Positions 1 through 64,000 of a stretch of DNA of 64,000 bases are shown here, in pieces. Within the stretch, counting starts at the first letter, position 1, and each line of letters opens with the position of its first letter. Location of the stretch: the NCBI RefSeq assembly GCF_009193155.1, contig NZ_VUKD01000001.1, positions 186,001 through 250,000 on the forward strand, in the 5' to 3' direction. Source of the DNA: Georgenia subflava. GTDB taxonomy: Bacteria; Actinomycetota; Actinomycetes; Actinomycetales; Actinomycetaceae. Position numbers and translations under genes: made by a program. The notes beneath the pieces were generated by a model. That model did no database searches. It was not told where the DNA came from and saw only the letters and a list, made by a program, of their open reading frames with translations.

Positions 1-2298
1 GTAGACGATGCGGTCGACGACCTGCCGCGTCACCGGGTCGAAGGAGAACAGGGTCGTCCCGGTCATGCCCCAGAGGATCCCGGTCTCGTCGAAGGCGAGA
101 CCGGCGACGTTCTCCTCACCGGGCACCGGCACCCCCGTGTAGACGACCTCGCGGGCAGCGACGTCGTAGACGAACAGGTGCCCCTCGGTGGTCGTCGGCT
201 CTGCCCCCAGGCCGACGGCGACCCCCGTACCGCCGTAGATCAGGCCGTCGCGGTACACCAGGGCGAGCGGGGTCTGGTCCTGGACCACGTTCCGGTGCAC
301 CTCGATGGTGCGGGCATCATGGTCGTAGAACGACAGCGCGCCACCGATCTGTCCCTGGAACGGGTAGGAACCGAAGGCAGTGAGATTCTCGTCCACCGCA
401 GCGAAGGAGGTGACGCGGTCCTGCTCGTCGGTGGAGTACACGCGCGCCCGCGGGTTCTGACCGTTGACCCACGGCTGGGTGGTGTCGTAGTCGAAGATCG
501 TCGCACCGCCGTAGGTGCCGATCAGAAGGCTGTCACCGTTGCGTCCGAACTGCTCGATCTGCGGAGGCCCACGCAGCACCTGGACCTCGTCGGTGCCGGG
601 GTCGTACTGGACGGCGCCGATGTCCGAGGCGTAGCCACCCATGTAGATCTTGCCGTCGGGACCTTCGGAGAGAGAACGGATCCACGCCAGGGACGGCGCG
701 AACTCTCCCTCCACGCGGTGGACGTCGCCGGTCTCGGGGTTCCAGGCGTAGACGACGCCGCGCTGCGTCGTGCCGATCAGGCTCGTCCCGGGGAAGCCGT
801 CCAGCTCGAGCTCACCCCAGTACCAGGACATCGAGTTGAGCTCGATGGTGAAGGGGAGCGACCGGATCTCACCGCTCTCCAGGTCGAACGCCCGCACCTC
901 CCGGCTGGCGCGGTGCTGGAAGTAGGTCTCCAGACGTTCCCCGTCCGGCGTCGGGACCAGGCGCGCGGGGGCCATGCGCCGGTTGGCGACGTCCGCGATC
1001 TCGTGGGTCCACTCCGCCGTCGCACGGTCGTACACCAGCAGGGTGCGCGAGGGGTTGGTGAGTGCGAAGAGCTTGCCCTCGAAAGCACCGAGTGACGAGA
1101 CGTTGCGCTCGTCGTCATAGGGCTCGGGCAGCGGGATCTCTGTCTTCGTCCCGGCGGCCAGGTCGAGCACGAACGTGGTGGCGACCGGCGCGGTGCCGAC
1201 GAAGACCTTGTCGCCGTCGACGTCGAGGCTCTGGGCGTAGGTGACGTCCTCACGCAGCCGGCCGTGATCGACCCACTCGCCGGTGGCGGGGTCGTAGCTG
1301 AGGACCTTCCCGTTGGGGTAGGTGCCGATGAAGACGCGGCCGTCGTCGTGCATGTCCATCGAGTACAGGTGGGTCTCGCCGAGGGGGTCGTCCTGGACCT
1401 GCGTGAGCTCGAGGGTCTCGGGGTCGAACACCCACAGTCCCGAGCCGTACGTCCCGACGTAGGTGGTGCCGTCCTCGGCGACGCCGAAGCTCCACGTCAT
1501 GGCGGTGCCGGGCATCTCCTGCTGCATCAGGAGCTCGCCGGTGGCGGCGTCGACGGCCGAGAAGACGAGCGGGCTCCCGATCGACCCGAACAGCGCGATC
1601 TGGCGGCCGTCGGAGTCGTGGGTGAGTCCGGTCGTCTGTGCGTTGAGCTGGCCGAGGTGCTCTCCCAGGTTCTCCGCGAAGCCTTCGGGCTCGACGGGCT
1701 CGGGCACGTCGATGGCGGTGAAGGCGACGTTGTCGACGTAGGACTCGAGCAGTCCGCCCGATGCGGTGTAGAGCGTCAGCCGGGCCGCGACGGCACCCTC
1801 CGGCGCCTCGACCACCATGGCCGCACGCTCCCACCGTCCCGCCGCGGTGCGCGTGGTCTGGTACGGCTGCGCGACGACGGACCCGTCGGCTGCGTCGAAG
1901 TAGATCGTCGGGTTGATCGCCCCCGACACCATGAACTGGTCGAAGCTCAGCTGGTAGCTCTGGCCCGCCTCGACCGGAACCGGGTCGGAGACGAGCCCGC
2001 CGCCTCCGCTCGTGCTCGTGTCGAGCATGTGGATGCTGGTGGCACCGTCGGAGGCGCGCTCCTGGGTGACGGAGTAGTACTCGACCGAGGACGCCCACAG
2101 CGGTCCCCACCCCACCGGGGTCCCGTCCGCGGACAGCTCCTCGAAGCTGTGGTTCGGGACGGTACCGGCCTGGACGGTACCGGTCTGGGCCGCAGCAGGT
2201 GCGGGCTCCGTCTCGTCGGCCACCGCAGCGGCACCGAGCATCGCTGCCAGCGTCGAGCCAGCGAGGACGGCTGTGGCGAGTCGTCGGACCGTGCGCAT
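1..2298 (-). CDS. Secreted CBM-like plus beta-propeller protein 1 (C-terminus beyond window)
   Basis: At least 766 residues; the frame is still open at the window edge. The N-terminus has a signal peptide (RR, then an Ala-rich hydrophobic stretch, residues about 1-30). A galactose-binding-like, CBM4/9-type domain follows at about 45-195 (opens 'NHSFEE', closes with an 'ESYVDNVAF' strand). The rest is a series of YVTN/PQQ-like propeller blades with recurring YxPxTG and DGRVFIGTYPNG-type strands. The start is ATG at 2298 after GGGGGAAC. It is a paralog of the proteins at 6351-8783 and 9024-11543 and shares their motif: QDQ, DGLIYGGTG, GLGAEP, LFVYD. A LacI-type operator (2415-2428) lies upstream, and the DUF4127 gene is divergent. 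The substrate is unknown. Propeller folds occur in polysaccharide lyases and in binding proteins, so an enzyme role is possible but not shown. Confidence 0.85.
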   Translation of the reverse strand, partial: MRTVRRLATAVLAGSTLAAMLGAAAVADETEPAPAAAQTGTVQAGTVPNHSFEELSADGTPVGWGPLWASSVEYYSVTQERASDGATSIHMLDTSTSGGGGLVSDPVPVEAGQSYQLSFDQFMVSGAINPTIYFDAADGSVVAQPYQTTRTAAGRWERAAMVVEAPEGAVAARLTLYTASGGLLESYVDNVAFTAIDVPEPVEPEGFAENLGEHLGQLNAQTTGLTHDSDGRQIALFGSIGSPLVFSAVDAATGELLMQQEMPGTAMTWSFGVAEDGTTYVGTYGSGLWVFDPETLELTQVQDDPLGETHLYSMDMHDDGRVFIGTYPNGKVLSYDPATGEWVDHGRLREDVTYAQSLDVDGDKVFVGTAPVATTFVLDLAAGTKTEIPLPEPYDDERNVSSLGAFEGKLFALTNPSRTLLVYDRATAEWTHEIADVANRRMAPARLVPTPDGERLETYFQHRASREVRAFDLESGEIRSLPFTIELNSMSWYWGELELDGFPGTSLIGTTQRGVVYAWNPETGDVHRVEGEFAPSLAWIRSLSEGPDGKIYMGGYASDIGAVQYDPGTDEVQVLRGPPQIEQFGRNGDSLLIGTYGGATIFDYDTTQPWVNGQNPRARVYSTDEQDRVTSFAAVDENLTAFGSYPFQGQIGGALSFYDHDARTIEVHRNVVQDQTPLALVYRDGLIYGGTGVAVGLGAEPTTTEGHLFVYDVAAREVVYTGVPVPGEENVAGLAFDETGILWGMTGTTLFSFDPVTRQVVDRIVY

Positions 2299-2414
2299 CG
2301 TTCCCCCATCGATCAGCGGCTTGCCGGCACCGATCGGCCGGCCGGGCGCACCACCGTGTGCACCCCTGTTGTCCGTCGGCGGGTCACGCCGAGTCGACTG
2401 GTGCGAGGGTGGCA

Positions 2415-2428
2415 TGCAATCGGTTGCA
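2415..2428. promoter_or_regulatory. LacI-family operator O1 (TGCAATCGGTTGCA) before propeller gene 1
   Basis: A 14-bp palindrome of the form TGCAAnCGnTTGCA with the central CG typical of LacI/GalR operators. Read on the minus strand, TTGACG (2429-2434), a good -35 element, directly precedes it. The operator would then occupy the -35/-10 spacer of the minus-strand propeller gene, although the -10 (CACCCT) is poor. The same motif recurs at 2462, 8947, 9005 and 11605. Confidence 0.8.
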
Positions 2429-2461
2429 CGTCAACCCCCGCCTCGGCATTGCCTCCACCTG

Positions 2462-2475
2462 TGCAATCGCTTGCA
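2462..2475. promoter_or_regulatory. LacI-family operator O2 (TGCAATCGCTTGCA) with plus-strand promoter
   Basis: Second copy of the TGCAAnCGnTTGCA palindrome, 47 bp centre to centre from O1. Its right half supplies a candidate -35 (TTGCAT, 2471-2476), with TACGGT (2495-2500) as -10 at 18-bp spacing. This would drive the DUF4127 gene at 2523, and a repressor bound here would block it directly. Confidence 0.75.
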
Positions 2476-2522
2476 TCGCGCTGCGTGCGGGCCGTACGGT
2501 GACCCGCGACAGGAGGACATCC

Positions 2523-4001
2523 ATGCGCATCGCTCTGCTGCCGCCCGACGAACGTCCGAACACGGCCGGGTACGCCCGCACGGTCGGAGCCTGCTGCGAC
2601 GTCGAGGTGGTGCTGCCGCCCGCGGAGGCGATGCCACGCTTCCGCGAGCCGGCCGACACCGGGGCGCTGGCCGACTGGCTGCGCGCGGTCGCCCACGAGG
2701 TGGACCACGTCGCCGTCTCGCTCGACCTCCTCGTCCACGGCGGCCTGATCCCCTCGCGCAACACCGACGACCGCGTCCAGGACGTGCTCCCGCGCCTGGA
2801 CGTCCTCCGCGAGCTCGCGGTACCGGTGACCGCGTACCAGGTGGTCACCCGTCTGCCGCACTACGACAACGCCTCGCGCTCGCGCCAGGAGCCGGGGTAC
2901 TGGTCCACCCACGGCGCCCGCATCGGTCGCCTCTCGAGACTGTGGGACCAGCACGCCGCCGGCGAGGCCGGCGACGCCGAGGTCGCGGCGGCCCGGGCGG
3001 AGGTCCCCGACGACGTCGTCGCGGACCTCGTGCGGCGCCGCCTGCGCAACCACGTCGTCAACCTCGCCGCTCTCGAGCTGGCCTCGGACGGCGTCGTGAA
3101 CGCCTTGCTCCTGACCTCGGACGACACCGCCCCGCGAGGGCTGCCCGCCGCGGACCGGCGCGCCCTGGCGACGTGGATCGACCGGCTTTGCGTCGACGTG
3201 CTGACCTACCCGGGCGCGGACGAGGTGCCGAGCGTGCTGGTGGCCCGGGTCGCCGCCGAGGCGAGAGGCGTCCGGCCCCGAGTGGCGGTGCGCTGCCCCG
3301 CGCCGGGCGGGCTGGAGCGGATCGCCCCCTACGAGGACCGCCCGGTCGGCGCCGGTCTGGCTAACCAAATCCGCGCGCTCGGCGGTGTGCGGGTGGACGA
3401 GCCCGACGACGCCGATCTCGTCCTGGTGCTGCACGCCCCCGCGACCGAGCCCGGTGACTGGGTGATGGACCCGCCGGCGCAGGACAGCGCCGCGGACAGC
3501 GCCGCCGTCGTCGCGGAGGTCGGCGAGCACCTCGCTCTCGGCAGGCGCGTGGCGGTGGCGGACGTGCGTTACGCCAACGGCTCCGACCCCACGCTGCTCG
3601 ATGCCCTCGACGACGCCGGGCTGCTGGGCCGGCTCGTGGCCTACGGCGGCTGGAACACCGCCGGCAACACCATCGGCACGACCCTGGCGGCCGGCGTCAG
3701 CCCGGTGCTCGGCACCTCCGAGGAGGCGGCCGCCGCCCGCCGGGAGTTCCTCGCACGCAAGATCGTCGAGGACGGCCACTACCTGCCGGTGGTCCGTGCG
3801 GCCATCCAGGCAGAGGCCGCCGGAGCCGGCCTGCTGGACCCGCCGCTCGCGGAGCTGCCCGCGGTGCACCGCCGCATCACCGAGGACCTCGACACGTGGG
3901 CCCGCGGGGTGCGGGCGCTCTCGGGCTACCGGGTCGCCGACGCCCGCCTCCCCTGGGGCTACACCTTCACGGTCGACTTCGACCTCGAGCGCACCGGCTG
4001 A
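2523..4001 (+). CDS. DUF4127 family protein, cytoplasmic paralog
   Basis: 492 residues, no signal peptide, ATG at 2523 after a strong AGGAGG 6 nt upstream. Family hallmarks are visible: LPPDERP at residues 6-12, SLDLLVHGGLIPSRN in the first third, a DD pair (LLLTSDDTAP), YPGADEVPS, DVRYANGSDP and YGGWNTAGNT. The last six correspond position by position to motifs in the two secreted paralogs at 54514-56973 and 57006-58772, which have QDD, YPGAD and SGWN. DUF4127 has, to my knowledge, no established reaction. Conserved Asp, Arg and Trp-Asn motifs suggest an enzyme active site (inference). It is divergent from propeller gene 1 and shares its operators, so it is probably induced by the same sugar. 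Being cytoplasmic, it may act on an imported fragment. Confidence 0.85.
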   Translation: MRIALLPPDERPNTAGYARTVGACCDVEVVLPPAEAMPRFREPADTGALADWLRAVAHEVDHVAVSLDLLVHGGLIPSRNTDDRVQDVLPRLDVLRELAVPVTAYQVVTRLPHYDNASRSRQEPGYWSTHGARIGRLSRLWDQHAAGEAGDAEVAAARAEVPDDVVADLVRRRLRNHVVNLAALELASDGVVNALLLTSDDTAPRGLPAADRRALATWIDRLCVDVLTYPGADEVPSVLVARVAAEARGVRPRVAVRCPAPGGLERIAPYEDRPVGAGLANQIRALGGVRVDEPDDADLVLVLHAPATEPGDWVMDPPAQDSAADSAAVVAEVGEHLALGRRVAVADVRYANGSDPTLLDALDDAGLLGRLVAYGGWNTAGNTIGTTLAAGVSPVLGTSEEAAAARREFLARKIVEDGHYLPVVRAAIQAEAAGAGLLDPPLAELPAVHRRITEDLDTWARGVRALSGYRVADARLPWGYTFTVDFDLERTG

Positions 4002-4045
4002 ACCCGCCGATCTCCCTTGCTCGCACGACGGTCATCCGGCCACGC

Positions 4046-6253
4046 TCACAGGCCGTCGCGGTAGGTGGCGAAGAGGTTGGACAGGTCGTAGACACCGTTG
4101 CCGCCCTGGCTCGGGGCGCCGTAGTCGCTGGTGTTCCACAGGGTCATCAGCGTGTCGATGTTGCGGTACTCGTTGTCCGTGACCGAGATGCCGTGGGCGT
4201 CGTCCAGGGCCAGGTTGAAGTTCTGCCGGACGACCGCCCGGCGCGTCTCGATGTTGCCCTCGCTCTCGTCCATCAGGATCTCCCGCTTGACCGGGTCCAG
4301 CAGGTGGTCCCACTCGACGCCGTCGTGGTCGACCGGGTTGTAGCCGCGTGCGGTGAGGGTCATCACCCGGCACTGCGGGGCGCACCACCCTTCCTGGGCC
4401 TCGAACACGTTCCCCGCGATCCGGTACGGGCCGGGCGAGAAGAACTCGTTGCCCGGTTCGGTCGTGTTGTACAGCGCCCACTGGATGAACTGGACGTTGT
4501 TGATCCAGGTGCCGCTCGAGACGAAGATGTTGTCCTCGATCACCCAGTCGCCGACGTTGTCGCGGAGCTTGACGTAGGTCCCCGCCGAGTCCTGCAGGAC
4601 CGACTCGCTCACCCGCACCGTCGTCGCCCCGCGCGTGGCATACACGTGGTGGTAGCCCGCGCCCGACCCGCCGCGGGCGAACAGGCCGTCGTCGACGACG
4701 ACGTCCACGACACCCGGACCGCTCGGCACGGTTCCCGCCACACCGACGCCGGAGTACTTGACCCCCGGCATGTCGGTGAGCGAGATCCCTCGCACGATGA
4801 TCCCCTCGGTGCGCTCGCCGGCCGTCGGGTCCTCGGTGATCAGGAAGGCCGACGGGGTCACGTAGGTGCCATCGGCGGTCAGGTGGATGTTCTCCACGGT
4901 CAGGTTCACGACGTCACGGACCTGGACCACGTAGGTGGTCAGGTCGGCCCGTTGGGTCAGCACCACACCGAACCGGGACTCACCGCTCACCAGCAGCCGA
5001 TGGTCGTCCGACCCGATCCCGCGCAGGTGAAGGGCATCGTCGTCGGTCGCCACGTCGTACTGCCCGTCGGTCAGGACGACCCGGGCCGTGCCGGTCTCCA
5101 GTGCTGCGTCCACCTCCTGCCAGAACGCGTCGTCGCGATAGTCCGCGGCCGACTCCGGGGTCGACCCGTCCGCCGATCCCAGCGCGCTCGGCGCCGCGTA
5201 GAACGTCGTGTCCCAGTGGGGAGTCACTGTGACGTCGTCGACCAGGGTGTCGCACCGGACCGTACCGGTGCAGCCGATGATCAGCTCGGCCTCGACCGTG
5301 CCGCTCGGGGCGAGCGAGGTCAGTGACGACTCCTGCCACCGACCGGGCACGACGTCGATCCCGCTCCGGTCGGTGCCGATGACCTCGCCGTGCCTGTCGT
5401 AGTAGCGCAGAGCCGCGTGCATCACCGGCGTTCCCCGTTGGCGGAGCGCCTTCATGCTGAGGGAGTAGCGGGCGGCCTCCGACGCCGAGAACCGGGTGCC
5501 GACCGCACCGCTCCACTCGTCGCCCGTGGACACGTGGGGCCGGATGGCGAGGACGCCGTTGGCCGCGTCGGTCGGGTCCGGCACGACCGAGCCCGCCTGC
5601 CGGGCGTCGTCGAGCTCGTACCAGCCCCACGGGGTGGCCGACCCGTCGTTCTGGACGTGGAAGTACTGGTTGGCGGTCAGGGAGGCGTTCGCGCCCGGAG
5701 CGAGGTCGACGGCGTCGACGAAGAACGTGCCCGTGCGGTTGCTGAGCGAGTAGATGACGACCTGGGCGTGGGTGGCACCGTCAGGAGCCCAGGCTGACAC
5801 GGCCGGGAAGGCGCGCCACTCGCCGCGCTGGGTCGATGCGCTCGTGGCCGTGCTGTCGAGCTCCCGTCCGGCGGAGTCGTAGAACTTGAGGTAGAGCAGC
5901 GGGGCGTGGCCGCTCGCCACGTAGGAGAGTGCGGTCGCGGTGTACTGCTTGCCGGGGTCGACCCGGATCGCGTTGGAAGCCCATCCGACCGCCGACGAGC
6001 TGGAGCTGTCGACGATCCGCAGGGAACGCTGACCGTGAGAGGCCCGTAGGTCGCTCACCGCCGCCTCGGTGCCGGCACCCTGGGCGAAGCTCGACCAGCC
6101 GGCGTCGGCCTCGAAGCTTCCGTTCTTCAGGCTCTCGTAGGTGCGTGACGTCGTCGCGTCCGCCTCGGCGGACGGGGCGAGCAGGGCGTTCGCCCCGGTC
6201 CCGCCCAGGAGCGCAAGGCCGATCGCTATCGAGCCCAGCCGTCTGCTGATCAT
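4046..6253 (-). CDS. Secreted right-handed beta-helix protein with two CBM-like domains
   Basis: 735 residues. Signal peptide at about 1-32. Two successive galactose-binding-like (CBM4/9-type) domains follow at about 40-190 ('NGSFEADAGW') and 195-345. A parallel beta-helix with pectin-lyase-like rungs then runs from about 355 to the end (opening 'AAPSALGSADGSTPES', then strands such as NLTVENIHL and WVIEDNIF). The fold is typical of polysaccharide lyases (PL1, PL6) and some glycoside hydrolases. I cannot assign a family or catalytic residues with certainty. The RBS is GAGGGAAGG before ATG 6253. It lies 97 bp downstream of the propeller 2 stop on the same strand with a hairpin between, so it is probably co-transcribed. 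It is the best candidate for the depolymerising enzyme of this locus. Confidence 0.85.
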   Translation of the reverse strand: MISRRLGSIAIGLALLGGTGANALLAPSAEADATTSRTYESLKNGSFEADAGWSSFAQGAGTEAAVSDLRASHGQRSLRIVDSSSSSAVGWASNAIRVDPGKQYTATALSYVASGHAPLLYLKFYDSAGRELDSTATSASTQRGEWRAFPAVSAWAPDGATHAQVVIYSLSNRTGTFFVDAVDLAPGANASLTANQYFHVQNDGSATPWGWYELDDARQAGSVVPDPTDAANGVLAIRPHVSTGDEWSGAVGTRFSASEAARYSLSMKALRQRGTPVMHAALRYYDRHGEVIGTDRSGIDVVPGRWQESSLTSLAPSGTVEAELIIGCTGTVRCDTLVDDVTVTPHWDTTFYAAPSALGSADGSTPESAADYRDDAFWQEVDAALETGTARVVLTDGQYDVATDDDALHLRGIGSDDHRLLVSGESRFGVVLTQRADLTTYVVQVRDVVNLTVENIHLTADGTYVTPSAFLITEDPTAGERTEGIIVRGISLTDMPGVKYSGVGVAGTVPSGPGVVDVVVDDGLFARGGSGAGYHHVYATRGATTVRVSESVLQDSAGTYVKLRDNVGDWVIEDNIFVSSGTWINNVQFIQWALYNTTEPGNEFFSPGPYRIAGNVFEAQEGWCAPQCRVMTLTARGYNPVDHDGVEWDHLLDPVKREILMDESEGNIETRRAVVRQNFNLALDDAHGISVTDNEYRNIDTLMTLWNTSDYGAPSQGGNGVYDLSNLFATYRDGL

Positions 6254-6304
6254 GGGTGTGCCTTCCCTCTGATGCTTGAGCGGTTCGTGGTCGAGCCGGT
6301 CGCT

Positions 6305-6337
6305 CCCCCGGCCCCGTCGTCGAGACGGGGCCGGGGG
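6305..6337 (-). terminator. Intercistronic GC hairpin
   Basis: A perfect 14-bp inverted repeat: CCCCCGGCCCCGTC at 6305-6318 and its complement at 6324-6337, with a 5-nt loop. It sits between the stop of propeller gene 2 (6351) and the start of the beta-helix gene (6253). There is no T-run. It may be a partial terminator or a 3' stabiliser that sets the ratio of the two products. Confidence 0.65.
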
Positions 6338-6350
6338 CGCGACCTTCGTG

Positions 6351-8783
6351 TCAGCCGGCGCAGCTCACCCCCGCGTAGTCGAGCTCCTGCACGGCGTGCG
6401 CGGGACCGTCGCCTTGGGCGGCGTTGCCGGGCAGGGCCTCGATGCGGACCGTGCCGTCGGCGATCTCGGCGGCCCCGGTCGCGACACCGACCTCCGCGGT
6501 GGCCCCGGGCCGGATCAGCCCGCTCGTCGCCGCACCGGCGTCGGTGCGGACGCGGACGCTGATGGGCCGGTGGTCCTCGTTCGTCACGCTGACGCGCGGC
6601 GTCGCCACCCCGTCCTCGCACACGGCCGCCGCGGTGGCCGTGAACTCGATGGCCGCCTCGGTGCCGTCGTCGGCGGCCGGGACGTCGTACTTGTACACGT
6701 GGACGCCCGAGGAGAACACCACGTCACCGGCGGCGTCGATGTTGAGGTAGTTGCCCACTCCGTTGACGAGCTTGGTGTACTCCATGGTCTCTGCGTCGAT
6801 CCGGAAGAGCTGGGAGCGGTTCGTGCCGTAGACGTTGCCGTCGCTCCCGATGCCCAGGTAGGCCCACGCCCACACGGTGCTCGTGCCGTAGCGCGTGCCG
6901 AGCAGGGCCTCGGAGTAGACGATCTCCTCGGTGGCGGGGTCGTACTTGAACACGGTGTCCTCGGAGACGCCCCAGATCAGGTCGTCCGGGCCGACCATCA
7001 GCCCGGTGACGCCCTCGTCGCCCGGCACGGGCACGAAGTCGTGGATCTTCGCGCCGGTCGCCGGGTCGACGACGATGAAGTGCGCCTCGGTCTGCCCGGA
7101 CGGCTCGGCCCCCAGTCCGCCGTCGAGCGTGGTGCCGACGTAGACCAGGCCGTCGTGGTGGAGCACCGAGATGACCGACTGCTCGGTGACGATCTCGTCC
7201 GTCCAGACTGTCTTCTCGCCCGAGGCGAAGTCGTACCGCGTCAGCGCGCCCTGGTTGTGGCCGTAGTACGGGACGGTCCCCATCCAGGCCGTGTCCGTGA
7301 CCGGGTCGTAGTCCAGCCCGAACGGCCGGTCCTGGTTCTCCGCCTGCAGGGTGAAGACCTCGCGCGGCGTCGCACCGGTGGCGGGGTCGTACTCCAGGAG
7401 CCGGCCGTGCCCGTAGGTGCCGAGCAGCATCTTGCCCTCGCGCACCGCCGAGGACTCGAACTGGCCCGCCTGCACGGTCTCCCCGGCCTCGCCGGTGACG
7501 GTGTCCAACGGTGCCAGACCGACCATGTAGCCCGAGGCGTACATCGAGTCGGGCCCGTCGAGGAGCTTCTGGACCAGGATCGGGTTGCGGTAGTCGATGT
7601 CCGCCCCCTCAGAGATGCCGCGCTCGGGGTTGAACTTGACGACGCCCTGCTGCGTCGCCGCGACGAGCGTCCAGCCGGGCCACTCCGGGTCGTCGAGCTG
7701 GGTCCAGTAGCCGTCGTTGAGGTAGCCGTTGTGCGGCACGCCGAGGCTGCGGGTGGTGGCCGTGGCGGCGTCGTACTCCCAGAAGCTCTCCCGGAAGGTG
7801 AAGATGAACTTCTCGGGTGCGTCCGGGCGCTGGGTGACCTGGTAGCCGAACGCCTCCTTGCCGTCGCCCTTCCAGTACTCGACCTCGTCGGTCTCGACGT
7901 CGATGACGAGGAGCTCGCTGAGCCCCCCGCGGGCGAAGAGCTTTCCGCCCGTGACGGTGAAGGTCGAGACGAAGGAGTGGTCCATCGCGCCCGGCGTGGC
8001 CTCCTCGCTGAGCAGCGCGGTCTTCGTGCCGTCCGGCTCGATCTTGTAGATCTGGGCGCGCGAGCCGCCCACGCCGACGTAGAGGTTGCCCCGTTCGAGG
8101 TCGTAGGCGAGCGCGCGGATGTACTTCTGCGTGGGGTCGACCTGGCCGAGGTTCTCGATGGCACCGGTGGCCGGGTCGTACAGGTACAGCAGCCCCTCAG
8201 GGTAGCTGCCGATGTACATCCGGCCGTCCTCGGCGGCGGCGAGCGTCCACCCGTACCCGTCGCTGGGCGAGCCGGGGTTGATGTGGCCGAGGTTGGTGGC
8301 CTCCGTCGTCTCCGGGTCGTAGACCCACAGGGTGTAGTCCGAGCCGGTGACGAAGTAGATCCTGCCGTCCGTCGCACGCCGGATCTCCGTGACGTGGTCG
8401 GTCTCCGCCAGCTTGATCGTGCGCACGATCTCCCCGGTGAGGGTCTCGGCGACGACGAGCGTGGCCGGGCTCTCGGTGTCGCCCTGGCCCCGGTACACCC
8501 CGTAGGTCATGGAGACGCCGTCCTCCTCGCCGAGCACCATGTTGGTGATGATCCGGCTGGTGACGGGCGTGCCGAGGTCGGAGAGGTTCGGGTTCTGCGC
8601 GAGGATCTCCTCGGGCGTGGGGTTGGACGGCAGACGCGGTGGTTCGGCCTCGGCGGACGTGCCGGGCGCGGGCTCCGCAACTGCACCGGACTGGGTCGCG
8701 GTCGCCCCGGCCAGCGCCATCGCACCGGCGAGCAGGGACGCCGCGAGCCACCGGGCCCGGGGTCTGACGGGGACTGCACTCAC
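6351..8783 (-). CDS. Secreted beta-propeller protein 2
   Basis: 810 residues from GTG at 8783, preceded by GAGGAGAAG; the frame is open further upstream but that part crosses the promoter. The signal peptide has an Arg-rich start (VRPRAR) and an Ala/Leu core, ending near residue 40. Unlike paralogs 1 and 3 it lacks the N-terminal CBM-like domain and starts directly with propeller blades after a short 'PTPEEILAQNPN' segment. A small beta-rich C-terminal domain with two Cys follows at about residues 715-810. Blades show repeated YDPATG and DGRxYIGSY motifs. The shared signature reads QSVISVLHHDGLVYVGT, then GGLGAEPSGQTEA. Two LacI-type operators lie upstream. The function is not recognised; a carbohydrate-binding or lyase-like propeller is a guess from context. 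Confidence 0.85.
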   Translation of the reverse strand: MSAVPVRPRARWLAASLLAGAMALAGATATQSGAVAEPAPGTSAEAEPPRLPSNPTPEEILAQNPNLSDLGTPVTSRIITNMVLGEEDGVSMTYGVYRGQGDTESPATLVVAETLTGEIVRTIKLAETDHVTEIRRATDGRIYFVTGSDYTLWVYDPETTEATNLGHINPGSPSDGYGWTLAAAEDGRMYIGSYPEGLLYLYDPATGAIENLGQVDPTQKYIRALAYDLERGNLYVGVGGSRAQIYKIEPDGTKTALLSEEATPGAMDHSFVSTFTVTGGKLFARGGLSELLVIDVETDEVEYWKGDGKEAFGYQVTQRPDAPEKFIFTFRESFWEYDAATATTRSLGVPHNGYLNDGYWTQLDDPEWPGWTLVAATQQGVVKFNPERGISEGADIDYRNPILVQKLLDGPDSMYASGYMVGLAPLDTVTGEAGETVQAGQFESSAVREGKMLLGTYGHGRLLEYDPATGATPREVFTLQAENQDRPFGLDYDPVTDTAWMGTVPYYGHNQGALTRYDFASGEKTVWTDEIVTEQSVISVLHHDGLVYVGTTLDGGLGAEPSGQTEAHFIVVDPATGAKIHDFVPVPGDEGVTGLMVGPDDLIWGVSEDTVFKYDPATEEIVYSEALLGTRYGTSTVWAWAYLGIGSDGNVYGTNRSQLFRIDAETMEYTKLVNGVGNYLNIDAAGDVVFSSGVHVYKYDVPAADDGTEAAIEFTATAAAVCEDGVATPRVSVTNEDHRPISVRVRTDAGAATSGLIRPGATAEVGVATGAAEIADGTVRIEALPGNAAQGDGPAHAVQELDYAGVSCAG

Positions 8784-8937
8784 GAGCTTCTCCTCACGCG
8801 GTTGGCTCTGCCGTCGTCGTCGGCGGCAGCCGCAGCAGCCGAAGGGGACCCGCACGAGCGCGCGGGAGACCCCGTCCGTGCCGGCCCGGGCGGCAAGGGT
8901 TCCCCGCCCGGGCGGCCGACCGGCTTGCGGTGTGTCC

Positions 8938-8966
8938 AACCTTGCATGCAACCGATTGCAGAACAA
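8938..8966 (-). promoter_or_regulatory. Promoter of propeller gene 2 with operator in the spacer
   Basis: On the minus strand: -35 TTGTTC (8961-8966), 17-bp spacer, -10 AAGGTT (8938-8943). The spacer contains the palindrome TGCAACCGATTGCA (8947-8960, plus-strand reading). This is the layout of the propeller 3 promoter and implies steric repression. Confidence 0.75.
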
Positions 8967-9004
8967 GGTCCCGCCCCTGTCAGGAACCGGACATGGCAGG
9001 TTCC

Positions 9005-9018
9005 TGCAATCGGTTGCG
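9005..9018. promoter_or_regulatory. Auxiliary LacI-family operator (TGCAATCGGTTGCG)
   Basis: Copy of the same palindrome with one terminal mismatch, 58 bp centre to centre from the operator at 8947-8960. It lies 5 bp after the propeller 3 stop codon. The paired arrangement would permit looping or cooperative binding; that is inference. Confidence 0.65.
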
Positions 9019-9023
9019 ATCAC

Positions 9024-11543
9024 TCAGGGCCGATAGCTGAAGACGTTCGTCTCGTCGGCGAGGTAGATGGTTCCGTCAGGCGCGACGGCGGAGTGGCGCG
9101 CACCGTCGCCGACGAGCGTGACGAACCGCTCGGTCTGCGGGTCGAACGAGAACAGGCGCCCGTCGGCGTTGCCGTACAGCTTGCCGTCCGGGTGCAGGTA
9201 CAGCTCGCTCAGCCGGCCCCAGTCGTTGCTCGCTCGCGCGGGCGTCTTCACGCTCCGGACCACGTCGTGCGTGGCGGTGTCGTACTGGAAGAGCGTGCCG
9301 TCGCTCGCCAGTCCCCACAACCGTCCGTCCCTGTCGAAGGTGAGGGCATGGATCACCTCGGCACCTTCGGCCACCACCGAGTGCGTGACGAGCCGGTCAC
9401 GCCGGGCGTCCCACACGAAGAGCTCGGCCTCGTCCTGCGTCGGGTCGGTGGAGAGGCCGCCGTGGATCCCGGTCCCGCCGAAGATCAGTCCGTCTCGGTA
9501 GGCGAGGGCGGTCACGCTCTGGTCCGGGACGAGGTTGCGGTGCACCTCGAACTTCCCGTTGGCCGGGTTGAAGAGCGTGAGCGCACCACCCAGCTCGCCG
9601 TAGTTCGGGATCGTTCCCGCAGCGACCCGCGACCCTGCCGAGACCATGGCGAGCGGGCGGTCCTGACCGTGCTCCCCGCGGCCCAGGCTGAACAGGTGCG
9701 TGGGGCTGACACCCCACTCCCACTGCTGGTTCGGCTGGGCGACGTAGAACTCGGCGCCGGGGTAGGTGCCGACCACCGTGCGGTTGCGGTGCGCGACGAT
9801 GCTGTCGGCCTGCTTGGGGCCGCTGAGCTGCTCGAGCGTGCCCGTCGAGGTGTCCACGCGGGCCATGACGCCGGAGCTGAGGTAGGCGCCGAAGTAGACG
9901 TTCCCGTCGCCGCCGTGCCCGACCGAGTGGACCGTGGCGGGGGCGCCGACGATTCCTGGGGTCATGACGGTGCCCACGCCGGTGCCGAGGTGCTGGCGCC
10001 ACACGCGCCCGTCCACCCGTATGCCGACGAGGCTGTCGCCGGGCAGCCCCTCGGTGCCCAGCTCGACGAGCGCGAGGTCGTTCGTGCCGTCGAGCTCGCC
10101 GGCGAGGTCGCCGGACTCCCAGCCGATGTCGGTGACCTCGCGGGTGGCCACGTCGAGGGCGCGCACGGTCCCGTCGACGGTGAACAGCATCCGACCGTCC
10201 GCCTCGTCCGCGGTCCACTGGCCGGTGACGCCCTCGAGCGGCTCGAGCCACCTGCGAGCGGTGAGGTCGTAGACGGCGGTGTTCGCCGCACCGGCAGGTG
10301 AGTAGCTGACCAGCACGAGGTCGCCGTGCTGCTCCACGCGCGTGATGAAGTCGGCCTGCTCGGCCACGTCCGCCGGAAGTGCCATCTCGGTCACCGTGCC
10401 GGTGACGGGATCGAGCTCGAGCAGGTGCGGGGTGGTGCCGGTACCGACCCAGAGCTTGCCGTCGACCATGTCGAAGCCCCAGGCGTAGGCGGAGCCGTCG
10501 TCGACCATGCTGCCGTAGTCGCGGATCTCCCCGGTGGTCAGGTCGTAGGAGAAGACCTTGGCGTTGGGATAGGTGCTGCCGTAGAGGACGCCGTCCTCGA
10601 TGACGAGGCTGCGCAGGAGGGACTCGCCGGCGATCCGGCCGGCCAGGCGCTCGACCTCCTGGGTCTGCGGGTCGTAGCGCCACAGCGTGCCGTCGTTCGG
10701 GCCCCGCACGCTGAAGTAGACCGAGTCGTCGTCGGCCACCACGACGGAGGCCGCGATCGAGTAACCGTCCATGTCGTGGCTGTCCACCAGCTCACCGGTG
10801 CGCAGGTCCACGACGTTGAGGCTCACGGGCTGACCGTCCGAGAAGACGTAGGCGAGCGGGGTGCCGTCGGCGAGCACGTCCACCTCCGCGAGCCGCACGT
10901 TCGGGCTGTAGAACGCAGGCCCGAGATCGGTGATGTCGAGCGGGCCGTGGGTGTGCTCCAGCCGCACCTCGTCGACGTAGTACGTCGAGACCCGGGCGAT
11001 CGTGGAGTACAGGTACACGGAGGCCGTGGCCGCGCCCTCCGGGGCAGTGACGTCGAGAACCAGCTCCGACCACTCCCCCACCGGCTGGCCGGAGAAGTGC
11101 TGGAACTCCACGTCGAGCTCGGCGCCGTCCGCGTCGTGGAAGTAGACGTAGACCGTCGGCGTCCCCGTCTCGACGAGAGCCTGGAGCGAGAGCTGGTAGG
11201 AGTGGCCCGCCTGCACCGTCATCGGGTCGCTCATCAGGCCGTAGGACCGCGTGGCCTCCGGGTCGACGAACCGGAGGCTGCGCTCCCCCGCGAAGACGGG
11301 ATCCTCGACGAGGACCGAGCCGCCGAGGTCGCCGCCGCGCTGCGACCAGCCGGGGATGCCGCCGTCGACCGGGGCGTCCTCGAAACCTCCGTTGACGGGC
11401 CCGGGCGACAGCTCCGCGGGGTCGCCGGTCGCGGCGCCTGCCGGCAGAGCCAGGGCCGCCGGGACCATCAGGGCGAGGCCGGCGAGGAGCACCCCCCACC
11501 GCCGTCGGGTGGGGCGAAGGGCAGGTGGGCGCTTGTCATCCAT
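9024..11543 (-). CDS. Secreted CBM-like plus beta-propeller protein 3
   Basis: 839 residues from ATG at 11543 after GGAGAGG (6 nt). An in-frame ATG 21 nt upstream has no RBS. Signal peptide at about 1-42 (PTRRRWG, then a Leu/Ala core ending LPAGAAT). A CBM4/9-like domain follows at about 50-205 ('NGGFEDAP' to 'STYYVDEVRLEH'), then propeller blades to the C-terminus. The signature shared with paralogs 1 and 2 is QSVTALAYRDGLIFGGTG, then GGLSTDP and ELFVWD. The last blade ends 'DETNVFSYRP', with no anchor or sorting signal. It is transcribed from its own regulated promoter (11598-11626). Domain architecture matches protein 1 more closely than protein 2. The substrate is unknown. Confidence 0.85.
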   Translation of the reverse strand: MDDKRPPALRPTRRRWGVLLAGLALMVPAALALPAGAATGDPAELSPGPVNGGFEDAPVDGGIPGWSQRGGDLGGSVLVEDPVFAGERSLRFVDPEATRSYGLMSDPMTVQAGHSYQLSLQALVETGTPTVYVYFHDADGAELDVEFQHFSGQPVGEWSELVLDVTAPEGAATASVYLYSTIARVSTYYVDEVRLEHTHGPLDITDLGPAFYSPNVRLAEVDVLADGTPLAYVFSDGQPVSLNVVDLRTGELVDSHDMDGYSIAASVVVADDDSVYFSVRGPNDGTLWRYDPQTQEVERLAGRIAGESLLRSLVIEDGVLYGSTYPNAKVFSYDLTTGEIRDYGSMVDDGSAYAWGFDMVDGKLWVGTGTTPHLLELDPVTGTVTEMALPADVAEQADFITRVEQHGDLVLVSYSPAGAANTAVYDLTARRWLEPLEGVTGQWTADEADGRMLFTVDGTVRALDVATREVTDIGWESGDLAGELDGTNDLALVELGTEGLPGDSLVGIRVDGRVWRQHLGTGVGTVMTPGIVGAPATVHSVGHGGDGNVYFGAYLSSGVMARVDTSTGTLEQLSGPKQADSIVAHRNRTVVGTYPGAEFYVAQPNQQWEWGVSPTHLFSLGRGEHGQDRPLAMVSAGSRVAAGTIPNYGELGGALTLFNPANGKFEVHRNLVPDQSVTALAYRDGLIFGGTGIHGGLSTDPTQDEAELFVWDARRDRLVTHSVVAEGAEVIHALTFDRDGRLWGLASDGTLFQYDTATHDVVRSVKTPARASNDWGRLSELYLHPDGKLYGNADGRLFSFDPQTERFVTLVGDGARHSAVAPDGTIYLADETNVFSYRP

Positions 11544-11597
11544 GAGAGACCTCTCCAGCAACATCGGTGTCGGGACGGATCGCGAGGAAGCGACGCG

Positions 11598-11626
11598 AAC
11601 CTATTGCAACCGATTGCAGGAGTCAA
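11598..11626 (-). promoter_or_regulatory. Promoter of propeller gene 3 with operator in the spacer
   Basis: On the minus strand: -35 TTGACT (11621-11626), 17-bp spacer, -10 TAGGTT (11598-11603). The spacer contains the LacI-type palindrome TGCAACCGATTGCA at 11605-11618. It is the clearest promoter-operator unit of the regulon. The 157 bp to its right, up to the aldolase stop at 11776, hold no gene; they contain two copies of CACGGCGGCGCCGCC. Confidence 0.8.
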
Positions 11627-11775
11627 GGGTGGGCCCACGGCGGCGCCGCCGCGCGCAGGGCACCACCGAGGGCGCCTGCCCGTCGACCACCTGCGGGCCG
11701 TCGAGCTGGTCATCGCCACGCCAGAGCCACGGCGGCGCCGCCACGCCAGGCGTGACGGCGCCGTGAAGCCAGCTC

Positions 11776-12840
11776 TCAGGCCAGCCACTCCTCGACGTGG
11801 GTGGCGACGAAGCCCTCGTCGAGCAGGTCGGGGTGACGCTCGCGCACGGTGGCGATCAGCTCGGCCTGCCCGGGCGAGAGGACGTCGGGCCCGAGGCACC
11901 GTGCGGTGCGCACGAGGCCCTGCTGGCGCAGCACCTCGTTGACTCCCGGCACGCACCCGGCGAAGTCGTTGTCGACGTCGAACACCGCGGCGTTGACGTC
12001 GACGAGGGCCGACGCGTCCGCGAGGAGGTCGACCGGGACGGCTCCTTCCGCCGTCGCCGCCCGGACCTTCTCCAGCAGCTGGACCGCGGCCCGGGTGCCG
12101 ACCGCCCACTGCCCGAGGAGTCCGCCGGCCGCGCGTACCTCGCGAACCGTGCCGCCGACCTCGCGCCGGTACGGCGTGATCAGGTCGTGGACGATGGTGT
12201 CGTCGTTCCCGGTGAGCACCACGACGTCGTCCCAGCGGTCGTGCTCGAGGAGGGTCTGGACGACGTCGTTGGTGCGGTACCTGTCGAACGGTGCGGTCTT
12301 GACCGCGACGACGGACTCGAGGTCGAAGAGCCGGCGCCAGTAGTCGCGGCCGAGTCTGCGCCCGCCCACGCTCTCCTGGAGGTAGAACCCCATGGTCGGC
12401 AGCACCTCGCCGACGGCGCGGGCGCGGTCCAGCAGCGCCTCCTCGGTCACCTCGGCCATGCCCCACCCGCACAGCAGCGCGGCCTGGTAGCCGGCAGCAG
12501 CGGCGATCTCGGCCTCGGCGACGGCGTCCGCGGTGTCGCCGGTGAGCCCTGCCACCAGGAGCGCGTCACCGCCGGCCGCCGCCACCTCCGACGCGGCGAG
12601 GCGCCAGACCTCCTCGAGGAGGCCGCGGTCGTCGTGCAGCTCGAACTGGCTGGTGTGCACGCCCACCGCCATCCCGTGCGCCCCGGCCGCGAGGTAGTAC
12701 CGGGTCAGGGCCCGCTGGGCCCGCAGGTCCACCGCACCGCCGTCGTCGAGCGCCAGCGGGTGCGCCGGGATGACGACGCCGGAACGCAGCCGCCGGGTCA
12801 GGACGTCGGAGCGCAGCGGTTCGGTCAGGACGCCGGCCAT
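11776..12840 (-). CDS. DapA/N-acetylneuraminate lyase-family aldolase
   Basis: 354 residues. A TIM-barrel class I aldolase of the dihydrodipicolinate synthase family. The family expects a Schiff-base Lys; K181 in VVAVKTAPF fits, with Tyr153 (MGFYLQ) as the likely partner. It is longer than DapA (about 290), with a C-terminal helical extension. Members of this branch cleave or dehydrate 2-keto sugar acids rather than make lysine precursors. The start ATG (12840) shares its A with the TGA of the upstream dehydrogenase, so the two are translationally coupled. It is the last gene of the Nramp-dehydrogenase-aldolase operon. The likely substrate is a keto-sugar acid; which one cannot be read from sequence. 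Confidence 0.85.
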   Translation of the reverse strand: MAGVLTEPLRSDVLTRRLRSGVVIPAHPLALDDGGAVDLRAQRALTRYYLAAGAHGMAVGVHTSQFELHDDRGLLEEVWRLAASEVAAAGGDALLVAGLTGDTADAVAEAEIAAAAGYQAALLCGWGMAEVTEEALLDRARAVGEVLPTMGFYLQESVGGRRLGRDYWRRLFDLESVVAVKTAPFDRYRTNDVVQTLLEHDRWDDVVVLTGNDDTIVHDLITPYRREVGGTVREVRAAGGLLGQWAVGTRAAVQLLEKVRAATAEGAVPVDLLADASALVDVNAAVFDVDNDFAGCVPGVNEVLRQQGLVRTARCLGPDVLSPGQAELIATVRERHPDLLDEGFVATHVEEWLA

Positions 12841-13895
12841 CAGTACTTGCCCTCCCGCTGCTGGAACTTCGTGGCCTTGCCGAGCTGTCGGCCGCCGTCG
12901 GCGACCCACTGGCCCACCCAGCGCACGAGCCGGCGCAGCGGCACGCTCGGGTAGCCGTACCGCTCGTGGCACTCGGACGCGTCGTTGAGCAAGGCGTCGT
13001 CGGACTCGGTGCCGGTGAAGGTCACCTCGGCGTCCATCTCCTCCGCCAGCCAGGTGGCCAGGCGCCGCACCGAGACCGTCTCCGGGCCGGTCGCGTTGAG
13101 GATGTGCGGCGGGACGGCGGCCAGCTCGAGGCTGCGCAGCGCCCAGGCGTTGACGTCGCCCTGCCACGCCACGTTGACCGCCGGCATGGTGACGTCGACC
13201 GGCTCGCCGGCGGCGATCTTCACGGCGATGTCGGCGATGACGCCGTAGCGCAGCTCGCACGCGTAGTTGAGCCGGAAGATCGTCGTCGGGGTGCCCCACT
13301 CGTGGGCGGCGTTGGTGAAGATCCGCTCCCGCGCCAGGCAGGACTGGGCGTACTCCCCCACCGGGGCGGCCGGCTCGGACTCGAGCGACCCGCCGTGCGC
13401 CAGCGGCGAGAGCGGGTAGACGTTCCCGGTGGAGTACACCACCGAGGGCACGCCGCGGTAGCGGTCGGCCACCAGGGCGGGCATCGCGGCGTTGGACCAC
13501 CAGGTGCGGTGCTCCTGGCCGGTGGTGCCGAACTTCATGGCGGCGAGGTAGAACATCGCGGCGGCGTCGGGCAGGTCGCGGTACGAGGTCGGTTCGGCGA
13601 GGTCGGCGGAGCGCACCTCGATGCCCTGCTCGCCGAGCTCCTCGCGCACGGCGGCGTCGGAGAAGCGCGAGACGGCGATGACCCGGGCGTCCGAGCCGAC
13701 GTCGACCAGCGCCCGACGCGCCATGCGCGCCATCGTCGGGCCGATCTTGCCGCCGGCACCGAGCAGGACGATGTCGCCGCCCGCCGCGGCGAGCGCCTCC
13801 CCGACTCCGGGCGACGGCCGGGAGAGCAGCTCGTCGAGGGCGCTCTCGTCGGTGGGTGCTGCAGTCGCCGGGGCGACGGTGGTGGAGCTGGTCAC
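12840..13895 (-). CDS. NAD(P)-dependent epimerase/dehydratase-family protein (extended SDR)
   Basis: 351 residues from GTG 13895, which overlaps the upstream stop by 4 bp (GTGA). A Rossmann glycine motif GAGGKIG is at 46-52, then a conserved STGNVYPLS segment and GEYAQSCLARE. In the canonical YxxxK pair the Lys position reads Cys here (YAQSC), so the catalytic pair is atypical. The N-terminal 38 residues are an Ser/Thr/Ala-rich extension. Similar dehydrogenases sit beside DapA-like aldolases in sugar-acid pathways, where one oxidises or epimerises the sugar and the other cleaves the keto product; that role is inferred here. Translation is coupled on both sides, so the three proteins are probably made in fixed ratio. 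Confidence 0.82.
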   Translation of the reverse strand: MTSSTTVAPATAAPTDESALDELLSRPSPGVGEALAAAGGDIVLLGAGGKIGPTMARMARRALVDVGSDARVIAVSRFSDAAVREELGEQGIEVRSADLAEPTSYRDLPDAAAMFYLAAMKFGTTGQEHRTWWSNAAMPALVADRYRGVPSVVYSTGNVYPLSPLAHGGSLESEPAAPVGEYAQSCLARERIFTNAAHEWGTPTTIFRLNYACELRYGVIADIAVKIAAGEPVDVTMPAVNVAWQGDVNAWALRSLELAAVPPHILNATGPETVSVRRLATWLAEEMDAEVTFTGTESDDALLNDASECHERYGYPSVPLRRLVRWVGQWVADGGRQLGKATKFQQREGKY

Positions 13896-15109
13896 AGCAG
13901 GTTCCTCACGTAGTTGATGGCGAGCAGGAGCAGGAAGAGGACGCCGACCACGGCGAGCACGAGCTGCGGGGTGCCGATGGCGAGGCGGCCGCGGTCGCGG
14001 TGGCGGGCCAGGGCGACGAGCACGACGCCGATGAGCGGGACGACGAAGATGGTGACCGCCTGGGCGGTGAGGATGAGCTGGACCGGGATCCCGCCGAAGA
14101 CGACGGCGACCACGCCGCCGAGCACCAGGACGAAGGTGATGCAGAGCTTGACCCTGCGCGAGTCCAGTCCGCCGCCCTCGATGCCGAGCGCCCCGGCCAG
14201 CATGCTGCCGCCGATGGTGCTGTTGCCGATGAGGGAGGAGAACGCCGCGGCCCACAGGCCCAGGGCGAACAGGATCGAGGCCCAGCGTCCCACGGACGGC
14301 TCGAGGATGGTCGCCATGTCCGCCGGCGAGGAGACGCTCACGCCGGCGGGGTTCAGCACGGCCGCGGCGGCGATCATGATGATGACGGAGAGGGTGCCCA
14401 GGATCAGGGTGCCGACGACGGCGTCGCGGCGGGCGACCTTGTAGTCGTCGATCCCCCAGCCCTTCTCGCGCACGAGCTGGATCTGGTAGAACGCGCCGAC
14501 CACCGAGAAGGTGGTGGCCACGACGCCGACCACGAGCGCCGCGGAGCCCTGCGGGAACGAGGGCACGAGCCCGGCGAGCACGGCGCCGAGGTCGGGCCTG
14601 GCGACGATCGCGGTGATGATGAAGATCGCCAGCATCACCAGGATGATGACGATCATCGTGCGCTCGAGGTGCTTGTAGAAGGAGGGGAGCCAGAGGAAGC
14701 CGATGGCGATGGCGGTGAAGATCGCTGCGAACAGCGCCGTGCTGCCGCCGAAGAGGACGTTGCTCGCCGCGCCGGTCCCGACCGAGTTGCCGGCCTGGAA
14801 GGAGGTGGCGACGAGGAAGGCGCCGATGCCGACGAGCACCCCGACCACGCGGCCCATGCGCCGGGTCACCGTCTGGATGGGCCCGACGTCGGTCGACAGC
14901 CCGATGCGGACCGAGAGGTCGACGAAGCAGAGCATGAGGATCGTGGCGATCACCGGCGCCCAGACGAGGTCGTAGGCGAACTGCGCCCCCATCGAGCTGG
15001 CCGTGGTGATGCTGCCCGGCCCGAAGACCAGGGCGGCAGTGACGAACGCGGGACCGAGCCGGCCGGGCACGCGGGTGCGCCGGTCGACCGAGGTGGAGGT
15101 GGCAGCCAT
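13892..15109 (-). CDS. Nramp-fold membrane transporter lacking canonical metal motifs
   Basis: 405 residues, about eleven hydrophobic segments, with overall similarity to the Nramp (SLC11) family. The TM1 motif that should read DPGN is GPGS (residues 30-33). The TM6 MPHN motif aligns to SVVG within TTFSVVGAFYQIQ (about 199-211). These are the residues that bind Mn/Fe in known Nramps, so metal transport is doubtful. As first gene of an operon for an aldolase and a dehydrogenase it may instead import an organic substrate, since Nramp shares the LeuT fold (inference). The start is ATG 15109 after GAGAAAAGG; a GTG at 15142 lies upstream of that RBS, inside the operator, and was rejected. Confidence 0.8.
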   Translation of the reverse strand: MAATSTSVDRRTRVPGRLGPAFVTAALVFGPGSITTASSMGAQFAYDLVWAPVIATILMLCFVDLSVRIGLSTDVGPIQTVTRRMGRVVGVLVGIGAFLVATSFQAGNSVGTGAASNVLFGGSTALFAAIFTAIAIGFLWLPSFYKHLERTMIVIILVMLAIFIITAIVARPDLGAVLAGLVPSFPQGSAALVVGVVATTFSVVGAFYQIQLVREKGWGIDDYKVARRDAVVGTLILGTLSVIIMIAAAAVLNPAGVSVSSPADMATILEPSVGRWASILFALGLWAAAFSSLIGNSTIGGSMLAGALGIEGGGLDSRRVKLCITFVLVLGGVVAVVFGGIPVQLILTAQAVTIFVVPLIGVVLVALARHRDRGRLAIGTPQLVLAVVGVLFLLLLAINYVRNLL

Positions 15110-15133
15110 GGCAGAAAGCCTTTTCTCGAAGGT

Positions 15134-15172
15134 GTTTCGCACGAAACTAGGTCACAGGTCACACCACGTCAA
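15134..15172 (-). promoter_or_regulatory. Promoter and LacI-type operator of the Nramp-like operon
   Basis: On the minus strand: -35 TTGACG (15167-15172), 17-bp spacer, -10 TAGTTT (15144-15149). A perfect inverted repeat GTTTCG-CA-CGAAAC (15134-15147) overlaps the -10 and the expected start site. The spacer contains a tandem GGTCACA repeat (15150-15163). The divergent LacI gene at 15350 is the obvious regulator. This palindrome differs from the TGCAA-type operators to the left. Confidence 0.8.
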
Positions 15173-15349
15173 GAACCACGGCGAGCCGGTGGGCTCTGAC
15201 CTCCGCGGTTCCAGCATCGGAGCTGGGCAGACCCCGCGGAGTTCGGCGGCATCCGCGGAGCTCGAGGAACCCGTGGACCTCGGGCAGCCGCCCGGCCGGT
15301 TGGGGGCCGCGTGCCGGCGGCTCGCCGCGGTCTCGCTAGGGTTCCCGGC

Positions 15350-16369
15350 ATGGCCGTGAACCTGCGCGACGTCGCACGACGGGCGGGGGTCTCCACGCCC
15401 ACCGCCTCCCGGGTGCTCTCCGGCAGCGACTACCCGGTGGCGCCCGAGCTGCGCGAGCGGGTCGAGCAGGCCGCCCGTGAGCTCGACTACGTACCCAACG
15501 CCCAGGCCCAGGCGCTCCTGCGCGGGAACCCGCGCACGGTCGGGGTCCTCGTCGGCGAGGTCGACGACCCGTACTTCTCCGAGATCGTCAACGGCATCCA
15601 GGCCGTCGCCACGACCCACCACCTGCTGGTCACGATCTGCAACACCAAGCGCGACATCGACCGCGAGCTCGAGTACTTCCGGCTCCTGCAGGCGCACCGT
15701 ACCGGTGTGGTGATCATCGCCGGCTCCGGCCTGATCGACGACCGGTACACCGAGGCGATGACCGCCCGCACCCGGTCCTTCCAGCAGAGCGGCGGTCGCG
15801 TCGTCGCCATCGGCGACCCGCTCTTCGACGTCGACCGCGTCCTGGTGGACAACGCGCCCGGGGCACGCGAGCTGGGTGCGCACCTCGTCGGTCTGGGGCA
15901 CCGCGACGTCGCGATGCTGGCCGGCGCCGCGAACGTGGCCTCGACGGTCGAACGCGTCGCGGGGCTGCGCGAGGCGGTGGAGCGTGCGGGCGGGACGCTG
16001 CACGTTCGCCACGGCTCCCCCACCCGGGACGGCGGCTGGTCCGGCGCGGCGGAGGTGCTCGCCGCGCACCCGGAGGTCACCGCCCTCGTCGGGTCCGCCG
16101 ATCAGATGGCCATCGGTGCGCTCGCCCACCTGCGCGCGCAGGGACGCGCGGTGCCCGGCGAGGTGTCCGTGGCGGGGTTCAACGACATCGCGATCGCCAA
16201 GGATCTCGAGCCGTCGCTGACCACCGTCCGGCTGCCGCTGCAGGAGATGGGCAGGTCGGCCCTGGAGCTCGCCACCACCCCCGCGCCGGACGAGGAGTAC
16301 CTGGTGCGCACGCTCGCGACCGAGCTCGTGGTGCGCAGGTCGACGGCGGCGGCCCGCGACCGCGCCTGA
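15350..16369 (+). CDS. LacI-family transcriptional regulator
   Basis: 339 residues. The N-terminal LacI helix-turn-helix reads NLRDVARRAGVSTPTASRVL (about 4-23), followed by the hinge region and a periplasmic-binding-like sensor domain (VGVLVGEVDDPYFSEIVNGI onward, with the family's late GFNDIAIAK motif). Recognition-helix residues after 'VS' are T-P. ATG 15350 follows a modest AGGG. It is transcribed divergently from the Nramp-like operon, whose promoter carries the GTTTCG palindrome, so it most likely represses that operon and perhaps itself, with a pathway sugar as inducer. It might also control the TGCAA regulon, but no TGCAA operator lies near this gene. Confidence 0.9.
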   Translation: MAVNLRDVARRAGVSTPTASRVLSGSDYPVAPELRERVEQAARELDYVPNAQAQALLRGNPRTVGVLVGEVDDPYFSEIVNGIQAVATTHHLLVTICNTKRDIDRELEYFRLLQAHRTGVVIIAGSGLIDDRYTEAMTARTRSFQQSGGRVVAIGDPLFDVDRVLVDNAPGARELGAHLVGLGHRDVAMLAGAANVASTVERVAGLREAVERAGGTLHVRHGSPTRDGGWSGAAEVLAAHPEVTALVGSADQMAIGALAHLRAQGRAVPGEVSVAGFNDIAIAKDLEPSLTTVRLPLQEMGRSALELATTPAPDEEYLVRTLATELVVRRSTAAARDRA

Positions 16370-16385
16370 GACGAGCCGCGAGCGC

Positions 16386-17624
16386 TCAGGCGGTCCGCGG
16401 CCGCTGACCCCGGCGGGAGCGCCCGTGCACGAGGTGGTACAGCCCGGCGGCCAGGAGCACGACGCCGGCCATGGCCAGGTACATCGTCCGGAAGCTGGTG
16501 CCCTGGACGAGCCAGCCGAGCGCCACCGGTCCCAGCCCGGTGCCGATGTCGACCATGAAGAAGTACGTCGAGACCGCCAGGCCCATCCGGTGCGGTGCCA
16601 CCCGGGCGACCGCGATCGCCTGCCCGGCGGACATCAGGGTCCCGAAGCCCAGGCCCATGAGCGCACCGGCCAGCACGATCGCCGCCACGCCGGTGGCGAC
16701 CGCGAGGACCACGAGCCCGAGCACGAAGCTGACGATGGCCGGGTACATCACCAGGTTGTCGCCGCGGACGTCCTGCAGGCGTCCCACCACGAACCGGGAC
16801 ACGAACAGCACCCCGGCGTAGACGAGGAAGAACAGGCTGGCCGCCGCGGGGAGGCCCAGCTGCTCGGTGTAGGTGCTCAGGAACGTCAGGACGCCCGAGA
16901 AGCCGGCGCCCATGACGAGCATGAACGCGGCGAGCGGCAGCACCCGGCGATCGAGCAGGTCCGCAGGCCGGAAGCGACGGAGAGCGGCCCGGTGCTCGCC
17001 GGCGAGGACCGGCTCGGGCACCCGGAGGAACAGCGCCACTGCCAGCGCCGCGGCCGAGGCCACGACCGAGGCGGCGAACAGGGCCGTGTACCCGGACCGG
17101 TCGACGATCAGCAGCCCGAGGAACGGGCCGAGCGCGGTGCCGAGCGTCGTGCTCATCCCGAAGAAGCCGGTGCCCTCCCCGCGGCGCAGCGGCGGGATGA
17201 TGCTCTGCGCGATGGTGACCACCGCGGTGGTGCCGATGCCGAACGCCACCCCGTGCACGAACCGGACGACCAGCAGGAGCGTGAGGGTCGTGGCGAGGAA
17301 GTAGCTGAGGCTGGAGACGACGAAGACTCCGAGACAGACCAGGAGGATCCGTCGTCGGCCGACGAGCTCGACGAGGTTGCCCGCGAAGAGTCGTCCCGCC
17401 GTCGCCCCGACGACGAACATGCTGGCGGCGAGCCCCGCAGCGCTGTCCGAGGCGGCGAACCTCTCGACGGCGTACAGGGCCAGCGTCGTCATGAGCAGGT
17501 AGAACACCATCGCCATGAAGAGCGTGGTCACGGCGGCGAGGACGAAGTCCCGGGTCCACAGCGGCTCGGCCCCTGCCGTCCGCGACGACCCGCTCCTGCT
17601 CAACGAAGGACCCCCCGTCCTCAC
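16386..17624 (-). CDS. MFS transporter
   Basis: 412 residues with about twelve hydrophobic segments and the major-facilitator motif between TM2 and TM3 (GNLVELVGRRRILL, G-x3-D/E-x2-GRR type). The central loop is charged (PVLAGEHRAALRRF). GTG 17624 was taken as start with only a weak AGGA upstream. It is convergent with the LacI gene, with a 16-bp gap. The sequence resembles sugar or drug efflux MFS proteins; the substrate is not identifiable. It could export sugars or drugs and need not belong to the neighbouring pathway. Confidence 0.85.
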   Translation of the reverse strand: MRTGGPSLSRSGSSRTAGAEPLWTRDFVLAAVTTLFMAMVFYLLMTTLALYAVERFAASDSAAGLAASMFVVGATAGRLFAGNLVELVGRRRILLVCLGVFVVSSLSYFLATTLTLLLVVRFVHGVAFGIGTTAVVTIAQSIIPPLRRGEGTGFFGMSTTLGTALGPFLGLLIVDRSGYTALFAASVVASAAALAVALFLRVPEPVLAGEHRAALRRFRPADLLDRRVLPLAAFMLVMGAGFSGVLTFLSTYTEQLGLPAAASLFFLVYAGVLFVSRFVVGRLQDVRGDNLVMYPAIVSFVLGLVVLAVATGVAAIVLAGALMGLGFGTLMSAGQAIAVARVAPHRMGLAVSTYFFMVDIGTGLGPVALGWLVQGTSFRTMYLAMAGVVLLAAGLYHLVHGRSRRGQRPRTA

Positions 17625-17876
17625 CGTCCTGTCACTGTCCGCGACAGGGTAGTTCGCGACGTCCGGTGCGGCGCCGCGTCGCCATCCGCTGGACCGCCGG
17701 TGCCGAGTCGCGATCCGCTGGACCGCACCTGAACACGAGGTGTGCGCAGGATGAGGGCCCTCTCATCGGACCATCATCTGACCTTCACGTCCCCTCCCTA
17801 GCGTCATTCCGGACAGCACCGGCGGCAATCAGCGGCCGGACTCAGAGCTGACGCACAGCGCACGGAGGAGCACGCC

Positions 17877-19043
17877 ATGACCACCACCCCGACCGGCACG
17901 ATCACGCCCCCGCTCTCGCTGGAGGACTGCGCACCGCTCGCTGCCAGGGCCCTGAGACCCGGCACGGTGAGCGAGCAGGTCCCGGCGGTGCGGCTCCGCC
18001 GGGCGAAGAAGGCCTACACCACCCGGTTCCTGGCCGAGCGTCTCGACGCCGACGCCGAGGGCTACCGGCTGCTCGCGGGCGAGGCCGTGCGACCGGCTGC
18101 GGGCGACGTCGTGCTCGCCCGTGTCGTCCAGCTCGGACAGCACCGCCGCCTCGAAGGTCCCGGGAGCCGGCGGCAGGTGCTCTTCGCGGGCGACGAGATC
18201 CTGGTCTCCTACGGCCACCGCTACGCACCCGACCAGTTCGAGGCAGAGGTGCCCGAGGACCTGCGGCCCGTCCACCTGGTGGCGGCCGGCGGACTGGCCG
18301 GCGTCGTCACGGGCCAGCACGCACGGATGGACGACGCCACGGTCCTCGAACCGGTCGGACTCCTCACGGACGACCGCGGCGTCGTCACGCTGGGACGGCT
18401 GGCACCGGAGCGCCTGCGCGGCGACGTCCCGGCCGTCCCGCGCGGGCAGCTCCCGGCCGGGCGCCCCACGGTCATCGCCGTCCTCGGGACGTCCATGAAC
18501 TCCGGCAAGTCGACGGCCCTCGCCTGCCTGGTGCGCGGTCTCGCGTCCGCCGGCCTGACCGTCGCGGCCGGAAAGGCGACCGGTACCGGCGCCGGCGGCG
18601 ACCCGCGGCTCTTCGCCGACGCCGGGGCGTCCACGGTCCTGGACTTCACCGACTTCGGGCTGCCGTCGACGTTCCGGCTCGACCACGGCCGCGTCCGTTC
18701 CCTGCTCGTCTCCCTGGTGGATGCGCTCACCGCCGCCGGGCCGGACGTGATCGTGGTCGAGATCGCCGACGGCGTCTACCAGGCCGAGACGGCGCGGCTG
18801 CTGGCCGACCCGCTCTTCCGCTCGGTGGTCGACCGCGTCGTCTTCGCGGCGGGCGACGCGCTCGGGGCGACGTCAGGGGTCCACCTCCTCGAGACGGCGG
18901 GCATCGACGTCGCCGCGGTCAGCGGCGTCCTCACCTCCTCGCCCCTCGCCGTCCGCGAGGCGACCGAGGCCGTGACCGTGCCGGTACTGCCGACGTACGG
19001 CCTGGTGGAGGCCGAGTCGGCGACGTCCCTCCTGCCGCGATGA
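17877..19043 (+). CDS. P-loop NTPase (DUF1611/MobB-like)
   Basis: 388 residues from ATG 17877 after GGAGGAG. The N-terminal half (to about 190) is unassigned. A Walker A loop GTSMNSGKST is at 204-213, in a SIMIBI-type fold with later VVEIADGVYQ and VVFAAGDALGA segments. It resembles proteins annotated as DUF1611 or MobB-like; the biochemical role is unknown. The stop overlaps the ATG of the following ABC exporter (ATGA), so the two are translationally coupled. The upstream 250 bp contain a small inverted repeat GATGAG/CTCATC (17750-17767) and a direct repeat of ATCCGCTGGACCGC, but no clear promoter. Confidence 0.75.
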   Translation: MTTTPTGTITPPLSLEDCAPLAARALRPGTVSEQVPAVRLRRAKKAYTTRFLAERLDADAEGYRLLAGEAVRPAAGDVVLARVVQLGQHRRLEGPGSRRQVLFAGDEILVSYGHRYAPDQFEAEVPEDLRPVHLVAAGGLAGVVTGQHARMDDATVLEPVGLLTDDRGVVTLGRLAPERLRGDVPAVPRGQLPAGRPTVIAVLGTSMNSGKSTALACLVRGLASAGLTVAAGKATGTGAGGDPRLFADAGASTVLDFTDFGLPSTFRLDHGRVRSLLVSLVDALTAAGPDVIVVEIADGVYQAETARLLADPLFRSVVDRVVFAAGDALGATSGVHLLETAGIDVAAVSGVLTSSPLAVREATEAVTVPVLPTYGLVEAESATSLLPR

Positions 19044-20731
19044 CGGCGCCCCGCACGGACTTCCCGCCGCTGTGGCACGGGCGGCGGCGCCGGCAGCTGC
19101 TCGGGCTCGTCGCCACGGGGGTCGGCCAGGCGGTGTGCGCCGTCGCGACGGCGCTCGCGCTCTCCGCGCTCCTGGCGGCCGGGAGCCGGGACGGGCAGGT
19201 CGCCTCGACGGTCGTCCTCGGCGCCGCCGCGGTGGGCGTGGGCGTGCTGCGCGCCCAGGAGCGGGTCCGGGCCGAGCGGGTGAGCCAGGACTACGTGCGC
19301 CAGCTGCGCCGCGGCCTCCTCGGGACGGCGCTGACGACCGAGCAGGGGCCGGGCCTGGGGATCACCGTCGCGCGGACCACGAACGACCTCTCCGCGGTCC
19401 GCAACTGGGTGGCACTGGGGATCACGCCGCTGGTGGTCGGGGTGCCGACGATCGTCGCGGCCACCGTGGCCCTGGCCGTGCTCGACCCGTTGCTCGCCGC
19501 CGCGGTGGCGGGCCCGATGCTGCTGCTCGCCGGGGTGCTGACGGCGCTCGCCCGGCCGGCCTTCCGCCGCTCGCGCGAGCTGCGGCGCCGTCGTGGTCGG
19601 CTGGCGACGGCCGTCTCCGAGACCGTCACCGCGGCCCGGACCGTCCGGGCCGGCGGCGGCGAGCGGCGCGAGCTGCGGAACCTGGACCGGCTCAGCGGTG
19701 TCGTCGCCGAGGCGGCCGTCCACCGCTCGCGGGTGGCTGGGGCGCTGCGGGGTGCCTCAGCGCTCGCCTCGGCACTCGCACTCGCCGCCGTGGCCGTGGT
19801 CGGCGCCTGGTTCGAGGTGTCGGCGCCCGCCGTCGCGGGTGCGCTGACGATCGTCGGGCTGGTCGCCGGGCCGGTGACCGACCTTGGCCGGGTGGTCGAG
19901 TACCGCCAGGCGTTCCTGGCCGCGCGGCGCATCCTCGCGCCGGTCCTCGCGGCGGGCGCGGCGCACCGGGCAGAGGAACGACGACGTCGGCAGCGGCACG
20001 GGCGCGCACACCAGGTGACGGCGCGTACGCGGAGCCAGGAGGGGGTCGTCCACGCCGGTGACCTCGCTGTTCGGAGCATGCCGGTGCGCGAGCTCGTCGC
20101 GGTCCCGGGCGCGCGGGTCCTGGCCCGGAGCGCCGATCCCGCCCGGGAGTCGGAGACTCTCGCCGTGCTCGCCGGCGTGACGCGGGTGCCGGGCGCGTGG
20201 GTGCGGGTCTCGGGCCATCCGCTCGAGGACCTGCCCGGTGCCCGCCGCCGGCTGCTCGTCGGCGCCGCAACGAGCACCGACGTCCTCGAGCGAGGCACGC
20301 TCGCCCGCGCGGTGCGCTACCGCGACCCGGAGAGCACCCTCGCCATCGCGGAGGTGCTCGAGCGGGTGGGGCTGTCCGACCGGGTGGCCGAGCTCACGGA
20401 CGGCGAGCGGACCCGGCTGCGCCGCGGCGGCGAGCCGCTGACCGCGGCCGAGCGCACGCGGCTGCTGCTGGCCCGGGCAACCTTCGGCGACCCGCCGCTG
20501 GTCGTCCTCGACCGGGTGGACACCCGGCTCGGCCCCGGCGGGCACGAGCTGATCGAGCGGCTCTGGCGGACCTACCCTGGCGTCATCGTGGTCGCGAGCG
20601 ACGACCCGGACGGGCTGCCGTCGCCGCTGACCGAGTGGGACCTCGACGACGCCGCGCCGACCGGCGGGCGCGCGGTGATGGCACGGCCACCGAGGGTGGT
20701 ACGAGAGACGGCGGGAGCGTCGGCGTCCTGA
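19040..20731 (+). CDS. ABC exporter with degenerate nucleotide-binding domain
   Basis: 563 residues. The transmembrane domain spans 15-300, with about five or six segments and the ABC-exporter coupling-helix region TVRAGGGERRELRNL. The C-terminal half aligns with an ABC ATPase but has lost catalysis. The Walker A region reads PGARVLARSADPARES (356-371), with no GxxGxGKS. The signature is RRGGEPLTAAERTRLLLARA (461-480). In Walker B, VVLDRVD (488-494), Arg492 replaces the catalytic Glu. It is thus a membrane protein with a pseudo-ATPase, or half of a heterodimer whose partner is elsewhere. It is coupled to the P-loop NTPase upstream, which could supply energy or a regulatory signal (speculative). 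Confidence 0.8.
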   Translation: MTAPRTDFPPLWHGRRRRQLLGLVATGVGQAVCAVATALALSALLAAGSRDGQVASTVVLGAAAVGVGVLRAQERVRAERVSQDYVRQLRRGLLGTALTTEQGPGLGITVARTTNDLSAVRNWVALGITPLVVGVPTIVAATVALAVLDPLLAAAVAGPMLLLAGVLTALARPAFRRSRELRRRRGRLATAVSETVTAARTVRAGGGERRELRNLDRLSGVVAEAAVHRSRVAGALRGASALASALALAAVAVVGAWFEVSAPAVAGALTIVGLVAGPVTDLGRVVEYRQAFLAARRILAPVLAAGAAHRAEERRRRQRHGRAHQVTARTRSQEGVVHAGDLAVRSMPVRELVAVPGARVLARSADPARESETLAVLAGVTRVPGAWVRVSGHPLEDLPGARRRLLVGAATSTDVLERGTLARAVRYRDPESTLAIAEVLERVGLSDRVAELTDGERTRLRRGGEPLTAAERTRLLLARATFGDPPLVVLDRVDTRLGPGGHELIERLWRTYPGVIVVASDDPDGLPSPLTEWDLDDAAPTGGRAVMARPPRVVRETAGASAS

Positions 20732-20801
20732 CCGGCGGCTGTCTGCGGGTGGCCGCCGCGCCGAGAAGCGCCGTCGAGGGCACCGGTGTGGGACCGCTCT
20801 G

Positions 20802-20874
20802 TGCCCTCGGGCAGATTCGAACTGCCGACACCCGCTTTAGGAGAGCGGTGCTCTATCCCCTGAGCTACGAGGGC
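20802..20874 (-). tRNA. tRNA-Arg (anticodon CCT)
   Basis: Minus-strand cloverleaf. Acceptor GCCCTCG (revcomp of 20868-20874) pairs with CGAGGGC (revcomp of 20803-20809). D-arm GCTC/GAGC. Anticodon stem CCGCT/AGCGG with loop CTCCTAA, giving anticodon CCT. T-arm GGCAG/CTGCC with TTCGAAT. The discriminator base is A; CCA is not encoded. It reads the rare codon AGG. Confidence 0.93.
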
Positions 20875-20957
20875 GGGGACCGCGAACAGGTTACCCGGCG
20901 CGTGACAGCTCGAGGAAACGCGGGCACGACGCCGGATCACCGGTGCCGGCGGACCGG

Positions 20958-21908
20958 TCAGCGCGGCAGCTTCCGCGACCACCAGTCGGGGATGTGGTCG
21001 GCACGACGCCCGTAGGTGAAGAGCTCGGCGTCGAAGTCGTCTTCGGAGATCGGCGGCATCACCGACGGCTCGCTGTCCCGCACCGTCCGCGCCGAGCTCT
21101 CTCCAGTAGGGAGGATCTCGAGCTCCGCCGAGAGCCAGGTCCCTTCGACGCGGTTATGGTCCAGATGCTTCAGGTCGCGCAGGAGTGCGACGAGACCCTC
21201 GGGCGGCGGAACCGGCTCTTCCCGGCCCTCGTACGCGACGTCGACCCGCACGCGTCGGTCGTAGCCCACGATCGTCGCCGTGGTCCGCACCCTCTGCCAG
21301 CCGGTCGGCAGGTGCGCGCGGAGCAGCTCGGCGACGGCCCCGACCAGCTCCTGACGGCGTCGTTCGTGCGCGGCGCGTGCCCTGGTCTCGAGCTCCTGCG
21401 TGACGGTCTCGCGGCGCGCCTGCTCGGCGCGACGGCGCGGCTCGTCCCGCACGCGCTCCTCGATCGCCCTCTTCACGTCGCTGACGCTGCTCTCGCGGAG
21501 GTTCTCGACGAACTGCAGGGAGACGTCCAGGTGGACCTCGCCGCGGTCGACCCACCGGAGCGTCGCACCCTGCCTCGCAGCCGTCTCCGCGTACTCACCG
21601 ACGTGCCCGTCGGGGATGTCGACATATCCGGCCGCGACGCCGTCCGGCGCCACGGCAATGATTCCGTAGCCGCGTCCCTGCCACGTTGCCTCGACGGACA
21701 CACTGATCAACGAGTCCAGGTCGGTCAGCGGCACCTCGAGCTCGTAGACCGGCCGGCCGTCGCGTCCACCGAGGCGCCATGGCGGGCCCTGAGGTGCGTC
21801 GGAGTAGAGGGCCACGGTGCCGCCGAGAAGCTCTCCGGAAGAGCGATAGATCCCGCCACGCCACCCGGCGTGGTGGCCAGGATGGCGAACGCCCTCGGCG
21901 ATGTGCAT
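20958..21908 (-). CDS. Conserved hypothetical, 316 residues
   Basis: Not recognised. ATG 21908 has GGAAGG 9 nt upstream. The N-terminus (MHIAEGVRHPGHHAGWRGGI) is followed by a beta-rich segment. A long charged helical stretch rich in Arg and Glu lies at about 140-190 (REsSVSDVKRAIEERV, EPRRRAEQARRE) and may form a coiled coil. The C-terminal segment contains VDVAYEGREEPVPPP and ends DWWSRKLPR. No signal peptide or membrane segment. It starts 14 bp after the GH13 gene stop on the same strand, so the two may be co-transcribed. Confidence 0.6.
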   Translation of the reverse strand: MHIAEGVRHPGHHAGWRGGIYRSSGELLGGTVALYSDAPQGPPWRLGGRDGRPVYELEVPLTDLDSLISVSVEATWQGRGYGIIAVAPDGVAAGYVDIPDGHVGEYAETAARQGATLRWVDRGEVHLDVSLQFVENLRESSVSDVKRAIEERVRDEPRRRAEQARRETVTQELETRARAAHERRRQELVGAVAELLRAHLPTGWQRVRTTATIVGYDRRVRVDVAYEGREEPVPPPEGLVALLRDLKHLDHNRVEGTWLSAELEILPTGESSARTVRDSEPSVMPPISEDDFDAELFTYGRRADHIPDWWSRKLPR

Positions 21909-21922
21909 GTCGGATCCTTCCG

Positions 21923-23809
21923 TCAGGCGAGGTAGACGCGCGACTCCCACGGGGCCAGCCGCACCTGCTCGCCGTCGACGGGGGCGCCGTCGTGCGTGGT
22001 CAGCAGCACCTCCCCGGCGAGCACGTCCGCCAGCCCCGGGAGCGCGACCTCGGCGGGCTCGCTGGAGAAGTTGGCCACGACGAGCAGGGTCTGCGCGGCC
22101 GCCGGGGCCCGGCCGGTCTCCTCAGTCTCCCGGGCGACCCGCGTATCGCTCGTGCTGGTGGTGCGGGTGTAGGCGAAGACCTGCTCGTGGTCCGGCAGGA
22201 GCAGCTCGAAGCGTCCGTCCACGACGATGTCGTGGGTGTGCCGCAGCTCGACGAGCCGCCGGTAGTGGTGGAAGACCGAGTCCGGGTCGGCGACGGCGGC
22301 CGCCGTGTTGATCGTGACGTAGGACGGGTTCACCGCCAGCCAGGGGGTGCCGGTGGTGAAGCCGGCGTTCGCGGAGTTGTCCCACTGCATCGGGGTGCGG
22401 GCGTTGTCGCGGCTCACGGGCCCGATGCCGGCCATCACCTCGCCGTCGGAGGCCCCGCCCGAGACGGACTCGCGGTAGTAGTTCAGCGTCTCGATGTCGC
22501 GGTAGTCCTCGATCTCGGCCCACCCGACGTTCGTCATGCCGATCTCCTCGCCCTGGTAGACGTAGGGCGTGCCGCGCAGCATGTGGAGCACGGTGCCCAG
22601 CGTCTTGGCCGAGGTCACCCGGTGCTCGGCGGAGTCGTCGCCCCAGCGCGAGACGATGCGCGGCTGGTCGTGGTTGTTCCAGTACAGGGAGTTCCAGCCG
22701 GCGTCGGCCAGGCCCTCCTGCCAGGCGGCCAGGTTGGCCTTGAGGTCGGGCAGGTGCAGCGGCTGCAGCGACCACTTGCCGCCCGCACCGTGGTCGAGCC
22801 CCATGTGCTCGAACGTGAAGACCATGTCGAGCTGGCGGTGGGCCGGGTCGGTGACGTCCCGTGCGAGCTCGAGCGTCACCCCGGGCATCTCGCCGACCGT
22901 GATGAGGACCTCGCCGTCGGGGGTGCCGGCCGCGAGGACCTCCCGGTTCATCTCGGCGAGGAACTCCTGCAGGCGCGGCCCGTTGGCGTAGTACGGCGCG
23001 CCGTCGCCGAACCGTGAGCCGCCCGCGGGCAGCCCCGGGTCGACCGCGCCGTCGGGCAGCGACCCGTCCTCGCCGACGTCCTTGGAGATGAGGTTGATGA
23101 CGTCCATCCGGAACCCGTCGACGCCGCGCGCCACCCACCAGCGCATCATCTTGTAGACGGCCTCGCGGACCTCGGGGTTCTCCCAGTTCAGGTCTGGCTG
23201 CTTCCGCGAGAACAGGTGCAGGTAGTACTCCCCGGAGGCCGCGTCCCACTCCCAGGTGGAGCCGGAGAAGAACGAGTGCCAGTTGGTCGGCTCGGCGCCC
23301 GGTTCCCCGCCCGTGCGGCCCGGCCGGGGCGGGCGCCACCAGTACCAGTCGCGCTTGGGCGAGTCCTTGCCGGTGCGGGACTCGGCGAACCACGCGTGCT
23401 CGTCGGAGGTGTGGTTGACGACGAGGTCCATGACCAGCCTCATGCCGCGCGCGTGCAGGCCGGCGATCAGCTCGTCGAGGTCGGCCATGGTCCCGAAGGT
23501 GGGGTCGATCGCCTGGTAGTCGGCGATGTCGTAGCCGTTGTCGTCCTGCGGGGAGACGTAGATGGGCGACAGCCAGACGACGTCGACGCCGAGCCGCTCC
23601 AGGTAGTCGAGCTTGCCGAGGACCCCGCGCAGGTCGCCCACGCCGTCGCCGTCGGAGTCCGCGAAGGACCGCGGGTAGACCTGGTAGACGACGGCGGTGC
23701 GCCACCACTCGCGGGCAGGCGTGTGCTCGCCGCGCCGGGTGCGCCCCGTCCGGCCAGGGAGCTCCCCGGCCGTCGGGACGGGGGCTGAGGACGCGGAGGA
23801 CGAGGTCAT
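21923..23809 (-). CDS. GH13 alpha-glucosidase (oligo-1,6-glucosidase type)
   Basis: 628 residues, cytoplasmic. Family GH13 motifs are all present: [11 protein letters not shown] (about 128-138), nucleophile Asp236 in [12 protein letters not shown], acid/base Glu307 in ITVGEMPG, and transition-state Asp381 in NNHDQPR. The MDVIN-type region II and overall order fit subfamily 31 oligo-1,6-glucosidase/alpha-glucosidase enzymes that hydrolyse isomalto- or malto-oligosaccharides. The first 32 residues are a disordered extension. ATG 23809 is preferred (AGGGTGG 5 nt before) over GTG 23818. The substrate preference (alpha-1,4 or alpha-1,6) cannot be settled; trehalose-6-phosphate hydrolase is less likely. 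Confidence 0.92.
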
Positions 23810-23999
23810 GCCGTCCACCCTAGGAGCGGTCGCCCGGGGTCACCTTTCGGCGGACGCCCCCGGGCCGCCGGCGGTGTGGCGCTCTTCCGATTGCCGCCGG
23901 TCGGCGCGAGCCGCACAGTTGAGGCGTGCTCCCCCGCCTGTGCGGCGGCCTCTGCGCCGTCTCCGTCCTCCTGTGCCACGACGACTCGCCGGCCCGCCC

Positions 24000-25739
24000 A
24001 TGAGTCCCGAGGTCAGCGGCGCCGATCGGGTCCGCAGCGTCGCCCGGGAGATGTTCGGGTGGCCGGAGCTGCGGCCGGGTCAGGGTGAGGCGCTGGACGC
24101 CCTGCTCCACGGACGGGACGTGCTCGCCGTCATGCCCACCGGGTACGGGAAGTCGGCGATCTACCAGATCGCCGGTGTGCTGCTCGACGGGCCGACGGTC
24201 GTCGTCTCACCGCTGATCTCGCTGCAGGCGGACCAGGTCGCCGGCATCGAGGCGTCCGACGCGCCGGAGGCGGTGACCCTGAACTCCGCCCAGGACGACG
24301 CCGAGAACGCGGCGAGCTGGCGGGCCGTCTCGCGCGGCGGTGCGGAGTTCTTCTTCCTCTCCCCCGAGCAGCTCGCCAAGGAGGACGTCGTCACCCGTCT
24401 GCGGGAGCTGGAACCGTCGCTGCTCGTGGTCGACGAGGCGCACTGCATCTCGTCCTGGGGCCACGACTTCCGGCCCGACTACCTCGCCCTGGGCTCCGTC
24501 GTCGACCAGCTGGGCCGCCCGGCGGTCGTGGCGCTCACGGCCACGGCGGCCACGCCGGTGCAGTCCGAGATCGTCGACCGGCTGGGGCTGCGCGACCCGC
24601 TAGTCCTCACCCGCGGCTTCGACCGGCCCGAGCTCATGCTGACCGTCACCCGGCACACCGACGGGGACGCCAAGCGTCGGGCGGTGCTCGAGGAGGTGGC
24701 GTCGCTGGCCGGACCGGGGCTGGTGTACGTGGCCACCCGCGCCGACACCGGCCGCTACGCCGAGGCCCTCGGCGCGGACGGTCGGGCGGTCGCCGCCTAC
24801 CACGGCGGCCTGGCTGCGAGGACGCGCGAGGAGGTCCACCACGCGTTCCTCGACGGCGAGGTCGACGTCGTCGTGGCCACCTCGGCCTTCGGGATGGGGA
24901 TCGACAAGCCGGACGTGCGCTTCGTGGTGCACGTGGACGCGCCGGACTCCCTCGACAGCTACTACCAGGAGATCGGCCGCGCCGGGCGCGACGGCGGTCA
25001 GGCGCGCGCGGTGCTGCACTACCGGCCGGAGGATCTCGGCGTGCGGCGGTTCTTCGCCACCAGGTCGGTGGACGACGAGGCGTTGCGCGCGGTGCTCACG
25101 GCCGTGCGCCGGAGCGACGGGCCCGCCCCGCTCGGCACGCTGCGAGAGGCCACCGGTCGCTCGGCGCGCAAGGTCACCTCGGCGGTGAACCTGCTGCAGG
25201 AGGTCGGGGCCGCCCGCCGCACGAGACGCGGCGTCGTCGTCGAGGGCGACGACACCCCAAAGCGGGTGGTCGAGAGCGCGACCGAGCTCGTCGAGTCACG
25301 CGAGCGCATCAACCGTTCCCGGATCGAGATGGTCCGCGGCTACGCCGAGACCCGGGGCTGTCGTCGTCAGTTCCTGCTCGGGTACTTCGGGGAGCCGCAC
25401 GACGGCGCGTGCGGGGCCTGCGACGTCTGCCTCGGCCAGGTGCCGACCGCCGCCGGTTCGGCGCACTCGCCGTCCGAGCCGAGCGCCGTTGGCTCGGCGC
25501 CCTCACCGTCCGAGCCGACCGCCGTCGGCGAGGTAGCCGGAGCCCTCACCGGCGGCGGAATGGCCGACGACGGCGACGACGAGTTCCCGCTCCAGGCCCC
25601 GGTCGTCCATGCCGAGTGGGGGGCCGGGACGGTGATGCGCCACGAGGACGACCGGATCACGATCTTCTTCGAGCAGGAGGGGTACAAGACCCTCTCGCGC
25701 GGGCTGATCGCCGAGCACGACCTGCTCCGGCCGCGCTGA
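24000..25739 (+). CDS. recQ: RecQ-family ATP-dependent DNA helicase
   Basis: 579 residues from ATG 24000. Superfamily 2 helicase motifs are present: Walker [14 protein letters not shown] box [21 protein letters not shown], and motif [14 protein letters not shown] RecQ zinc site follows with Cys in [14 protein letters not shown] and CGACDVC. The HRDC domain is absent. Instead there is a flexible linker with two imperfect copies of SPSEPxAVGS and a C-terminal module ([20 protein letters not shown]) frequent in actinobacterial RecQ-like proteins. The linker DNA (about 25452-25535) is itself a tandem repeat. Unwinds 3'-5' DNA in recombination repair. The frame is open 5' of ATG 24000, but that part looks like shadow coding. 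Confidence 0.92.
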
Positions 25740-25772
25740 CCGATCCGGCCGCGCTGACCGGAGCTCAGACCG

Positions 25773-26483
25773 CTACCTGCTGACCTCGGCGTCGATACGT
25801 TCGAGGAGATCCTCGAGCGTCCGCTCGAACTCCTCGTCGGCGTGGTCCTCGGAGAGCTTGCCCTCGAGCCGCTTGACCAGGGGGAAGTCGTCGAGCGACG
25901 TAGTGGTGTTCGGCGACGACGCACCGCCCTCGTCGAGGACCTCCTCGCCTGCCATCGCTATCGAGCCGCGCTGGGCGACGGCCAGGAGCAGCTGCCCGAT
26001 GAGGAAGCTCGAGAACGTCCGGTAGGCGGCGACCGCCTGGTCGTCGGAGAAGCCACGACCGGTGAGGGCGGTGAGGAAGTCCTCCACCACCTCCAGGCTC
26101 CGCAGCGGCGGGCGCAGCCACGGCGCCGCCGGGTGCCTCGTCACGAGCAGGGGGAAGAGCTCGGGGTGGTCGTAGGCGAGCTCCCGCACCGTGTGGGCGA
26201 GCTTCTGCAGGTACGCCTGCCAGCCGTCCTCGGGGCCCAGGTCCCAGTCGTCGGTGAGGTGCAGCCGCGAGGTCAGGGCATCGACCATCGCCTCGAGCAG
26301 GTCCTCCCGGCCGTTGATGTGCCGGTACAGCGCCATGGCCTCGACGCCGAGCTCGGCGCCGAGGTGGCGCATGCTGAGCGCGGCGAGCCCCTGCTCGTCG
26401 ACGAGCCGGACGGCTGCGTCGACGATCCGTCCACGCGTCAGGGCAGGGCGGTCGGCGCGCTCGGCGCCGAGCTGCTCGCTCAT
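25773..26483 (-). CDS. TetR-family regulator (TetR_C type)
   Basis: 236 residues from ATG 26483. N-terminal HTH at about 16-62 (RIVDAAVRLVDEQGLAALSM, then LGVEAMALYRHINGREDLL). The C-terminal ligand domain resembles the TetR/TetR_C class (EDGWQAYLQKLAHTVREL, LTALTGRGFSDDQA). A ligand cannot be inferred. A TTTAC-GGT-GTAAA palindrome (26687-26699) lies in the divergent intergenic region and may be its operator. Confidence 0.88.
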   Translation of the reverse strand: MSEQLGAERADRPALTRGRIVDAAVRLVDEQGLAALSMRHLGAELGVEAMALYRHINGREDLLEAMVDALTSRLHLTDDWDLGPEDGWQAYLQKLAHTVRELAYDHPELFPLLVTRHPAAPWLRPPLRSLEVVEDFLTALTGRGFSDDQAVAAYRTFSSFLIGQLLLAVAQRGSIAMAGEEVLDEGGASSPNTTTSLDDFPLVKRLEGKLSEDHADEEFERTLEDLLERIDAEVSR

Positions 26484-26686
26484 CGTGATCCGTTCTGGGC
26501 CGGTCCGGGACCGGCCGTGGGCGGGTGCTGGGCCCTGCAGTCTACGGTGGGTCGCACCCCGGGCGCGCCCCGGTGGCGACCTCGGCGGCTGCACGGCCGA
26601 GCCGGTCGGGCACCCGCCCGCGGTCCGGACGGAACGCCCCACGAGAGGGCGCCGCTGTGACTCGATCGACATTTCAGGGCAGGGTC

Positions 26687-26699
26687 TTTACGGTGTAAA
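26687..26699. promoter_or_regulatory. Candidate TetR operator (TTTAC-GGT-GTAAA)
   Basis: A perfect 5-bp inverted repeat with a 3-bp centre in the 282-bp region between the TetR gene and the STAS gene. It is an AT-rich island in very GC-rich DNA, as expected of a binding site. Nothing else is evident in this gap. Confidence 0.5.
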
Positions 26700-26765
26700 C
26701 TCACACGCAGCCCGCACCAGCGGACGCTGACCCCGCCCGACCTGGGCAACGAGAGGATGGCTCGC

Positions 26766-27275
26766 ATGGCCGAGGAGACCAAGACTCCCCAGCCGCACCT
26801 CCCTGCCGGTGAGGCAGGGACGGTCTCGGTGCTGTTCTCCGCCGACCGCACCAGCGTGGTGCTCGCGGGCGAGGTCGACGCGGCGCTCGCCACGGACCTC
26901 TCGGACGCGATCTCCGACGCGCAGCGCGCCGAGCTCCCGGTCGACGTCGATGTCCGGCACGTGACGTTCATGGACTCCTCCGGTGCGGCGATGCTGGCCC
27001 GCCTGGCCGCCCGTGTGCCGCACCGCGTGCGGATCATCCAGCCCCCGGACGTCGTGCGTTTCCTCCTCGAGGTCACCGCCATCGGCGACTCCGTCGACGT
27101 CGTCGACCACGCGCCGGACCCGTCGGACCCGGCAGGGCGGACGTCCCCGTCGGCGGCCGCGGACGACGCCGCCCCGGTCCCGAGCACCGTCGGCGCGGCC
27201 GCACGCCCGGGCGACGCGGCCGCCGTCACCGGCAGCGTGCCCGCGGGCGTGGAGGCCCGCACGGTCGAGAGCTGA
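26766..27275 (+). CDS. STAS-domain protein (anti-sigma factor antagonist-like)
   Basis: 169 residues. STAS domain at about 18-118, with the phospho-acceptor region FMDSSGAAML (Ser71/Ser72). It resembles SpoIIAA-type anti-anti-sigma factors, which are switched by a partner serine kinase. A disordered Ala/Pro/Ser-rich C-terminal tail of about 50 residues follows. No cognate RsbW-type kinase is nearby. ATG 26766 is chosen (GAGAGG 9 nt before); the ATG at 26757 abuts that RBS. Confidence 0.8.
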   Translation: MAEETKTPQPHLPAGEAGTVSVLFSADRTSVVLAGEVDAALATDLSDAISDAQRAELPVDVDVRHVTFMDSSGAAMLARLAARVPHRVRIIQPPDVVRFLLEVTAIGDSVDVVDHAPDPSDPAGRTSPSAAADDAAPVPSTVGAAARPGDAAAVTGSVPAGVEARTVES

Positions 27276-27320
27276 CCCGGCCCGCCCCTGGTCCGTCGCT
27301 CCCCCACGTACGGTGGGGCG

Positions 27321-28142
27321 ATGAGCCCGCTGCGTCGGTTCGATCGTGGTCTGCTCCGCTTCGACCTGCGTGACGACGGGCCCGAGGACGGCTTCCCGGT
27401 CCTCCTGCTCCACGGGTTCCCGCAGGACGGGACCAGCTGGTCCCGCGTCGTCCCGCACCTGCACGCCGCGGGTCTGCGCACCCTCGTCCCCGACCAGCGC
27501 GGCTACTCTCCGGGCGCCCGCCCGCCGGGCCGCGGGGCGTACCGGCTGGAGTTCCTCGTCGCCGACGTCCTGGGCCTCCTCGACTCGCTCGGCCTGGCAC
27601 GCGTGCACCTCGTCGGCCACGACTGGGGCGGAGGTGTCGCCTGGGCGGCCGCTGCGCGGGCACCGGAGCGGACCGCCTCCCTCACGGTCCTCTCGACCCC
27701 GCACCCGGCCGCCATGCTCGCGTCGATGCCGCGGTCGAGGCAGCCGCTCAGGTCCGGGTACATGGCGGCCTTCCAGCTGCCCGCCCTCCCCGAGCGGCTC
27801 ATCGCGCCGCGCCTGGAGCAGGCACTGCGCCGGCGCGGTCTGCCCGCGGCCGACGCCGGCCGCTACGCCCGACGCATGCGCGAGCCCGCGACCCTGACGG
27901 CCGCCCTGAACTGGTACCGCGCCCTGCCGATGTCGCACGTGAGGACCCCTCCGGTGACCGTGCCGACGACCTACGTCTGGGGCGCGCGGGACTTCGCGCT
28001 CGGACGGACGGCCGCGGAGCTGACCGAGCGGTACGTCCACGCACCCTACCGGTTCGTCGAGCTGTCCGCCGGGCACTGGCTGCCCGAGACCGAGGCGGAC
28101 GAGGTCGCCGCCGCGATTATCGCCCGCACCCGCGCGACCTGA
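27321..28142 (+). CDS. Alpha/beta hydrolase, epoxide-hydrolase-like
   Basis: 273 residues. Oxyanion HGFPQ (about 32-36), nucleophile elbow GHDWGG with Asp as nucleophile, late catalytic His in SAGHWLP. The HGxP and GHDWGG combination is typical of soluble epoxide hydrolases and related dehalogenases rather than esterases. Cytoplasmic, monocistronic. The physiological substrate is unknown. Confidence 0.85.
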   Translation: MSPLRRFDRGLLRFDLRDDGPEDGFPVLLLHGFPQDGTSWSRVVPHLHAAGLRTLVPDQRGYSPGARPPGRGAYRLEFLVADVLGLLDSLGLARVHLVGHDWGGGVAWAAAARAPERTASLTVLSTPHPAAMLASMPRSRQPLRSGYMAAFQLPALPERLIAPRLEQALRRRGLPAADAGRYARRMREPATLTAALNWYRALPMSHVRTPPVTVPTTYVWGARDFALGRTAAELTERYVHAPYRFVELSAGHWLPETEADEVAAAIIARTRAT

Positions 28143-28190
28143 CAGCGACCGGGACTGCTCGGGCACGGACCGGGCAGTCGCGCTGCCGGG

Positions 28191-28284
28191 CGCGTCAGCC
28201 GTCGTGCCGCGCGTCAGCGGTCGTGCCGCGTCAGCCGTCGTGCCGGCGCGTCAGAAGTGCTGCCCGGCGCGTCAGTAGTGCTGC
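28191..28284. repeat. Degenerate tandem repeat over the 3' end of the deaminase gene
   Basis: Five copies of a unit containing CGTCAG (at 28193, 28212, 28229, 28249 and 28270) with period 17-21 bp; typical unit GCGCGTCAGCCGTCGTGCC. The right-most unit contains the real stop codon of the deaminase. The others lie downstream and repeat the stop-codon context, as if the gene end had been duplicated by slippage. Confidence 0.75.
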
Positions 28285-28754
28285 CGGCCGTCGTAGGCGC
28301 TCCAGGCCTCGAACGGGGCGGTGGCGTTGTCCGGGCGCAGCTCGACCAGCGGCATGATGGCGCGGTCGGCGTGGTCCGAGACGTAGCGGTGGAACTCGGC
28401 GTCGTCGAAGCCCACCTCGGCGGCGTCGTGCCGGTCGGCGGCGTAGTACACCGCCTCGATACGCGCCCACAGCGCCGCACTGAGGCACATCGGGCATGGC
28501 TCGCAGCTCGAGTACAGCGTCGCGCCGTCGAGGTCGGGCACCCCCAGCTCGCTGCACGCGGTGCGGATGGCGACGATCTCGGCGTGGGCGGTGGGGTCCA
28601 GCGTCGCTGTCACCCGGTTCGATCCCTCGAACCTGCGCCCGTCGGCGGTGACGACGATCGCCGCGAACGGTCCGCCGTCGTCGCCGACGTTGCGGGTGGC
28701 GAGCTCGACGGCCCGGGCCAGGTGCTCCTCGGCGTGATGGTCGTGGTGGGTCAT
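28272..28754 (-). CDS. guaD: Guanine deaminase-like nucleoside/cytidine deaminase family enzyme
   Basis: 160 residues. Zinc deaminase motifs: HAE at 57-59 (catalytic Glu59) and PCPMC at 86-90. The order GGPFAAIVV, NRVTATLDPTAHAEI, LYSSCEPCPMC, and late VGFDDAEFHRYV match bacterial guanine deaminases (guanine to xanthine plus ammonia) better than tRNA adenosine deaminase. The start ATG overlaps the stop of the lipoprotein gene upstream (ATGA), so the two are coupled. A His-rich N-terminus (MTHHDHH) is notable. Symbol by resemblance only. Confidence 0.8.
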   Translation of the reverse strand: MTHHDHHAEEHLARAVELATRNVGDDGGPFAAIVVTADGRRFEGSNRVTATLDPTAHAEIVAIRTACSELGVPDLDGATLYSSCEPCPMCLSAALWARIEAVYYAADRHDAAEVGFDDAEFHRYVSDHADRAIMPLVELRPDNATAPFEAWSAYDGRQHY

Positions 28755-29206
28755 GAGGGTTCCTCCTCCTCGCCGTCGGCCGGGCCGCAGAAGATCTGCA
28801 GCTCGGCCGGGCCGTTGCGGACGTAGTGCAGACCGGTGAAGCCTTGGGTGCCGAAGTGCTCGGCGAGGTCCTCCGGGGCGTCGAGCTGGTAGAGCGTGCT
28901 GACGAGCGGGTCGCCGTCCTCGGTGGTGACGACCAGCCGCACGGTGCGTCCCTCCGGGGCCTCGCCGGTGTAGGTCACCTCCAGGTGGAAGTCCGGCAGC
29001 TCGAGAGCCTCCGGCGCCGCCGGGACACCGACCGCACGCAGCACCGTGAGCCGGTCCTGACGCTGCCCGGCGTCGGACGCGTGGTCGGGCCGGTACTGGG
29101 TGGTGCAGGCGATCGCCGCGGGCAGGGCCGGCTCCGGCGGGCTGCACGCGGCGAGTCCGGGCACCACGAGCGCACCGAGCACAGCCGTCACCGCCGTCCG
29201 TCGCAT
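28751..29206 (-). CDS. Small lipoprotein
   Basis: 151 residues from ATG 29206 after GGGAGG. Lipoprotein signal peptide with lipobox LAAC (Cys21). The mature part is beta-rich and has two further Cys (ACTTQYRP and IFCGPADG) that could pair. It ends in an acidic tail EEEEPS. Function not recognised. Coupled to the deaminase gene downstream. Confidence 0.7.
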   Translation of the reverse strand: MRRTAVTAVLGALVVPGLAACSPPEPALPAAIACTTQYRPDHASDAGQRQDRLTVLRAVGVPAAPEALELPDFHLEVTYTGEAPEGRTVRLVVTTEDGDPLVSTLYQLDAPEDLAEHFGTQGFTGLHYVRNGPAELQIFCGPADGEEEEPS

Positions 29207-29474
29207 CCGACCTCCCTGTCGGGGACATCCTGCCCGGGAAGTGCGCCGCGGTGAAGTCGCAGGTCACCGCGTGTCCTGCACCCGCTTCCCGGTGGTCACC
29301 GCGGGCCCCTGCGCCCACCTCCCACCGACCAAGACCTGGTCGACCGAGGTAGCCCGCCGCCCGCGCGCACTCGCCCGCGCATCACGCACGCGCTCGTACC
29401 TGCGTCCGCGCCCCGCCGTCGGCCATGATGGTCAGGTGCGAGCCCTCTCACCCGGCCCGACCGGCTGACCCGCC

Positions 29475-29912
29475 GTGCGCCGCGCCCTCCCGGTCCCGGC
29501 GGCGGCGGCCTTCGGGCTGCTGACCGACCTCGCCGGGCACCACCGGTGGATCCCGCTGACCCGCACGGACGCCCCGCCGGCCCCGCCCCGGCCGGGCGAC
29601 CTGCTCACCGCGGTGACCGCCGGCGTGCTGCCCGACCGCATGGTGGTGACCGAGGTGCGCGCTCCCGCCGGTGACACGGCCGGGGTGCTGCGGGTCCGCA
29701 AGGAGGGGCCGCTGCTGCTCGGGCCCGTGACGATCGCCGTCGAACCGGCCGGCCATGACCGGTGCACGGTGCGGTGGACCGAGGAGGTGTGGCTGCGCGG
29801 ACCGCTCCCCCGCCCGCTCACGCGGCTGCTGCTGGCGCCGACGCTGGAGGCCATGACCGCCGTCGCCCTGCGATGGGTGGCACGCCATCTGGACGAGCGC
29901 CGGGCCGGCTGA
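29475..29912 (+). CDS. SRPBCC/polyketide-cyclase-like protein
   Basis: 145 residues from GTG 29475; an in-frame TGA at 29466 bars an earlier start. N-terminal AAAAFGLLTDLAGHHRWIPL and the C-terminal helix LTRLLLAPTLEAMTAVALRWVARHL fit the START/SRPBCC ligand-binding fold. The ligand is unknown. The 268 bp upstream hold no gene. Confidence 0.7.
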   Translation: MRRALPVPAAAAFGLLTDLAGHHRWIPLTRTDAPPAPPRPGDLLTAVTAGVLPDRMVVTEVRAPAGDTAGVLRVRKEGPLLLGPVTIAVEPAGHDRCTVRWTEEVWLRGPLPRPLTRLLLAPTLEAMTAVALRWVARHLDERRAG

Positions 29913-30078
29913 GCCTCTCGCTCACCCGCGGCGGGAGGACCCGCGGCCATCCAGCGGCGCGCCGTCCGCGAGACGCGCGCACCTCTAGGGACGCAGGTCC
30001 CATCCCTCGGAGTCCGCTTTGCGCCATGATGCCCGGTAAGGGCAGGGCACCCGCCCCGCCGGCCGAGAAAGGAACCCC

Positions 30079-30468
30079 ATGACCATCGTGGTCGGATACA
30101 CCAGCAGGCCCGAGGGCCGCGCGGCACTCGAGCGCGCGATCGTGGAGGCGAAGGCGCACGGCGGAGACCTCATGGTCCTCAACGTCTCCGAGGGCGACGG
30201 CACCCGCGACCCGGCGCTGGCGAGCGAGGACGAGCTCAACGAGGTCCGCGCGCAGCTGGACCGGGCGGGCGTCGAGGCCACGGTCCGCCAGCTGGTCCGG
30301 GGCAAGGACGCGGCCGAGGAGATCGCCGCCGTCGCCGACGAGGTGGAGGCCGACCTGGTGGTGATCGGGCTGCGCAAGCGCACGCCCGTCGGCAAGCTCG
30401 TGCTCGGCAGCAACTCCCAGCGGATCCTGCTGAACGTCGACGCGCCGGTCCTCGCCGTCAAGGCCTGA
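30079..30468 (+). CDS. Universal stress protein, single domain
   Basis: 129 residues from ATG 30079 (AAAGGA, 6 nt). UspA fold: TIVVGYTSRPEGRAAL at the start and the ATP-binding region VIGLRKRTPVGKLVLGSNSQ near 94-113, where the usual G-x2-G-x9-G(S/T) is only partly kept (first Gly changed). Probably cytoplasmic; role in stress response by family. Confidence 0.88.
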   Translation: MTIVVGYTSRPEGRAALERAIVEAKAHGGDLMVLNVSEGDGTRDPALASEDELNEVRAQLDRAGVEATVRQLVRGKDAAEEIAAVADEVEADLVVIGLRKRTPVGKLVLGSNSQRILLNVDAPVLAVKA

Positions 30469-30545
30469 CTCGCCCGGCCGGTCACTAGCCCGGGCAGGTC
30501 GAGTGCGGACACGCGCGGACGGGGCGGAGGGCCGGCAAGACGGAC

Positions 30546-30583
30546 GGGCCGGTGGCAGGACCCGCAGGTCCCGCCACCGGCCC
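30546..30583. terminator. Bidirectional terminator between Usp and symporter genes
   Basis: Inverted repeat of 17 bp with one mismatch: GGGCCGGTGGCAGGACC at 30546-30562 and its partner at 30567-30583, loop CGCA. It lies between two convergent genes and can serve both. Confidence 0.8.
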
Positions 30584-30594
30584 GGCGTCGGTCG

Positions 30595-32064
30595 TCAGCG
30601 GCTGGTGGCCAGCTCGGCGTCGCGGGAGCCCGCCGCGGGCTCGGCTGTCCCGTCCGCGGCGACGGTCTCCGCCGACGTCTCGTCCTCGTCGTCGTCGAAG
30701 ATGTCCTCGGCGTCGGCCGAGCCGTACTGCTCGAGGTCGAGGATGCCCTCCCGCTTGGCGACGATCACCGGCACGAGCGCCTGACCGGCCACGTTGACCG
30801 CGGTGCGGCCCATGTCCAGGATCGGGTCGATCGCGAGCAGCAGGCCGACGCCCTCGAGCGGCAGGCCCAGCGTGGACAGCGTCAGGGTCAGCATGACGGT
30901 GGCACCGGTCAGGCCGGCGGTCGCGGCGGAGCCGACCACGGAGACGAAGGCGATGAGCACGTAGTCGGTCAGCGCCAGCTCGACGCCGAAGAACTGCGCG
31001 ACGAAGATGGCGGCGATCGCCGGGTAGATCGCGGCGCAACCATCCATCTTGGTGGTCGAGCCGAGCGGAACGGCGAAGGAGGCGTAGCCGCGCGGCACAC
31101 CGAGGTTGCGGTGCGTGACCCGCTCGGTCACGGGCAGGGTGCCGATCGAGGAGCGCGAGACGAAGGCCAGCTGGATGGCCGGCCAGGCGCCCCGGAAGTA
31201 GCTGAGCACCGACAGGCCGTGCGTCTTCAGCAGCACCGGGTAGACCACGAAGAGCACGAGCGCGAGGCCCACGTAGATCGCGATCGCGAAGGTGCCGAGA
31301 CTGGTCAGCGAGCTCCAGCCGTACGTGGCGATGGCGCGGCCGATGAGGCCGAGGGTGCCCAGCGGGGCGAGGCGGATGATCCACCAGAGCACGGTCTGGA
31401 TGATCTTGAGCAGCGACTTGTTGAAGGCAAGGAACGGCTCGGCCTTCTTGCCCGACTTCAGGGCTGCCACGCCGACGGCGAGCGCGATGATGATGATCTG
31501 CAGCACGTTGAAGCTCACACCGGTGCTCACGGCGCTGACCGCGCCGTCGGCGCCGGTCTCGATGGAGCTGGAGGCACCCAGGCCGAGGAAGTTCGTCGGG
31601 ATCAGGCCCTGCAGGAAGTCGAGCCACGAGCCGGTGCGCCCGGGGGCGGCCGCGTCGTCGGCGGAGACGCCGGTGTTCGCCCCGGGCTGCAGGACCAGGC
31701 CCAGGCCGATGCCGATGCCGACGGCGACCAGCGCGGTGATCGCGAACCAGAGCAGGGTCTGCCCGGCGAGGCGGGCGCCGTTGGCGACGCCGCGCAGGTT
31801 CGCGATCGAGGCGACGATGGCGACGAAGACGAGCGGCGGGACGATCGCCTTGAGCAGGCTGACGAACGAGCTGCCGATCGTGCTCAGCGTGACGGTGAGC
31901 CAGTTCTCCTCGCCTGCGGGCGTCTTGCCCATGCTGAGCGCCGCCCAGCCGAGCACGACGCCGAGGGCGAGGCCGATGAGGATCTGGGTGCTGAAGGACG
32001 GCAGCCGCAGCCGACGGCGCGGTGCGCCGGACTGCTGGTCCGTCGCGACGGGGTTGGTGGACAC
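30595..32064 (-). CDS. Dicarboxylate/amino acid:cation symporter (DAACS), possible cystine transporter
   Basis: 489 residues. Glutamate-transporter fold with serine-rich reentrant loop SRSSIGTLPVT, then PLGSTTKMDGCA and DMGRTAVNVAGQA. The C-terminal about 50 residues are acidic and soluble (IFDDDEDETSAE). The DAACS family includes DctA, GltP and the L-cystine transporter TcyP. The Cys-rich leader peptide upstream (32285-32377) suggests control by cysteine supply and so favours cystine uptake; this is inference. The untranslated region to the leader is 220 bp. It ends at a bidirectional terminator. Confidence 0.88.
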   Translation of the reverse strand: MSTNPVATDQQSGAPRRRLRLPSFSTQILIGLALGVVLGWAALSMGKTPAGEENWLTVTLSTIGSSFVSLLKAIVPPLVFVAIVASIANLRGVANGARLAGQTLLWFAITALVAVGIGIGLGLVLQPGANTGVSADDAAAPGRTGSWLDFLQGLIPTNFLGLGASSSIETGADGAVSAVSTGVSFNVLQIIIIALAVGVAALKSGKKAEPFLAFNKSLLKIIQTVLWWIIRLAPLGTLGLIGRAIATYGWSSLTSLGTFAIAIYVGLALVLFVVYPVLLKTHGLSVLSYFRGAWPAIQLAFVSRSSIGTLPVTERVTHRNLGVPRGYASFAVPLGSTTKMDGCAAIYPAIAAIFVAQFFGVELALTDYVLIAFVSVVGSAATAGLTGATVMLTLTLSTLGLPLEGVGLLLAIDPILDMGRTAVNVAGQALVPVIVAKREGILDLEQYGSADAEDIFDDDEDETSAETVAADGTAEPAAGSRDAELATSR

Positions 32065-32243
32065 AGTCGAACCTTTCGGTGTGGGCGTGCCAGGGCACGG
32101 TGCCCTGCAGACCTGCGGAAGTGACGCTGCGGGAGGGACGCAGCGGCATGGGGCCGCGCACGGCGGCAGAAGGTGCCGGGGCCCGGCAGAAGACGCCGGG
32201 AGCGGCGAGAGGTGCCGGGGGGTCCGGCGCCAGGAGGGTGCAG

Positions 32244-32263
32244 GCGCGTCAGCTCAGACGCGC
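32244..32263 (-). promoter_or_regulatory. Hairpin after the Cys leader peptide (candidate attenuator)
   Basis: GCGCGTC (32244-32250) pairs with GACGCGC (32257-32263), loop of 6 nt. It begins 21 nt after the leader stop, where ribosome stalling could alter folding. Further repeats of GGTGCCGGGG between 32170 and 32220 could form alternative structures. The rest of the 588 bp between symporter and rocD holds no other gene. Confidence 0.45.
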
Positions 32264-32284
32264 GGGCTCGGGACCGCTAGAGGT

Positions 32285-32377
32285 TCAGCGACAACACGCC
32301 GTGGGCGCACACATCATGCTGGCCTGACGACGAAGGTCGACGGCGCGGCAGATGGTGAGGTTCCACGGGTTGAGCAC
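32285..32377 (-). CDS. Cys-rich leader peptide (30 residues)
   Basis: A short frame with GTG 32377 and AGGAG 5 nt before it. The peptide contains CRAVDLRRQAS followed by MMCAPTACCR and the stop: four Cys in all, with a CC pair just before the end. The R/H-V-D-L-x-R-x-x-S-x-x-C pattern is that of the actinobacterial leader peptides found upstream of sulfur and cysteine genes, where scarcity of charged Cys-tRNA stalls the ribosome and alters expression. It precedes the DAACS symporter by 220 nt on the same strand. Confidence 0.65.
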   Translation of the reverse strand: MLNPWNLTICRAVDLRRQASMMCAPTACCR

Positions 32378-32652
32378 GAGTACTCCTGGTGAGTGAGGTC
32401 CGCCGGTGGCGGATCTAGCAGCACCGTAGAGGAGGCCTGCCCGTTCCGGAAGCGGACGACGCAAAATGAGACGACGGTCACGGACCGTCCCGAGGGATGG
32501 GACGTTCGACGGCCCACGCCGCGGGACGGGGCGACCGGCGCTGCGGATGTCCCGGCCGCGGGGAACCGGCGGTGCCCGGGTCCGAACTCCTTCCGTTCCG
32601 CGCCGGAGCGGCATAGCGTCGGCAGCACCACCGTCGATCAGGGAGGATCCTC

Positions 32653-33978
32653 GTGCTCGACCACGCAGACGTGCCCGCCACCCCCGTGGCACGCCCCACC
32701 GTCCGGTCCACCACCACCACCACGGCACACGCCGCCGGCCCCGGTGCCGGCACAGGCGCCCGGCCCGCACACGCACTGCCCGTGCCGGCCGCCGGCAGTG
32801 TGCTGGCCCCGAACTACCACCCGCTCGACGTCGTGCTGACGACCGGCGACGGCTCGTGGGTCACCGACGTCCACGGCACCCGGTACCTGGACTGCCTCGC
32901 CGGGTACTCGGCCCTGAACTTCGGCCACCGGCACCCCGCGCTCGTCGCCGCCGCGAAGGCCCAGCTCGACGCGTTGACGCTGACCTCGCGCGCCTTCGAC
33001 CACGACCTGCTCGAGCCGTTCGCACGGGCTGTCACCGAGCTGACCGGCACCGAGATGCTGCTGCCGATGAACACCGGCGCTGAGGCGGTGGAGACGGCGG
33101 TCAAGGCCGCCCGCAAGTGGGGCTACGACGTCAAGGGCGTCGCGCCGGGGCAGGCCACCATCGTGGTCGCGGAGGGCGCCTTCCACGGCCGCACCACCAC
33201 GATCGTCTCGATGAGCACCGACCCGGAGACCCGCGACGGCTTCGGCCCGTACACCCCCGGCTTCCGGGTCGTGCCCTACGGCGACGCCGAGGCGGTCGCG
33301 GCCGCGATCGACGAGACGACGGTGGCGGTCCTGATCGAGCCGGTCCAGGGCGAGTCCGGAGTCATCATCCCGCCGACGGGCTACCTCCCGCGGCTGCGCG
33401 AGCTGTGCGACGACGCCGACGTGCTCCTCGTCCTCGACGAGATCCAGTCCGGGCTGGGCCGCACGGGAACCACGCTCGCCCAGGACCTGGCCGCGGTCCG
33501 CGCGGACCTGACGGCGCTGGGCAAGGCGCTCGGCGGCGGGATCCTGCCGGTCTCGGCGGTCGTCGGGCGCCGCGACGTGCTGGGCGTGCTGACGCCGGGC
33601 ACCCACGGGTCCACGTTCGGCGGCAACCCGCTGGCCTGCGCGGTCGGCCTGGCGGTGGTGGACCTGCTCCGGCCGGGCGACCTCCAGGCCCGCGCCCGCG
33701 AGCTCGGCGGGCTGCTGACCGACCGGGTCGACGCACTGGTCGCCGAGGGGCTGCTGGCGGGCGCGCGGACCGTGGGGCTGTGGGCAGGACTCGACGTCGA
33801 GCCGGCACTCGGTCTGAACGGTCGCCGGACGTGCGAGCTGCTCGCAGCACGAGGCGTGCTCGCGAAGGACACCCACGGCTCGACGATCCGGCTCGCTCCG
33901 GCGCTGACGATCAGCGAGCCGGACCTCGCCCTCGCGCTGGACACCCTCACCGACGTGCTGCGCGAGGCTGCCCGGTAA
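32653..33978 (+). CDS. rocD: Ornithine aminotransferase
   Basis: 441 residues from GTG 32653 after GGGAGGAT. Class III PLP aminotransferase: NYHPLDVVLTTGDG near 54-67, LDCLAGYSALNFGHRHP, the cofactor motif LVLDEIQSGLGRTG, PLP lysine in ALGKALGGG, and STFGGNPLACAV. These match ornithine delta-aminotransferase (ornithine plus 2-oxoglutarate to glutamate semialdehyde). The N-terminal about 50 residues are a Thr/Ala/Pro-rich extension not found in most homologs. No arginase or proline gene is adjacent. Confidence 0.9.
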   Translation: MLDHADVPATPVARPTVRSTTTTTAHAAGPGAGTGARPAHALPVPAAGSVLAPNYHPLDVVLTTGDGSWVTDVHGTRYLDCLAGYSALNFGHRHPALVAAAKAQLDALTLTSRAFDHDLLEPFARAVTELTGTEMLLPMNTGAEAVETAVKAARKWGYDVKGVAPGQATIVVAEGAFHGRTTTIVSMSTDPETRDGFGPYTPGFRVVPYGDAEAVAAAIDETTVAVLIEPVQGESGVIIPPTGYLPRLRELCDDADVLLVLDEIQSGLGRTGTTLAQDLAAVRADLTALGKALGGGILPVSAVVGRRDVLGVLTPGTHGSTFGGNPLACAVGLAVVDLLRPGDLQARARELGGLLTDRVDALVAEGLLAGARTVGLWAGLDVEPALGLNGRRTCELLAARGVLAKDTHGSTIRLAPALTISEPDLALALDTLTDVLREAAR

Positions 33979-34095
33979 CGGCACGCACAACCCGGCTGTC
34001 CTCACCGGGGCGTGCGGCGCCCGGAATATTCGCTCGACCCGGCCCAACCTGTCCTGCCAGGCTGACGAGCATGAAGAAGCACTCCTGATCCCCGG

Positions 34096-34126
34096 CCGGC
34101 GCGGCCGCTCTCGAGCCGCGCGCCGG
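34096..34126 (+). terminator. Hairpin downstream of rocD
   Basis: CCGGCGCGGC (34096-34105) pairs with GCCGCG and CCGG of 34115-34126, with a 2-nt bulge and a 9-nt loop. It is the first strong structure after the rocD stop. The five-codon frame MKKHS (34071-34088) just before it has no support as a gene. Confidence 0.55.
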
Positions 34127-34240
34127 ATGCGCGACCGCCTTCGACGCGGTGACGGCGCCGCCTCCCGCGGCGCTCACGGACGAGATCACCAGGGCCCGGC
34201 TCCGCTGCCGCACGCCCGCGCCCACCAGGAGAGAGCCCTC

Positions 34241-34423
34241 ATGGAACCGTTGCTCCACGCCTTCACCCTCAACAGTCTCGGGAAGAACCCGGCCGACATC
34301 GCGGAGATGCCGCACCGTCCGATGACTGACCTGCGGCGGCGCAAGGGTCCGCAGCACCAGCCGAAGCCGCACCAGCCGCCGCCGCGTCGCCCGGCGGTCC
34401 CGCTGCGACAGCCCAAGCGGTAG
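34241..34423 (+). CDS. Small basic protein, 60 residues
   Basis: ATG 34241 with AGGAGAG 8 nt upstream. The first 25 residues look ordered (PLLHAFTLNSLGKNPADIAE). The rest is rich in Pro, Arg, Lys, Gln and His and ends RQPKR; it is likely disordered or nucleic-acid binding. A strong terminator begins 22 nt after the stop, and a hairpin lies before it, so the frame sits in its own transcription unit. Not recognised. Confidence 0.5.
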   Translation: MEPLLHAFTLNSLGKNPADIAEMPHRPMTDLRRRKGPQHQPKPHQPPPRRPAVPLRQPKR

Positions 34424-34444
34424 GCCCCAGCGACCCACCCCACA

Positions 34445-34479
34445 GAGGGGCTCAGGACACCGACGGTCCTGGGCCCCTC
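34445..34479 (+). terminator. Strong terminator after the 60-residue protein gene
   Basis: GAGGGGCTCAGGAC (34445-34458) pairs with GTCCTGGGCCCCTC (34466-34479): 14 bp with one G-T pair, loop of 7 nt. It supports transcription of the small frame upstream. Confidence 0.8.
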
Positions 34480-34527
34480 GTCGTGCGTGCGGCGCGCGAG
34501 CGTTACCGCATCCCGGCAGAGAGCCAC

Positions 34528-34545
34528 ATGGGGAGTTCTCCCCAT
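34528..34545. promoter_or_regulatory. Perfect 18-bp palindrome ATGGGGAG-TT-CTCCCCAT
   Basis: Two 8-bp arms with a 2-bp centre, in the 356-bp stretch without genes between 34424 and 34779. It has the size of a dimeric regulator site, but no gene starts nearby. It could also be a compact hairpin. Confidence 0.4.
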
Positions 34546-34633
34546 TCCCCTCCGCGCGCGTGCACGGTTGACTGTCGTTCGCAGGGGGGCGCAGGGGGCG
34601 CCCGGAGGCCAGGCCCCGCACGGTGGCCGGCCG

Positions 34634-34697
34634 AGGATGGGGCTCCGATGTCCGTCAGCGCACCACAGCTGGTGCGGGACGCATCGGAGCCCCTCCT
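34634..34697 (-). terminator. Long inverted repeat downstream of universal stress gene
   Basis: GGGGCTCCGATG (34639-34650) pairs with CATCGGAGCCCC (34682-34693). The stem extends outward by AGGA/TCCT past a bulged T and has an inner GCACC/GGTGC stem (34660-34675). It is 83 nt after the minus-strand Usp stop. Probably a terminator; a small structured RNA is an alternative. Confidence 0.6.
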
Positions 34698-34779
34698 GTC
34701 TCTACCTGCCCGGCTGGCACGTCGTCGACGTCCTCCGGCGTGAGCTCACGCCGGTGCCCGGACGACCGGGAGCCGACCC

Positions 34780-35703
34780 TCAGCGGTTCCAGGGAACGTC
34801 GACCGGGCTGAGACCCTCGTCGGCGGCGCGGGCGGGCACGACCATGACCGGCGAGACCGCGTGGTGCAGCACGGCCTGGCTGGTGGAGCCGAGCAGCAGG
34901 CCGGCGAAGCCGCCGCGACCGCGGGAGCCGACCACCACGAGCTCGACGGCGGTCGAGAACTCCGCCATGAGCGCGGCGGCGTTCCCGTCGAGGGCGTGCT
35001 GGCGCACCCGGATCTGACGGTCCCCGACGGCGGCCTGGACGGCCACGCCGAGACCCTCCCGCACATCGGCGAGCACCTCGTCACGGTCGACGGCGGCCGG
35101 CAGCCAGGCCATGGCACCGGCCCCGGTGGCGATCGGCACGGCGGCCACGGCCGTCAGCTCGGCGTCCCAGAGCGCGGCCTCGTCCACGGCACGGCGCAGC
35201 GCGATGCGCGCCGACTCCGAGCCGTCGACGCCGACGACGATGCGCCGGACCGGACTGAACTCCCGGCTGCTGCCGACCGGGACGACCACGGTGGGGCAGT
35301 GCGCGTGCGCGGGCAGCGCCGAGGAGACGGTGCCGAGCAGTCGGTCGGTGAAGCCGCCGCCGCCGCGGGTACCGACAACCACCATCGAGGCCTCCCGGGA
35401 GAGGTCGACGAGGACGCCGGCGGGGTCGCCGGTCTCCAGGGCCGAGGTGACCACGAGCCCGGAGCCGGTGGTGCGGGCGACCGCCTCGTCGACCACGGCC
35501 TGGGCGCCCTGCTGGATGGCGGTGTCGTCCATCGCGGCGTACCCGCCGTCGAGGGAGGCCGCGGTGAAGGAGGGCAGCGCGTAGGCGCACACCACGTGCA
35601 GGCGCCAGCCGGAGCGCCTGGCCTCGGCGATCGCCCAGTCCACGGCGGCCATGCTCGACTCGGACCCGTCGACGCCGACGACCACGACCTTCTCGTGGGC
35701 CAT
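34780..35703 (-). CDS. Universal stress protein, two tandem Usp domains
   Basis: 307 residues from ATG 35703. Domain 1 at about 4-144 and domain 2 at about 152-293. Each has the nucleotide-binding pattern G-x2-G-x9-G(S/T): GTRGGGGFTDRLLGTVSS and GSRGRGGFAGLLLGSTSQ. ATP-binding tandem Usp proteins are common in Actinobacteria and respond to dormancy or hypoxia; no such regulatory site is visible here. The 258 bp upstream hold no gene except the NlpC terminator. Confidence 0.93.
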   Translation of the reverse strand: MAHEKVVVVGVDGSESSMAAVDWAIAEARRSGWRLHVVCAYALPSFTAASLDGGYAAMDDTAIQQGAQAVVDEAVARTTGSGLVVTSALETGDPAGVLVDLSREASMVVVGTRGGGGFTDRLLGTVSSALPAHAHCPTVVVPVGSSREFSPVRRIVVGVDGSESARIALRRAVDEAALWDAELTAVAAVPIATGAGAMAWLPAAVDRDEVLADVREGLGVAVQAAVGDRQIRVRQHALDGNAAALMAEFSTAVELVVVGSRGRGGFAGLLLGSTSQAVLHHAVSPVMVVPARAADEGLSPVDVPWNR

Positions 35704-35906
35704 GATGTCGCCCCCTTCTCTTGGTGCTGCGTTGACCTCATTGTGTCGCTTCTTGAACCCTACCGGTGGTCGTCGGCACGCACAGAGGTGTCATCCGCAC
35801 GAGTCAGGGAAGGTTCCGGACGGGATCGGCCCCGCCCCGAACAGGACCCCGGTGGCGGCCGGCGGCCCGGTCCGACGAGGAGGGGAGACGACCCGAAGAC
35901 GCAGAA

Positions 35907-35943
35907 CGGCGGCCCGCCCCTCGTGTGGAGGGACGGGCCGCCG
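35907..35943 (-). terminator. Terminator of the NlpC/P60 gene
   Basis: CGGCGGCCCG (35907-35916) pairs with CGGGCCGCCG (35934-35943), with an inner CCCTC/GAGGG stem after one mismatch. It starts 19 nt after the hydrolase stop on the minus strand. Confidence 0.8.
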
Positions 35944-35961
35944 TCGACGTGCAGGTGGGTG

Positions 35962-36744
35962 TCAGGCCACCCGGATGTACACGGCGTCCGCACGGTAGAT
36001 CGGGGACTCGTGCAGCGGGGTGCTGGGGTTGCGCGCCGCGATGTGGTTGCCGCCGCCGGTGTAGATGCCGACGTGGCCGGGCCACCACACGAGGTCGCCG
36101 GGGCGGGCCTCGGCCGCGGAGACCTGCACTCCGGCGCCGGCCTGGGCGGCGGAGGAGCGCGGCAGGGAGATGCCCACCTGGGCGAAGACGTAGGAGGTGA
36201 AGCCGGAGCAGTCGAAGCCGGCCGGCGTCGTGCCGCCCCAGACGTAGGGGGTGCCGACGTACTGGCGGGCGATGTTGACGATCGCCGAGGCGGAGGCGGA
36301 CTGCGCCGGGGCGGGCGCCGGTGCCGGGGCCTCGGCCGCGGCGATCTCGGCGCGCTCGCCGGAGCGGGAGGCGGTCTCGGTGACCCGGGGCGCCTGGACG
36401 ACGGGCGCGGGCTCCGGCTCGGGCTCCGGGGCGGGGGTGGCCTCGGCGGTGGCGACCGCGTCGACCGACCAGGTGACGTCCGTCGGGACGGTGACGCTCG
36501 GGGTGGTGACCATCGCGGTCAGCGCCTCGGACGTGAGCGAGGTGACGTCGACCTGCGGCAGCGCGGTCGTCGTGCCCTCGGGTGCGGCGGACGCGGTGGT
36601 GGCCGCCATCGTCAGCACCAGGCCCGAGGACGCCACGGTCAGCAGACCACGACGGGCCGTGGGGCCGGACACGAGGGAGGTCAGCGGGGTGGAGGGACGG
36701 CGCGCCGCGCGGTGGCGGGCCCCGGTCGTGGTCGTGCTTGTCAA
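35962..36744 (-). CDS. Secreted NlpC/P60 peptidoglycan endopeptidase
   Basis: 260 residues from TTG 36744 (GGAGAGG 8 nt before). A signal peptide occupies about 30-55 after a basic N-region. A Pro/Glu/Ala-rich linker (PAPEPEPEPAP) is followed by a C-terminal NlpC/P60 domain with catalytic Cys in GFDCSGFTSYVF, His in WWPGHVGIYTG and a third polar residue at HIAARNP. It cleaves stem-peptide bonds in the cell wall. A c-di-AMP riboswitch controls it, linking hydrolysis to turgor signalling, as is known for actinobacterial rpf and NlpC genes. An upstream ATG at 36813 lies inside the riboswitch and was rejected. Confidence 0.92.
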   Translation of the reverse strand: MTSTTTTGARHRAARRPSTPLTSLVSGPTARRGLLTVASSGLVLTMAATTASAAPEGTTTALPQVDVTSLTSEALTAMVTTPSVTVPTDVTWSVDAVATAEATPAPEPEPEPAPVVQAPRVTETASRSGERAEIAAAEAPAPAPAPAQSASASAIVNIARQYVGTPYVWGGTTPAGFDCSGFTSYVFAQVGISLPRSSAAQAGAGVQVSAAEARPGDLVWWPGHVGIYTGGGNHIAARNPSTPLHESPIYRADAVYIRVA

Positions 36745-36771
36745 GACGTGTACCTCTCCTGGCTGCCTACG

Positions 36772-36934
36772 GAGTGAGCTGTCGGGTTCGGGCGGGAGAA
36801 CGCCCGGTGCCACCAGCGAGCTGGCCGCACTTCACCCCAAGGCTCCTTCCGGAGCCGCGAACACGTGGGTCCCCCGTCCCTGCCACTGGACTCAGACGGA
36901 CCCCGGGCGGCGGCAGGGTTCGGCGTCCCGCCCG
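36772..36934 (-). ncRNA. c-di-AMP riboswitch (ydaO-yuaA class)
   Basis: Minus-strand leader of the NlpC/P60 gene. In order it shows GCCGAACCCTGCC, GGCAGGGACGGGGGACCCA, TTGGGGTGAA, a GGGCG/CGCCC hairpin, and CCGAACCCGACAGCTCAC. These are the conserved blocks of the ydaO-yuaA RNA (Rfam RF00379). It is an OFF switch by precedent: c-di-AMP binding lowers expression. Ends are approximate. With its promoter it fills the 345-bp gap between NlpC and ideR. Confidence 0.88.
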
Positions 36935-36970
36935 GAGACCTCACGAAGGAGGGTTCGTGAAGCGGTCGAA

Positions 36971-37000
36971 ACACTACCCAGGTCGGATACGAGATGTCAC
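36971..37000 (-). promoter_or_regulatory. Promoter of the riboswitch-NlpC transcript
   Basis: Minus strand -35 GTGACA (36995-37000), 18-bp spacer, -10 TAGTGT (36971-36976), about 35-40 nt before the riboswitch core. Spacing and -10 fit a housekeeping-sigma promoter. Confidence 0.55.
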
Positions 37001-37089
37001 GTTCGGATAACACGGCGTGTCGGTTCTCACGCGGCGAGCACCTGCTGCGGCTCCCCAAGGACCTTCCATGATGCGGCCAAAGCCGCAGG

Positions 37090-37842
37090 TCACAGGGTCA
37101 CGAACAGGTGCCGGCTGATCTCCTCCGGCACCTCGAGATCGATCTCCGAGCCGGGCGTGTGCAAGGTGACGAGGTCCACCTCAGGTCGTAGACGTAGCTG
37201 GATGCGCACACCGGGCCGCAGGCCGGCCTCGGCCATCCGACCGAGCAGCTCGACGTCGACCTGGAGCGGCTCGCCGATACGGGCCAGCACGACCTCCGGG
37301 GTGGCGGCCGGGCCGTCGGGGCCGTCCGGGGCAGCACCTGGTCCGCCCGCGGGCTGGAGCTCGGCGACGACGTCGGCCAGCGAACGCACCTCCGGACCCG
37401 GCGGCGCCGGGGTGACGTCGCCGAGCAGCTCCAGGCCGGGGATCGGGTTGCCGTAGGGGTCGACGTGCGGGTGGTCCAGCAGCTCGAGCAGACGGCGCTC
37501 GACCCGCTCGCTCATCACGTGCTCCCAGCGGCACGCCTCCTCGTGGACGTGCGGCCAGTCCAGGCCGACGACGTCGGTGAGCAGCCGCTCGGCCAGCCGG
37601 TGCTTGCGCATGACGTCGGTCGCCCGGGCACGGCCCACCTCGGTGAGCTCGAGCTGGCGGTTGCCGGTGAGCACGAGCAGGCCGTCGCGCTCCATGCGGG
37701 CGACGGTCTGGGAGACGGTCGGGCCGGAGTGACCCAGCCGCTCGGCGATGCGGGCGCGCAGCGGGATCACGCCCTCCTCCTCGAGCTCGTAGACCGTCTT
37801 GAGGTACATCTCCGTCGTATCGATGAGGTCGCTCACGCGCAT
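37090..37842 (-). CDS. ideR: Iron-dependent repressor, DtxR/IdeR family
   Basis: 250 residues from ATG 37842 (AAGGAGCGGA). Begins MRVSDLIDTTEMYLKTVYEL, then the HTH GHSGPTVSQTVARMERDGL. All metal ligands of DtxR are kept with an offset of two: Met12, His81, Glu85, His100, Cys104, Glu107, His108. A Pro/Gly/Ala-rich linker (about 155-180) separates a C-terminal SH3-like domain (RPEVDLVTLHTPGSEIDL). By family it represses iron-uptake genes when Fe2+ is ample. No IdeR box is visible in this window. The gene symbol could equally be dtxR. Confidence 0.93.
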   Translation of the reverse strand: MRVSDLIDTTEMYLKTVYELEEEGVIPLRARIAERLGHSGPTVSQTVARMERDGLLVLTGNRQLELTEVGRARATDVMRKHRLAERLLTDVVGLDWPHVHEEACRWEHVMSERVERRLLELLDHPHVDPYGNPIPGLELLGDVTPAPPGPEVRSLADVVAELQPAGGPGAAPDGPDGPAATPEVVLARIGEPLQVDVELLGRMAEAGLRPGVRIQLRLRPEVDLVTLHTPGSEIDLEVPEEISRHLFVTL

Positions 37843-37953
37843 TCCGCTCCTTGCAGGTCCGGTGGAGCCGCCGGAGCGGTCCGGTCCGAAAAACCGACGA
37901 GATCCCAGGATACGGAGGATCGCCCGTCGCGGGCCACGACTGCCGCCTTCCGA

Positions 37954-37997
37954 CACCCTCGCGGGGGCGCGTCGCCACCCTCGCGGGGGCGCGTCGC
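37954..37997. repeat. Two perfect 22-bp tandem copies before the citrate-synthase-like gene
   Basis: The unit starts CACCCTCGCGGGGGCG and ends CGTCGC, at 37954-37975 and 37976-37997, in the 214-bp region between divergent ideR and the pseudoenzyme gene. It may be a slippage product or a paired binding site. Confidence 0.7.
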
Positions 37998-38056
37998 CGT
38001 CCCTGCACCGCGGGCAGATTTCGTCCGTGTCGGCCCCGGCGCCTATCCTCCGCGTG

Positions 38057-39064
38057 ATGCCCACCACACCCCAGCCGTCCGGCGTGCCCGCGGAGGAGAT
38101 CTTCGCCGTCGACGACGCTGGCCGCCCCTGCTACCGGGGCAGACCCGTCACCGACCTCGTAGGCGTGCCCTTCGAGCAGGTGTGGGGCCTGCTGGTCGAC
38201 GGCGCGGGAGAGCCCGGCCTGCCGCCCGCGGAGCCGTTCCACCTGCCCGCACGCACCGGCGACACCCGGGTGGACGTCCTCTCGGCCCTCGCCCAGCTCA
38301 CCCCGGCCTGGTCGTTCCGGCCGCTGAGCGAGATCAGCGCCGGTCAGGCGCGCGACAACCTCGCCCGCGCCTCGGCGCTCGCCCTGAGCTTCGTCGCCCA
38401 GTCAGCCCGTGGGCAGGACGTGCCGGCCGTCCCCCAGCGCGAGGTCGACCTCGCGACCACGATCACCGAGCGCTTCCTGGTGCGGTGGCGCGGCGAGGCG
38501 GACCCGGTCGCCGTGGCCGCCCTGGACACGTACTGGCTGGCGATGGCGGAGAACGGCCTCACGCCCTCCACCCGCACGGCGCGGCTCGCGGCGTCCGCGG
38601 GGGCCGACGCCGCCTCGTGCTTGGCCGCCGCCGTCGCCGTCGGCGGTGCTCCCTTCCTCGGCGGCGCCGTCGCCCGCGGCCTCGCCCTCGTGGAGGACGC
38701 CGCGAGCACGGGCGACGCCGCGGCGGTGGTGCGCCGGCACCTCGCCGCGCACCGCACGCTCCCCGGTTTCGGCGACGAGCTCGTCCCGACCGACGTGCGG
38801 CTGCGGATGCTCCGGGAGGCCTGCGAGCGCCTGGACGCCCGGCACCTCGAGGCGGCGACCGCCGTCGCGGCCGCCGGGCAGGACGCGCTCGCCGAGGCCG
38901 GCCACGCGGTGGCCGACACCCGGCCCAACTCGATGTTCTGGGGCGCGGTCCTCCTCGACCACATCGGGGTCGGCGCCCCGCTGCTCAGCGCGATGTACCT
39001 GTGCGGGCGCACGGCGGGGTGGTCGGCGCACGTGCTGCAGGTCCAGGCGTCGCTGGACGACTGA
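38057..39064 (+). CDS. Citrate synthase-family pseudoenzyme (CitA-like)
   Basis: 335 residues from ATG 38057. It follows the actinobacterial citrate synthase 2 (CitA) template closely: RGRPVTDLVGVPFEQVWGLL, LARASALALSFVAQSARG, AVPQREVD, and CGRTAGWSAHVLQ near the end. Yet every catalytic position is changed. The HGGA histidine is Leu201 (FLGGA). The GFGH histidine is Asp240 (GFGDEL). The acidic residue of N-V-D/E-F-W is Met293 (NSMFW). The C-terminal about 30 residues are missing too. It is likely unable to make citrate; a regulatory or partner role is possible. It is divergent from ideR. Confidence 0.8.
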   Translation: MPTTPQPSGVPAEEIFAVDDAGRPCYRGRPVTDLVGVPFEQVWGLLVDGAGEPGLPPAEPFHLPARTGDTRVDVLSALAQLTPAWSFRPLSEISAGQARDNLARASALALSFVAQSARGQDVPAVPQREVDLATTITERFLVRWRGEADPVAVAALDTYWLAMAENGLTPSTRTARLAASAGADAASCLAAAVAVGGAPFLGGAVARGLALVEDAASTGDAAAVVRRHLAAHRTLPGFGDELVPTDVRLRMLREACERLDARHLEAATAVAAAGQDALAEAGHAVADTRPNSMFWGAVLLDHIGVGAPLLSAMYLCGRTAGWSAHVLQVQASLDD

Positions 39065-39160
39065 CCGGTCACGGCCGCGCCGCCCCTGCGTCCGGGGCCT
39101 CGTCCTCCGTACGCTTGCCCTCCGTACGCTCGGCATCACCGGCTGGAAGAGGTGAGGTCA

Positions 39161-39592
39161 GTGGAGACCTGGGACCCCGGTGCGTCCGGGCTGCTGAGAC
39201 TCCCGTCGGGCCGGCTCGTCCGGGGCCGCGGCCTGCGCCGCCCGCTCCCGCCGGGGCTCGAGCCCGAGTTCGGTCTGTACCTGCTCGGGAGGCGCCCGCC
39301 GGCCGTCGGCTGGGACTCGCGCTGGCTCCGATGGCCGGACTTCGGTCTGCCGCTGGACCGGACGGACGCCGTCGACGCCCTGCACGAGACGTGGGCGCGC
39401 GCCGCGGGGCAGCGCGTGGAAGTGGCCTGCGGCGGCGGCCGCGGCCGCACCGGCACGGCGTTGGCCTGCCTCACGGTGCTCGACGGCCTGGCGGCCGAGG
39501 AAGCCGTCGCCTACGTGCGCGAGCGCTACGACCCGCGAGCGGTGGAGACGCCGTGGCAGCGGCGCTTCGTCCGCCGGTTCCCGCCCCGTTGA
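39161..39592 (+). CDS. Protein-tyrosine-phosphatase-like protein
   Basis: 143 residues from GTG 39161 (GGAAGAGG 8 nt before); GTG 39152 in frame is the alternative. The P-loop VEVACGGGRGRTGTALAC fits the C-x5-R phosphatase motif (CGGGRGR), but the residue before the Cys is Ala where most tyrosine and dual-specificity phosphatases have His. A DFGLP loop upstream could be the general-acid loop (WPDFGLP, as in WPD loops). The substrate is unknown. Confidence 0.75.
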   Translation: METWDPGASGLLRLPSGRLVRGRGLRRPLPPGLEPEFGLYLLGRRPPAVGWDSRWLRWPDFGLPLDRTDAVDALHETWARAAGQRVEVACGGGRGRTGTALACLTVLDGLAAEEAVAYVRERYDPRAVETPWQRRFVRRFPPR

Positions 39593-39616
39593 GGCGGGAA
39601 CGCCCGGGCCTCGACC

Positions 39617-40321
39617 TCAGTCGACGAGGCCGGCGAGGACCGAGGCGGTGCCGGACAGGCCGAGGCGCGTCGCACCGGCCGCGATCATCTCCAGGGCGTC
39701 CTCGGTGGTGCGGATCCCGCCGGAGGCCTTGACGCCGAGACGCCCGCCGACGGTCCGCGCCATGAGCCCGACTGCGTGCGCGGACGCGCCGCCGGCCGGG
39801 TGGAAGCCGGTGGAGGTCTTGACGAAGTCGGCGCCGGCGGCCTCGGCGGCCCGGCACACCGCCACGATCTGCTCGTCCGTCAGGGCGGCGGACTCGATGA
39901 TGACCTTGAGGACCGTCGGGGCCGGCACGGCCGCGCGCACGGCGGCGATCTCGGCCCGCACCTCGTCGTGGCGGTCGGTGGTGGCGAGCGCCAGGTTGAC
40001 GACCATGTCGATCTCGTCGGCGCCGTCGGCCACGGCGCGCGCCGCCTCGGCGGCCTTGACGTCGGCGTGGTGCGCGCCGGACGGGAAACCGCAGACTGTG
40101 GCGACCTTGACGGAGCCCGTGTCGCCGAGCGGCAGCATGCTCGGCGAGACGCAGACGGAGTAGGCGCCGAGACGCTGGGCCTCGGCGACCAGCGCGGCGA
40201 CGTCCGCGGCGGTCGCGGCGGGCCTGAGCAGGGTGTGGTCGACGATGCTCGCGACGGCGACGGTGGAGACCGGGCCGGCCAGGGTGCGCTCGGCGGCCTC
40301 GGTGACGTGCTGGGGGGTCAT
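39617..40321 (-). CDS. deoC: Deoxyribose-phosphate aldolase
   Basis: 234 residues from ATG 40321 (GAAGGTAGG). DeoC hallmarks: DHTLLRP near residue 28, [26 protein letters not shown], Schiff-base Lys in DFVKTSTGF, and second Lys in [10 protein letters not shown]. Cleaves 2-deoxyribose-5-phosphate to acetaldehyde and glyceraldehyde-3-phosphate in nucleoside salvage. It stands alone, without deoA or other deo genes. The 264 bp upstream to the kinase stop hold no gene I can support. Confidence 0.95.
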
Positions 40322-40585
40322 GCGTCCTACCTTCGGATCCGCTCGGGATCTCTCGTCCGGGGTGTCCGCCGGCGCGCGTGCGCGCGGCGTCCTGATCGGT
40401 GACGGGCTCGGCGTCCGGGTCGGCGACCCCAGGTGGGTCCCGACCGGGCCGGACCAGCGCGGCGGAGTGGTCCTGCCGGCGCTTCGCCTGTTCCCTCATC
40501 GTAATGAGCACCGGTGCCGCGGGGCACGGGCCCACGTGCACGGACGGTGTGCTCTTGGACACCTGGGCGCAGCACGTTGGCTGCG

Positions 40586-42235
<1,650 letters not shown>

Positions 42236-42376
42236 GTCCCCGATTCTCGGCGAGGACGGCGGACGCGGCATCCCGGGGCGGACGGCACCGGCCCGCAACT
42301 GCGACGACAGCGCACCGCTGGGGTGTCCGGCCGGTGCGGTGCGCGACAGCTCGTTCCGGCCGGCCGGTGGGAACGG

Positions 42377-42589
42377 CTAGGGCGTCGGCGCGGACCCCGC
42401 CGGGTCGGTCGTCACGTCGCCATCGCTCCACTCGTCCTCGCCTGCCGGGGCATCGGGGTCGGCGGCGGCGGCCTGCTTGGGGGTCGGGTAGGTGGGACCG
42501 GCGCTCTCGGCGTAGTCCTTCTCGGCGGCGTCCGCCTCTTGCTTCGCCTCGGCGGCGAGCTCGCCGGCGCTCGGCTCCGGATCGGTCAC
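42377..42589 (-). CDS. Small acidic hypothetical protein
   Basis: 70 residues from GTG 42589 (GTGAGGAGG about 8 nt upstream). Very acidic and Ala/Pro-rich (ELAAEAKQEADAAEKDYAES; GEDEWSDGD); predicted helical then disordered. No known family. Located between the kinase and arylsulfotransferase-like genes. Confidence 0.5.
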   Translation of the reverse strand: MTDPEPSAGELAAEAKQEADAAEKDYAESAGPTYPTPKQAAAADPDAPAGEDEWSDGDVTTDPAGSAPTP

Positions 42590-42695
42590 GTCGACCACCT
42601 CCTCACGGTCGGACCACCGTGCCCACGTGCGGAGCGGCTGTCAACAGGTGGCGACGAGGCGCGCCCGCCCGGCGCCGAGTCCCGCTCGGCGCCGG

Positions 42696-46993
<4,298 letters not shown>

Positions 46994-47070
46994 CACCCGC
47001 CGCACGCACGCGAGCGCGACGGCCGACTCACCGCCACGCACGCGCGGCACGAGCGCGCGAGAATGGATGG

Positions 47071-47658
47071 ATGGCGCGCCCGACGACGGAGACCTCCATC
47101 AAGCCGCTCACGACGGCGACCTGGCCGGACCTGAAGGACCTCTTCGCCCGCCCCGGCGACCAGTCGCGCTGCGGGTGCATGTGGTTCCGGCTGACCCCCA
47201 AGGAGTTCACCGCCACACGTGCCGCCGAGCTCCGCGAGACCTTCTCCGAACGGGCCGGGACCGCCCCCTCGCCGGGGCTGATCGCCTACGACGACGGCAC
47301 GCCCGTGGGCTGGGTGGCTGTCGCACCACGCCTCGAGCACCCCCGGCTCCGACGCTCGACGGTGGTCGTCTACGACGACGCCGTGCCGGACTGCTGGTCG
47401 GTCTCGTGCTTCTACATCCGCCCCGGGCACCGCGGGCGGGGGCTCTCGACGGCGCTGCTCGCGGCCGCCGTGGACCACGCGGCTGCTCACGGCGCCGCGC
47501 ACGTCGAGGGCTATCCGGTCGAGCCCTCCGGCCGCGCGTCCTCCAGCTCGATGTTCCACGGCTCGTTCAGCCTGTTCCGGCGGGCCGGCTTCACCAAGGT
47601 GGGCCGCCGCCAGGGCCGCCCGACGGTCCGGCTCACGCTGGCATCCCTCAGCGGGTGA
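47071..47658 (+). CDS. GNAT-family N-acetyltransferase
   Basis: 195 residues from ATG 47071. Acetyl-CoA motif in SCFYIRPGHRGRGLSTALL (R/Q-x2-G-x-G/A). The N-terminal cysteine pair RCGCMWFRL and the loop YDDGTPVGWVAVAPR are typical of a GNAT subgroup common in Actinobacteria. The acceptor is unknown. No strong RBS. Confidence 0.85.
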   Translation: MARPTTETSIKPLTTATWPDLKDLFARPGDQSRCGCMWFRLTPKEFTATRAAELRETFSERAGTAPSPGLIAYDDGTPVGWVAVAPRLEHPRLRRSTVVVYDDAVPDCWSVSCFYIRPGHRGRGLSTALLAAAVDHAAAHGAAHVEGYPVEPSGRASSSSMFHGSFSLFRRAGFTKVGRRQGRPTVRLTLASLSG

Positions 47659-47724
47659 CCTGTGCACGGCAGCGTCGCGGAGGCCCAGTCGGTCCCTGAC
47701 GTCGGCGGCCGGCTCCGCGCGCTG

Positions 47725-50310
47725 TCACCGGCAGCCGTAGGCGGTCATCCCGGCCCACCTGTGGATCTTCGCGGGCTCGCGGGTCCAGAGGTCGAGCTGG
47801 GCCTGCCGGTGCGCCTGCAGCGGTGACGCGCCCGCCCGGCGGTGTCGGTGCCAGGCGACGACGAAGGCCCGGGTCGCGACGTCGTGCGCCTTGGGGACCG
47901 ACACCAGCAGGAACCGCGCACCCGCCTCGAGGAAGGACGCCGTCAGGCCGAGGGCGTCGTCGCCCGCCAGGGCCAGGTCACCGACGCGCTGCGGACGCCA
48001 GCCGGTGGAGCAGGCGCTGAGCACGACCTCCGGGTACGCGCACCGCCGCCGGACGACCTCGGCCGCGTCCAGGGTGGCGCCCGTGAGCACCAGGCCGGCG
48101 GCGAGCGGGTTGTCGACGTCGATCTCCGCGTGGCAGGCCACGTGCAGCACGGCGCCGTCCGCACCGGGCCGGCCGAGCAGGGCCAGCAGCGCCTCCTGGG
48201 TTGCGGCGGCCCCCGTGACGGGTCCGACGAGCACCGCGCCGGGGTACAGGGCGGCGACGTCGGCGAGCTCCGGCCCGACCTGGGGCAGCGGCGGGTACAC
48301 CTCCGCCACCGTCGTGTAGTCCGGGTCGCCCAGCAGGGCGACGGCGGGCGCAGCGGGCGGTACGTCGTCCAGCATCGTCAGCGCCGCGAGGTTCGGGAGC
48401 ACGCCCACGGCGGTGCGCTCGAACAGGCGCTGACCGTCCAGGGTCAGCGCGGCCCAGGGCAGCATGTGCAGGTCCCCGTGCGGGACCACCACGAGAGCGT
48501 CGGCCGCGACGGCGGCCTGGGCGAGCTCTGCCGGCACGAGGTCGGCGAGGCCGATCCCGCAGGCGCCGGACAGGTCGTGCAGGCGCGGGTCGAACTCGAC
48601 GGCGTGCAGGTTGGTCACGTAGGCGGCCACCGCCTCGGCGACGGGCTCGGTGAGGGTAGTCGCCGCGGCCCGGGGCTCGCCGTCGCCGAGCAGTGCGGCG
48701 ACGATGCGGTTCGCGCGCCGGTGCAGCACCAGGGCGCGGCGGCCGGTGGCGGCGAGCCGGCTGCCGGTGGCGGCGGCATCGACCGCGGGGGGCTCGGAGA
48801 TCGTTCGCCAGCGCGGGTCGTGCACGCGGATCCGTTCCAGGACGGCTGCCCGCTCGACGAGGAGTGCGTCGTGCTCGCGGGCCAGGTCCGGGTCCGCCGG
48901 TCCGCTGGCCATGGCGTAGGCGACGGCGTCGATCCGACGGGAGAGGTCGTCGAAGAGTTCAGCGACTTCGTCGGCCCGTTCCCCGCCCGCCCGCGCGCCG
49001 GGACCGTCCGGGCCGCCCGGGCGGGCGAGGACGGCGGCGAGCGCCCGGGACTTCCCGAGCTCGATGAAGCGGACCGCTGCGGCCGCGTCACCGACGGCGA
49101 GGGCGTGGTCGATCGCGGCGTCGAGCATCGGGAGCTTGTCGCGCAGGAACGTGGTGTCGAGCGTGTAGCCGAGCGGCGCGGCGCGCAGCGTGTCGGCGGC
49201 CGCGGCCGCGGCGGTGTAGGCCTCGAGGGCCTCGGTGCCGAGTCCCAGGGCTGCCAGGGCATCGGCCCGGCGCCAGTGCAGCTTCCAGGCGAGCTCGAGG
49301 TCGGGATGGAGCTCCTGCTCGGCCAGACCGGACTCGGCCCGGGCGAGGGCCTCCGCCGGACGGAGGCGGGCGAGCTCGAGGTCGGCCTGGTACATCCGCA
49401 GGGACCCGCGCCGCGGTCGGAGCAGTCCGTCGTCGAACGCGGGGGCGACCGCGCCCAGGAGCCGCTCGGCGCGGACGAGGTCGCCGCTGGCGAGGGCGAT
49501 GACCGCGAGGTGGAAGTCGACGGCCGCGGGCACGAGGTCCTCGACGTACTCCCGGACGTCCTCGTAGAGCCGCTCCGCCTCGTCGTACCGGCCGAGGTGG
49601 CGGTGCTGGTGGGCCTGGCTGTGCCGGATCTCGTAGTACAGCCGGCGCCGCGCGAGCGCGTCCGGTCCCGCGGTCGACGGCTCGCCACGCCCGGCGGCCG
49701 CCTGCTGCGCCTCGATCGCGGCGGCCACGTCGGCCGGCGAGGGTGGGCCGGCTGCGAGGTCGTCCGCCGCCAGGGTCTGCGCGGCGTCGAGTGTCTCCAA
49801 CGACCGGTCGTGGGCGCCGAGCCACGAGTACACGTCGGCGAGCTGGACGAGGGTCTGGGCGGCGTCCAGCCGTCGGCCGGCCTCGCGGTAGGTGTGGTGC
49901 ACCGCGTCGAGGCGCACGAGTGCGTCGTGGAAGCTTCCCTCGGTAGCGGCGCGCATCGCCCGGCCGCGCTCGACACCGGCCCGCGCGACCGGGCCCAGGT
50001 GTGCGACGACGAGCCGGTCGGCCTCGGCACGCAGCTCCTCGGCCGCGGCCCGGTCGCCGGCGGCCGCGCGGTGGTCGGCGTAGATCTCGAGCTGCTGCAC
50101 GAGGGCCAGCGCGGCGAGCTCGACGTCCACCACGCCCGGGCTGGTCTCCTCGAGGGCGAGCACTTTCTCCAGGTAGCGCCGGCCGAGCGAGAGGTAGGCC
50201 TCGAACGCGGCGTCGTCCGGGTGCTCGGCGAGCCGCTGGAGCGCACCGTTCATCGCCCTCTGGACGTCGAGGAGGTCCCGGAGCGCGCCCGTCCGACCGG
50301 TCTCCTCCAC
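47725..50310 (-). CDS. TPR-CHAT caspase-like protease
   Basis: 861 residues from GTG 50310 (GAGGGAGG 5 nt before). The N-terminal about 420 residues are TPR-like helical repeats (ALVQLADVYSWLGAHDRSLE; RYDEAERLYEDVREYVEDL). The C-terminal CHAT domain (caspase HetF associated with TPRs) has the catalytic dyad His727 in LHVACHAEID and Cys767 in VVLSACSTG. CHAT proteins are cysteine proteases of the caspase clan, sometimes acting in death or defence systems such as the gRAMP-TPR-CHAT complex. There is no Cas gene here. A secreted subtilisin is the next gene upstream on the same strand (216 bp away). Confidence 0.9.
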   Translation of the reverse strand: MEETGRTGALRDLLDVQRAMNGALQRLAEHPDDAAFEAYLSLGRRYLEKVLALEETSPGVVDVELAALALVQQLEIYADHRAAAGDRAAAEELRAEADRLVVAHLGPVARAGVERGRAMRAATEGSFHDALVRLDAVHHTYREAGRRLDAAQTLVQLADVYSWLGAHDRSLETLDAAQTLAADDLAAGPPSPADVAAAIEAQQAAAGRGEPSTAGPDALARRRLYYEIRHSQAHQHRHLGRYDEAERLYEDVREYVEDLVPAAVDFHLAVIALASGDLVRAERLLGAVAPAFDDGLLRPRRGSLRMYQADLELARLRPAEALARAESGLAEQELHPDLELAWKLHWRRADALAALGLGTEALEAYTAAAAAADTLRAAPLGYTLDTTFLRDKLPMLDAAIDHALAVGDAAAAVRFIELGKSRALAAVLARPGGPDGPGARAGGERADEVAELFDDLSRRIDAVAYAMASGPADPDLAREHDALLVERAAVLERIRVHDPRWRTISEPPAVDAAATGSRLAATGRRALVLHRRANRIVAALLGDGEPRAAATTLTEPVAEAVAAYVTNLHAVEFDPRLHDLSGACGIGLADLVPAELAQAAVAADALVVVPHGDLHMLPWAALTLDGQRLFERTAVGVLPNLAALTMLDDVPPAAPAVALLGDPDYTTVAEVYPPLPQVGPELADVAALYPGAVLVGPVTGAAATQEALLALLGRPGADGAVLHVACHAEIDVDNPLAAGLVLTGATLDAAEVVRRRCAYPEVVLSACSTGWRPQRVGDLALAGDDALGLTASFLEAGARFLLVSVPKAHDVATRAFVVAWHRHRRAGASPLQAHRQAQLDLWTREPAKIHRWAGMTAYGCR

Positions 50311-50526
50311 ACGGCCTCCCTCGCTCGACGAGTCGAAGTGTGGCACCCGGGCCGCCCGCCTGGTCCCGAAACGTGCCGCACCCCTCGTCGTGCCGGCCTT
50401 GGTCCCGACGCCGCCGCACCGCCGGACCCCAAGTACACGTTCGACACCTTCACGACCACCGCGGTGACCCGTGGACGTGCCGTGCGGCGCCGACCGAGCT
50501 CGGCGCCATCTCCAGGGCGGTGTGTC

Positions 50527-51921
50527 CTACCGAGCGGCCGAGGCGGCCGCGATGACGGCCGGGACGTCCAGCAGGCCCGCTCCCGTGGCATTCGCGCCCC
50601 AGGTGATCGTCGTCGTGGTGCCGGTCGGGTCGAGAACGTCGCGCGAGCCTGGCTGGAGCGGGATCGCCGTCGCCTCGAGGAGCTGCTCCGCCGCAGTCTG
50701 GTCGAGCCCGGGGCTCGCCTCGAGCATGAGCGCCACGGTCCCGGCGACGTGCGGGGCAGCCATCGAGGTGCCGCCCAGGAAGTAGTAGCCCAGCTGCGCG
50801 TTCGTCTGCATCGGCCCGACGATCCACGAGCCCGGCGCGGCGACGTCGAGATCCTGGTCCTCGAGGGCGCGGGAGGAGAACGCGGTGATGTAGGCCGCAC
50901 CGGCCGCCTCCGCCGCGGTGGCGTGCTCCGGTACGTCGCTGCCGTTCCACCAGCTCGGGCCGCCGGCCCACTCCCCCGTCCAGCCGTTCGCCGCCACCGA
51001 GATGACCGGTGCGTAGGCACCCGGGTACCCCATCCCGGCCTCGCCGGAGTTGCCGGCGGCCGCGACGACGATGATGCCGTTGGCGATGGCGCGGTCGACG
51101 GCGGCCTTCTCCATCGCGTCCAGGGCGGGGCCGCCGAGGGACATGTTGATGACCACCGGGGAGTCACCGAGGACGCCGTCGACCTTGAGGTCGGTGACGT
51201 AGTCGATGCCTGCGGCGATCACCGACGACCAGCCGGAGCCGTTCTGGTTCAGCACCTTCACCGGGATGACGGTCGCCTCGGGCGCGACGCCGCCGACCGG
51301 GACGCCGTCGAGGTTGTACCCGAGGATCGTGCTGGTCACGTGCGTGCCGTGGCCGTTGACGTCCTGGGACCACTTGTTGGGCTGGGTGGAGACGCTGCCC
51401 CGCTCACCCCCGCCACCACCGAAGGAGATCCCGAGGTCGGCGGCGATGCGGTCCTCGCCGAAGTAGTGCCGCCAGCTGGAGTGCAGGCCGGTGTCGAGGA
51501 CCGCGACGTAGACGTCCTCGCCGGTCTGCTCCACCGAGCGCGCACCGAGGCTGAGCGGGGTGTCGTAGACGCCGATCTGGTCCGTGTTCCAGGTTCCGAG
51601 GCCGCTGGTGGTGTCCGTGAACGGTGAGCTCGGGACGGGCTTGCCGACGCGCTGCGCGTCCGGGGTGGCCGCCTCGACGAATGGCAGGGCACGCAGGGCC
51701 GGCAGGTCTGAGCTGCGGACCTTCATGGTGAGCGCGTCGATGTCCGGGTACTGCGAGTTGATCCGGCCGAGGTCGTCGAGCTGCGCCACCAGGGCCGGGG
51801 TGATGTCGGTGCTGAGGACCACGTTGACCCCGACCTGTGGCCCGCCGGCCGCGGATGCGGCGGGGACGAGCGCCAGGGAGGCGGCGGCGAGCGTGGCAAG
51901 ACCGGTCAGTGCACGGCGCAT
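50527..51921 (-). CDS. Secreted subtilisin-family serine protease (S8)
   Basis: 464 residues from ATG 51921 (GAAGGACTG). Signal peptide at 1-24. A propeptide-like segment follows, then the S8 domain with Asp143 (VLDTGLH), His191 (GHGTHVTS), Asn291 (AAGNSGEAG) and Ser386 (GGTSMAAPHVAG): a complete triad and oxyanion Asn. No C-terminal domain or anchor. Probably an extracellular scavenging protease. Its end is 216 bp upstream of the CHAT gene; that gap has no gene. Confidence 0.94.
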   Translation of the reverse strand: MRRALTGLATLAAASLALVPAASAAGGPQVGVNVVLSTDITPALVAQLDDLGRINSQYPDIDALTMKVRSSDLPALRALPFVEAATPDAQRVGKPVPSSPFTDTTSGLGTWNTDQIGVYDTPLSLGARSVEQTGEDVYVAVLDTGLHSSWRHYFGEDRIAADLGISFGGGGGERGSVSTQPNKWSQDVNGHGTHVTSTILGYNLDGVPVGGVAPEATVIPVKVLNQNGSGWSSVIAAGIDYVTDLKVDGVLGDSPVVINMSLGGPALDAMEKAAVDRAIANGIIVVAAAGNSGEAGMGYPGAYAPVISVAANGWTGEWAGGPSWWNGSDVPEHATAAEAAGAAYITAFSSRALEDQDLDVAAPGSWIVGPMQTNAQLGYYFLGGTSMAAPHVAGTVALMLEASPGLDQTAAEQLLEATAIPLQPGSRDVLDPTGTTTTITWGANATGAGLLDVPAVIAAASAAR

Positions 51922-52088
51922 TCGGCAGTCCTTCGGTGGTGCGGCCCGCCCTGCAGCGTTGCGGCGGGGGCCGTCGGAGTGATGGCGTGCTGGAGCCTAT
52001 CGATGCCGGCCGGTCACGACCGCTCGCCATGCCGCCGACCGTGATGCTGACCGTGATGCCGACGCGGTGCGACGCGGGCACGGCATGC

Positions 52089-52125
52089 GGAGAGGACGGC
52101 GCGCGCTGGGCGCGCCATCCTCTCC
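52089..52125 (-). terminator. Terminator of the DUF4127/GH43-like operon
   Basis: A 16-bp stem with one mismatch: arms 52089-52104 (GGAGAGGACGGCGCGC) and 52110-52125, loop of 5 nt. It begins 8 nt after the GH43-like gene's stop on the minus strand. The rest of the 211-bp gap up to the subtilisin start shows two short ACCGTGATGC repeats only. Confidence 0.8.
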
Positions 52126-52132
52126 TGTCCGG

Positions 52133-54421
52133 CTACGGGGTGTCCACCGACACTGTCAGCGGTCTGCTCGCCGTTGTGCCCGCGTGGTTGGTGAGCTCGA
52201 CGACGTACTCGTACGTGCCCGCGGTCCGGCCGGTGACGTCGACCGCGACCCGCTGGGCCGACGGGCTGGCGGCCGCCAGATCCCCCTCGGCGATCGGCAC
52301 ACCGTTCTCGAGCAGTCGGTACGCGGTCGCGTTCGTGCCCCACCACAGGTCGGCGGTGACGGTGTAGCTGCCGTCCTTGTCGCGGTTGTCGTGGCTGAGC
52401 ACCGGCACGGCCGGTGCCGCGTCGGTGACCTCGACAGTGACCGACCTGGTCGCCGTCGTGCCCTGGGCGTTGGTCAGCTCGCCGGTGTAGGTGTAGGTCC
52501 CGTCGACGCGTCCGGTCACCGGTATCCGGAGCGACTGCGCCGCCGGGGTGGCCAGCTCGAGGGTCTCCGCCGCGATGAGCTCACCGTTCTCGTAGAGCGT
52601 GAAGACGCTCCCGTTGGTTCCCCACCACAGGTCCACGAGGACCTCGAAGTTCCCGTCGTGCAGGCCGGTGGCCCAGCCGCTGGTGGTTCGCAGGACGGCT
52701 TGGCCGGGTGCTGACGTCTCGTCGTCGTCAGGAACCTCCGGCACGACGACGGCATCGTCGCACGCCGCCTGCTCGGCAGCGGTGGGCGTCCAGCGGAACC
52801 AGGCGAAGCCCGCCTCGATCTCCGGTGCGGCCGTGGCCCCGCGCATCGCGAAGGGTCCGATCCCGACCGGCTGCAGGGCTTCGAGGTCGACCGTCCGGCC
52901 CCACGGCTCGAACGTCTCGCCGTCGAAGGACACGGCGGCGCTGACATCGGCGCCGTCGCTGGCAAGCCGCAGCCAGAACGTCTCCCCCAGCTCGGGGCCG
53001 GGGGCGATGCTGTCGAAGCCGGTGTTCCGGTCCGAGCCGTTCTGGCGCCAGATGTACTCCATCCGCAGGCCCTGCGAGCCGTGCACCAGGTCGAGCTTGG
53101 CGTAGTTGGCGTCGTCGGCGTACAGCAGCAGACCGGCCTGCTGATACCTCTCCGTCGGATCCACGGCGACCTCGGTCGTGACCTCCCACGGCCCCTCCGG
53201 AACCTCTTGCAGCAGCAACGGGGCACCGTTGACGCCGGAGCGATACGTCGGCAGGACGAGGGAGCCGTCGCGCAGCTCGTGCCGGCTCGCGTCCTGACGC
53301 ACCCCGGCGTCCCAGAGGTCATCGTCGAGCGTGTCGCCGTCGAACTCCTCCGACGCCACGCCGCTGCACTGCTCACGGAGGGGGTCCGTGTCCGGCTGCG
53401 GCTCGGGCGGGCGGACCGCGTCCGGGTCGAGCTTGGCGTACGCGATGGTGGCACCGAGCCGGTCACCGGCCTCGTAGAAGAGATAGGTGCCGGTGTCGTC
53501 CGTCACGATCTCGGGCGCGGCGGTGCGGCCAACGTCCTCGCCCACCCCGCTCGCCTCGTGCAGGGTCAGCGTCGGGCCCGTCTCGGTGAGGGTCTCGTCG
53601 ACCGTCCGGGCATGGATCTTTCCCGACGACGCGTGGTAGATCACGAAGAGCTGTCCGTCCCACTCCCACAGGTTCGCGCTCGAGACGTTCTGCCCCTCCT
53701 CCGCGCCGGGGACGACGAGCGGTTCGGCCCGCACGTCCCACTCACGTGCGTCGACCGACTCCGCCACCCGGATACGGCGGATGTTCTGCGGTGTGTTGTC
53801 CATGTAGAACATCGCGTACCGGTACGCCGAGTTTGGGTCCGGGTGCTCGAAGACCCGGGCGTACGACGTCTCGGACGTGCCGGGTCCGCCGTCCGCGTTG
53901 GTGACCGCCTCACCGCCGTACTCGAAGGTCACGCCGTCGTCCGAGGTGGCGACGCGGGTGGTGCTGTTCTCCCCGTGGAAGTACAGGAAGAGCTGGTCCT
54001 CCTCCGGGTGCCAGAACGGCTCCGGGGTCGACACGTGGGAGACCGTGTCGTAGTGCGGCAGCCAGGTGTTGGAGATGACCGGGCTCCCGGAGTGCTCGGT
54101 CCAGGGGCCGTCGAGCGAGTCGGAGTACATGAGCACGATGCCGCCGGGCGCGTCGTGCGGAGCGAGGTAGAGGTACCACTCGGCGAGCGGGTCCTCCAGG
54201 TGCTCGCCGGCGTGGAACACGCCCGGGAAGATGTACTCGTCCGTGGGGTTGTACTCCATCTGCTCCTTGTCGGTGATGATCCCGCGGAACTCGAACACCG
54301 GCAGGTCGGACTGGTCCACCGGACCGTCGGTGGTGGCCGTCGCGACCCCTCCGACGCCGAGGAACAGAGCGCACAGCAGCACGATCGGGAGAAGCGCACG
54401 ACGTCGTCGTGGTCGTTGCAT
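52133..54421 (-). CDS. Secreted five-bladed GH43-like protein with DUF1349 and twin C-terminal modules
   Basis: 762 residues from ATG 54421 (AAGGAGG). Signal peptide at about 1-30. Residues 35-345 form a five-bladed propeller of the GH43/GH32 superfamily style (EWYLYLAP, GPWTEHSGSPVI, ANLWEWDGQLFVIYHAS, TAAPEIVTDDTGTYLFYEAG). A DUF1349/GH43_C2-like jelly roll follows (EEFDGDTLDDDLWDAG, QAGLLLYADDANYAKL). Two repeat modules of about 75 residues end the protein, each with DLWWGTNG/A and YENGE or LENGV, as in CBM-like repeats of actinobacterial glycanases. It is the last gene of the operon with two DUF4127 genes. A glycosidase is likely; the substrate is unknown. Confidence 0.85.
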   Translation of the reverse strand: MQRPRRRRALLPIVLLCALFLGVGGVATATTDGPVDQSDLPVFEFRGIITDKEQMEYNPTDEYIFPGVFHAGEHLEDPLAEWYLYLAPHDAPGGIVLMYSDSLDGPWTEHSGSPVISNTWLPHYDTVSHVSTPEPFWHPEEDQLFLYFHGENSTTRVATSDDGVTFEYGGEAVTNADGGPGTSETSYARVFEHPDPNSAYRYAMFYMDNTPQNIRRIRVAESVDAREWDVRAEPLVVPGAEEGQNVSSANLWEWDGQLFVIYHASSGKIHARTVDETLTETGPTLTLHEASGVGEDVGRTAAPEIVTDDTGTYLFYEAGDRLGATIAYAKLDPDAVRPPEPQPDTDPLREQCSGVASEEFDGDTLDDDLWDAGVRQDASRHELRDGSLVLPTYRSGVNGAPLLLQEVPEGPWEVTTEVAVDPTERYQQAGLLLYADDANYAKLDLVHGSQGLRMEYIWRQNGSDRNTGFDSIAPGPELGETFWLRLASDGADVSAAVSFDGETFEPWGRTVDLEALQPVGIGPFAMRGATAAPEIEAGFAWFRWTPTAAEQAACDDAVVVPEVPDDDETSAPGQAVLRTTSGWATGLHDGNFEVLVDLWWGTNGSVFTLYENGELIAAETLELATPAAQSLRIPVTGRVDGTYTYTGELTNAQGTTATRSVTVEVTDAAPAVPVLSHDNRDKDGSYTVTADLWWGTNATAYRLLENGVPIAEGDLAAASPSAQRVAVDVTGRTAGTYEYVVELTNHAGTTASRPLTVSVDTP

Positions 54422-54513
54422 GGTGACCTCCTTCTGGCCCGCACCGTCGCGGACCGGCCTCATAGCTGGCGTTGTGCCCGGGCTGCGGCCGAGATGCCGC
54501 CGCCCGGACTGGG

Positions 54514-56973
54514 TCAGGCGTGGCAGCTGCTGGTGCGGCAGGTCGCCTCGATCTCGTACAGGCGGACCCGGGAGTCGACCGTGCCGGTCACCTCCAGGCG
54601 CACCGCGTCGACGGTGACCGGGGCGAAGGAGTGCAGCGTCGTGCTCTCGGCGTTGTCGGCAACCTCGACGAGCACCTCCCACACCCCGTCGACGCTGCCC
54701 AGCAGCCGGTACTCACGCAGCTGGTACGGCGTCGCGTACTGGAACAGCTCGACGGTGTCGATCGTCTCCGGCCGCGACAGGTCCACCTGGAGCCAGTGCG
54801 CGGCAGCGGCCCCGGTCAGCCACCGGCTGCCGTTGCTCACCCGGTTGCCGTCGATCGCGAACGCCGGCTGGTACGCACCGGAGTGCCCCGACGACGTCGC
54901 CACCGCACCGGACGCCCCCAGGAGCACGTTGCGCCAGGCCGCCGAGACCACCCCGGCCGCCGACGCCTCGAGCACGCGCTCGCCAGTGACGGCCGACGTA
55001 TGGGTCACCCCCACCGAGTATTCGGCTGCCGACTCCGCCGCCAGCGGTGCCGTCACCAGGTCCAGCTCGACCTCGGCCACCTCGAAGGGACCCAGGTCCA
55101 CGACCACGGGCCCCGGTACCGTCCACCCCTGCGGCGCCGAGACGGCCACCTCCGCCGACACCTGGGCACCGACGTCGTTGCGCACCACCACCGAGACCGG
55201 CACGGACACCTCCGTCTCCGGACGCACCCCCAGCTCGTAGGGCAGCACCGACACCGACAGCAACGCGGACCGGTCAGCCACGTCCCGCGGGATCCGCAGG
55301 GTCGGGTAGAGCTCCATCTCCTGGTAGCGGAACCATGCGAGCTCCATCTGCCACGAGCTGAGGCCCGACACGGATCCGGTGAGCTCGGTGCGCCCGTCGT
55401 GCCCGAGGCGCAGCGGCGCACCAGCGAACTCCTCCGCGTAGAGGTCCTCGACGAGCGGGCGCGTCCGGTCGATGGCCAGCTGGTTGGCCTCGTCGAAGAC
55501 GTCGGTCATGTACATCGGGTCGTCGCCGTTGCGCTCGGCGAACGCCTTGATGTCGTCGCGGACCTCGTTGCGGAACATCTGGGTGTGGGCGAGCTCCTGC
55601 AGCAGGAGCTCGCGGTCGGCGACCGCGGCACGCTCGAGGAGCCGTCCCGTCGCCTCGACAACCGGCGTCGCGGCAGGGGACCCCGGCAGCAGCGTGCCCT
55701 CCCGGGACGCCTCGAGCAGGGCAGAGTGGACGACGGACTGCGCCAGGGAGATTCCGACGTTCCAGCCGGACCAGGACGCGAGCTGACCGATCTGGATCCG
55801 CGGCGCGAGCAGGCGGTACAGCTCGGGGTCGACCTCGCCGGCGATGGCGTCGTCACCGACGGCGACGGTCCGTCCCTCGGCGACGGCGGCTTGGATCCTG
55901 TCCGCGAACGGCTCCAGGCTCCCGCCGCCCGCGGTGTTCGCCATAAGCAGGACGTCCGCGTACGGGTCGTCCACGACGGTGCCACCCACCGTCGTGGCGT
56001 ACTCCTCGACAAGCTCGGCGTACGGGATGTCCTGGTAGGGCGCGACCCACTCGTCACCCGGAGTCCGTGACCACTCCACGTCGACAGTGGTCTCCACGTC
56101 GAGCCGTTCGGTCACGTGCTTGGCGCTGAGTAGCGCGCCGACGACATCGGCGCCGGGATAGATCTTCACCTTCTCCTCGACGCCAAGCTCGGCGACCAGA
56201 TCGCGCAGCGCGATCTGCTCGGCCCGCTGAGGACCGAACGCCGTGGTGTCGTCCTGGCCGAGGATGAGGTAGTCGACCACCCCGTCGGCCACCCGCTGGA
56301 CCATCTCGCGGTTGATCTGGTGGTTGCGCTCGCGCGTGCACCAGTAGTCGTCCTTGAGCTCCTGCGGGATCTCGTCCGCGAGAGCCTCGTACTCGGCGCG
56401 ATACTCCTCCTGCCCGAGCGTGACCACCCGGTCGTGGAGGACGGCCCAGTCTCGGATCTTCCCGGCATACGTGCCGGGGTAGGAACCGTAGGGCTCGATG
56501 GTCAGCCGCATGATGACGTCGAACGCATACACCGGCTGCTCCGGGTTGGCGGCCCGGACCTCCTCGAACACGTCAAGGCGCTCGCTGGCCTCCTCGATCG
56601 TGCTGCGGCACTGTCGGGAGGCGACGAGGCCGCCGTAGGCGAGCATCGGCACGGCGACCACCGAGCCGTCGGCGTCCTCGGCGGCACCGGACCACCAGTC
56701 CGCGACCCCCTCGGCGTCGCCGGCCGTGAGGAACTCACCGAGCATGGTTGTGTCGGGCACGGCCGTGTCGAACCCACCTGCCCGGGCGACAGCCGCGGGC
56801 GTGTAGGCGGGGAAGGGCCGGTCGTCCATCGGGACGATCGCGAGCCTCCCGAGGCTGTCCGGCGGGCCAGGGACTGCTGGCGGTGCGGCGGCGGCCGGCG
56901 CGACTGCCGCGACCGCCGAGAGACCCATCAGAAGGGCGGCGGCGGCCGCGGCGAGCGTGCGTCGTGAGCTCAT
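54514..56973 (-). CDS. Secreted DUF4127-NEW3-F5/8C fusion protein
   Basis: 819 residues from ATG 56973 (AAGGAGAA). Signal peptide at about 1-30. The DUF4127 domain spans about 40-560: VPMDDRP, LAYGGLVASRQ, VIMRLTIEPYG, LGQDDTTAFGP, YPGADVVGALL, VGDDAIAGEVDP, WSGWNVGISLA. Then a NEW3/NPCBM-associated-like beta domain (about 590-660: VSAEVAVSAPQGWTV). A discoidin/F5/8 type C domain (about 675-810: NVLLGASGAVATSSG, HWLQVDLSRPETIDTVELFQY) closes it, and such domains usually bind glycans. The fusion is the best evidence that DUF4127 acts on carbohydrate. The gap to the upstream DUF4127 gene is 32 bp; to the GH43-like gene, 92 bp. Confidence 0.88.
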   Translation of the reverse strand: MSSRRTLAAAAAALLMGLSAVAAVAPAAAAPPAVPGPPDSLGRLAIVPMDDRPFPAYTPAAVARAGGFDTAVPDTTMLGEFLTAGDAEGVADWWSGAAEDADGSVVAVPMLAYGGLVASRQCRSTIEEASERLDVFEEVRAANPEQPVYAFDVIMRLTIEPYGSYPGTYAGKIRDWAVLHDRVVTLGQEEYRAEYEALADEIPQELKDDYWCTRERNHQINREMVQRVADGVVDYLILGQDDTTAFGPQRAEQIALRDLVAELGVEEKVKIYPGADVVGALLSAKHVTERLDVETTVDVEWSRTPGDEWVAPYQDIPYAELVEEYATTVGGTVVDDPYADVLLMANTAGGGSLEPFADRIQAAVAEGRTVAVGDDAIAGEVDPELYRLLAPRIQIGQLASWSGWNVGISLAQSVVHSALLEASREGTLLPGSPAATPVVEATGRLLERAAVADRELLLQELAHTQMFRNEVRDDIKAFAERNGDDPMYMTDVFDEANQLAIDRTRPLVEDLYAEEFAGAPLRLGHDGRTELTGSVSGLSSWQMELAWFRYQEMELYPTLRIPRDVADRSALLSVSVLPYELGVRPETEVSVPVSVVVRNDVGAQVSAEVAVSAPQGWTVPGPVVVDLGPFEVAEVELDLVTAPLAAESAAEYSVGVTHTSAVTGERVLEASAAGVVSAAWRNVLLGASGAVATSSGHSGAYQPAFAIDGNRVSNGSRWLTGAAAAHWLQVDLSRPETIDTVELFQYATPYQLREYRLLGSVDGVWEVLVEVADNAESTTLHSFAPVTVDAVRLEVTGTVDSRVRLYEIEATCRTSSCHA

Positions 56974-57005
56974 CGTCGTTCTCCTTCGGCTGCGATCAGC
57001 TGGGG

Positions 57006-58772
57006 TCAGCCGACCGACGCGGCGATCTCGGGCTCGGCCGCGATCTCGCCGGTGCGCAGCCAGGGCAGGTAGATGTTCCACTCCTCGACGTCGGTGGCTA
57101 CCAGCTCCAGCGCCTCGCCGGCCACCGTGCCGACGGGCCGGGCGACACCGTCGAAGTGCTCGTCGAACAGGTCCTGGGCGTACGGCAGCGTGTGCTCGCG
57201 GGCGTAGGCGTCGACCTCGTCGTAATAGGTCTGCAGGTCCTGCGGGTTCGGCTCGCCGAGCGACGAGGCATACGCCGTCGTGTCGTTGCGGACGTAGGTG
57301 CGGTAGGAGTTGGTCTGGACCCACTCCGACAGCGTCAGCTCGAGTGTGTGCTCTGCCGCCTCGCTCAGCAGGCTCGTGCGCCCCTCGTCGATCGGCCCGC
57401 CGCGGCCGTTGGCACTGCCCGGTGGCAGGTCACCCCGTTCCGCGCGGTGCAGGAGGGCATCACGGCTGAGCGACTGTGAGATCGGGATGCCGATGTTCCA
57501 CCCCGAGTAGGCGACCAGCTCGCCACGGTCGATCTCCGGGTCGAGCAGGTCCATCAGCCGCATGTCGGTCCGTCCGGCGATGGCATCGTCGCCGAGGGCG
57601 ACCGTCCGGCCGTCCTCCACATACTCGATGACCCGGTCGGCGAAAGGCTGCACCGAGGCCGAGCTGCCTCCGGTGTTGGCCATGAGGACCACGTCGGCGT
57701 CGTCGATGTCCGTGGTCATCCGGCCGCCGATGGTGTTGACGTACCCCTCGATGAGGTCCTCGTACGGGATGTTCTGGTACGGCGCCGTCCACTCCGAGCC
57801 GTGCACCCGGGAGTACTCGACGTAGACGGCCGGCTCGGTGCCGGCGTCCTCGACCGCCAGCTTCGCCAGCAGCAGCGACGAGACGGTGTCCGCCCCCGGG
57901 TACAGCACCACGCGGTCCTCGACGCCGAGCTCGCGGATCCGCTCCGCCAGCGCGGCCGCCTCAGGGCGGTGCAGCCCGGTCCCGGAGGCGTCGTCCTGAC
58001 CGATGATCAGGTAGTCGAAGATCCCCTCGGCCGCCCACTCGATCATCTCGAGGTTCAGCTCGTGGTTTCGTTGCCGGGTTGCCAGGTAGTCGTCTCGCAC
58101 CTCCTGCGGGATCTTCGCCTCCATGGCCTCCAGCTCGGCGCGCTTGTCCTCCTGTCCGAGGTTCTCCACCTCGTCCACGAGGGTCGCCCAGATCCGGAGA
58201 TCGGTGCGCCACGGCCCCTCGGGGGTCAGGCGCATGATGGTGTCGAAGGCGTAGAGCCGCTCCCCCGGGTTCTGCTTCTTCACGGTCCGGACGGCCTCGA
58301 GGTTCGCCAGCGCCTGCTCCTGCGGCACGCTGCTGTTGCGCGAGTTCAGCAGCCCGCCGTACGCGAGCATCGGCAGCGCGACGACGGCGTCGTCCGCCTG
58401 GCGGGCTGCCTGCACGAGCCACTCGGCCGCCGCGGCGCCGTCGCCAGGAGTGAAGTGGCGGCCGAGGACCTCGTGCTCAGGGGTGGTCACCTCGTATCCC
58501 GCACCGGCCCCGAGCTTGAGCGGGGCGTACCAGGTGTAGGGGCGGTCGTCGAGCGGGACGAGCGCCACCTCGCCCAGGTCGGACTGACCGGGCGGCAGGC
58601 CGTCTCCGCGCCAGACCGAGCGCGAGTCGTCGGCGACCGTCGCCGTCGCGGTGGTCGTGCTGGTCCCCGTCGCAGCGGTGGCCGGAGCCGTCGCCGCGGC
58701 GATCAGTGCCGCCGTCGCCGGAAGTACTGCGCAGGCGAGGAGTCGTCGGTGGTTCGTCGAACGGACACGCAT
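57006..58772 (-). CDS. Secreted DUF4127 protein, single domain
   Basis: 588 residues from ATG 58772 (GGGGAT). Signal peptide at about 1-34, then a Thr/Ala-rich linker. The DUF4127 domain runs to the end: VPLDDRP, LAYGGLLNSRN, TIMRLTPEGPW, IGQDDASGTGL, YPGADTVSSLL, LGDDAIAGRTD, YSGWNIGIPIS. It is clearly paralogous to the downstream fusion protein but lacks the added domains. First gene of a three-gene secreted operon under a candidate LacI operator (58880-58893). Two related secreted copies in one operon may act on different linkages or sizes of the same polymer (inference). Confidence 0.88.
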   Translation of the reverse strand: MRVRSTNHRRLLACAVLPATAALIAAATAPATAATGTSTTTATATVADDSRSVWRGDGLPPGQSDLGEVALVPLDDRPYTWYAPLKLGAGAGYEVTTPEHEVLGRHFTPGDGAAAAEWLVQAARQADDAVVALPMLAYGGLLNSRNSSVPQEQALANLEAVRTVKKQNPGERLYAFDTIMRLTPEGPWRTDLRIWATLVDEVENLGQEDKRAELEAMEAKIPQEVRDDYLATRQRNHELNLEMIEWAAEGIFDYLIIGQDDASGTGLHRPEAAALAERIRELGVEDRVVLYPGADTVSSLLLAKLAVEDAGTEPAVYVEYSRVHGSEWTAPYQNIPYEDLIEGYVNTIGGRMTTDIDDADVVLMANTGGSSASVQPFADRVIEYVEDGRTVALGDDAIAGRTDMRLMDLLDPEIDRGELVAYSGWNIGIPISQSLSRDALLHRAERGDLPPGSANGRGGPIDEGRTSLLSEAAEHTLELTLSEWVQTNSYRTYVRNDTTAYASSLGEPNPQDLQTYYDEVDAYAREHTLPYAQDLFDEHFDGVARPVGTVAGEALELVATDVEEWNIYLPWLRTGEIAAEPEIAASVG

Positions 58773-58810
58773 GTGGATCCCCCTGAGTCGGACGTCGTCG
58801 TCGGTTCTCG

Positions 58811-58834
58811 CCGGGAGACCATCCGGTCTCCCGG
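58811..58834 (-). promoter_or_regulatory. Perfect hairpin in the leader of the DUF4127 operon
   Basis: CCGGGAGACC (58811-58820) and GGTCTCCCGG (58825-58834), loop ATCC, 38 nt before the start codon. It could stabilise the mRNA or attenuate. The 302-bp divergent region (58773-59074) otherwise holds the two operators and no gene. Confidence 0.55.
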
Positions 58835-58879
58835 GTCACCGCCGCGCACGGCGGACAGCGACAGGTCGCATGGAAGGGA

Positions 58880-58893
58880 GTCATTCGCAAAAC
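58880..58893. promoter_or_regulatory. LacI-type operator before the DUF4127 operon (GTCATTCGCAAAAC)
   Basis: The right half GCAAAAC matches the palindrome at 59045-59058; the left half is degenerate. Central CG retained. It is placed 108 bp before the secreted DUF4127 gene, in a plausible promoter position (minus-strand TTGTGG at 58893-58898 could be the -35). Confidence 0.55.
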
Positions 58894-59044
58894 CACAACC
58901 CCCCTCTCTGCAGGTTGCGGTCTAGCCGGCGCACTTCGGTCGAACTCGCGGTGATACAGCGCCGGATAATCCCGCCTCCAGCGGGCGCCGGCTCGAGCAG
59001 ACCACACTCGGCCGCACGCATCCCGACTGGACGAGGCCTTTGCA

Positions 59045-59058
59045 GTTTTGCGTAAAAC
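59045..59058. promoter_or_regulatory. LacI-type operator before the LacI gene (GTTTTGCGTAAAAC)
   Basis: A palindrome GTTTTnCGnAAAAC with central CG, 16 bp before the LacI start. It indicates autoregulation of the regulator-FAD-ABC operon. No Shine-Dalgarno precedes the ATG, so the mRNA may be nearly leaderless. Confidence 0.75.
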
Positions 59059-59074
59059 CTGATGACCTGCGTCC

Positions 59075-60181
59075 ATGACGACGACCGGTCATGCCCCGGA
59101 GCACCGCCGCTCCGGGCGACGTCCCACCCAGGCGGACGTCGCTCGCATCGCGGGCGTCAGCCAGACGACCGTCTCGATGGTGCTCACCGGGACAGGGACT
59201 GCGCAGCGACGCGTTGGTGAAGATGCCCGCGAGAGGGTGCTCCGAGCCATCGAGGTCACGGGCTACGCCGCCAACCCGTTCGCCCAGCGACTGGCCGGCG
59301 GACGGACCTCCATCGTCGGCGTCTACACCTACGAGTCGGTCTTCCCGCACGACTCCAGCGACTTCTATCACCCGTTCCTCGAGGGCGTGGAGAACGAGGC
59401 GCAGCGCAGCGGCGTCGACCTGCTCATGTTCACCTCCATGTCCGCCACGCGCGGCCAGCAGCTCGTGGGCGGCGGCGGGGTGGGGCGGCTGCGGCTCGCG
59501 GACGGCTGCGTGCTGCTCGGCCGGCACAGCTACCCCGAGGACCTCGCCGAGCTGCTGCGCCAGGACTTCCCCTTCGCGTTCGTCGGCCGCCGGGAGGCCC
59601 CCGGTGGCAAGGTGCCCTACGCCGGTGCCGCCTACGACGTCGCCACCCAGCAGGTGGTGGAGAACCTCCTGACCCTGGGCCACCGGCGCATCGTCCTGGT
59701 CAACGAGTTCACCGGGCACGAGTCGATCGAGGACCGCGCGAGGGGCTACCGCCGCGCGATGACCCGCGCCGGTCTGCAGCCGGTGACCTTCGACGAGCCG
59801 GACCTCACCTCCGGAGAGCTGCTCGACGCGCTCCGGTCGGCGGGCGTCAGTGCCGTCGTCGTCACCTCCGACCTGGCCGCCCCGCTACGGCGGGCGGCCG
59901 TGGCCCGCGGGCTGGCCGTGCCGGGCGACCTGTCGATCGCACGGCTGGGAGACCCCGAGCGTCCGGACCCCGACGACGACGTCGACTGGACGGGCTTCCT
60001 CATCCCCCGCCAGGAGATGGGCGCCGAGGCGCTGCGCATCGTCATCCGTCAGCTGACCCCGACCCCGGACCCACCCGAAGAGCTCCAGATCAAGATCCCG
60101 TGCGTCGTCGTCCCCGGAGTGACCGCGGCACGTCACCAACCTTCGGCCGCCAGGCCGGTCCCCAACGGAAAGGTTCGATAG
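59075..60181 (+). CDS. LacI-family regulator of the right catabolic locus
   Basis: 368 residues from ATG 59075. HTH at about 14-33 (QADVARIAGVSQTTVSMVLT) with Q-T at the specificity positions, then a sensor domain (SIVGVYTYESVF; LTLGHRRIVLVNEFTGHESI; PGDLSIARLGDPE). The sensor lacks the usual GFDD motif near the end, so the ligand mode may differ. It starts a plus-strand operon with the FAD enzyme (3 bp after its stop) and the ABC genes. It presumably binds the palindromes at 59045 and 58880 and represses both divergent operons. Confidence 0.92.
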   Translation: MTTTGHAPEHRRSGRRPTQADVARIAGVSQTTVSMVLTGTGTAQRRVGEDARERVLRAIEVTGYAANPFAQRLAGGRTSIVGVYTYESVFPHDSSDFYHPFLEGVENEAQRSGVDLLMFTSMSATRGQQLVGGGGVGRLRLADGCVLLGRHSYPEDLAELLRQDFPFAFVGRREAPGGKVPYAGAAYDVATQQVVENLLTLGHRRIVLVNEFTGHESIEDRARGYRRAMTRAGLQPVTFDEPDLTSGELLDALRSAGVSAVVVTSDLAAPLRRAAVARGLAVPGDLSIARLGDPERPDPDDDVDWTGFLIPRQEMGAEALRIVIRQLTPTPDPPEELQIKIPCVVVPGVTAARHQPSAARPVPNGKVR

Positions 60182-60184
60182 CAA

Positions 60185-61798
60185 GTGCAGACCGATCAGA
60201 CCCAGGTGCTCGTCGTCGGTGGCGGGCTCGGCGGAGTGGCGGCGGCGCTCGGCGCCGCGCGACACGGCGCGTCAGTCATCCTCACCGAGGAGTACGAGTG
60301 GCTCGGGGGGCAGCTGACCTCCCAGGCCGTGCCGCCGGACGAGCACCCGTGGATCGAGGAGTTCGGCTGCACCGCGAGCTACCGCCAGCTGCGCGACGGC
60401 ATCCGCGACTACTACCGCCGCAGCTACCCGCTCACCGAGGCGGCGCAGGCCAAGCGCGACCTCAACCCCGGCGCAGGCTGGGTGTCGAAGCTCTGCGCCG
60501 AGCCCCGGGTCGGCGTCGCCGTCATCGACGAGATGCTCGCCCCCTACCGCTCCGGCGAGAGGATCCGGGTGCTGCACCACCTGCGCCCCGTCCGCTGCGA
60601 CGTCGAGGGTGACACCGTGCGTGCCGTCGAGCTGGAGGACGTGCGTACCGGCGAGCGCACCACCATCACCGCCGACTACGTCATCGACGCCACCGAGACC
60701 GGCGAGCTCCTGCCGCTCTCCGGCACCGACTACGTCACCGGCTTCGAGTCCCGCGCCCAGACGGGCGAGCCCAGCGCGCCCGAGGAGGCGCAGCCGGACA
60801 ACATCCAGGCGGTCAGCGTGTGCTTCGCCGTCGAGCACCTCGACGGCGACCACACCATCGACCGGCCGGAGCAGTACGACTACTGGTCGAACGTGGCTCC
60901 GGACTTCTGGGGCGCGAACCTCGTGAGCTGGAGCGCCCCGCACCCGCGCACCCTGGAGATCGTCGAGCGCTACTTCGAGCCCAACCCCGGCGACGACGCC
61001 CTCGCCGTCTTCGCCGACCAGTCGCTGAACCCCGGCGACACCAACCTGTGGTCGTTCCGGCGTATCGCCGCCAGGGACCTCTTCGAGCCCGGGACCTACG
61101 CCTCCGACATCACCCTGGTGAACTGGCCGAGCATCGACTACTTCGACGCTCCCCTGGTCGACGTCGACGACGACGTCCTCGCCTCCCGCCTGCACGACGC
61201 CAAGCAGCTGAGCCTGTCGATGCTCTACTGGATGCAGACCGAGGCGCCGCGGCCGGACGGCGGCAAGGGCTGGCCCGGCCTGCGGCTGCGCCCCGACGTC
61301 ATGGGCACCGCGGACGGCCTCGCGATGGCGCCCTACCACCGGGAAGGACGGCGCATCCTGGCCCTGGAGACGGTCCGGGAGCAGGACGTCTCCCTCGCGA
61401 TCAACGGCGACGCCGGTGCCCGCAAGTACCCCGACAGCGTCGGGATCGGCATGTACCGCATCGACCTGCACCCCTCCACCGGCGGCGACACCTACATCGA
61501 CGTCGGCGCCGAGCCCTTCGAGATCCCCCTCGGCACCCTGATCCCCCGGCGAACGACCAACCTGCTCGCCGGGTGCAAGAACATCGGTACCACCCACATC
61601 ACCAACGGCTGCTACCGGCTGCACCCGGTGGAGTGGAACATCGGCGAGGTCGCCGGCGTCCTCGCCGCCGAGTGCCTCGCCGAGAGCACCACACCGCACC
61701 AGGTGCACGCCGACGCGCAGCTGGTCTCGAAGCTCCAGTCCGTCCTCGTCGCCGACGGCGTCGAGCTGCGCTGGCCCGAGGGTGTTCGTGGCTACTGA
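60185..61798 (+). CDS. FAD-dependent oxidoreductase (FAD_oxidored, PF12831 type)
   Basis: 537 residues from GTG 60185. N-terminal dinucleotide motif GGGLGG (12-17) in VLVVGGGLGGVAAALGAARHG, then an ADYVIDATETGELLPL segment and a C-terminal FAD-contact motif (NLLAGCKNIGTTHITNGCYRLHP). The family is common in sugar-utilisation operons of Actinobacteria and Planctomycetes, where it may oxidise a sugar hydroxyl or remove a modified group. The actual reaction is not known. Cytoplasmic, co-transcribed with LacI and ABC transporter genes. Confidence 0.85.
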   Translation: MQTDQTQVLVVGGGLGGVAAALGAARHGASVILTEEYEWLGGQLTSQAVPPDEHPWIEEFGCTASYRQLRDGIRDYYRRSYPLTEAAQAKRDLNPGAGWVSKLCAEPRVGVAVIDEMLAPYRSGERIRVLHHLRPVRCDVEGDTVRAVELEDVRTGERTTITADYVIDATETGELLPLSGTDYVTGFESRAQTGEPSAPEEAQPDNIQAVSVCFAVEHLDGDHTIDRPEQYDYWSNVAPDFWGANLVSWSAPHPRTLEIVERYFEPNPGDDALAVFADQSLNPGDTNLWSFRRIAARDLFEPGTYASDITLVNWPSIDYFDAPLVDVDDDVLASRLHDAKQLSLSMLYWMQTEAPRPDGGKGWPGLRLRPDVMGTADGLAMAPYHREGRRILALETVREQDVSLAINGDAGARKYPDSVGIGMYRIDLHPSTGGDTYIDVGAEPFEIPLGTLIPRRTTNLLAGCKNIGTTHITNGCYRLHPVEWNIGEVAGVLAAECLAESTTPHQVHADAQLVSKLQSVLVADGVELRWPEGVRGY

Positions 61799-61868
61799 TC
61801 CCGCAGTCCCCCGCAATGACCGCCGTCGTCGTCCGACGACCGGTCGAATCCCCCACAAAGGAGCGAAA

Positions 61869-63179
61869 GTGGTTCACCGTCGATCCGTCGTACCCGCCCT
61901 TGCCGTGCTCATGCTCGGCGCCGGCACCCTGGCCGCCTGTTCCGGCGGCGACAACGGCAGCGAGGCGGGCACGCCCGAACCCGCTGCCGACGGTCCCGTC
62001 GACCTGCGCATGACCGTGTGGACCGCCAACGAGGACCAGCTGGCGCTCTTCGACGAGATCGCCGCGGACTACATCGAGGAGAACCCCGACCTCGTCTCCT
62101 CGGTCGAGTTCGAGGTCGTGCCGTTCGCGGACTACACCACCACCCTGACGACCCAGCTCGCCGGCGGGAACACCCCGGACCTGGCCTGGATCTTCGAGTC
62201 CAACGCCCCGGAGTTCGTCCAGTCCGGCGCGCTCGCTGACATCAAGCCCGCGCTCGAGGGCGCCGAGGGCTACGAGTACGACGACCTGCTGCCGTCCGCG
62301 CTCGAGCTCTGGTCCGCCGAGGACGGGCTGTACGCGTACCCGTTCTCGAACTCCCCGTTCGCGATGTTCGTCAACACCGACCGCATCGCCGAGGCCGGCC
62401 AGCCCAACCCCGGTGACCTGGTCGACTCCGACGAGTGGACCTACGACGCCGCGCGCGAGATCTCGGCCGCGACGACCGAGCAGCTCGGCGGCGCCGGCCT
62501 CGTCGTGCGTGACTTCGACTACAGCATCTGGAGCAACCTCGCCACCGTCTGGGGCGGCTGGGGCGCCTCCGCCTGGTCGGCGGACGGCACCACCTGCGGC
62601 TTCACCGAGCCCGAGATGGTCGAGGCGATGACCTGGTTCCACGACGCGGTGTTCACCGACGGCGCGATCCCCGGACCGGGGACCTCGGCGGACTTCTTCG
62701 CCGGGGACGTCACCATGACGATCACCCAGATCTCGCGGGCCTCGTCGCTGGACGGCTCCTTCGAGTGGGACCTGCTCCCGCTGCCGGCCGGCCCCGAGGG
62801 TCAGCAGAACGTCATCGGGCAGGCCGGCATCGGCGTGTTCGAGAACGGCGAGAACCCCGACGTCGCCGCCGACTTCCTGGCGCACTTCACCTCGCCGGAG
62901 AGCGCCGAGAAGCTCGCCACGTACTTCCCGCCGCCGCGTGAGTCGCTGCTGACCGCCGACGTGCTCGCCACGGCCAACCCGCTGCTGTCCGAGGAGCAGC
63001 TGCAGTCGGTCGTCGTCGAGGGCATCCAGGACGCCACGACGAAGCCGGCGCACGCCAACTTCGCCCAGCTGGAGACCACGATCCGCGGCGAGCTCGACGC
63101 GCTGTGGACCGAGGGCGCGGACGTCGAGGCCGTGCTGAACGACGTGTGCGCCGCGGCCGAGCCGCTGCTGCAGGGCTGA
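61869..63179 (+). CDS. ABC sugar transporter, substrate-binding lipoprotein
   Basis: 436 residues from GTG 61869 (AAAGGAG, 5-6 nt before). Lipoprotein signal with lipobox LAAC (Cys24). Carbohydrate ABC type 1 binding protein: LRMTVWTANEDQLALFDEIA, TTQLAGGNTPDLAWI, YPFSNSPFAMFVNTD, AAWFH-type late motif MTWFHDAVFTDGAIP. Substrate unknown; expected to bind oligosaccharides released by the secreted enzymes. Its stop and the permease ATG overlap by one base (TGATG). Confidence 0.93.
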   Translation: MVHRRSVVPALAVLMLGAGTLAACSGGDNGSEAGTPEPAADGPVDLRMTVWTANEDQLALFDEIAADYIEENPDLVSSVEFEVVPFADYTTTLTTQLAGGNTPDLAWIFESNAPEFVQSGALADIKPALEGAEGYEYDDLLPSALELWSAEDGLYAYPFSNSPFAMFVNTDRIAEAGQPNPGDLVDSDEWTYDAAREISAATTEQLGGAGLVVRDFDYSIWSNLATVWGGWGASAWSADGTTCGFTEPEMVEAMTWFHDAVFTDGAIPGPGTSADFFAGDVTMTITQISRASSLDGSFEWDLLPLPAGPEGQQNVIGQAGIGVFENGENPDVAADFLAHFTSPESAEKLATYFPPPRESLLTADVLATANPLLSEEQLQSVVVEGIQDATTKPAHANFAQLETTIRGELDALWTEGADVEAVLNDVCAAAEPLLQG

Positions 63180-64000
63180 TGGCGGTCCTGGCCACCTCCC
63201 CCCGGGCGGGCCGGCGTCAGCGCCGGTCCGCCTGGCGGCGCCGCGACGCCGCGACGGGGTACCTGTTCGTCGCCCCGGCGGTGCTCGGGGCCCTGGCGTT
63301 CGTCATCGCTCCGCTGATCGCGGTGGTCTGGTACAGCCTGCACGAGTGGAACGTCCTGGCGGGCACCTTCACCTTCGAGGGCGCAGCCAACTACGAGCGG
63401 ATGCTCGCCGACGAGGCGCTGCACGACTCGCTGATCGCCAGCGCATGGTTCTCGGTGGGCCTGGTGATCCTCAACATCTCCCTCGCGCTCTTCCTGGCGG
63501 TGCTGCTGAACCAGAAGCTGCCCGGGACCACCGTGTTCCGGGTGGCCTTCTTCTCCCCGGTCGTGGTCTCCCTGGTGGCGTGGACCATCGTCTGGGGCTT
63601 CCTGCTCCAGGTCGACGGCGGCGTCAACTCGTTCCTCGCCGGCCTGGGCATCGACGGGCCGAACTGGCTGCGCAACAACGTCACGGCGATGATCGCGGTG
63701 ATCGTGGTGCAGGTGTTCAAGAACGTCGGCCTGAACATGATCCTGTTCCTCGCCGCCCTGCAGGGCGTGCCCGAGGAGATCCAGGAGGCCGCCCGCATCG
63801 ACGGCGCGTCGGCGTGGCGGCGGTTCTGGGCGATCACCATGCCGATGATCTCCCCCACGATCCTGCTCGTCTCCATCCTCACGGTCGTCGGCTCGCTGGA
63901 GACCTTCGCTCTCATCGACGTCCTCACCCAGGGCGGGCCGGGCAACTCCACCACCGTCCTCGTCTACTTCCTCTACCGCCAGGCGTTCCAGTTCAACGAG
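63179..64000 (+). CDS. ABC sugar permease, MalF/UgpA type (C-terminus beyond window)
   Basis: The first 274 residues are in the window. N-terminal Arg-rich segment, first membrane span in YLFVAPAVLGALAFVIAPL, then spans to the EAA loop EAARIDGASAWRRFWAITMP that contacts the ATPase. The late GGPGNSTTVLVYFLY motif is typical of the first permease of a sugar importer. A second (MalG-type) permease should follow right of the window. No ATPase is seen; such systems often share MsiK. Confidence 0.93.
   Translation, partial: MAVLATSPRAGRRQRRSAWRRRDAATGYLFVAPAVLGALAFVIAPLIAVVWYSLHEWNVLAGTFTFEGAANYERMLADEALHDSLIASAWFSVGLVILNISLALFLAVLLNQKLPGTTVFRVAFFSPVVVSLVAWTIVWGFLLQVDGGVNSFLAGLGIDGPNWLRNNVTAMIAVIVVQVFKNVGLNMILFLAALQGVPEEIQEAARIDGASAWRRFWAITMPMISPTILLVSILTVVGSLETFALIDVLTQGGPGNSTTVLVYFLYRQAFQFNE

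Follow-up and report, generated by a model that had tools for sequence, protein, structure and literature searches.

The window analysed here, a 64,000-nucleotide stretch of the Georgenia subflava genome, contains three genes (P0001, P0002, and P0003) whose products match the whole profile of DUF4127 (PF13552; Table 1). In the Pfam scan they score 390, 329, and 354 bits, respectively, against a cut-off of 27, and are full-length members of the family, as the original prediction had held. The motifs named there recur in all three translations: D-D/E-R-P as DERP, DDRP, and DDRP, and GGL-x-x-SR as GGLIPSR, GGLVASR, and GGLLNSR, together with DD, YPGAD, and GWN. The predicted compartments also agree with the signal peptides, judged by reading the translations: P0001 is cytoplasmic, and P0002 and P0003 are secreted. 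Relative to the Pfam family, the latter two add signal peptides, and P0002 adds a CBM32. Both of their genes lie on the minus strand, where the prediction had named no strand. Pfam gives no function for DUF4127, as had been stated, and none of the papers searched mentions DUF4127 or PF13552.

Two more copies lie close by, beyond the window, at C3:254275-255816 and C3:256738-258261. Four of the five copies in the genome were read by eye as secreted. The five split into three clades and are therefore not simple tandem duplicates. P0001 clusters with the DUF4127 proteins of Haloactinopolyspora and Ruania in a cytoplasmic clade. Three secreted copies form a clade of their own in which near-invariant positions are altered, which suggests that the substrate of this clade may differ.

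Table 1. Features of the two DUF4127 loci. Coordinates are window positions unless a contig is given.
Feature	Position	Strand	Evidence or remark
Locus 1
Beta-propeller-like protein with CBM_4_9	1..2241	-	gene extends beyond the window start; in-window part scanned
Candidate LacI-type operator upstream of P0001	2415..2428	.	pattern search
Candidate LacI-type operator upstream of P0001	2462..2475	.	pattern search
P0001, DUF4127, 492 aa, without signal peptide	2523..4001	+	PF13552 E=1.7e-116
Secreted protein, CBM_4_9-like region	4046..6253	-	E=9.5e-05; 23.2 bits, below the curated cut-off of 25.9
Secreted beta-propeller-like protein	6351..8720	-	profile search
Candidate LacI-type operator, P0001 regulon	8947..8960	.	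pattern search
Candidate LacI-type operator, P0001 regulon	9005..9018	.	pattern search
Secreted beta-propeller-like protein with CBM_4_9	9024..11492	-	profile search
Candidate LacI-type operator, P0001 regulon	11605..11618	.	pattern search
LacI gene	15350-16369	+	profile search
LacI-profile match outside the window	C3:152838-153821		profile search
Locus 2
Secreted GH43-like / concanavalin-like protein adjoining P0002	52133..54382	-	GH43_C2 E=1.6e-11; DUF1349 E=4.1e-14
P0002, DUF4127, signal peptide, C-terminal CBM32	54514..56973	-	PF13552 E=6.6e-98
CBM32 (F5/8 type C, PF00754) of P0002	54580..54900	-	E=1.3e-14; residues 702-808 of the translation from 57003
P0003, DUF4127, signal peptide, no CBM found	57006..58772	-	PF13552 E=1.7e-105
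Candidate LacI-type site (GTTTTGCGAATGAC)	58880..58893	-	pattern search
Candidate LacI-type site (GTTTTGCGTAAAAC)	59045..59058	+	pattern search
LacI-family regulator, divergent from P0003	59075..60181	+	profile search
FAD-dependent oxidoreductase (PF12831), frequent DUF4127 partner	60185..61798	+	E=5.1e-104
Sugar ABC transporter substrate-binding protein	61905..63179	+	profile search
Permeases after the substrate-binding protein	63179-64105 and 64221-65054		extend beyond the window end

Operators and gene content of the two loci

LacI-type operators had been described at the DUF4127 loci; LacI-type regulators were found there, with two different candidate operators. At locus 1, LacI genes are present and candidate palindromic operators with a central CG stand upstream of genes. 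At one mismatch or fewer, the window has 5 sites (10 strand-hits) of TGCAAYCGNTTGCR, compared with 0.09 strand-hits expected. Genome-wide, TGCAAYCGNTTGCA has 18 exact strand-hits, all within C3:151402-197618, and nine one-mismatch strand-hits, seven of which fall in the same interval and two (one site) on C6. The same pattern reversed, used as a control, gives 5 + 5 genome hits, compared with 13 + 14 for the operator. This first operator occurs almost only in a 47-kb stretch, which also holds secreted propellers, a sugar ABC transporter, and NagA-like, NagB-like, and 2-epimerase-like genes.

The operator of P0001 is common to these three enzyme genes, a CUT1-type ABC transporter, and an AXE1 esterase; the sites C3:151402 and C3:151462 lie between the NagA-/NagB-like genes and the 2-epimerase-like gene. 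In this respect the locus 1 regulon may resemble the nag operons (NagA, NagB, GlcNAc). However, all three matches are under the NCBIfam cut-offs (nagA, E=9.2e-50; glucosamine-6-phosphate deaminase, E=4.2e-33), and two other PF07221 matches in this genome score better than the 2-epimerase-like gene. To our knowledge, nag operons do not include DUF4127, propellers, or Gfo pairs. The NanE of this genome sits on a different contig. An enolase-superfamily gene and a 2-hydroxyacid dehydrogenase gene are also seen at locus 1.

The operator pattern of locus 2 was derived from its two sites themselves, and a third site is absent genome-wide at one mismatch or fewer. The PF12831 flavoprotein encoded there reads as cytoplasmic. 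On the secreted GH43-like protein, Glyco_hydro_43 gave 0.0065, under the cut-off. Among the called genes of locus 2 no NanE, ROK, or Nag gene was found, and the link to N-acetylmannosamine (ManNAc) therefore rests on other DUF4127 clades.

DUF4127 neighbourhoods in other genomes

The survey took the best 80 of 137 loci, ranked by similarity to P0001, and it therefore leans to P0001-like copies. Loci that lacked a called DUF4127 (5) and near duplicates (12) were removed, which left 63 non-redundant loci. Usual partners are sugar transporters, NanE, ROK-family proteins, 2-epimerases, and glycosidases. Within 6 genes of DUF4127, the 63 loci include the FAD oxidoreductase in 33, ROK in 25, NanE in 24, GH38 in 16, and GHL10 in 12. 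NanE and ROK co-occur in 18 loci (p=1.2e-5), and NanE is found in none of four AGE loci, an exclusion that is not significant (p=0.29). Across all 80, NanE is found in 30 (22 within three genes) and ROK in 31 (26 within three genes). The one NanE tested is above the cut-off, at 293.5 bits. The ROK protein tested is below every cut-off listed, and kinase specificity is therefore not assigned from profiles; the ROK class also takes in regulators, since the L036 member has a MarR domain.

Individual loci illustrate these associations. A Priestia plasmid carries an esterase, DUF4127, ROK, manA, a PTS, NanE, and RpiR, and a Carnobacterium plasmid carries NanE, HAD, DUF4127, PTS IIC, and RpiR. The E. 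faecalis plasmid locus has RpiR, Lac/Cel IIA, NanE, HAD, DUF4127, and IIC, and a Deinococcus plasmid has nagZ, a GH20-like gene, an ABC transporter, the FAD oxidoreductase (which scores just 177 bits), and DUF4127. The original prediction had read a carbohydrate-active enzyme from the context, a reading against which neighbourhoods without carbohydrate genes would count. The frequent sugar-gene partners speak for it, but such neighbourhoods were found as well. Ten such partner families are absent within 6 genes at 12 of the 63 loci (one of these, L081, has GH3 and AXE-type genes), no annotated sugar gene is near the Alkaliphilus plasmid copy, and no match to the neighbour profiles surrounds the G318 copy.

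NanE, ROK, and RpiR adjoin DUF4127 in many loci, as in the nan/ManNAc operons (NanE, NanK, RpiR-type). The clusters might then be sialic-acid operons, with DUF4127 as an unusual sialidase or a sialic-acid lyase yielding ManNAc. The enzymes that convert 2,7-anhydro-Neu5Ac are presumably of the Gfo/Idh/MocA family. Carboxylate-binding sites have several arginines, and several invariant arginines are present in DUF4127. Enzymatic conversion of 2,7-anhydro-Neu5Ac is reported in PMC7315737 and PMC7535918. However, DUF4127 loci differ from nan operons in adding DUF4127 and often the PF12831 flavoprotein, and no sialidase or DHDPS/NanA appears among the 25 of 139 neighbour families listed or among the annotated representatives of 10 clusters. 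The families come from 114 of 244 unlabelled neighbours (122 were first selected, and 8 that were long or from long-gene loci were dropped). Furthermore, many hosts are Chloroflexota and actinomycetes, which we judge unlikely to use sialic acid. We consider this explanation very unlikely.

Apart from transporters, the most frequent close partner is the FAD oxidoreductase, present in 36 of the 80 loci, always on the same strand as DUF4127 and at most three genes away. Among 296 Actinomycetota genomes, it occurs in five of the six that have DUF4127 and in at least 12 overall (p=2.5e-7), the 12 being a lower bound because scoring was limited to four first-look candidates in each genome. Distant members are found at L063, L070, L072, and L073, with 26-27% identity for the two that were aligned. 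The links to ManNAc and to this oxidoreductase are new beyond the original prediction.

This partnership is also consistent with a scheme in which a keto sugar formed by the flavoprotein is then cleaved or converted by DUF4127 to yield ManNAc or its phosphate; DUF4127 would act on a free or oxidised amino sugar as an isomerase, lyase, or aldolase rather than as a glycosidase. Both proteins, by reading, seem exported in Bacteroidota (L076, L078) and Desulfotomaculum (L074). Some loci have Gfo/Idh/MocA pairs. Oxidation followed by elimination has a precedent with other sugars (PMC7676230). However, the FAD oxidoreductase is not listed in the Priestia or Carnobacterium stretches, and none was matched in E. 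faecalis. Moreover, the window flavoprotein reads as cytoplasmic whereas most DUF4127 copies of this genome read as secreted, and the flavoprotein and Gfo/Idh/MocA families are not mutually exclusive (p=0.73). The scheme is unlikely, in our estimate.

A cluster in G085 resembles locus 2 (identity 43% for LacI, 60% for the flavoprotein, 54% for the substrate-binding protein, and 63 and 66% for the permeases). Its divergent neighbour is a PL8 lyase, in the place that the secreted DUF4127 genes occupy in the window. The best PDB matches of this lyase are xanthan lyases, at 442 bits compared with 346 for the next kind. DUF4127 might thus be a non-homologous stand-in for a PL8 lyase, attacking a xanthan-like or glycosaminoglycan-like acidic polysaccharide; the enolase-superfamily and dehydrogenase genes of locus 1 would fit, as in sugar-acid catabolism. 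However, the arrangement was seen in this one genome, and NanE, ROK, and AGE elsewhere would be left unexplained. We regard this role as improbable.

Conserved residues and the predicted fold

The alignment comprised 65 members: a 63-sequence set, which took 60 of the 80 surveyed loci, and two further copies from this genome. The 20 loci outside it comprised near copies, some further relatives, and matches that were partial or poor, together with L058 and L050, which have a stop codon inside the matched stretch. Sixteen positions show no variation: D9, R11, P12, P32, W52, G73, R79, R110, R173, D201, G231, D233, D347, W377, N378, and G381.

The AlphaFold model of DUF4127 has a pLDDT of 97. We read the predicted fold as a pair of Rossmann-like domains in which invariant Asp, Arg, Trp, and Asn residues follow the strands. 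Among the PDB matches listed, none covers the whole length of the model and no glycosidase shares its whole fold. In the model, 12 of the 16 invariant residues fall at most six residues past a strand end (strand list and distance chosen by us), which makes an Asp/Arg active site plausible.

NamZ (DUF1343, GH171), an exo-muramidase, is another former DUF acting on amino-sugar glycans and is said to hold a Rossmann-like domain. No kinship with DUF4127 was detected when PF07075 was compared with 10 family members (hhalign probability 0.1, E 0.56).

Possible role in N-acetylmannosamine catabolism

The reading we favour, at slightly less than an even chance, is that DUF4127 works as an enzyme in N-acetylhexosamine catabolism, between sugar uptake and ManNAc (or its 6-phosphate), most likely by cleaving a glycosidic bond in ManNAc-containing oligosaccharides. 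A glycosidase reaction is probably what the gene context indicates. In the immediate Carnobacterium run, NanE, a HAD hydrolase, and DUF4127 are the only enzymes beside the PTS, which most likely places DUF4127 just upstream of ManNAc(-6-phosphate); an aldolase and further PTS genes lie upstream and could belong to the run.

In such a pathway, secreted propellers and other enzymes would free glycan fragments outside the cell. Secreted DUF4127 may help there in some genomes (here, one copy with a CBM32), the secreted clade presumably acting on the same kind of sugar. The fragments would enter the cell through a PTS or an ABC transporter (CUT1 or Opp), and DUF4127 would then cleave them, with invariant Asp residues as acid/base or nucleophile and the sugar bound by Arg, Asn, and Trp. 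ManNAc would be converted to GlcNAc-6-phosphate by a ROK kinase and NanE, or by a 2-epimerase and a kinase, and then pass to NagA and NagB. The PF12831 flavoprotein or a Gfo/Idh/MocA pair may oxidise a sugar from the same glycan.

ManNAc glycans occur in teichoic acid linkage units, secondary cell-wall polymers, and capsules. More broadly, and with considerable doubt, DUF4127 may be a new glycan-cleaving family that has two Rossmann-like domains instead of a known glycosidase fold and frees ManNAc(-6-phosphate) from imported oligosaccharides, in a sparse but widespread and so far undescribed pathway for ManNAc glycans that has its own flavoprotein. Were it a glycosidase, the carbohydrate-active enzymes would gain a new fold, and the bacteria that may subsist on ManNAc glycans could be recognised. 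With a confident model, invariant Asp, Arg, Trp, and Asn residues, and a ManNAc link that recurs in several phyla, this function-less family can now be assayed directly.

Family distribution and the five paralogs

DUF4127 (PF13552) is a sparse family. It was found in 6 of 296 Actinomycetota genomes (a phylum assigned from the loci of the relatives) and in 4 of 59 relatives (own genome counted in both), and in 4 of 151 genomes in the phylum of a Chloroflexota locus (centre genome counted). The 4.32-Mb genome (11 contigs; window at C3:186001-250000) carries full-length DUF4127 in all three genes named in the original prediction, according to a Pfam scan, and a genome search added two further copies to the right of the window. 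Five copies are unusual, since the other positive genomes of these surveys have only one or two matches apiece. The motifs listed earlier are present in the three genes, and reading of the translations agrees with the proposed locations: P0001 lacks a signal peptide, as expected of a cytoplasmic protein, while P0002 and P0003 each have one. No paper in the collection searched names DUF4127 or PF13552.

The paralogs come from three clades, because in a tree of 68 sequences P0001 clusters with Haloactinopolyspora and Ruania (support 100/100), the C3:256738 copy joins a pair of Bacillus-like sequences (100/99), and a third group unites P0002, P0003 and the C3:254275 copy with copies from two related genomes, G301 and G341 (100/100). 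A protein in the viral structure library BFVD, A0A346TNQ6, has the DUF4127 fold (TMq 0.83, 22% identity).

Coordinates of the features (bare numbers, window positions unless a plasmid is named; C3, contig carrying the window; L, loci)
Feature	Coordinates	Strand
P0001, DUF4127	2523-4001	+
P0002, DUF4127 with CBM32	54514-56973	-
P0003, DUF4127	57006-58772	-
Further DUF4127 copy	C3:254275-255816	
Further DUF4127 copy	C3:256738-258261	
Operator stretch, locus 1	C3:151402-197618	
Gfo/Idh/MocA gene pairs among propeller genes	L086:3727-5750, 5871-7765, 13259-15291	
Eight beta-propeller-like paralogs in the operator stretch	L113:11661-17604; L086:805-13059; 1-2241; 6351-11492	
LacI gene, locus 2	59075	+
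Frame with a partial DUF4127 match, G341	L109:13951-15507	
PL8 lyase at the place of DUF4127 in the window's related cluster	L133:12059-14500	
About 223-aa neighbour	L043:14154-14825	
Carnobacterium plasmid run	9034-14361	
DHDPS-family, NAD epimerase-family and Nramp-like transporter genes	11776-15109	-
CHAT-domain protein	47725-50310	-
Subtilase	50527-51921	-

Probable amino sugar genes around DUF4127

For the putative locus 1 operator TGCAAYCGNTTGCR, 0.09 hits are expected in the window and 10 strand-hits, at 5 sites, were obtained. All 18 exact genome-wide strand-hits of TGCAAYCGNTTGCA fall within the operator stretch, as do seven of the nine with one mismatch (the other two make up a single site on contig 6). 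With the reversed control pattern, the genome gives five exact and five one-mismatch hits. The left part of the stretch encodes NagA-like (E=9.2e-50), NagB-like (E=4.2e-33) and 2-epimerase-like (E=6.8e-41) proteins, all below the curated cut-offs. The same part also encodes a LacI regulator and a CUT1-type ABC transporter; an AXE1 esterase, a 2-hydroxyacid dehydrogenase and an enolase-superfamily protein; and two more propellers. Three Gfo/Idh/MocA pairs and further propellers occupy the middle. Of the eight propeller paralogs, four match CBM_4_9 and none a Pfam family of lyases or hydrolases. Judged by reading of the Haloactinopolyspora (L006) sequences, LacI, NagA-like and NagB-like types seem to lie near the P0001 orthologue, as in locus 1.

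Neighbourhoods were taken from the best 80 of 137 P0001 relatives, with genes called by a simple script and clustered. FAD-dependent oxidoreductases (FADox; PF12831) occur at 36 of 80 loci, in every case at most three genes away and in the same orientation as DUF4127, those at L063, L070, L072 and L073 being distant members or near copies of these. NanE is present at 30 loci (22 within three genes of DUF4127), ROK at 31 (26), GH38 at 19 (15) and GHL10 at 13 (8); the ROK cluster contains at least one regulator-like member (L036). Once near duplicates (12) and loci lacking a called DUF4127 (5) had been set aside, 63 loci remained, with FADox at 33, substrate-binding proteins at 31, ROK at 25, NanE at 24, GH38 at 16, GHL10 at 12, Gfo/Idh/MocA at 9 and 2-epimerase at 4. 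In tests that ignore kinship, NanE co-occurs with ROK (p=1.2e-5) and FADox with NanE (p=0.0088). The predicted carbohydrate context holds in part: FADox, NanE, ROK, substrate-binding proteins and GH38 are frequent, but at 12 of the 63 loci not one of ten such families lies within six genes of DUF4127. A cluster of about 223-aa neighbours occurs at six non-redundant loci, none with NanE (p=0.07); the single member examined gave no match in Pfam or the PDB.

Across the 296 Actinomycetota, at least 12 genomes have FADox, 6 have DUF4127 and 5 have both (p=2.5e-7; 5.2e-6 without our own genome). In seven genomes FADox occurs without DUF4127: six of these carry genes for sugar transporters or glycosidases close by, and L132, from the remaining one, contains a LacI gene as well as a homologue of the GH43-like protein of the window.

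DUF4127 matches occur in 8 of 72,556 annotated plasmid records, six of which were inspected. NanE, ROK, PTS or nagZ accompany DUF4127 in Priestia, Carnobacterium, Deinococcus and E. faecalis. In the Subdoligranulum stretch, an ABC transporter and a pfkB kinase accompany DUF4127 and there is no NanE or ROK match, and no annotated sugar gene lies near DUF4127 in Alkaliphilus. The script-called E. faecalis frame (319 aa) is shorter than its tblastn match span. Since the only enzymes of the Carnobacterium run are NanE, a HAD hydrolase and DUF4127, elimination would place DUF4127 just before ManNAc-6-phosphate. However, the region immediately upstream contains an aldolase and further PTS genes, and these, or genes located elsewhere, may participate.

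DUF4127 of the cytoplasmic clades probably belongs to N-acetylhexosamine catabolism, an assignment we regard as well supported. Glycosidic-bond cleavage is tentatively the likeliest reaction, followed by oxidation-linked cleavage or isomerisation.

The secreted clade and locus 2

As a clade, P0002, P0003 and the C3:254275 copy retain all 16 invariant residues and differ at near-invariant positions: E234 (V/T/T), E271 (Q), T379 (V/I/V), N382 (I), R413 (E; K in P0001) and D417 (T). The C3:256738 copy retains E234, E271, N382, R413 and D417. These differences predict an altered specificity for the secreted clade; the ManNAc reading therefore has its firmest basis in the other clades. Over 771 residues, tail included, the C3:254275 copy and P0002 share 55% identity.

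The + strand of locus 2 encodes LacI, an FAD oxidoreductase, an ABC transporter, a CBM32-bearing pectate-lyase-like protein and two copies of DUF4127; P0003, P0002 and the GH43-like protein are divergent from these. Its two candidate operators, from which the search pattern was derived, have no further site genome-wide at up to one mismatch. G301 and G341 share the order of LacI, flavoprotein, transporter and an 807-aa DUF4127. Upstream of LacI in the G341 cluster lies a frame with a second DUF4127 match, which spans profile positions 1-45 only. In another genome, G085, a PL8 lyase whose nearest relatives are xanthan lyases lies divergent to the cluster that resembles locus 2.

Elsewhere in the window, the DHDPS-family run and a LacI gene at 15350 are divergently oriented, and the CHAT-domain protein, with weak TPR matches, lies beside the subtilase.
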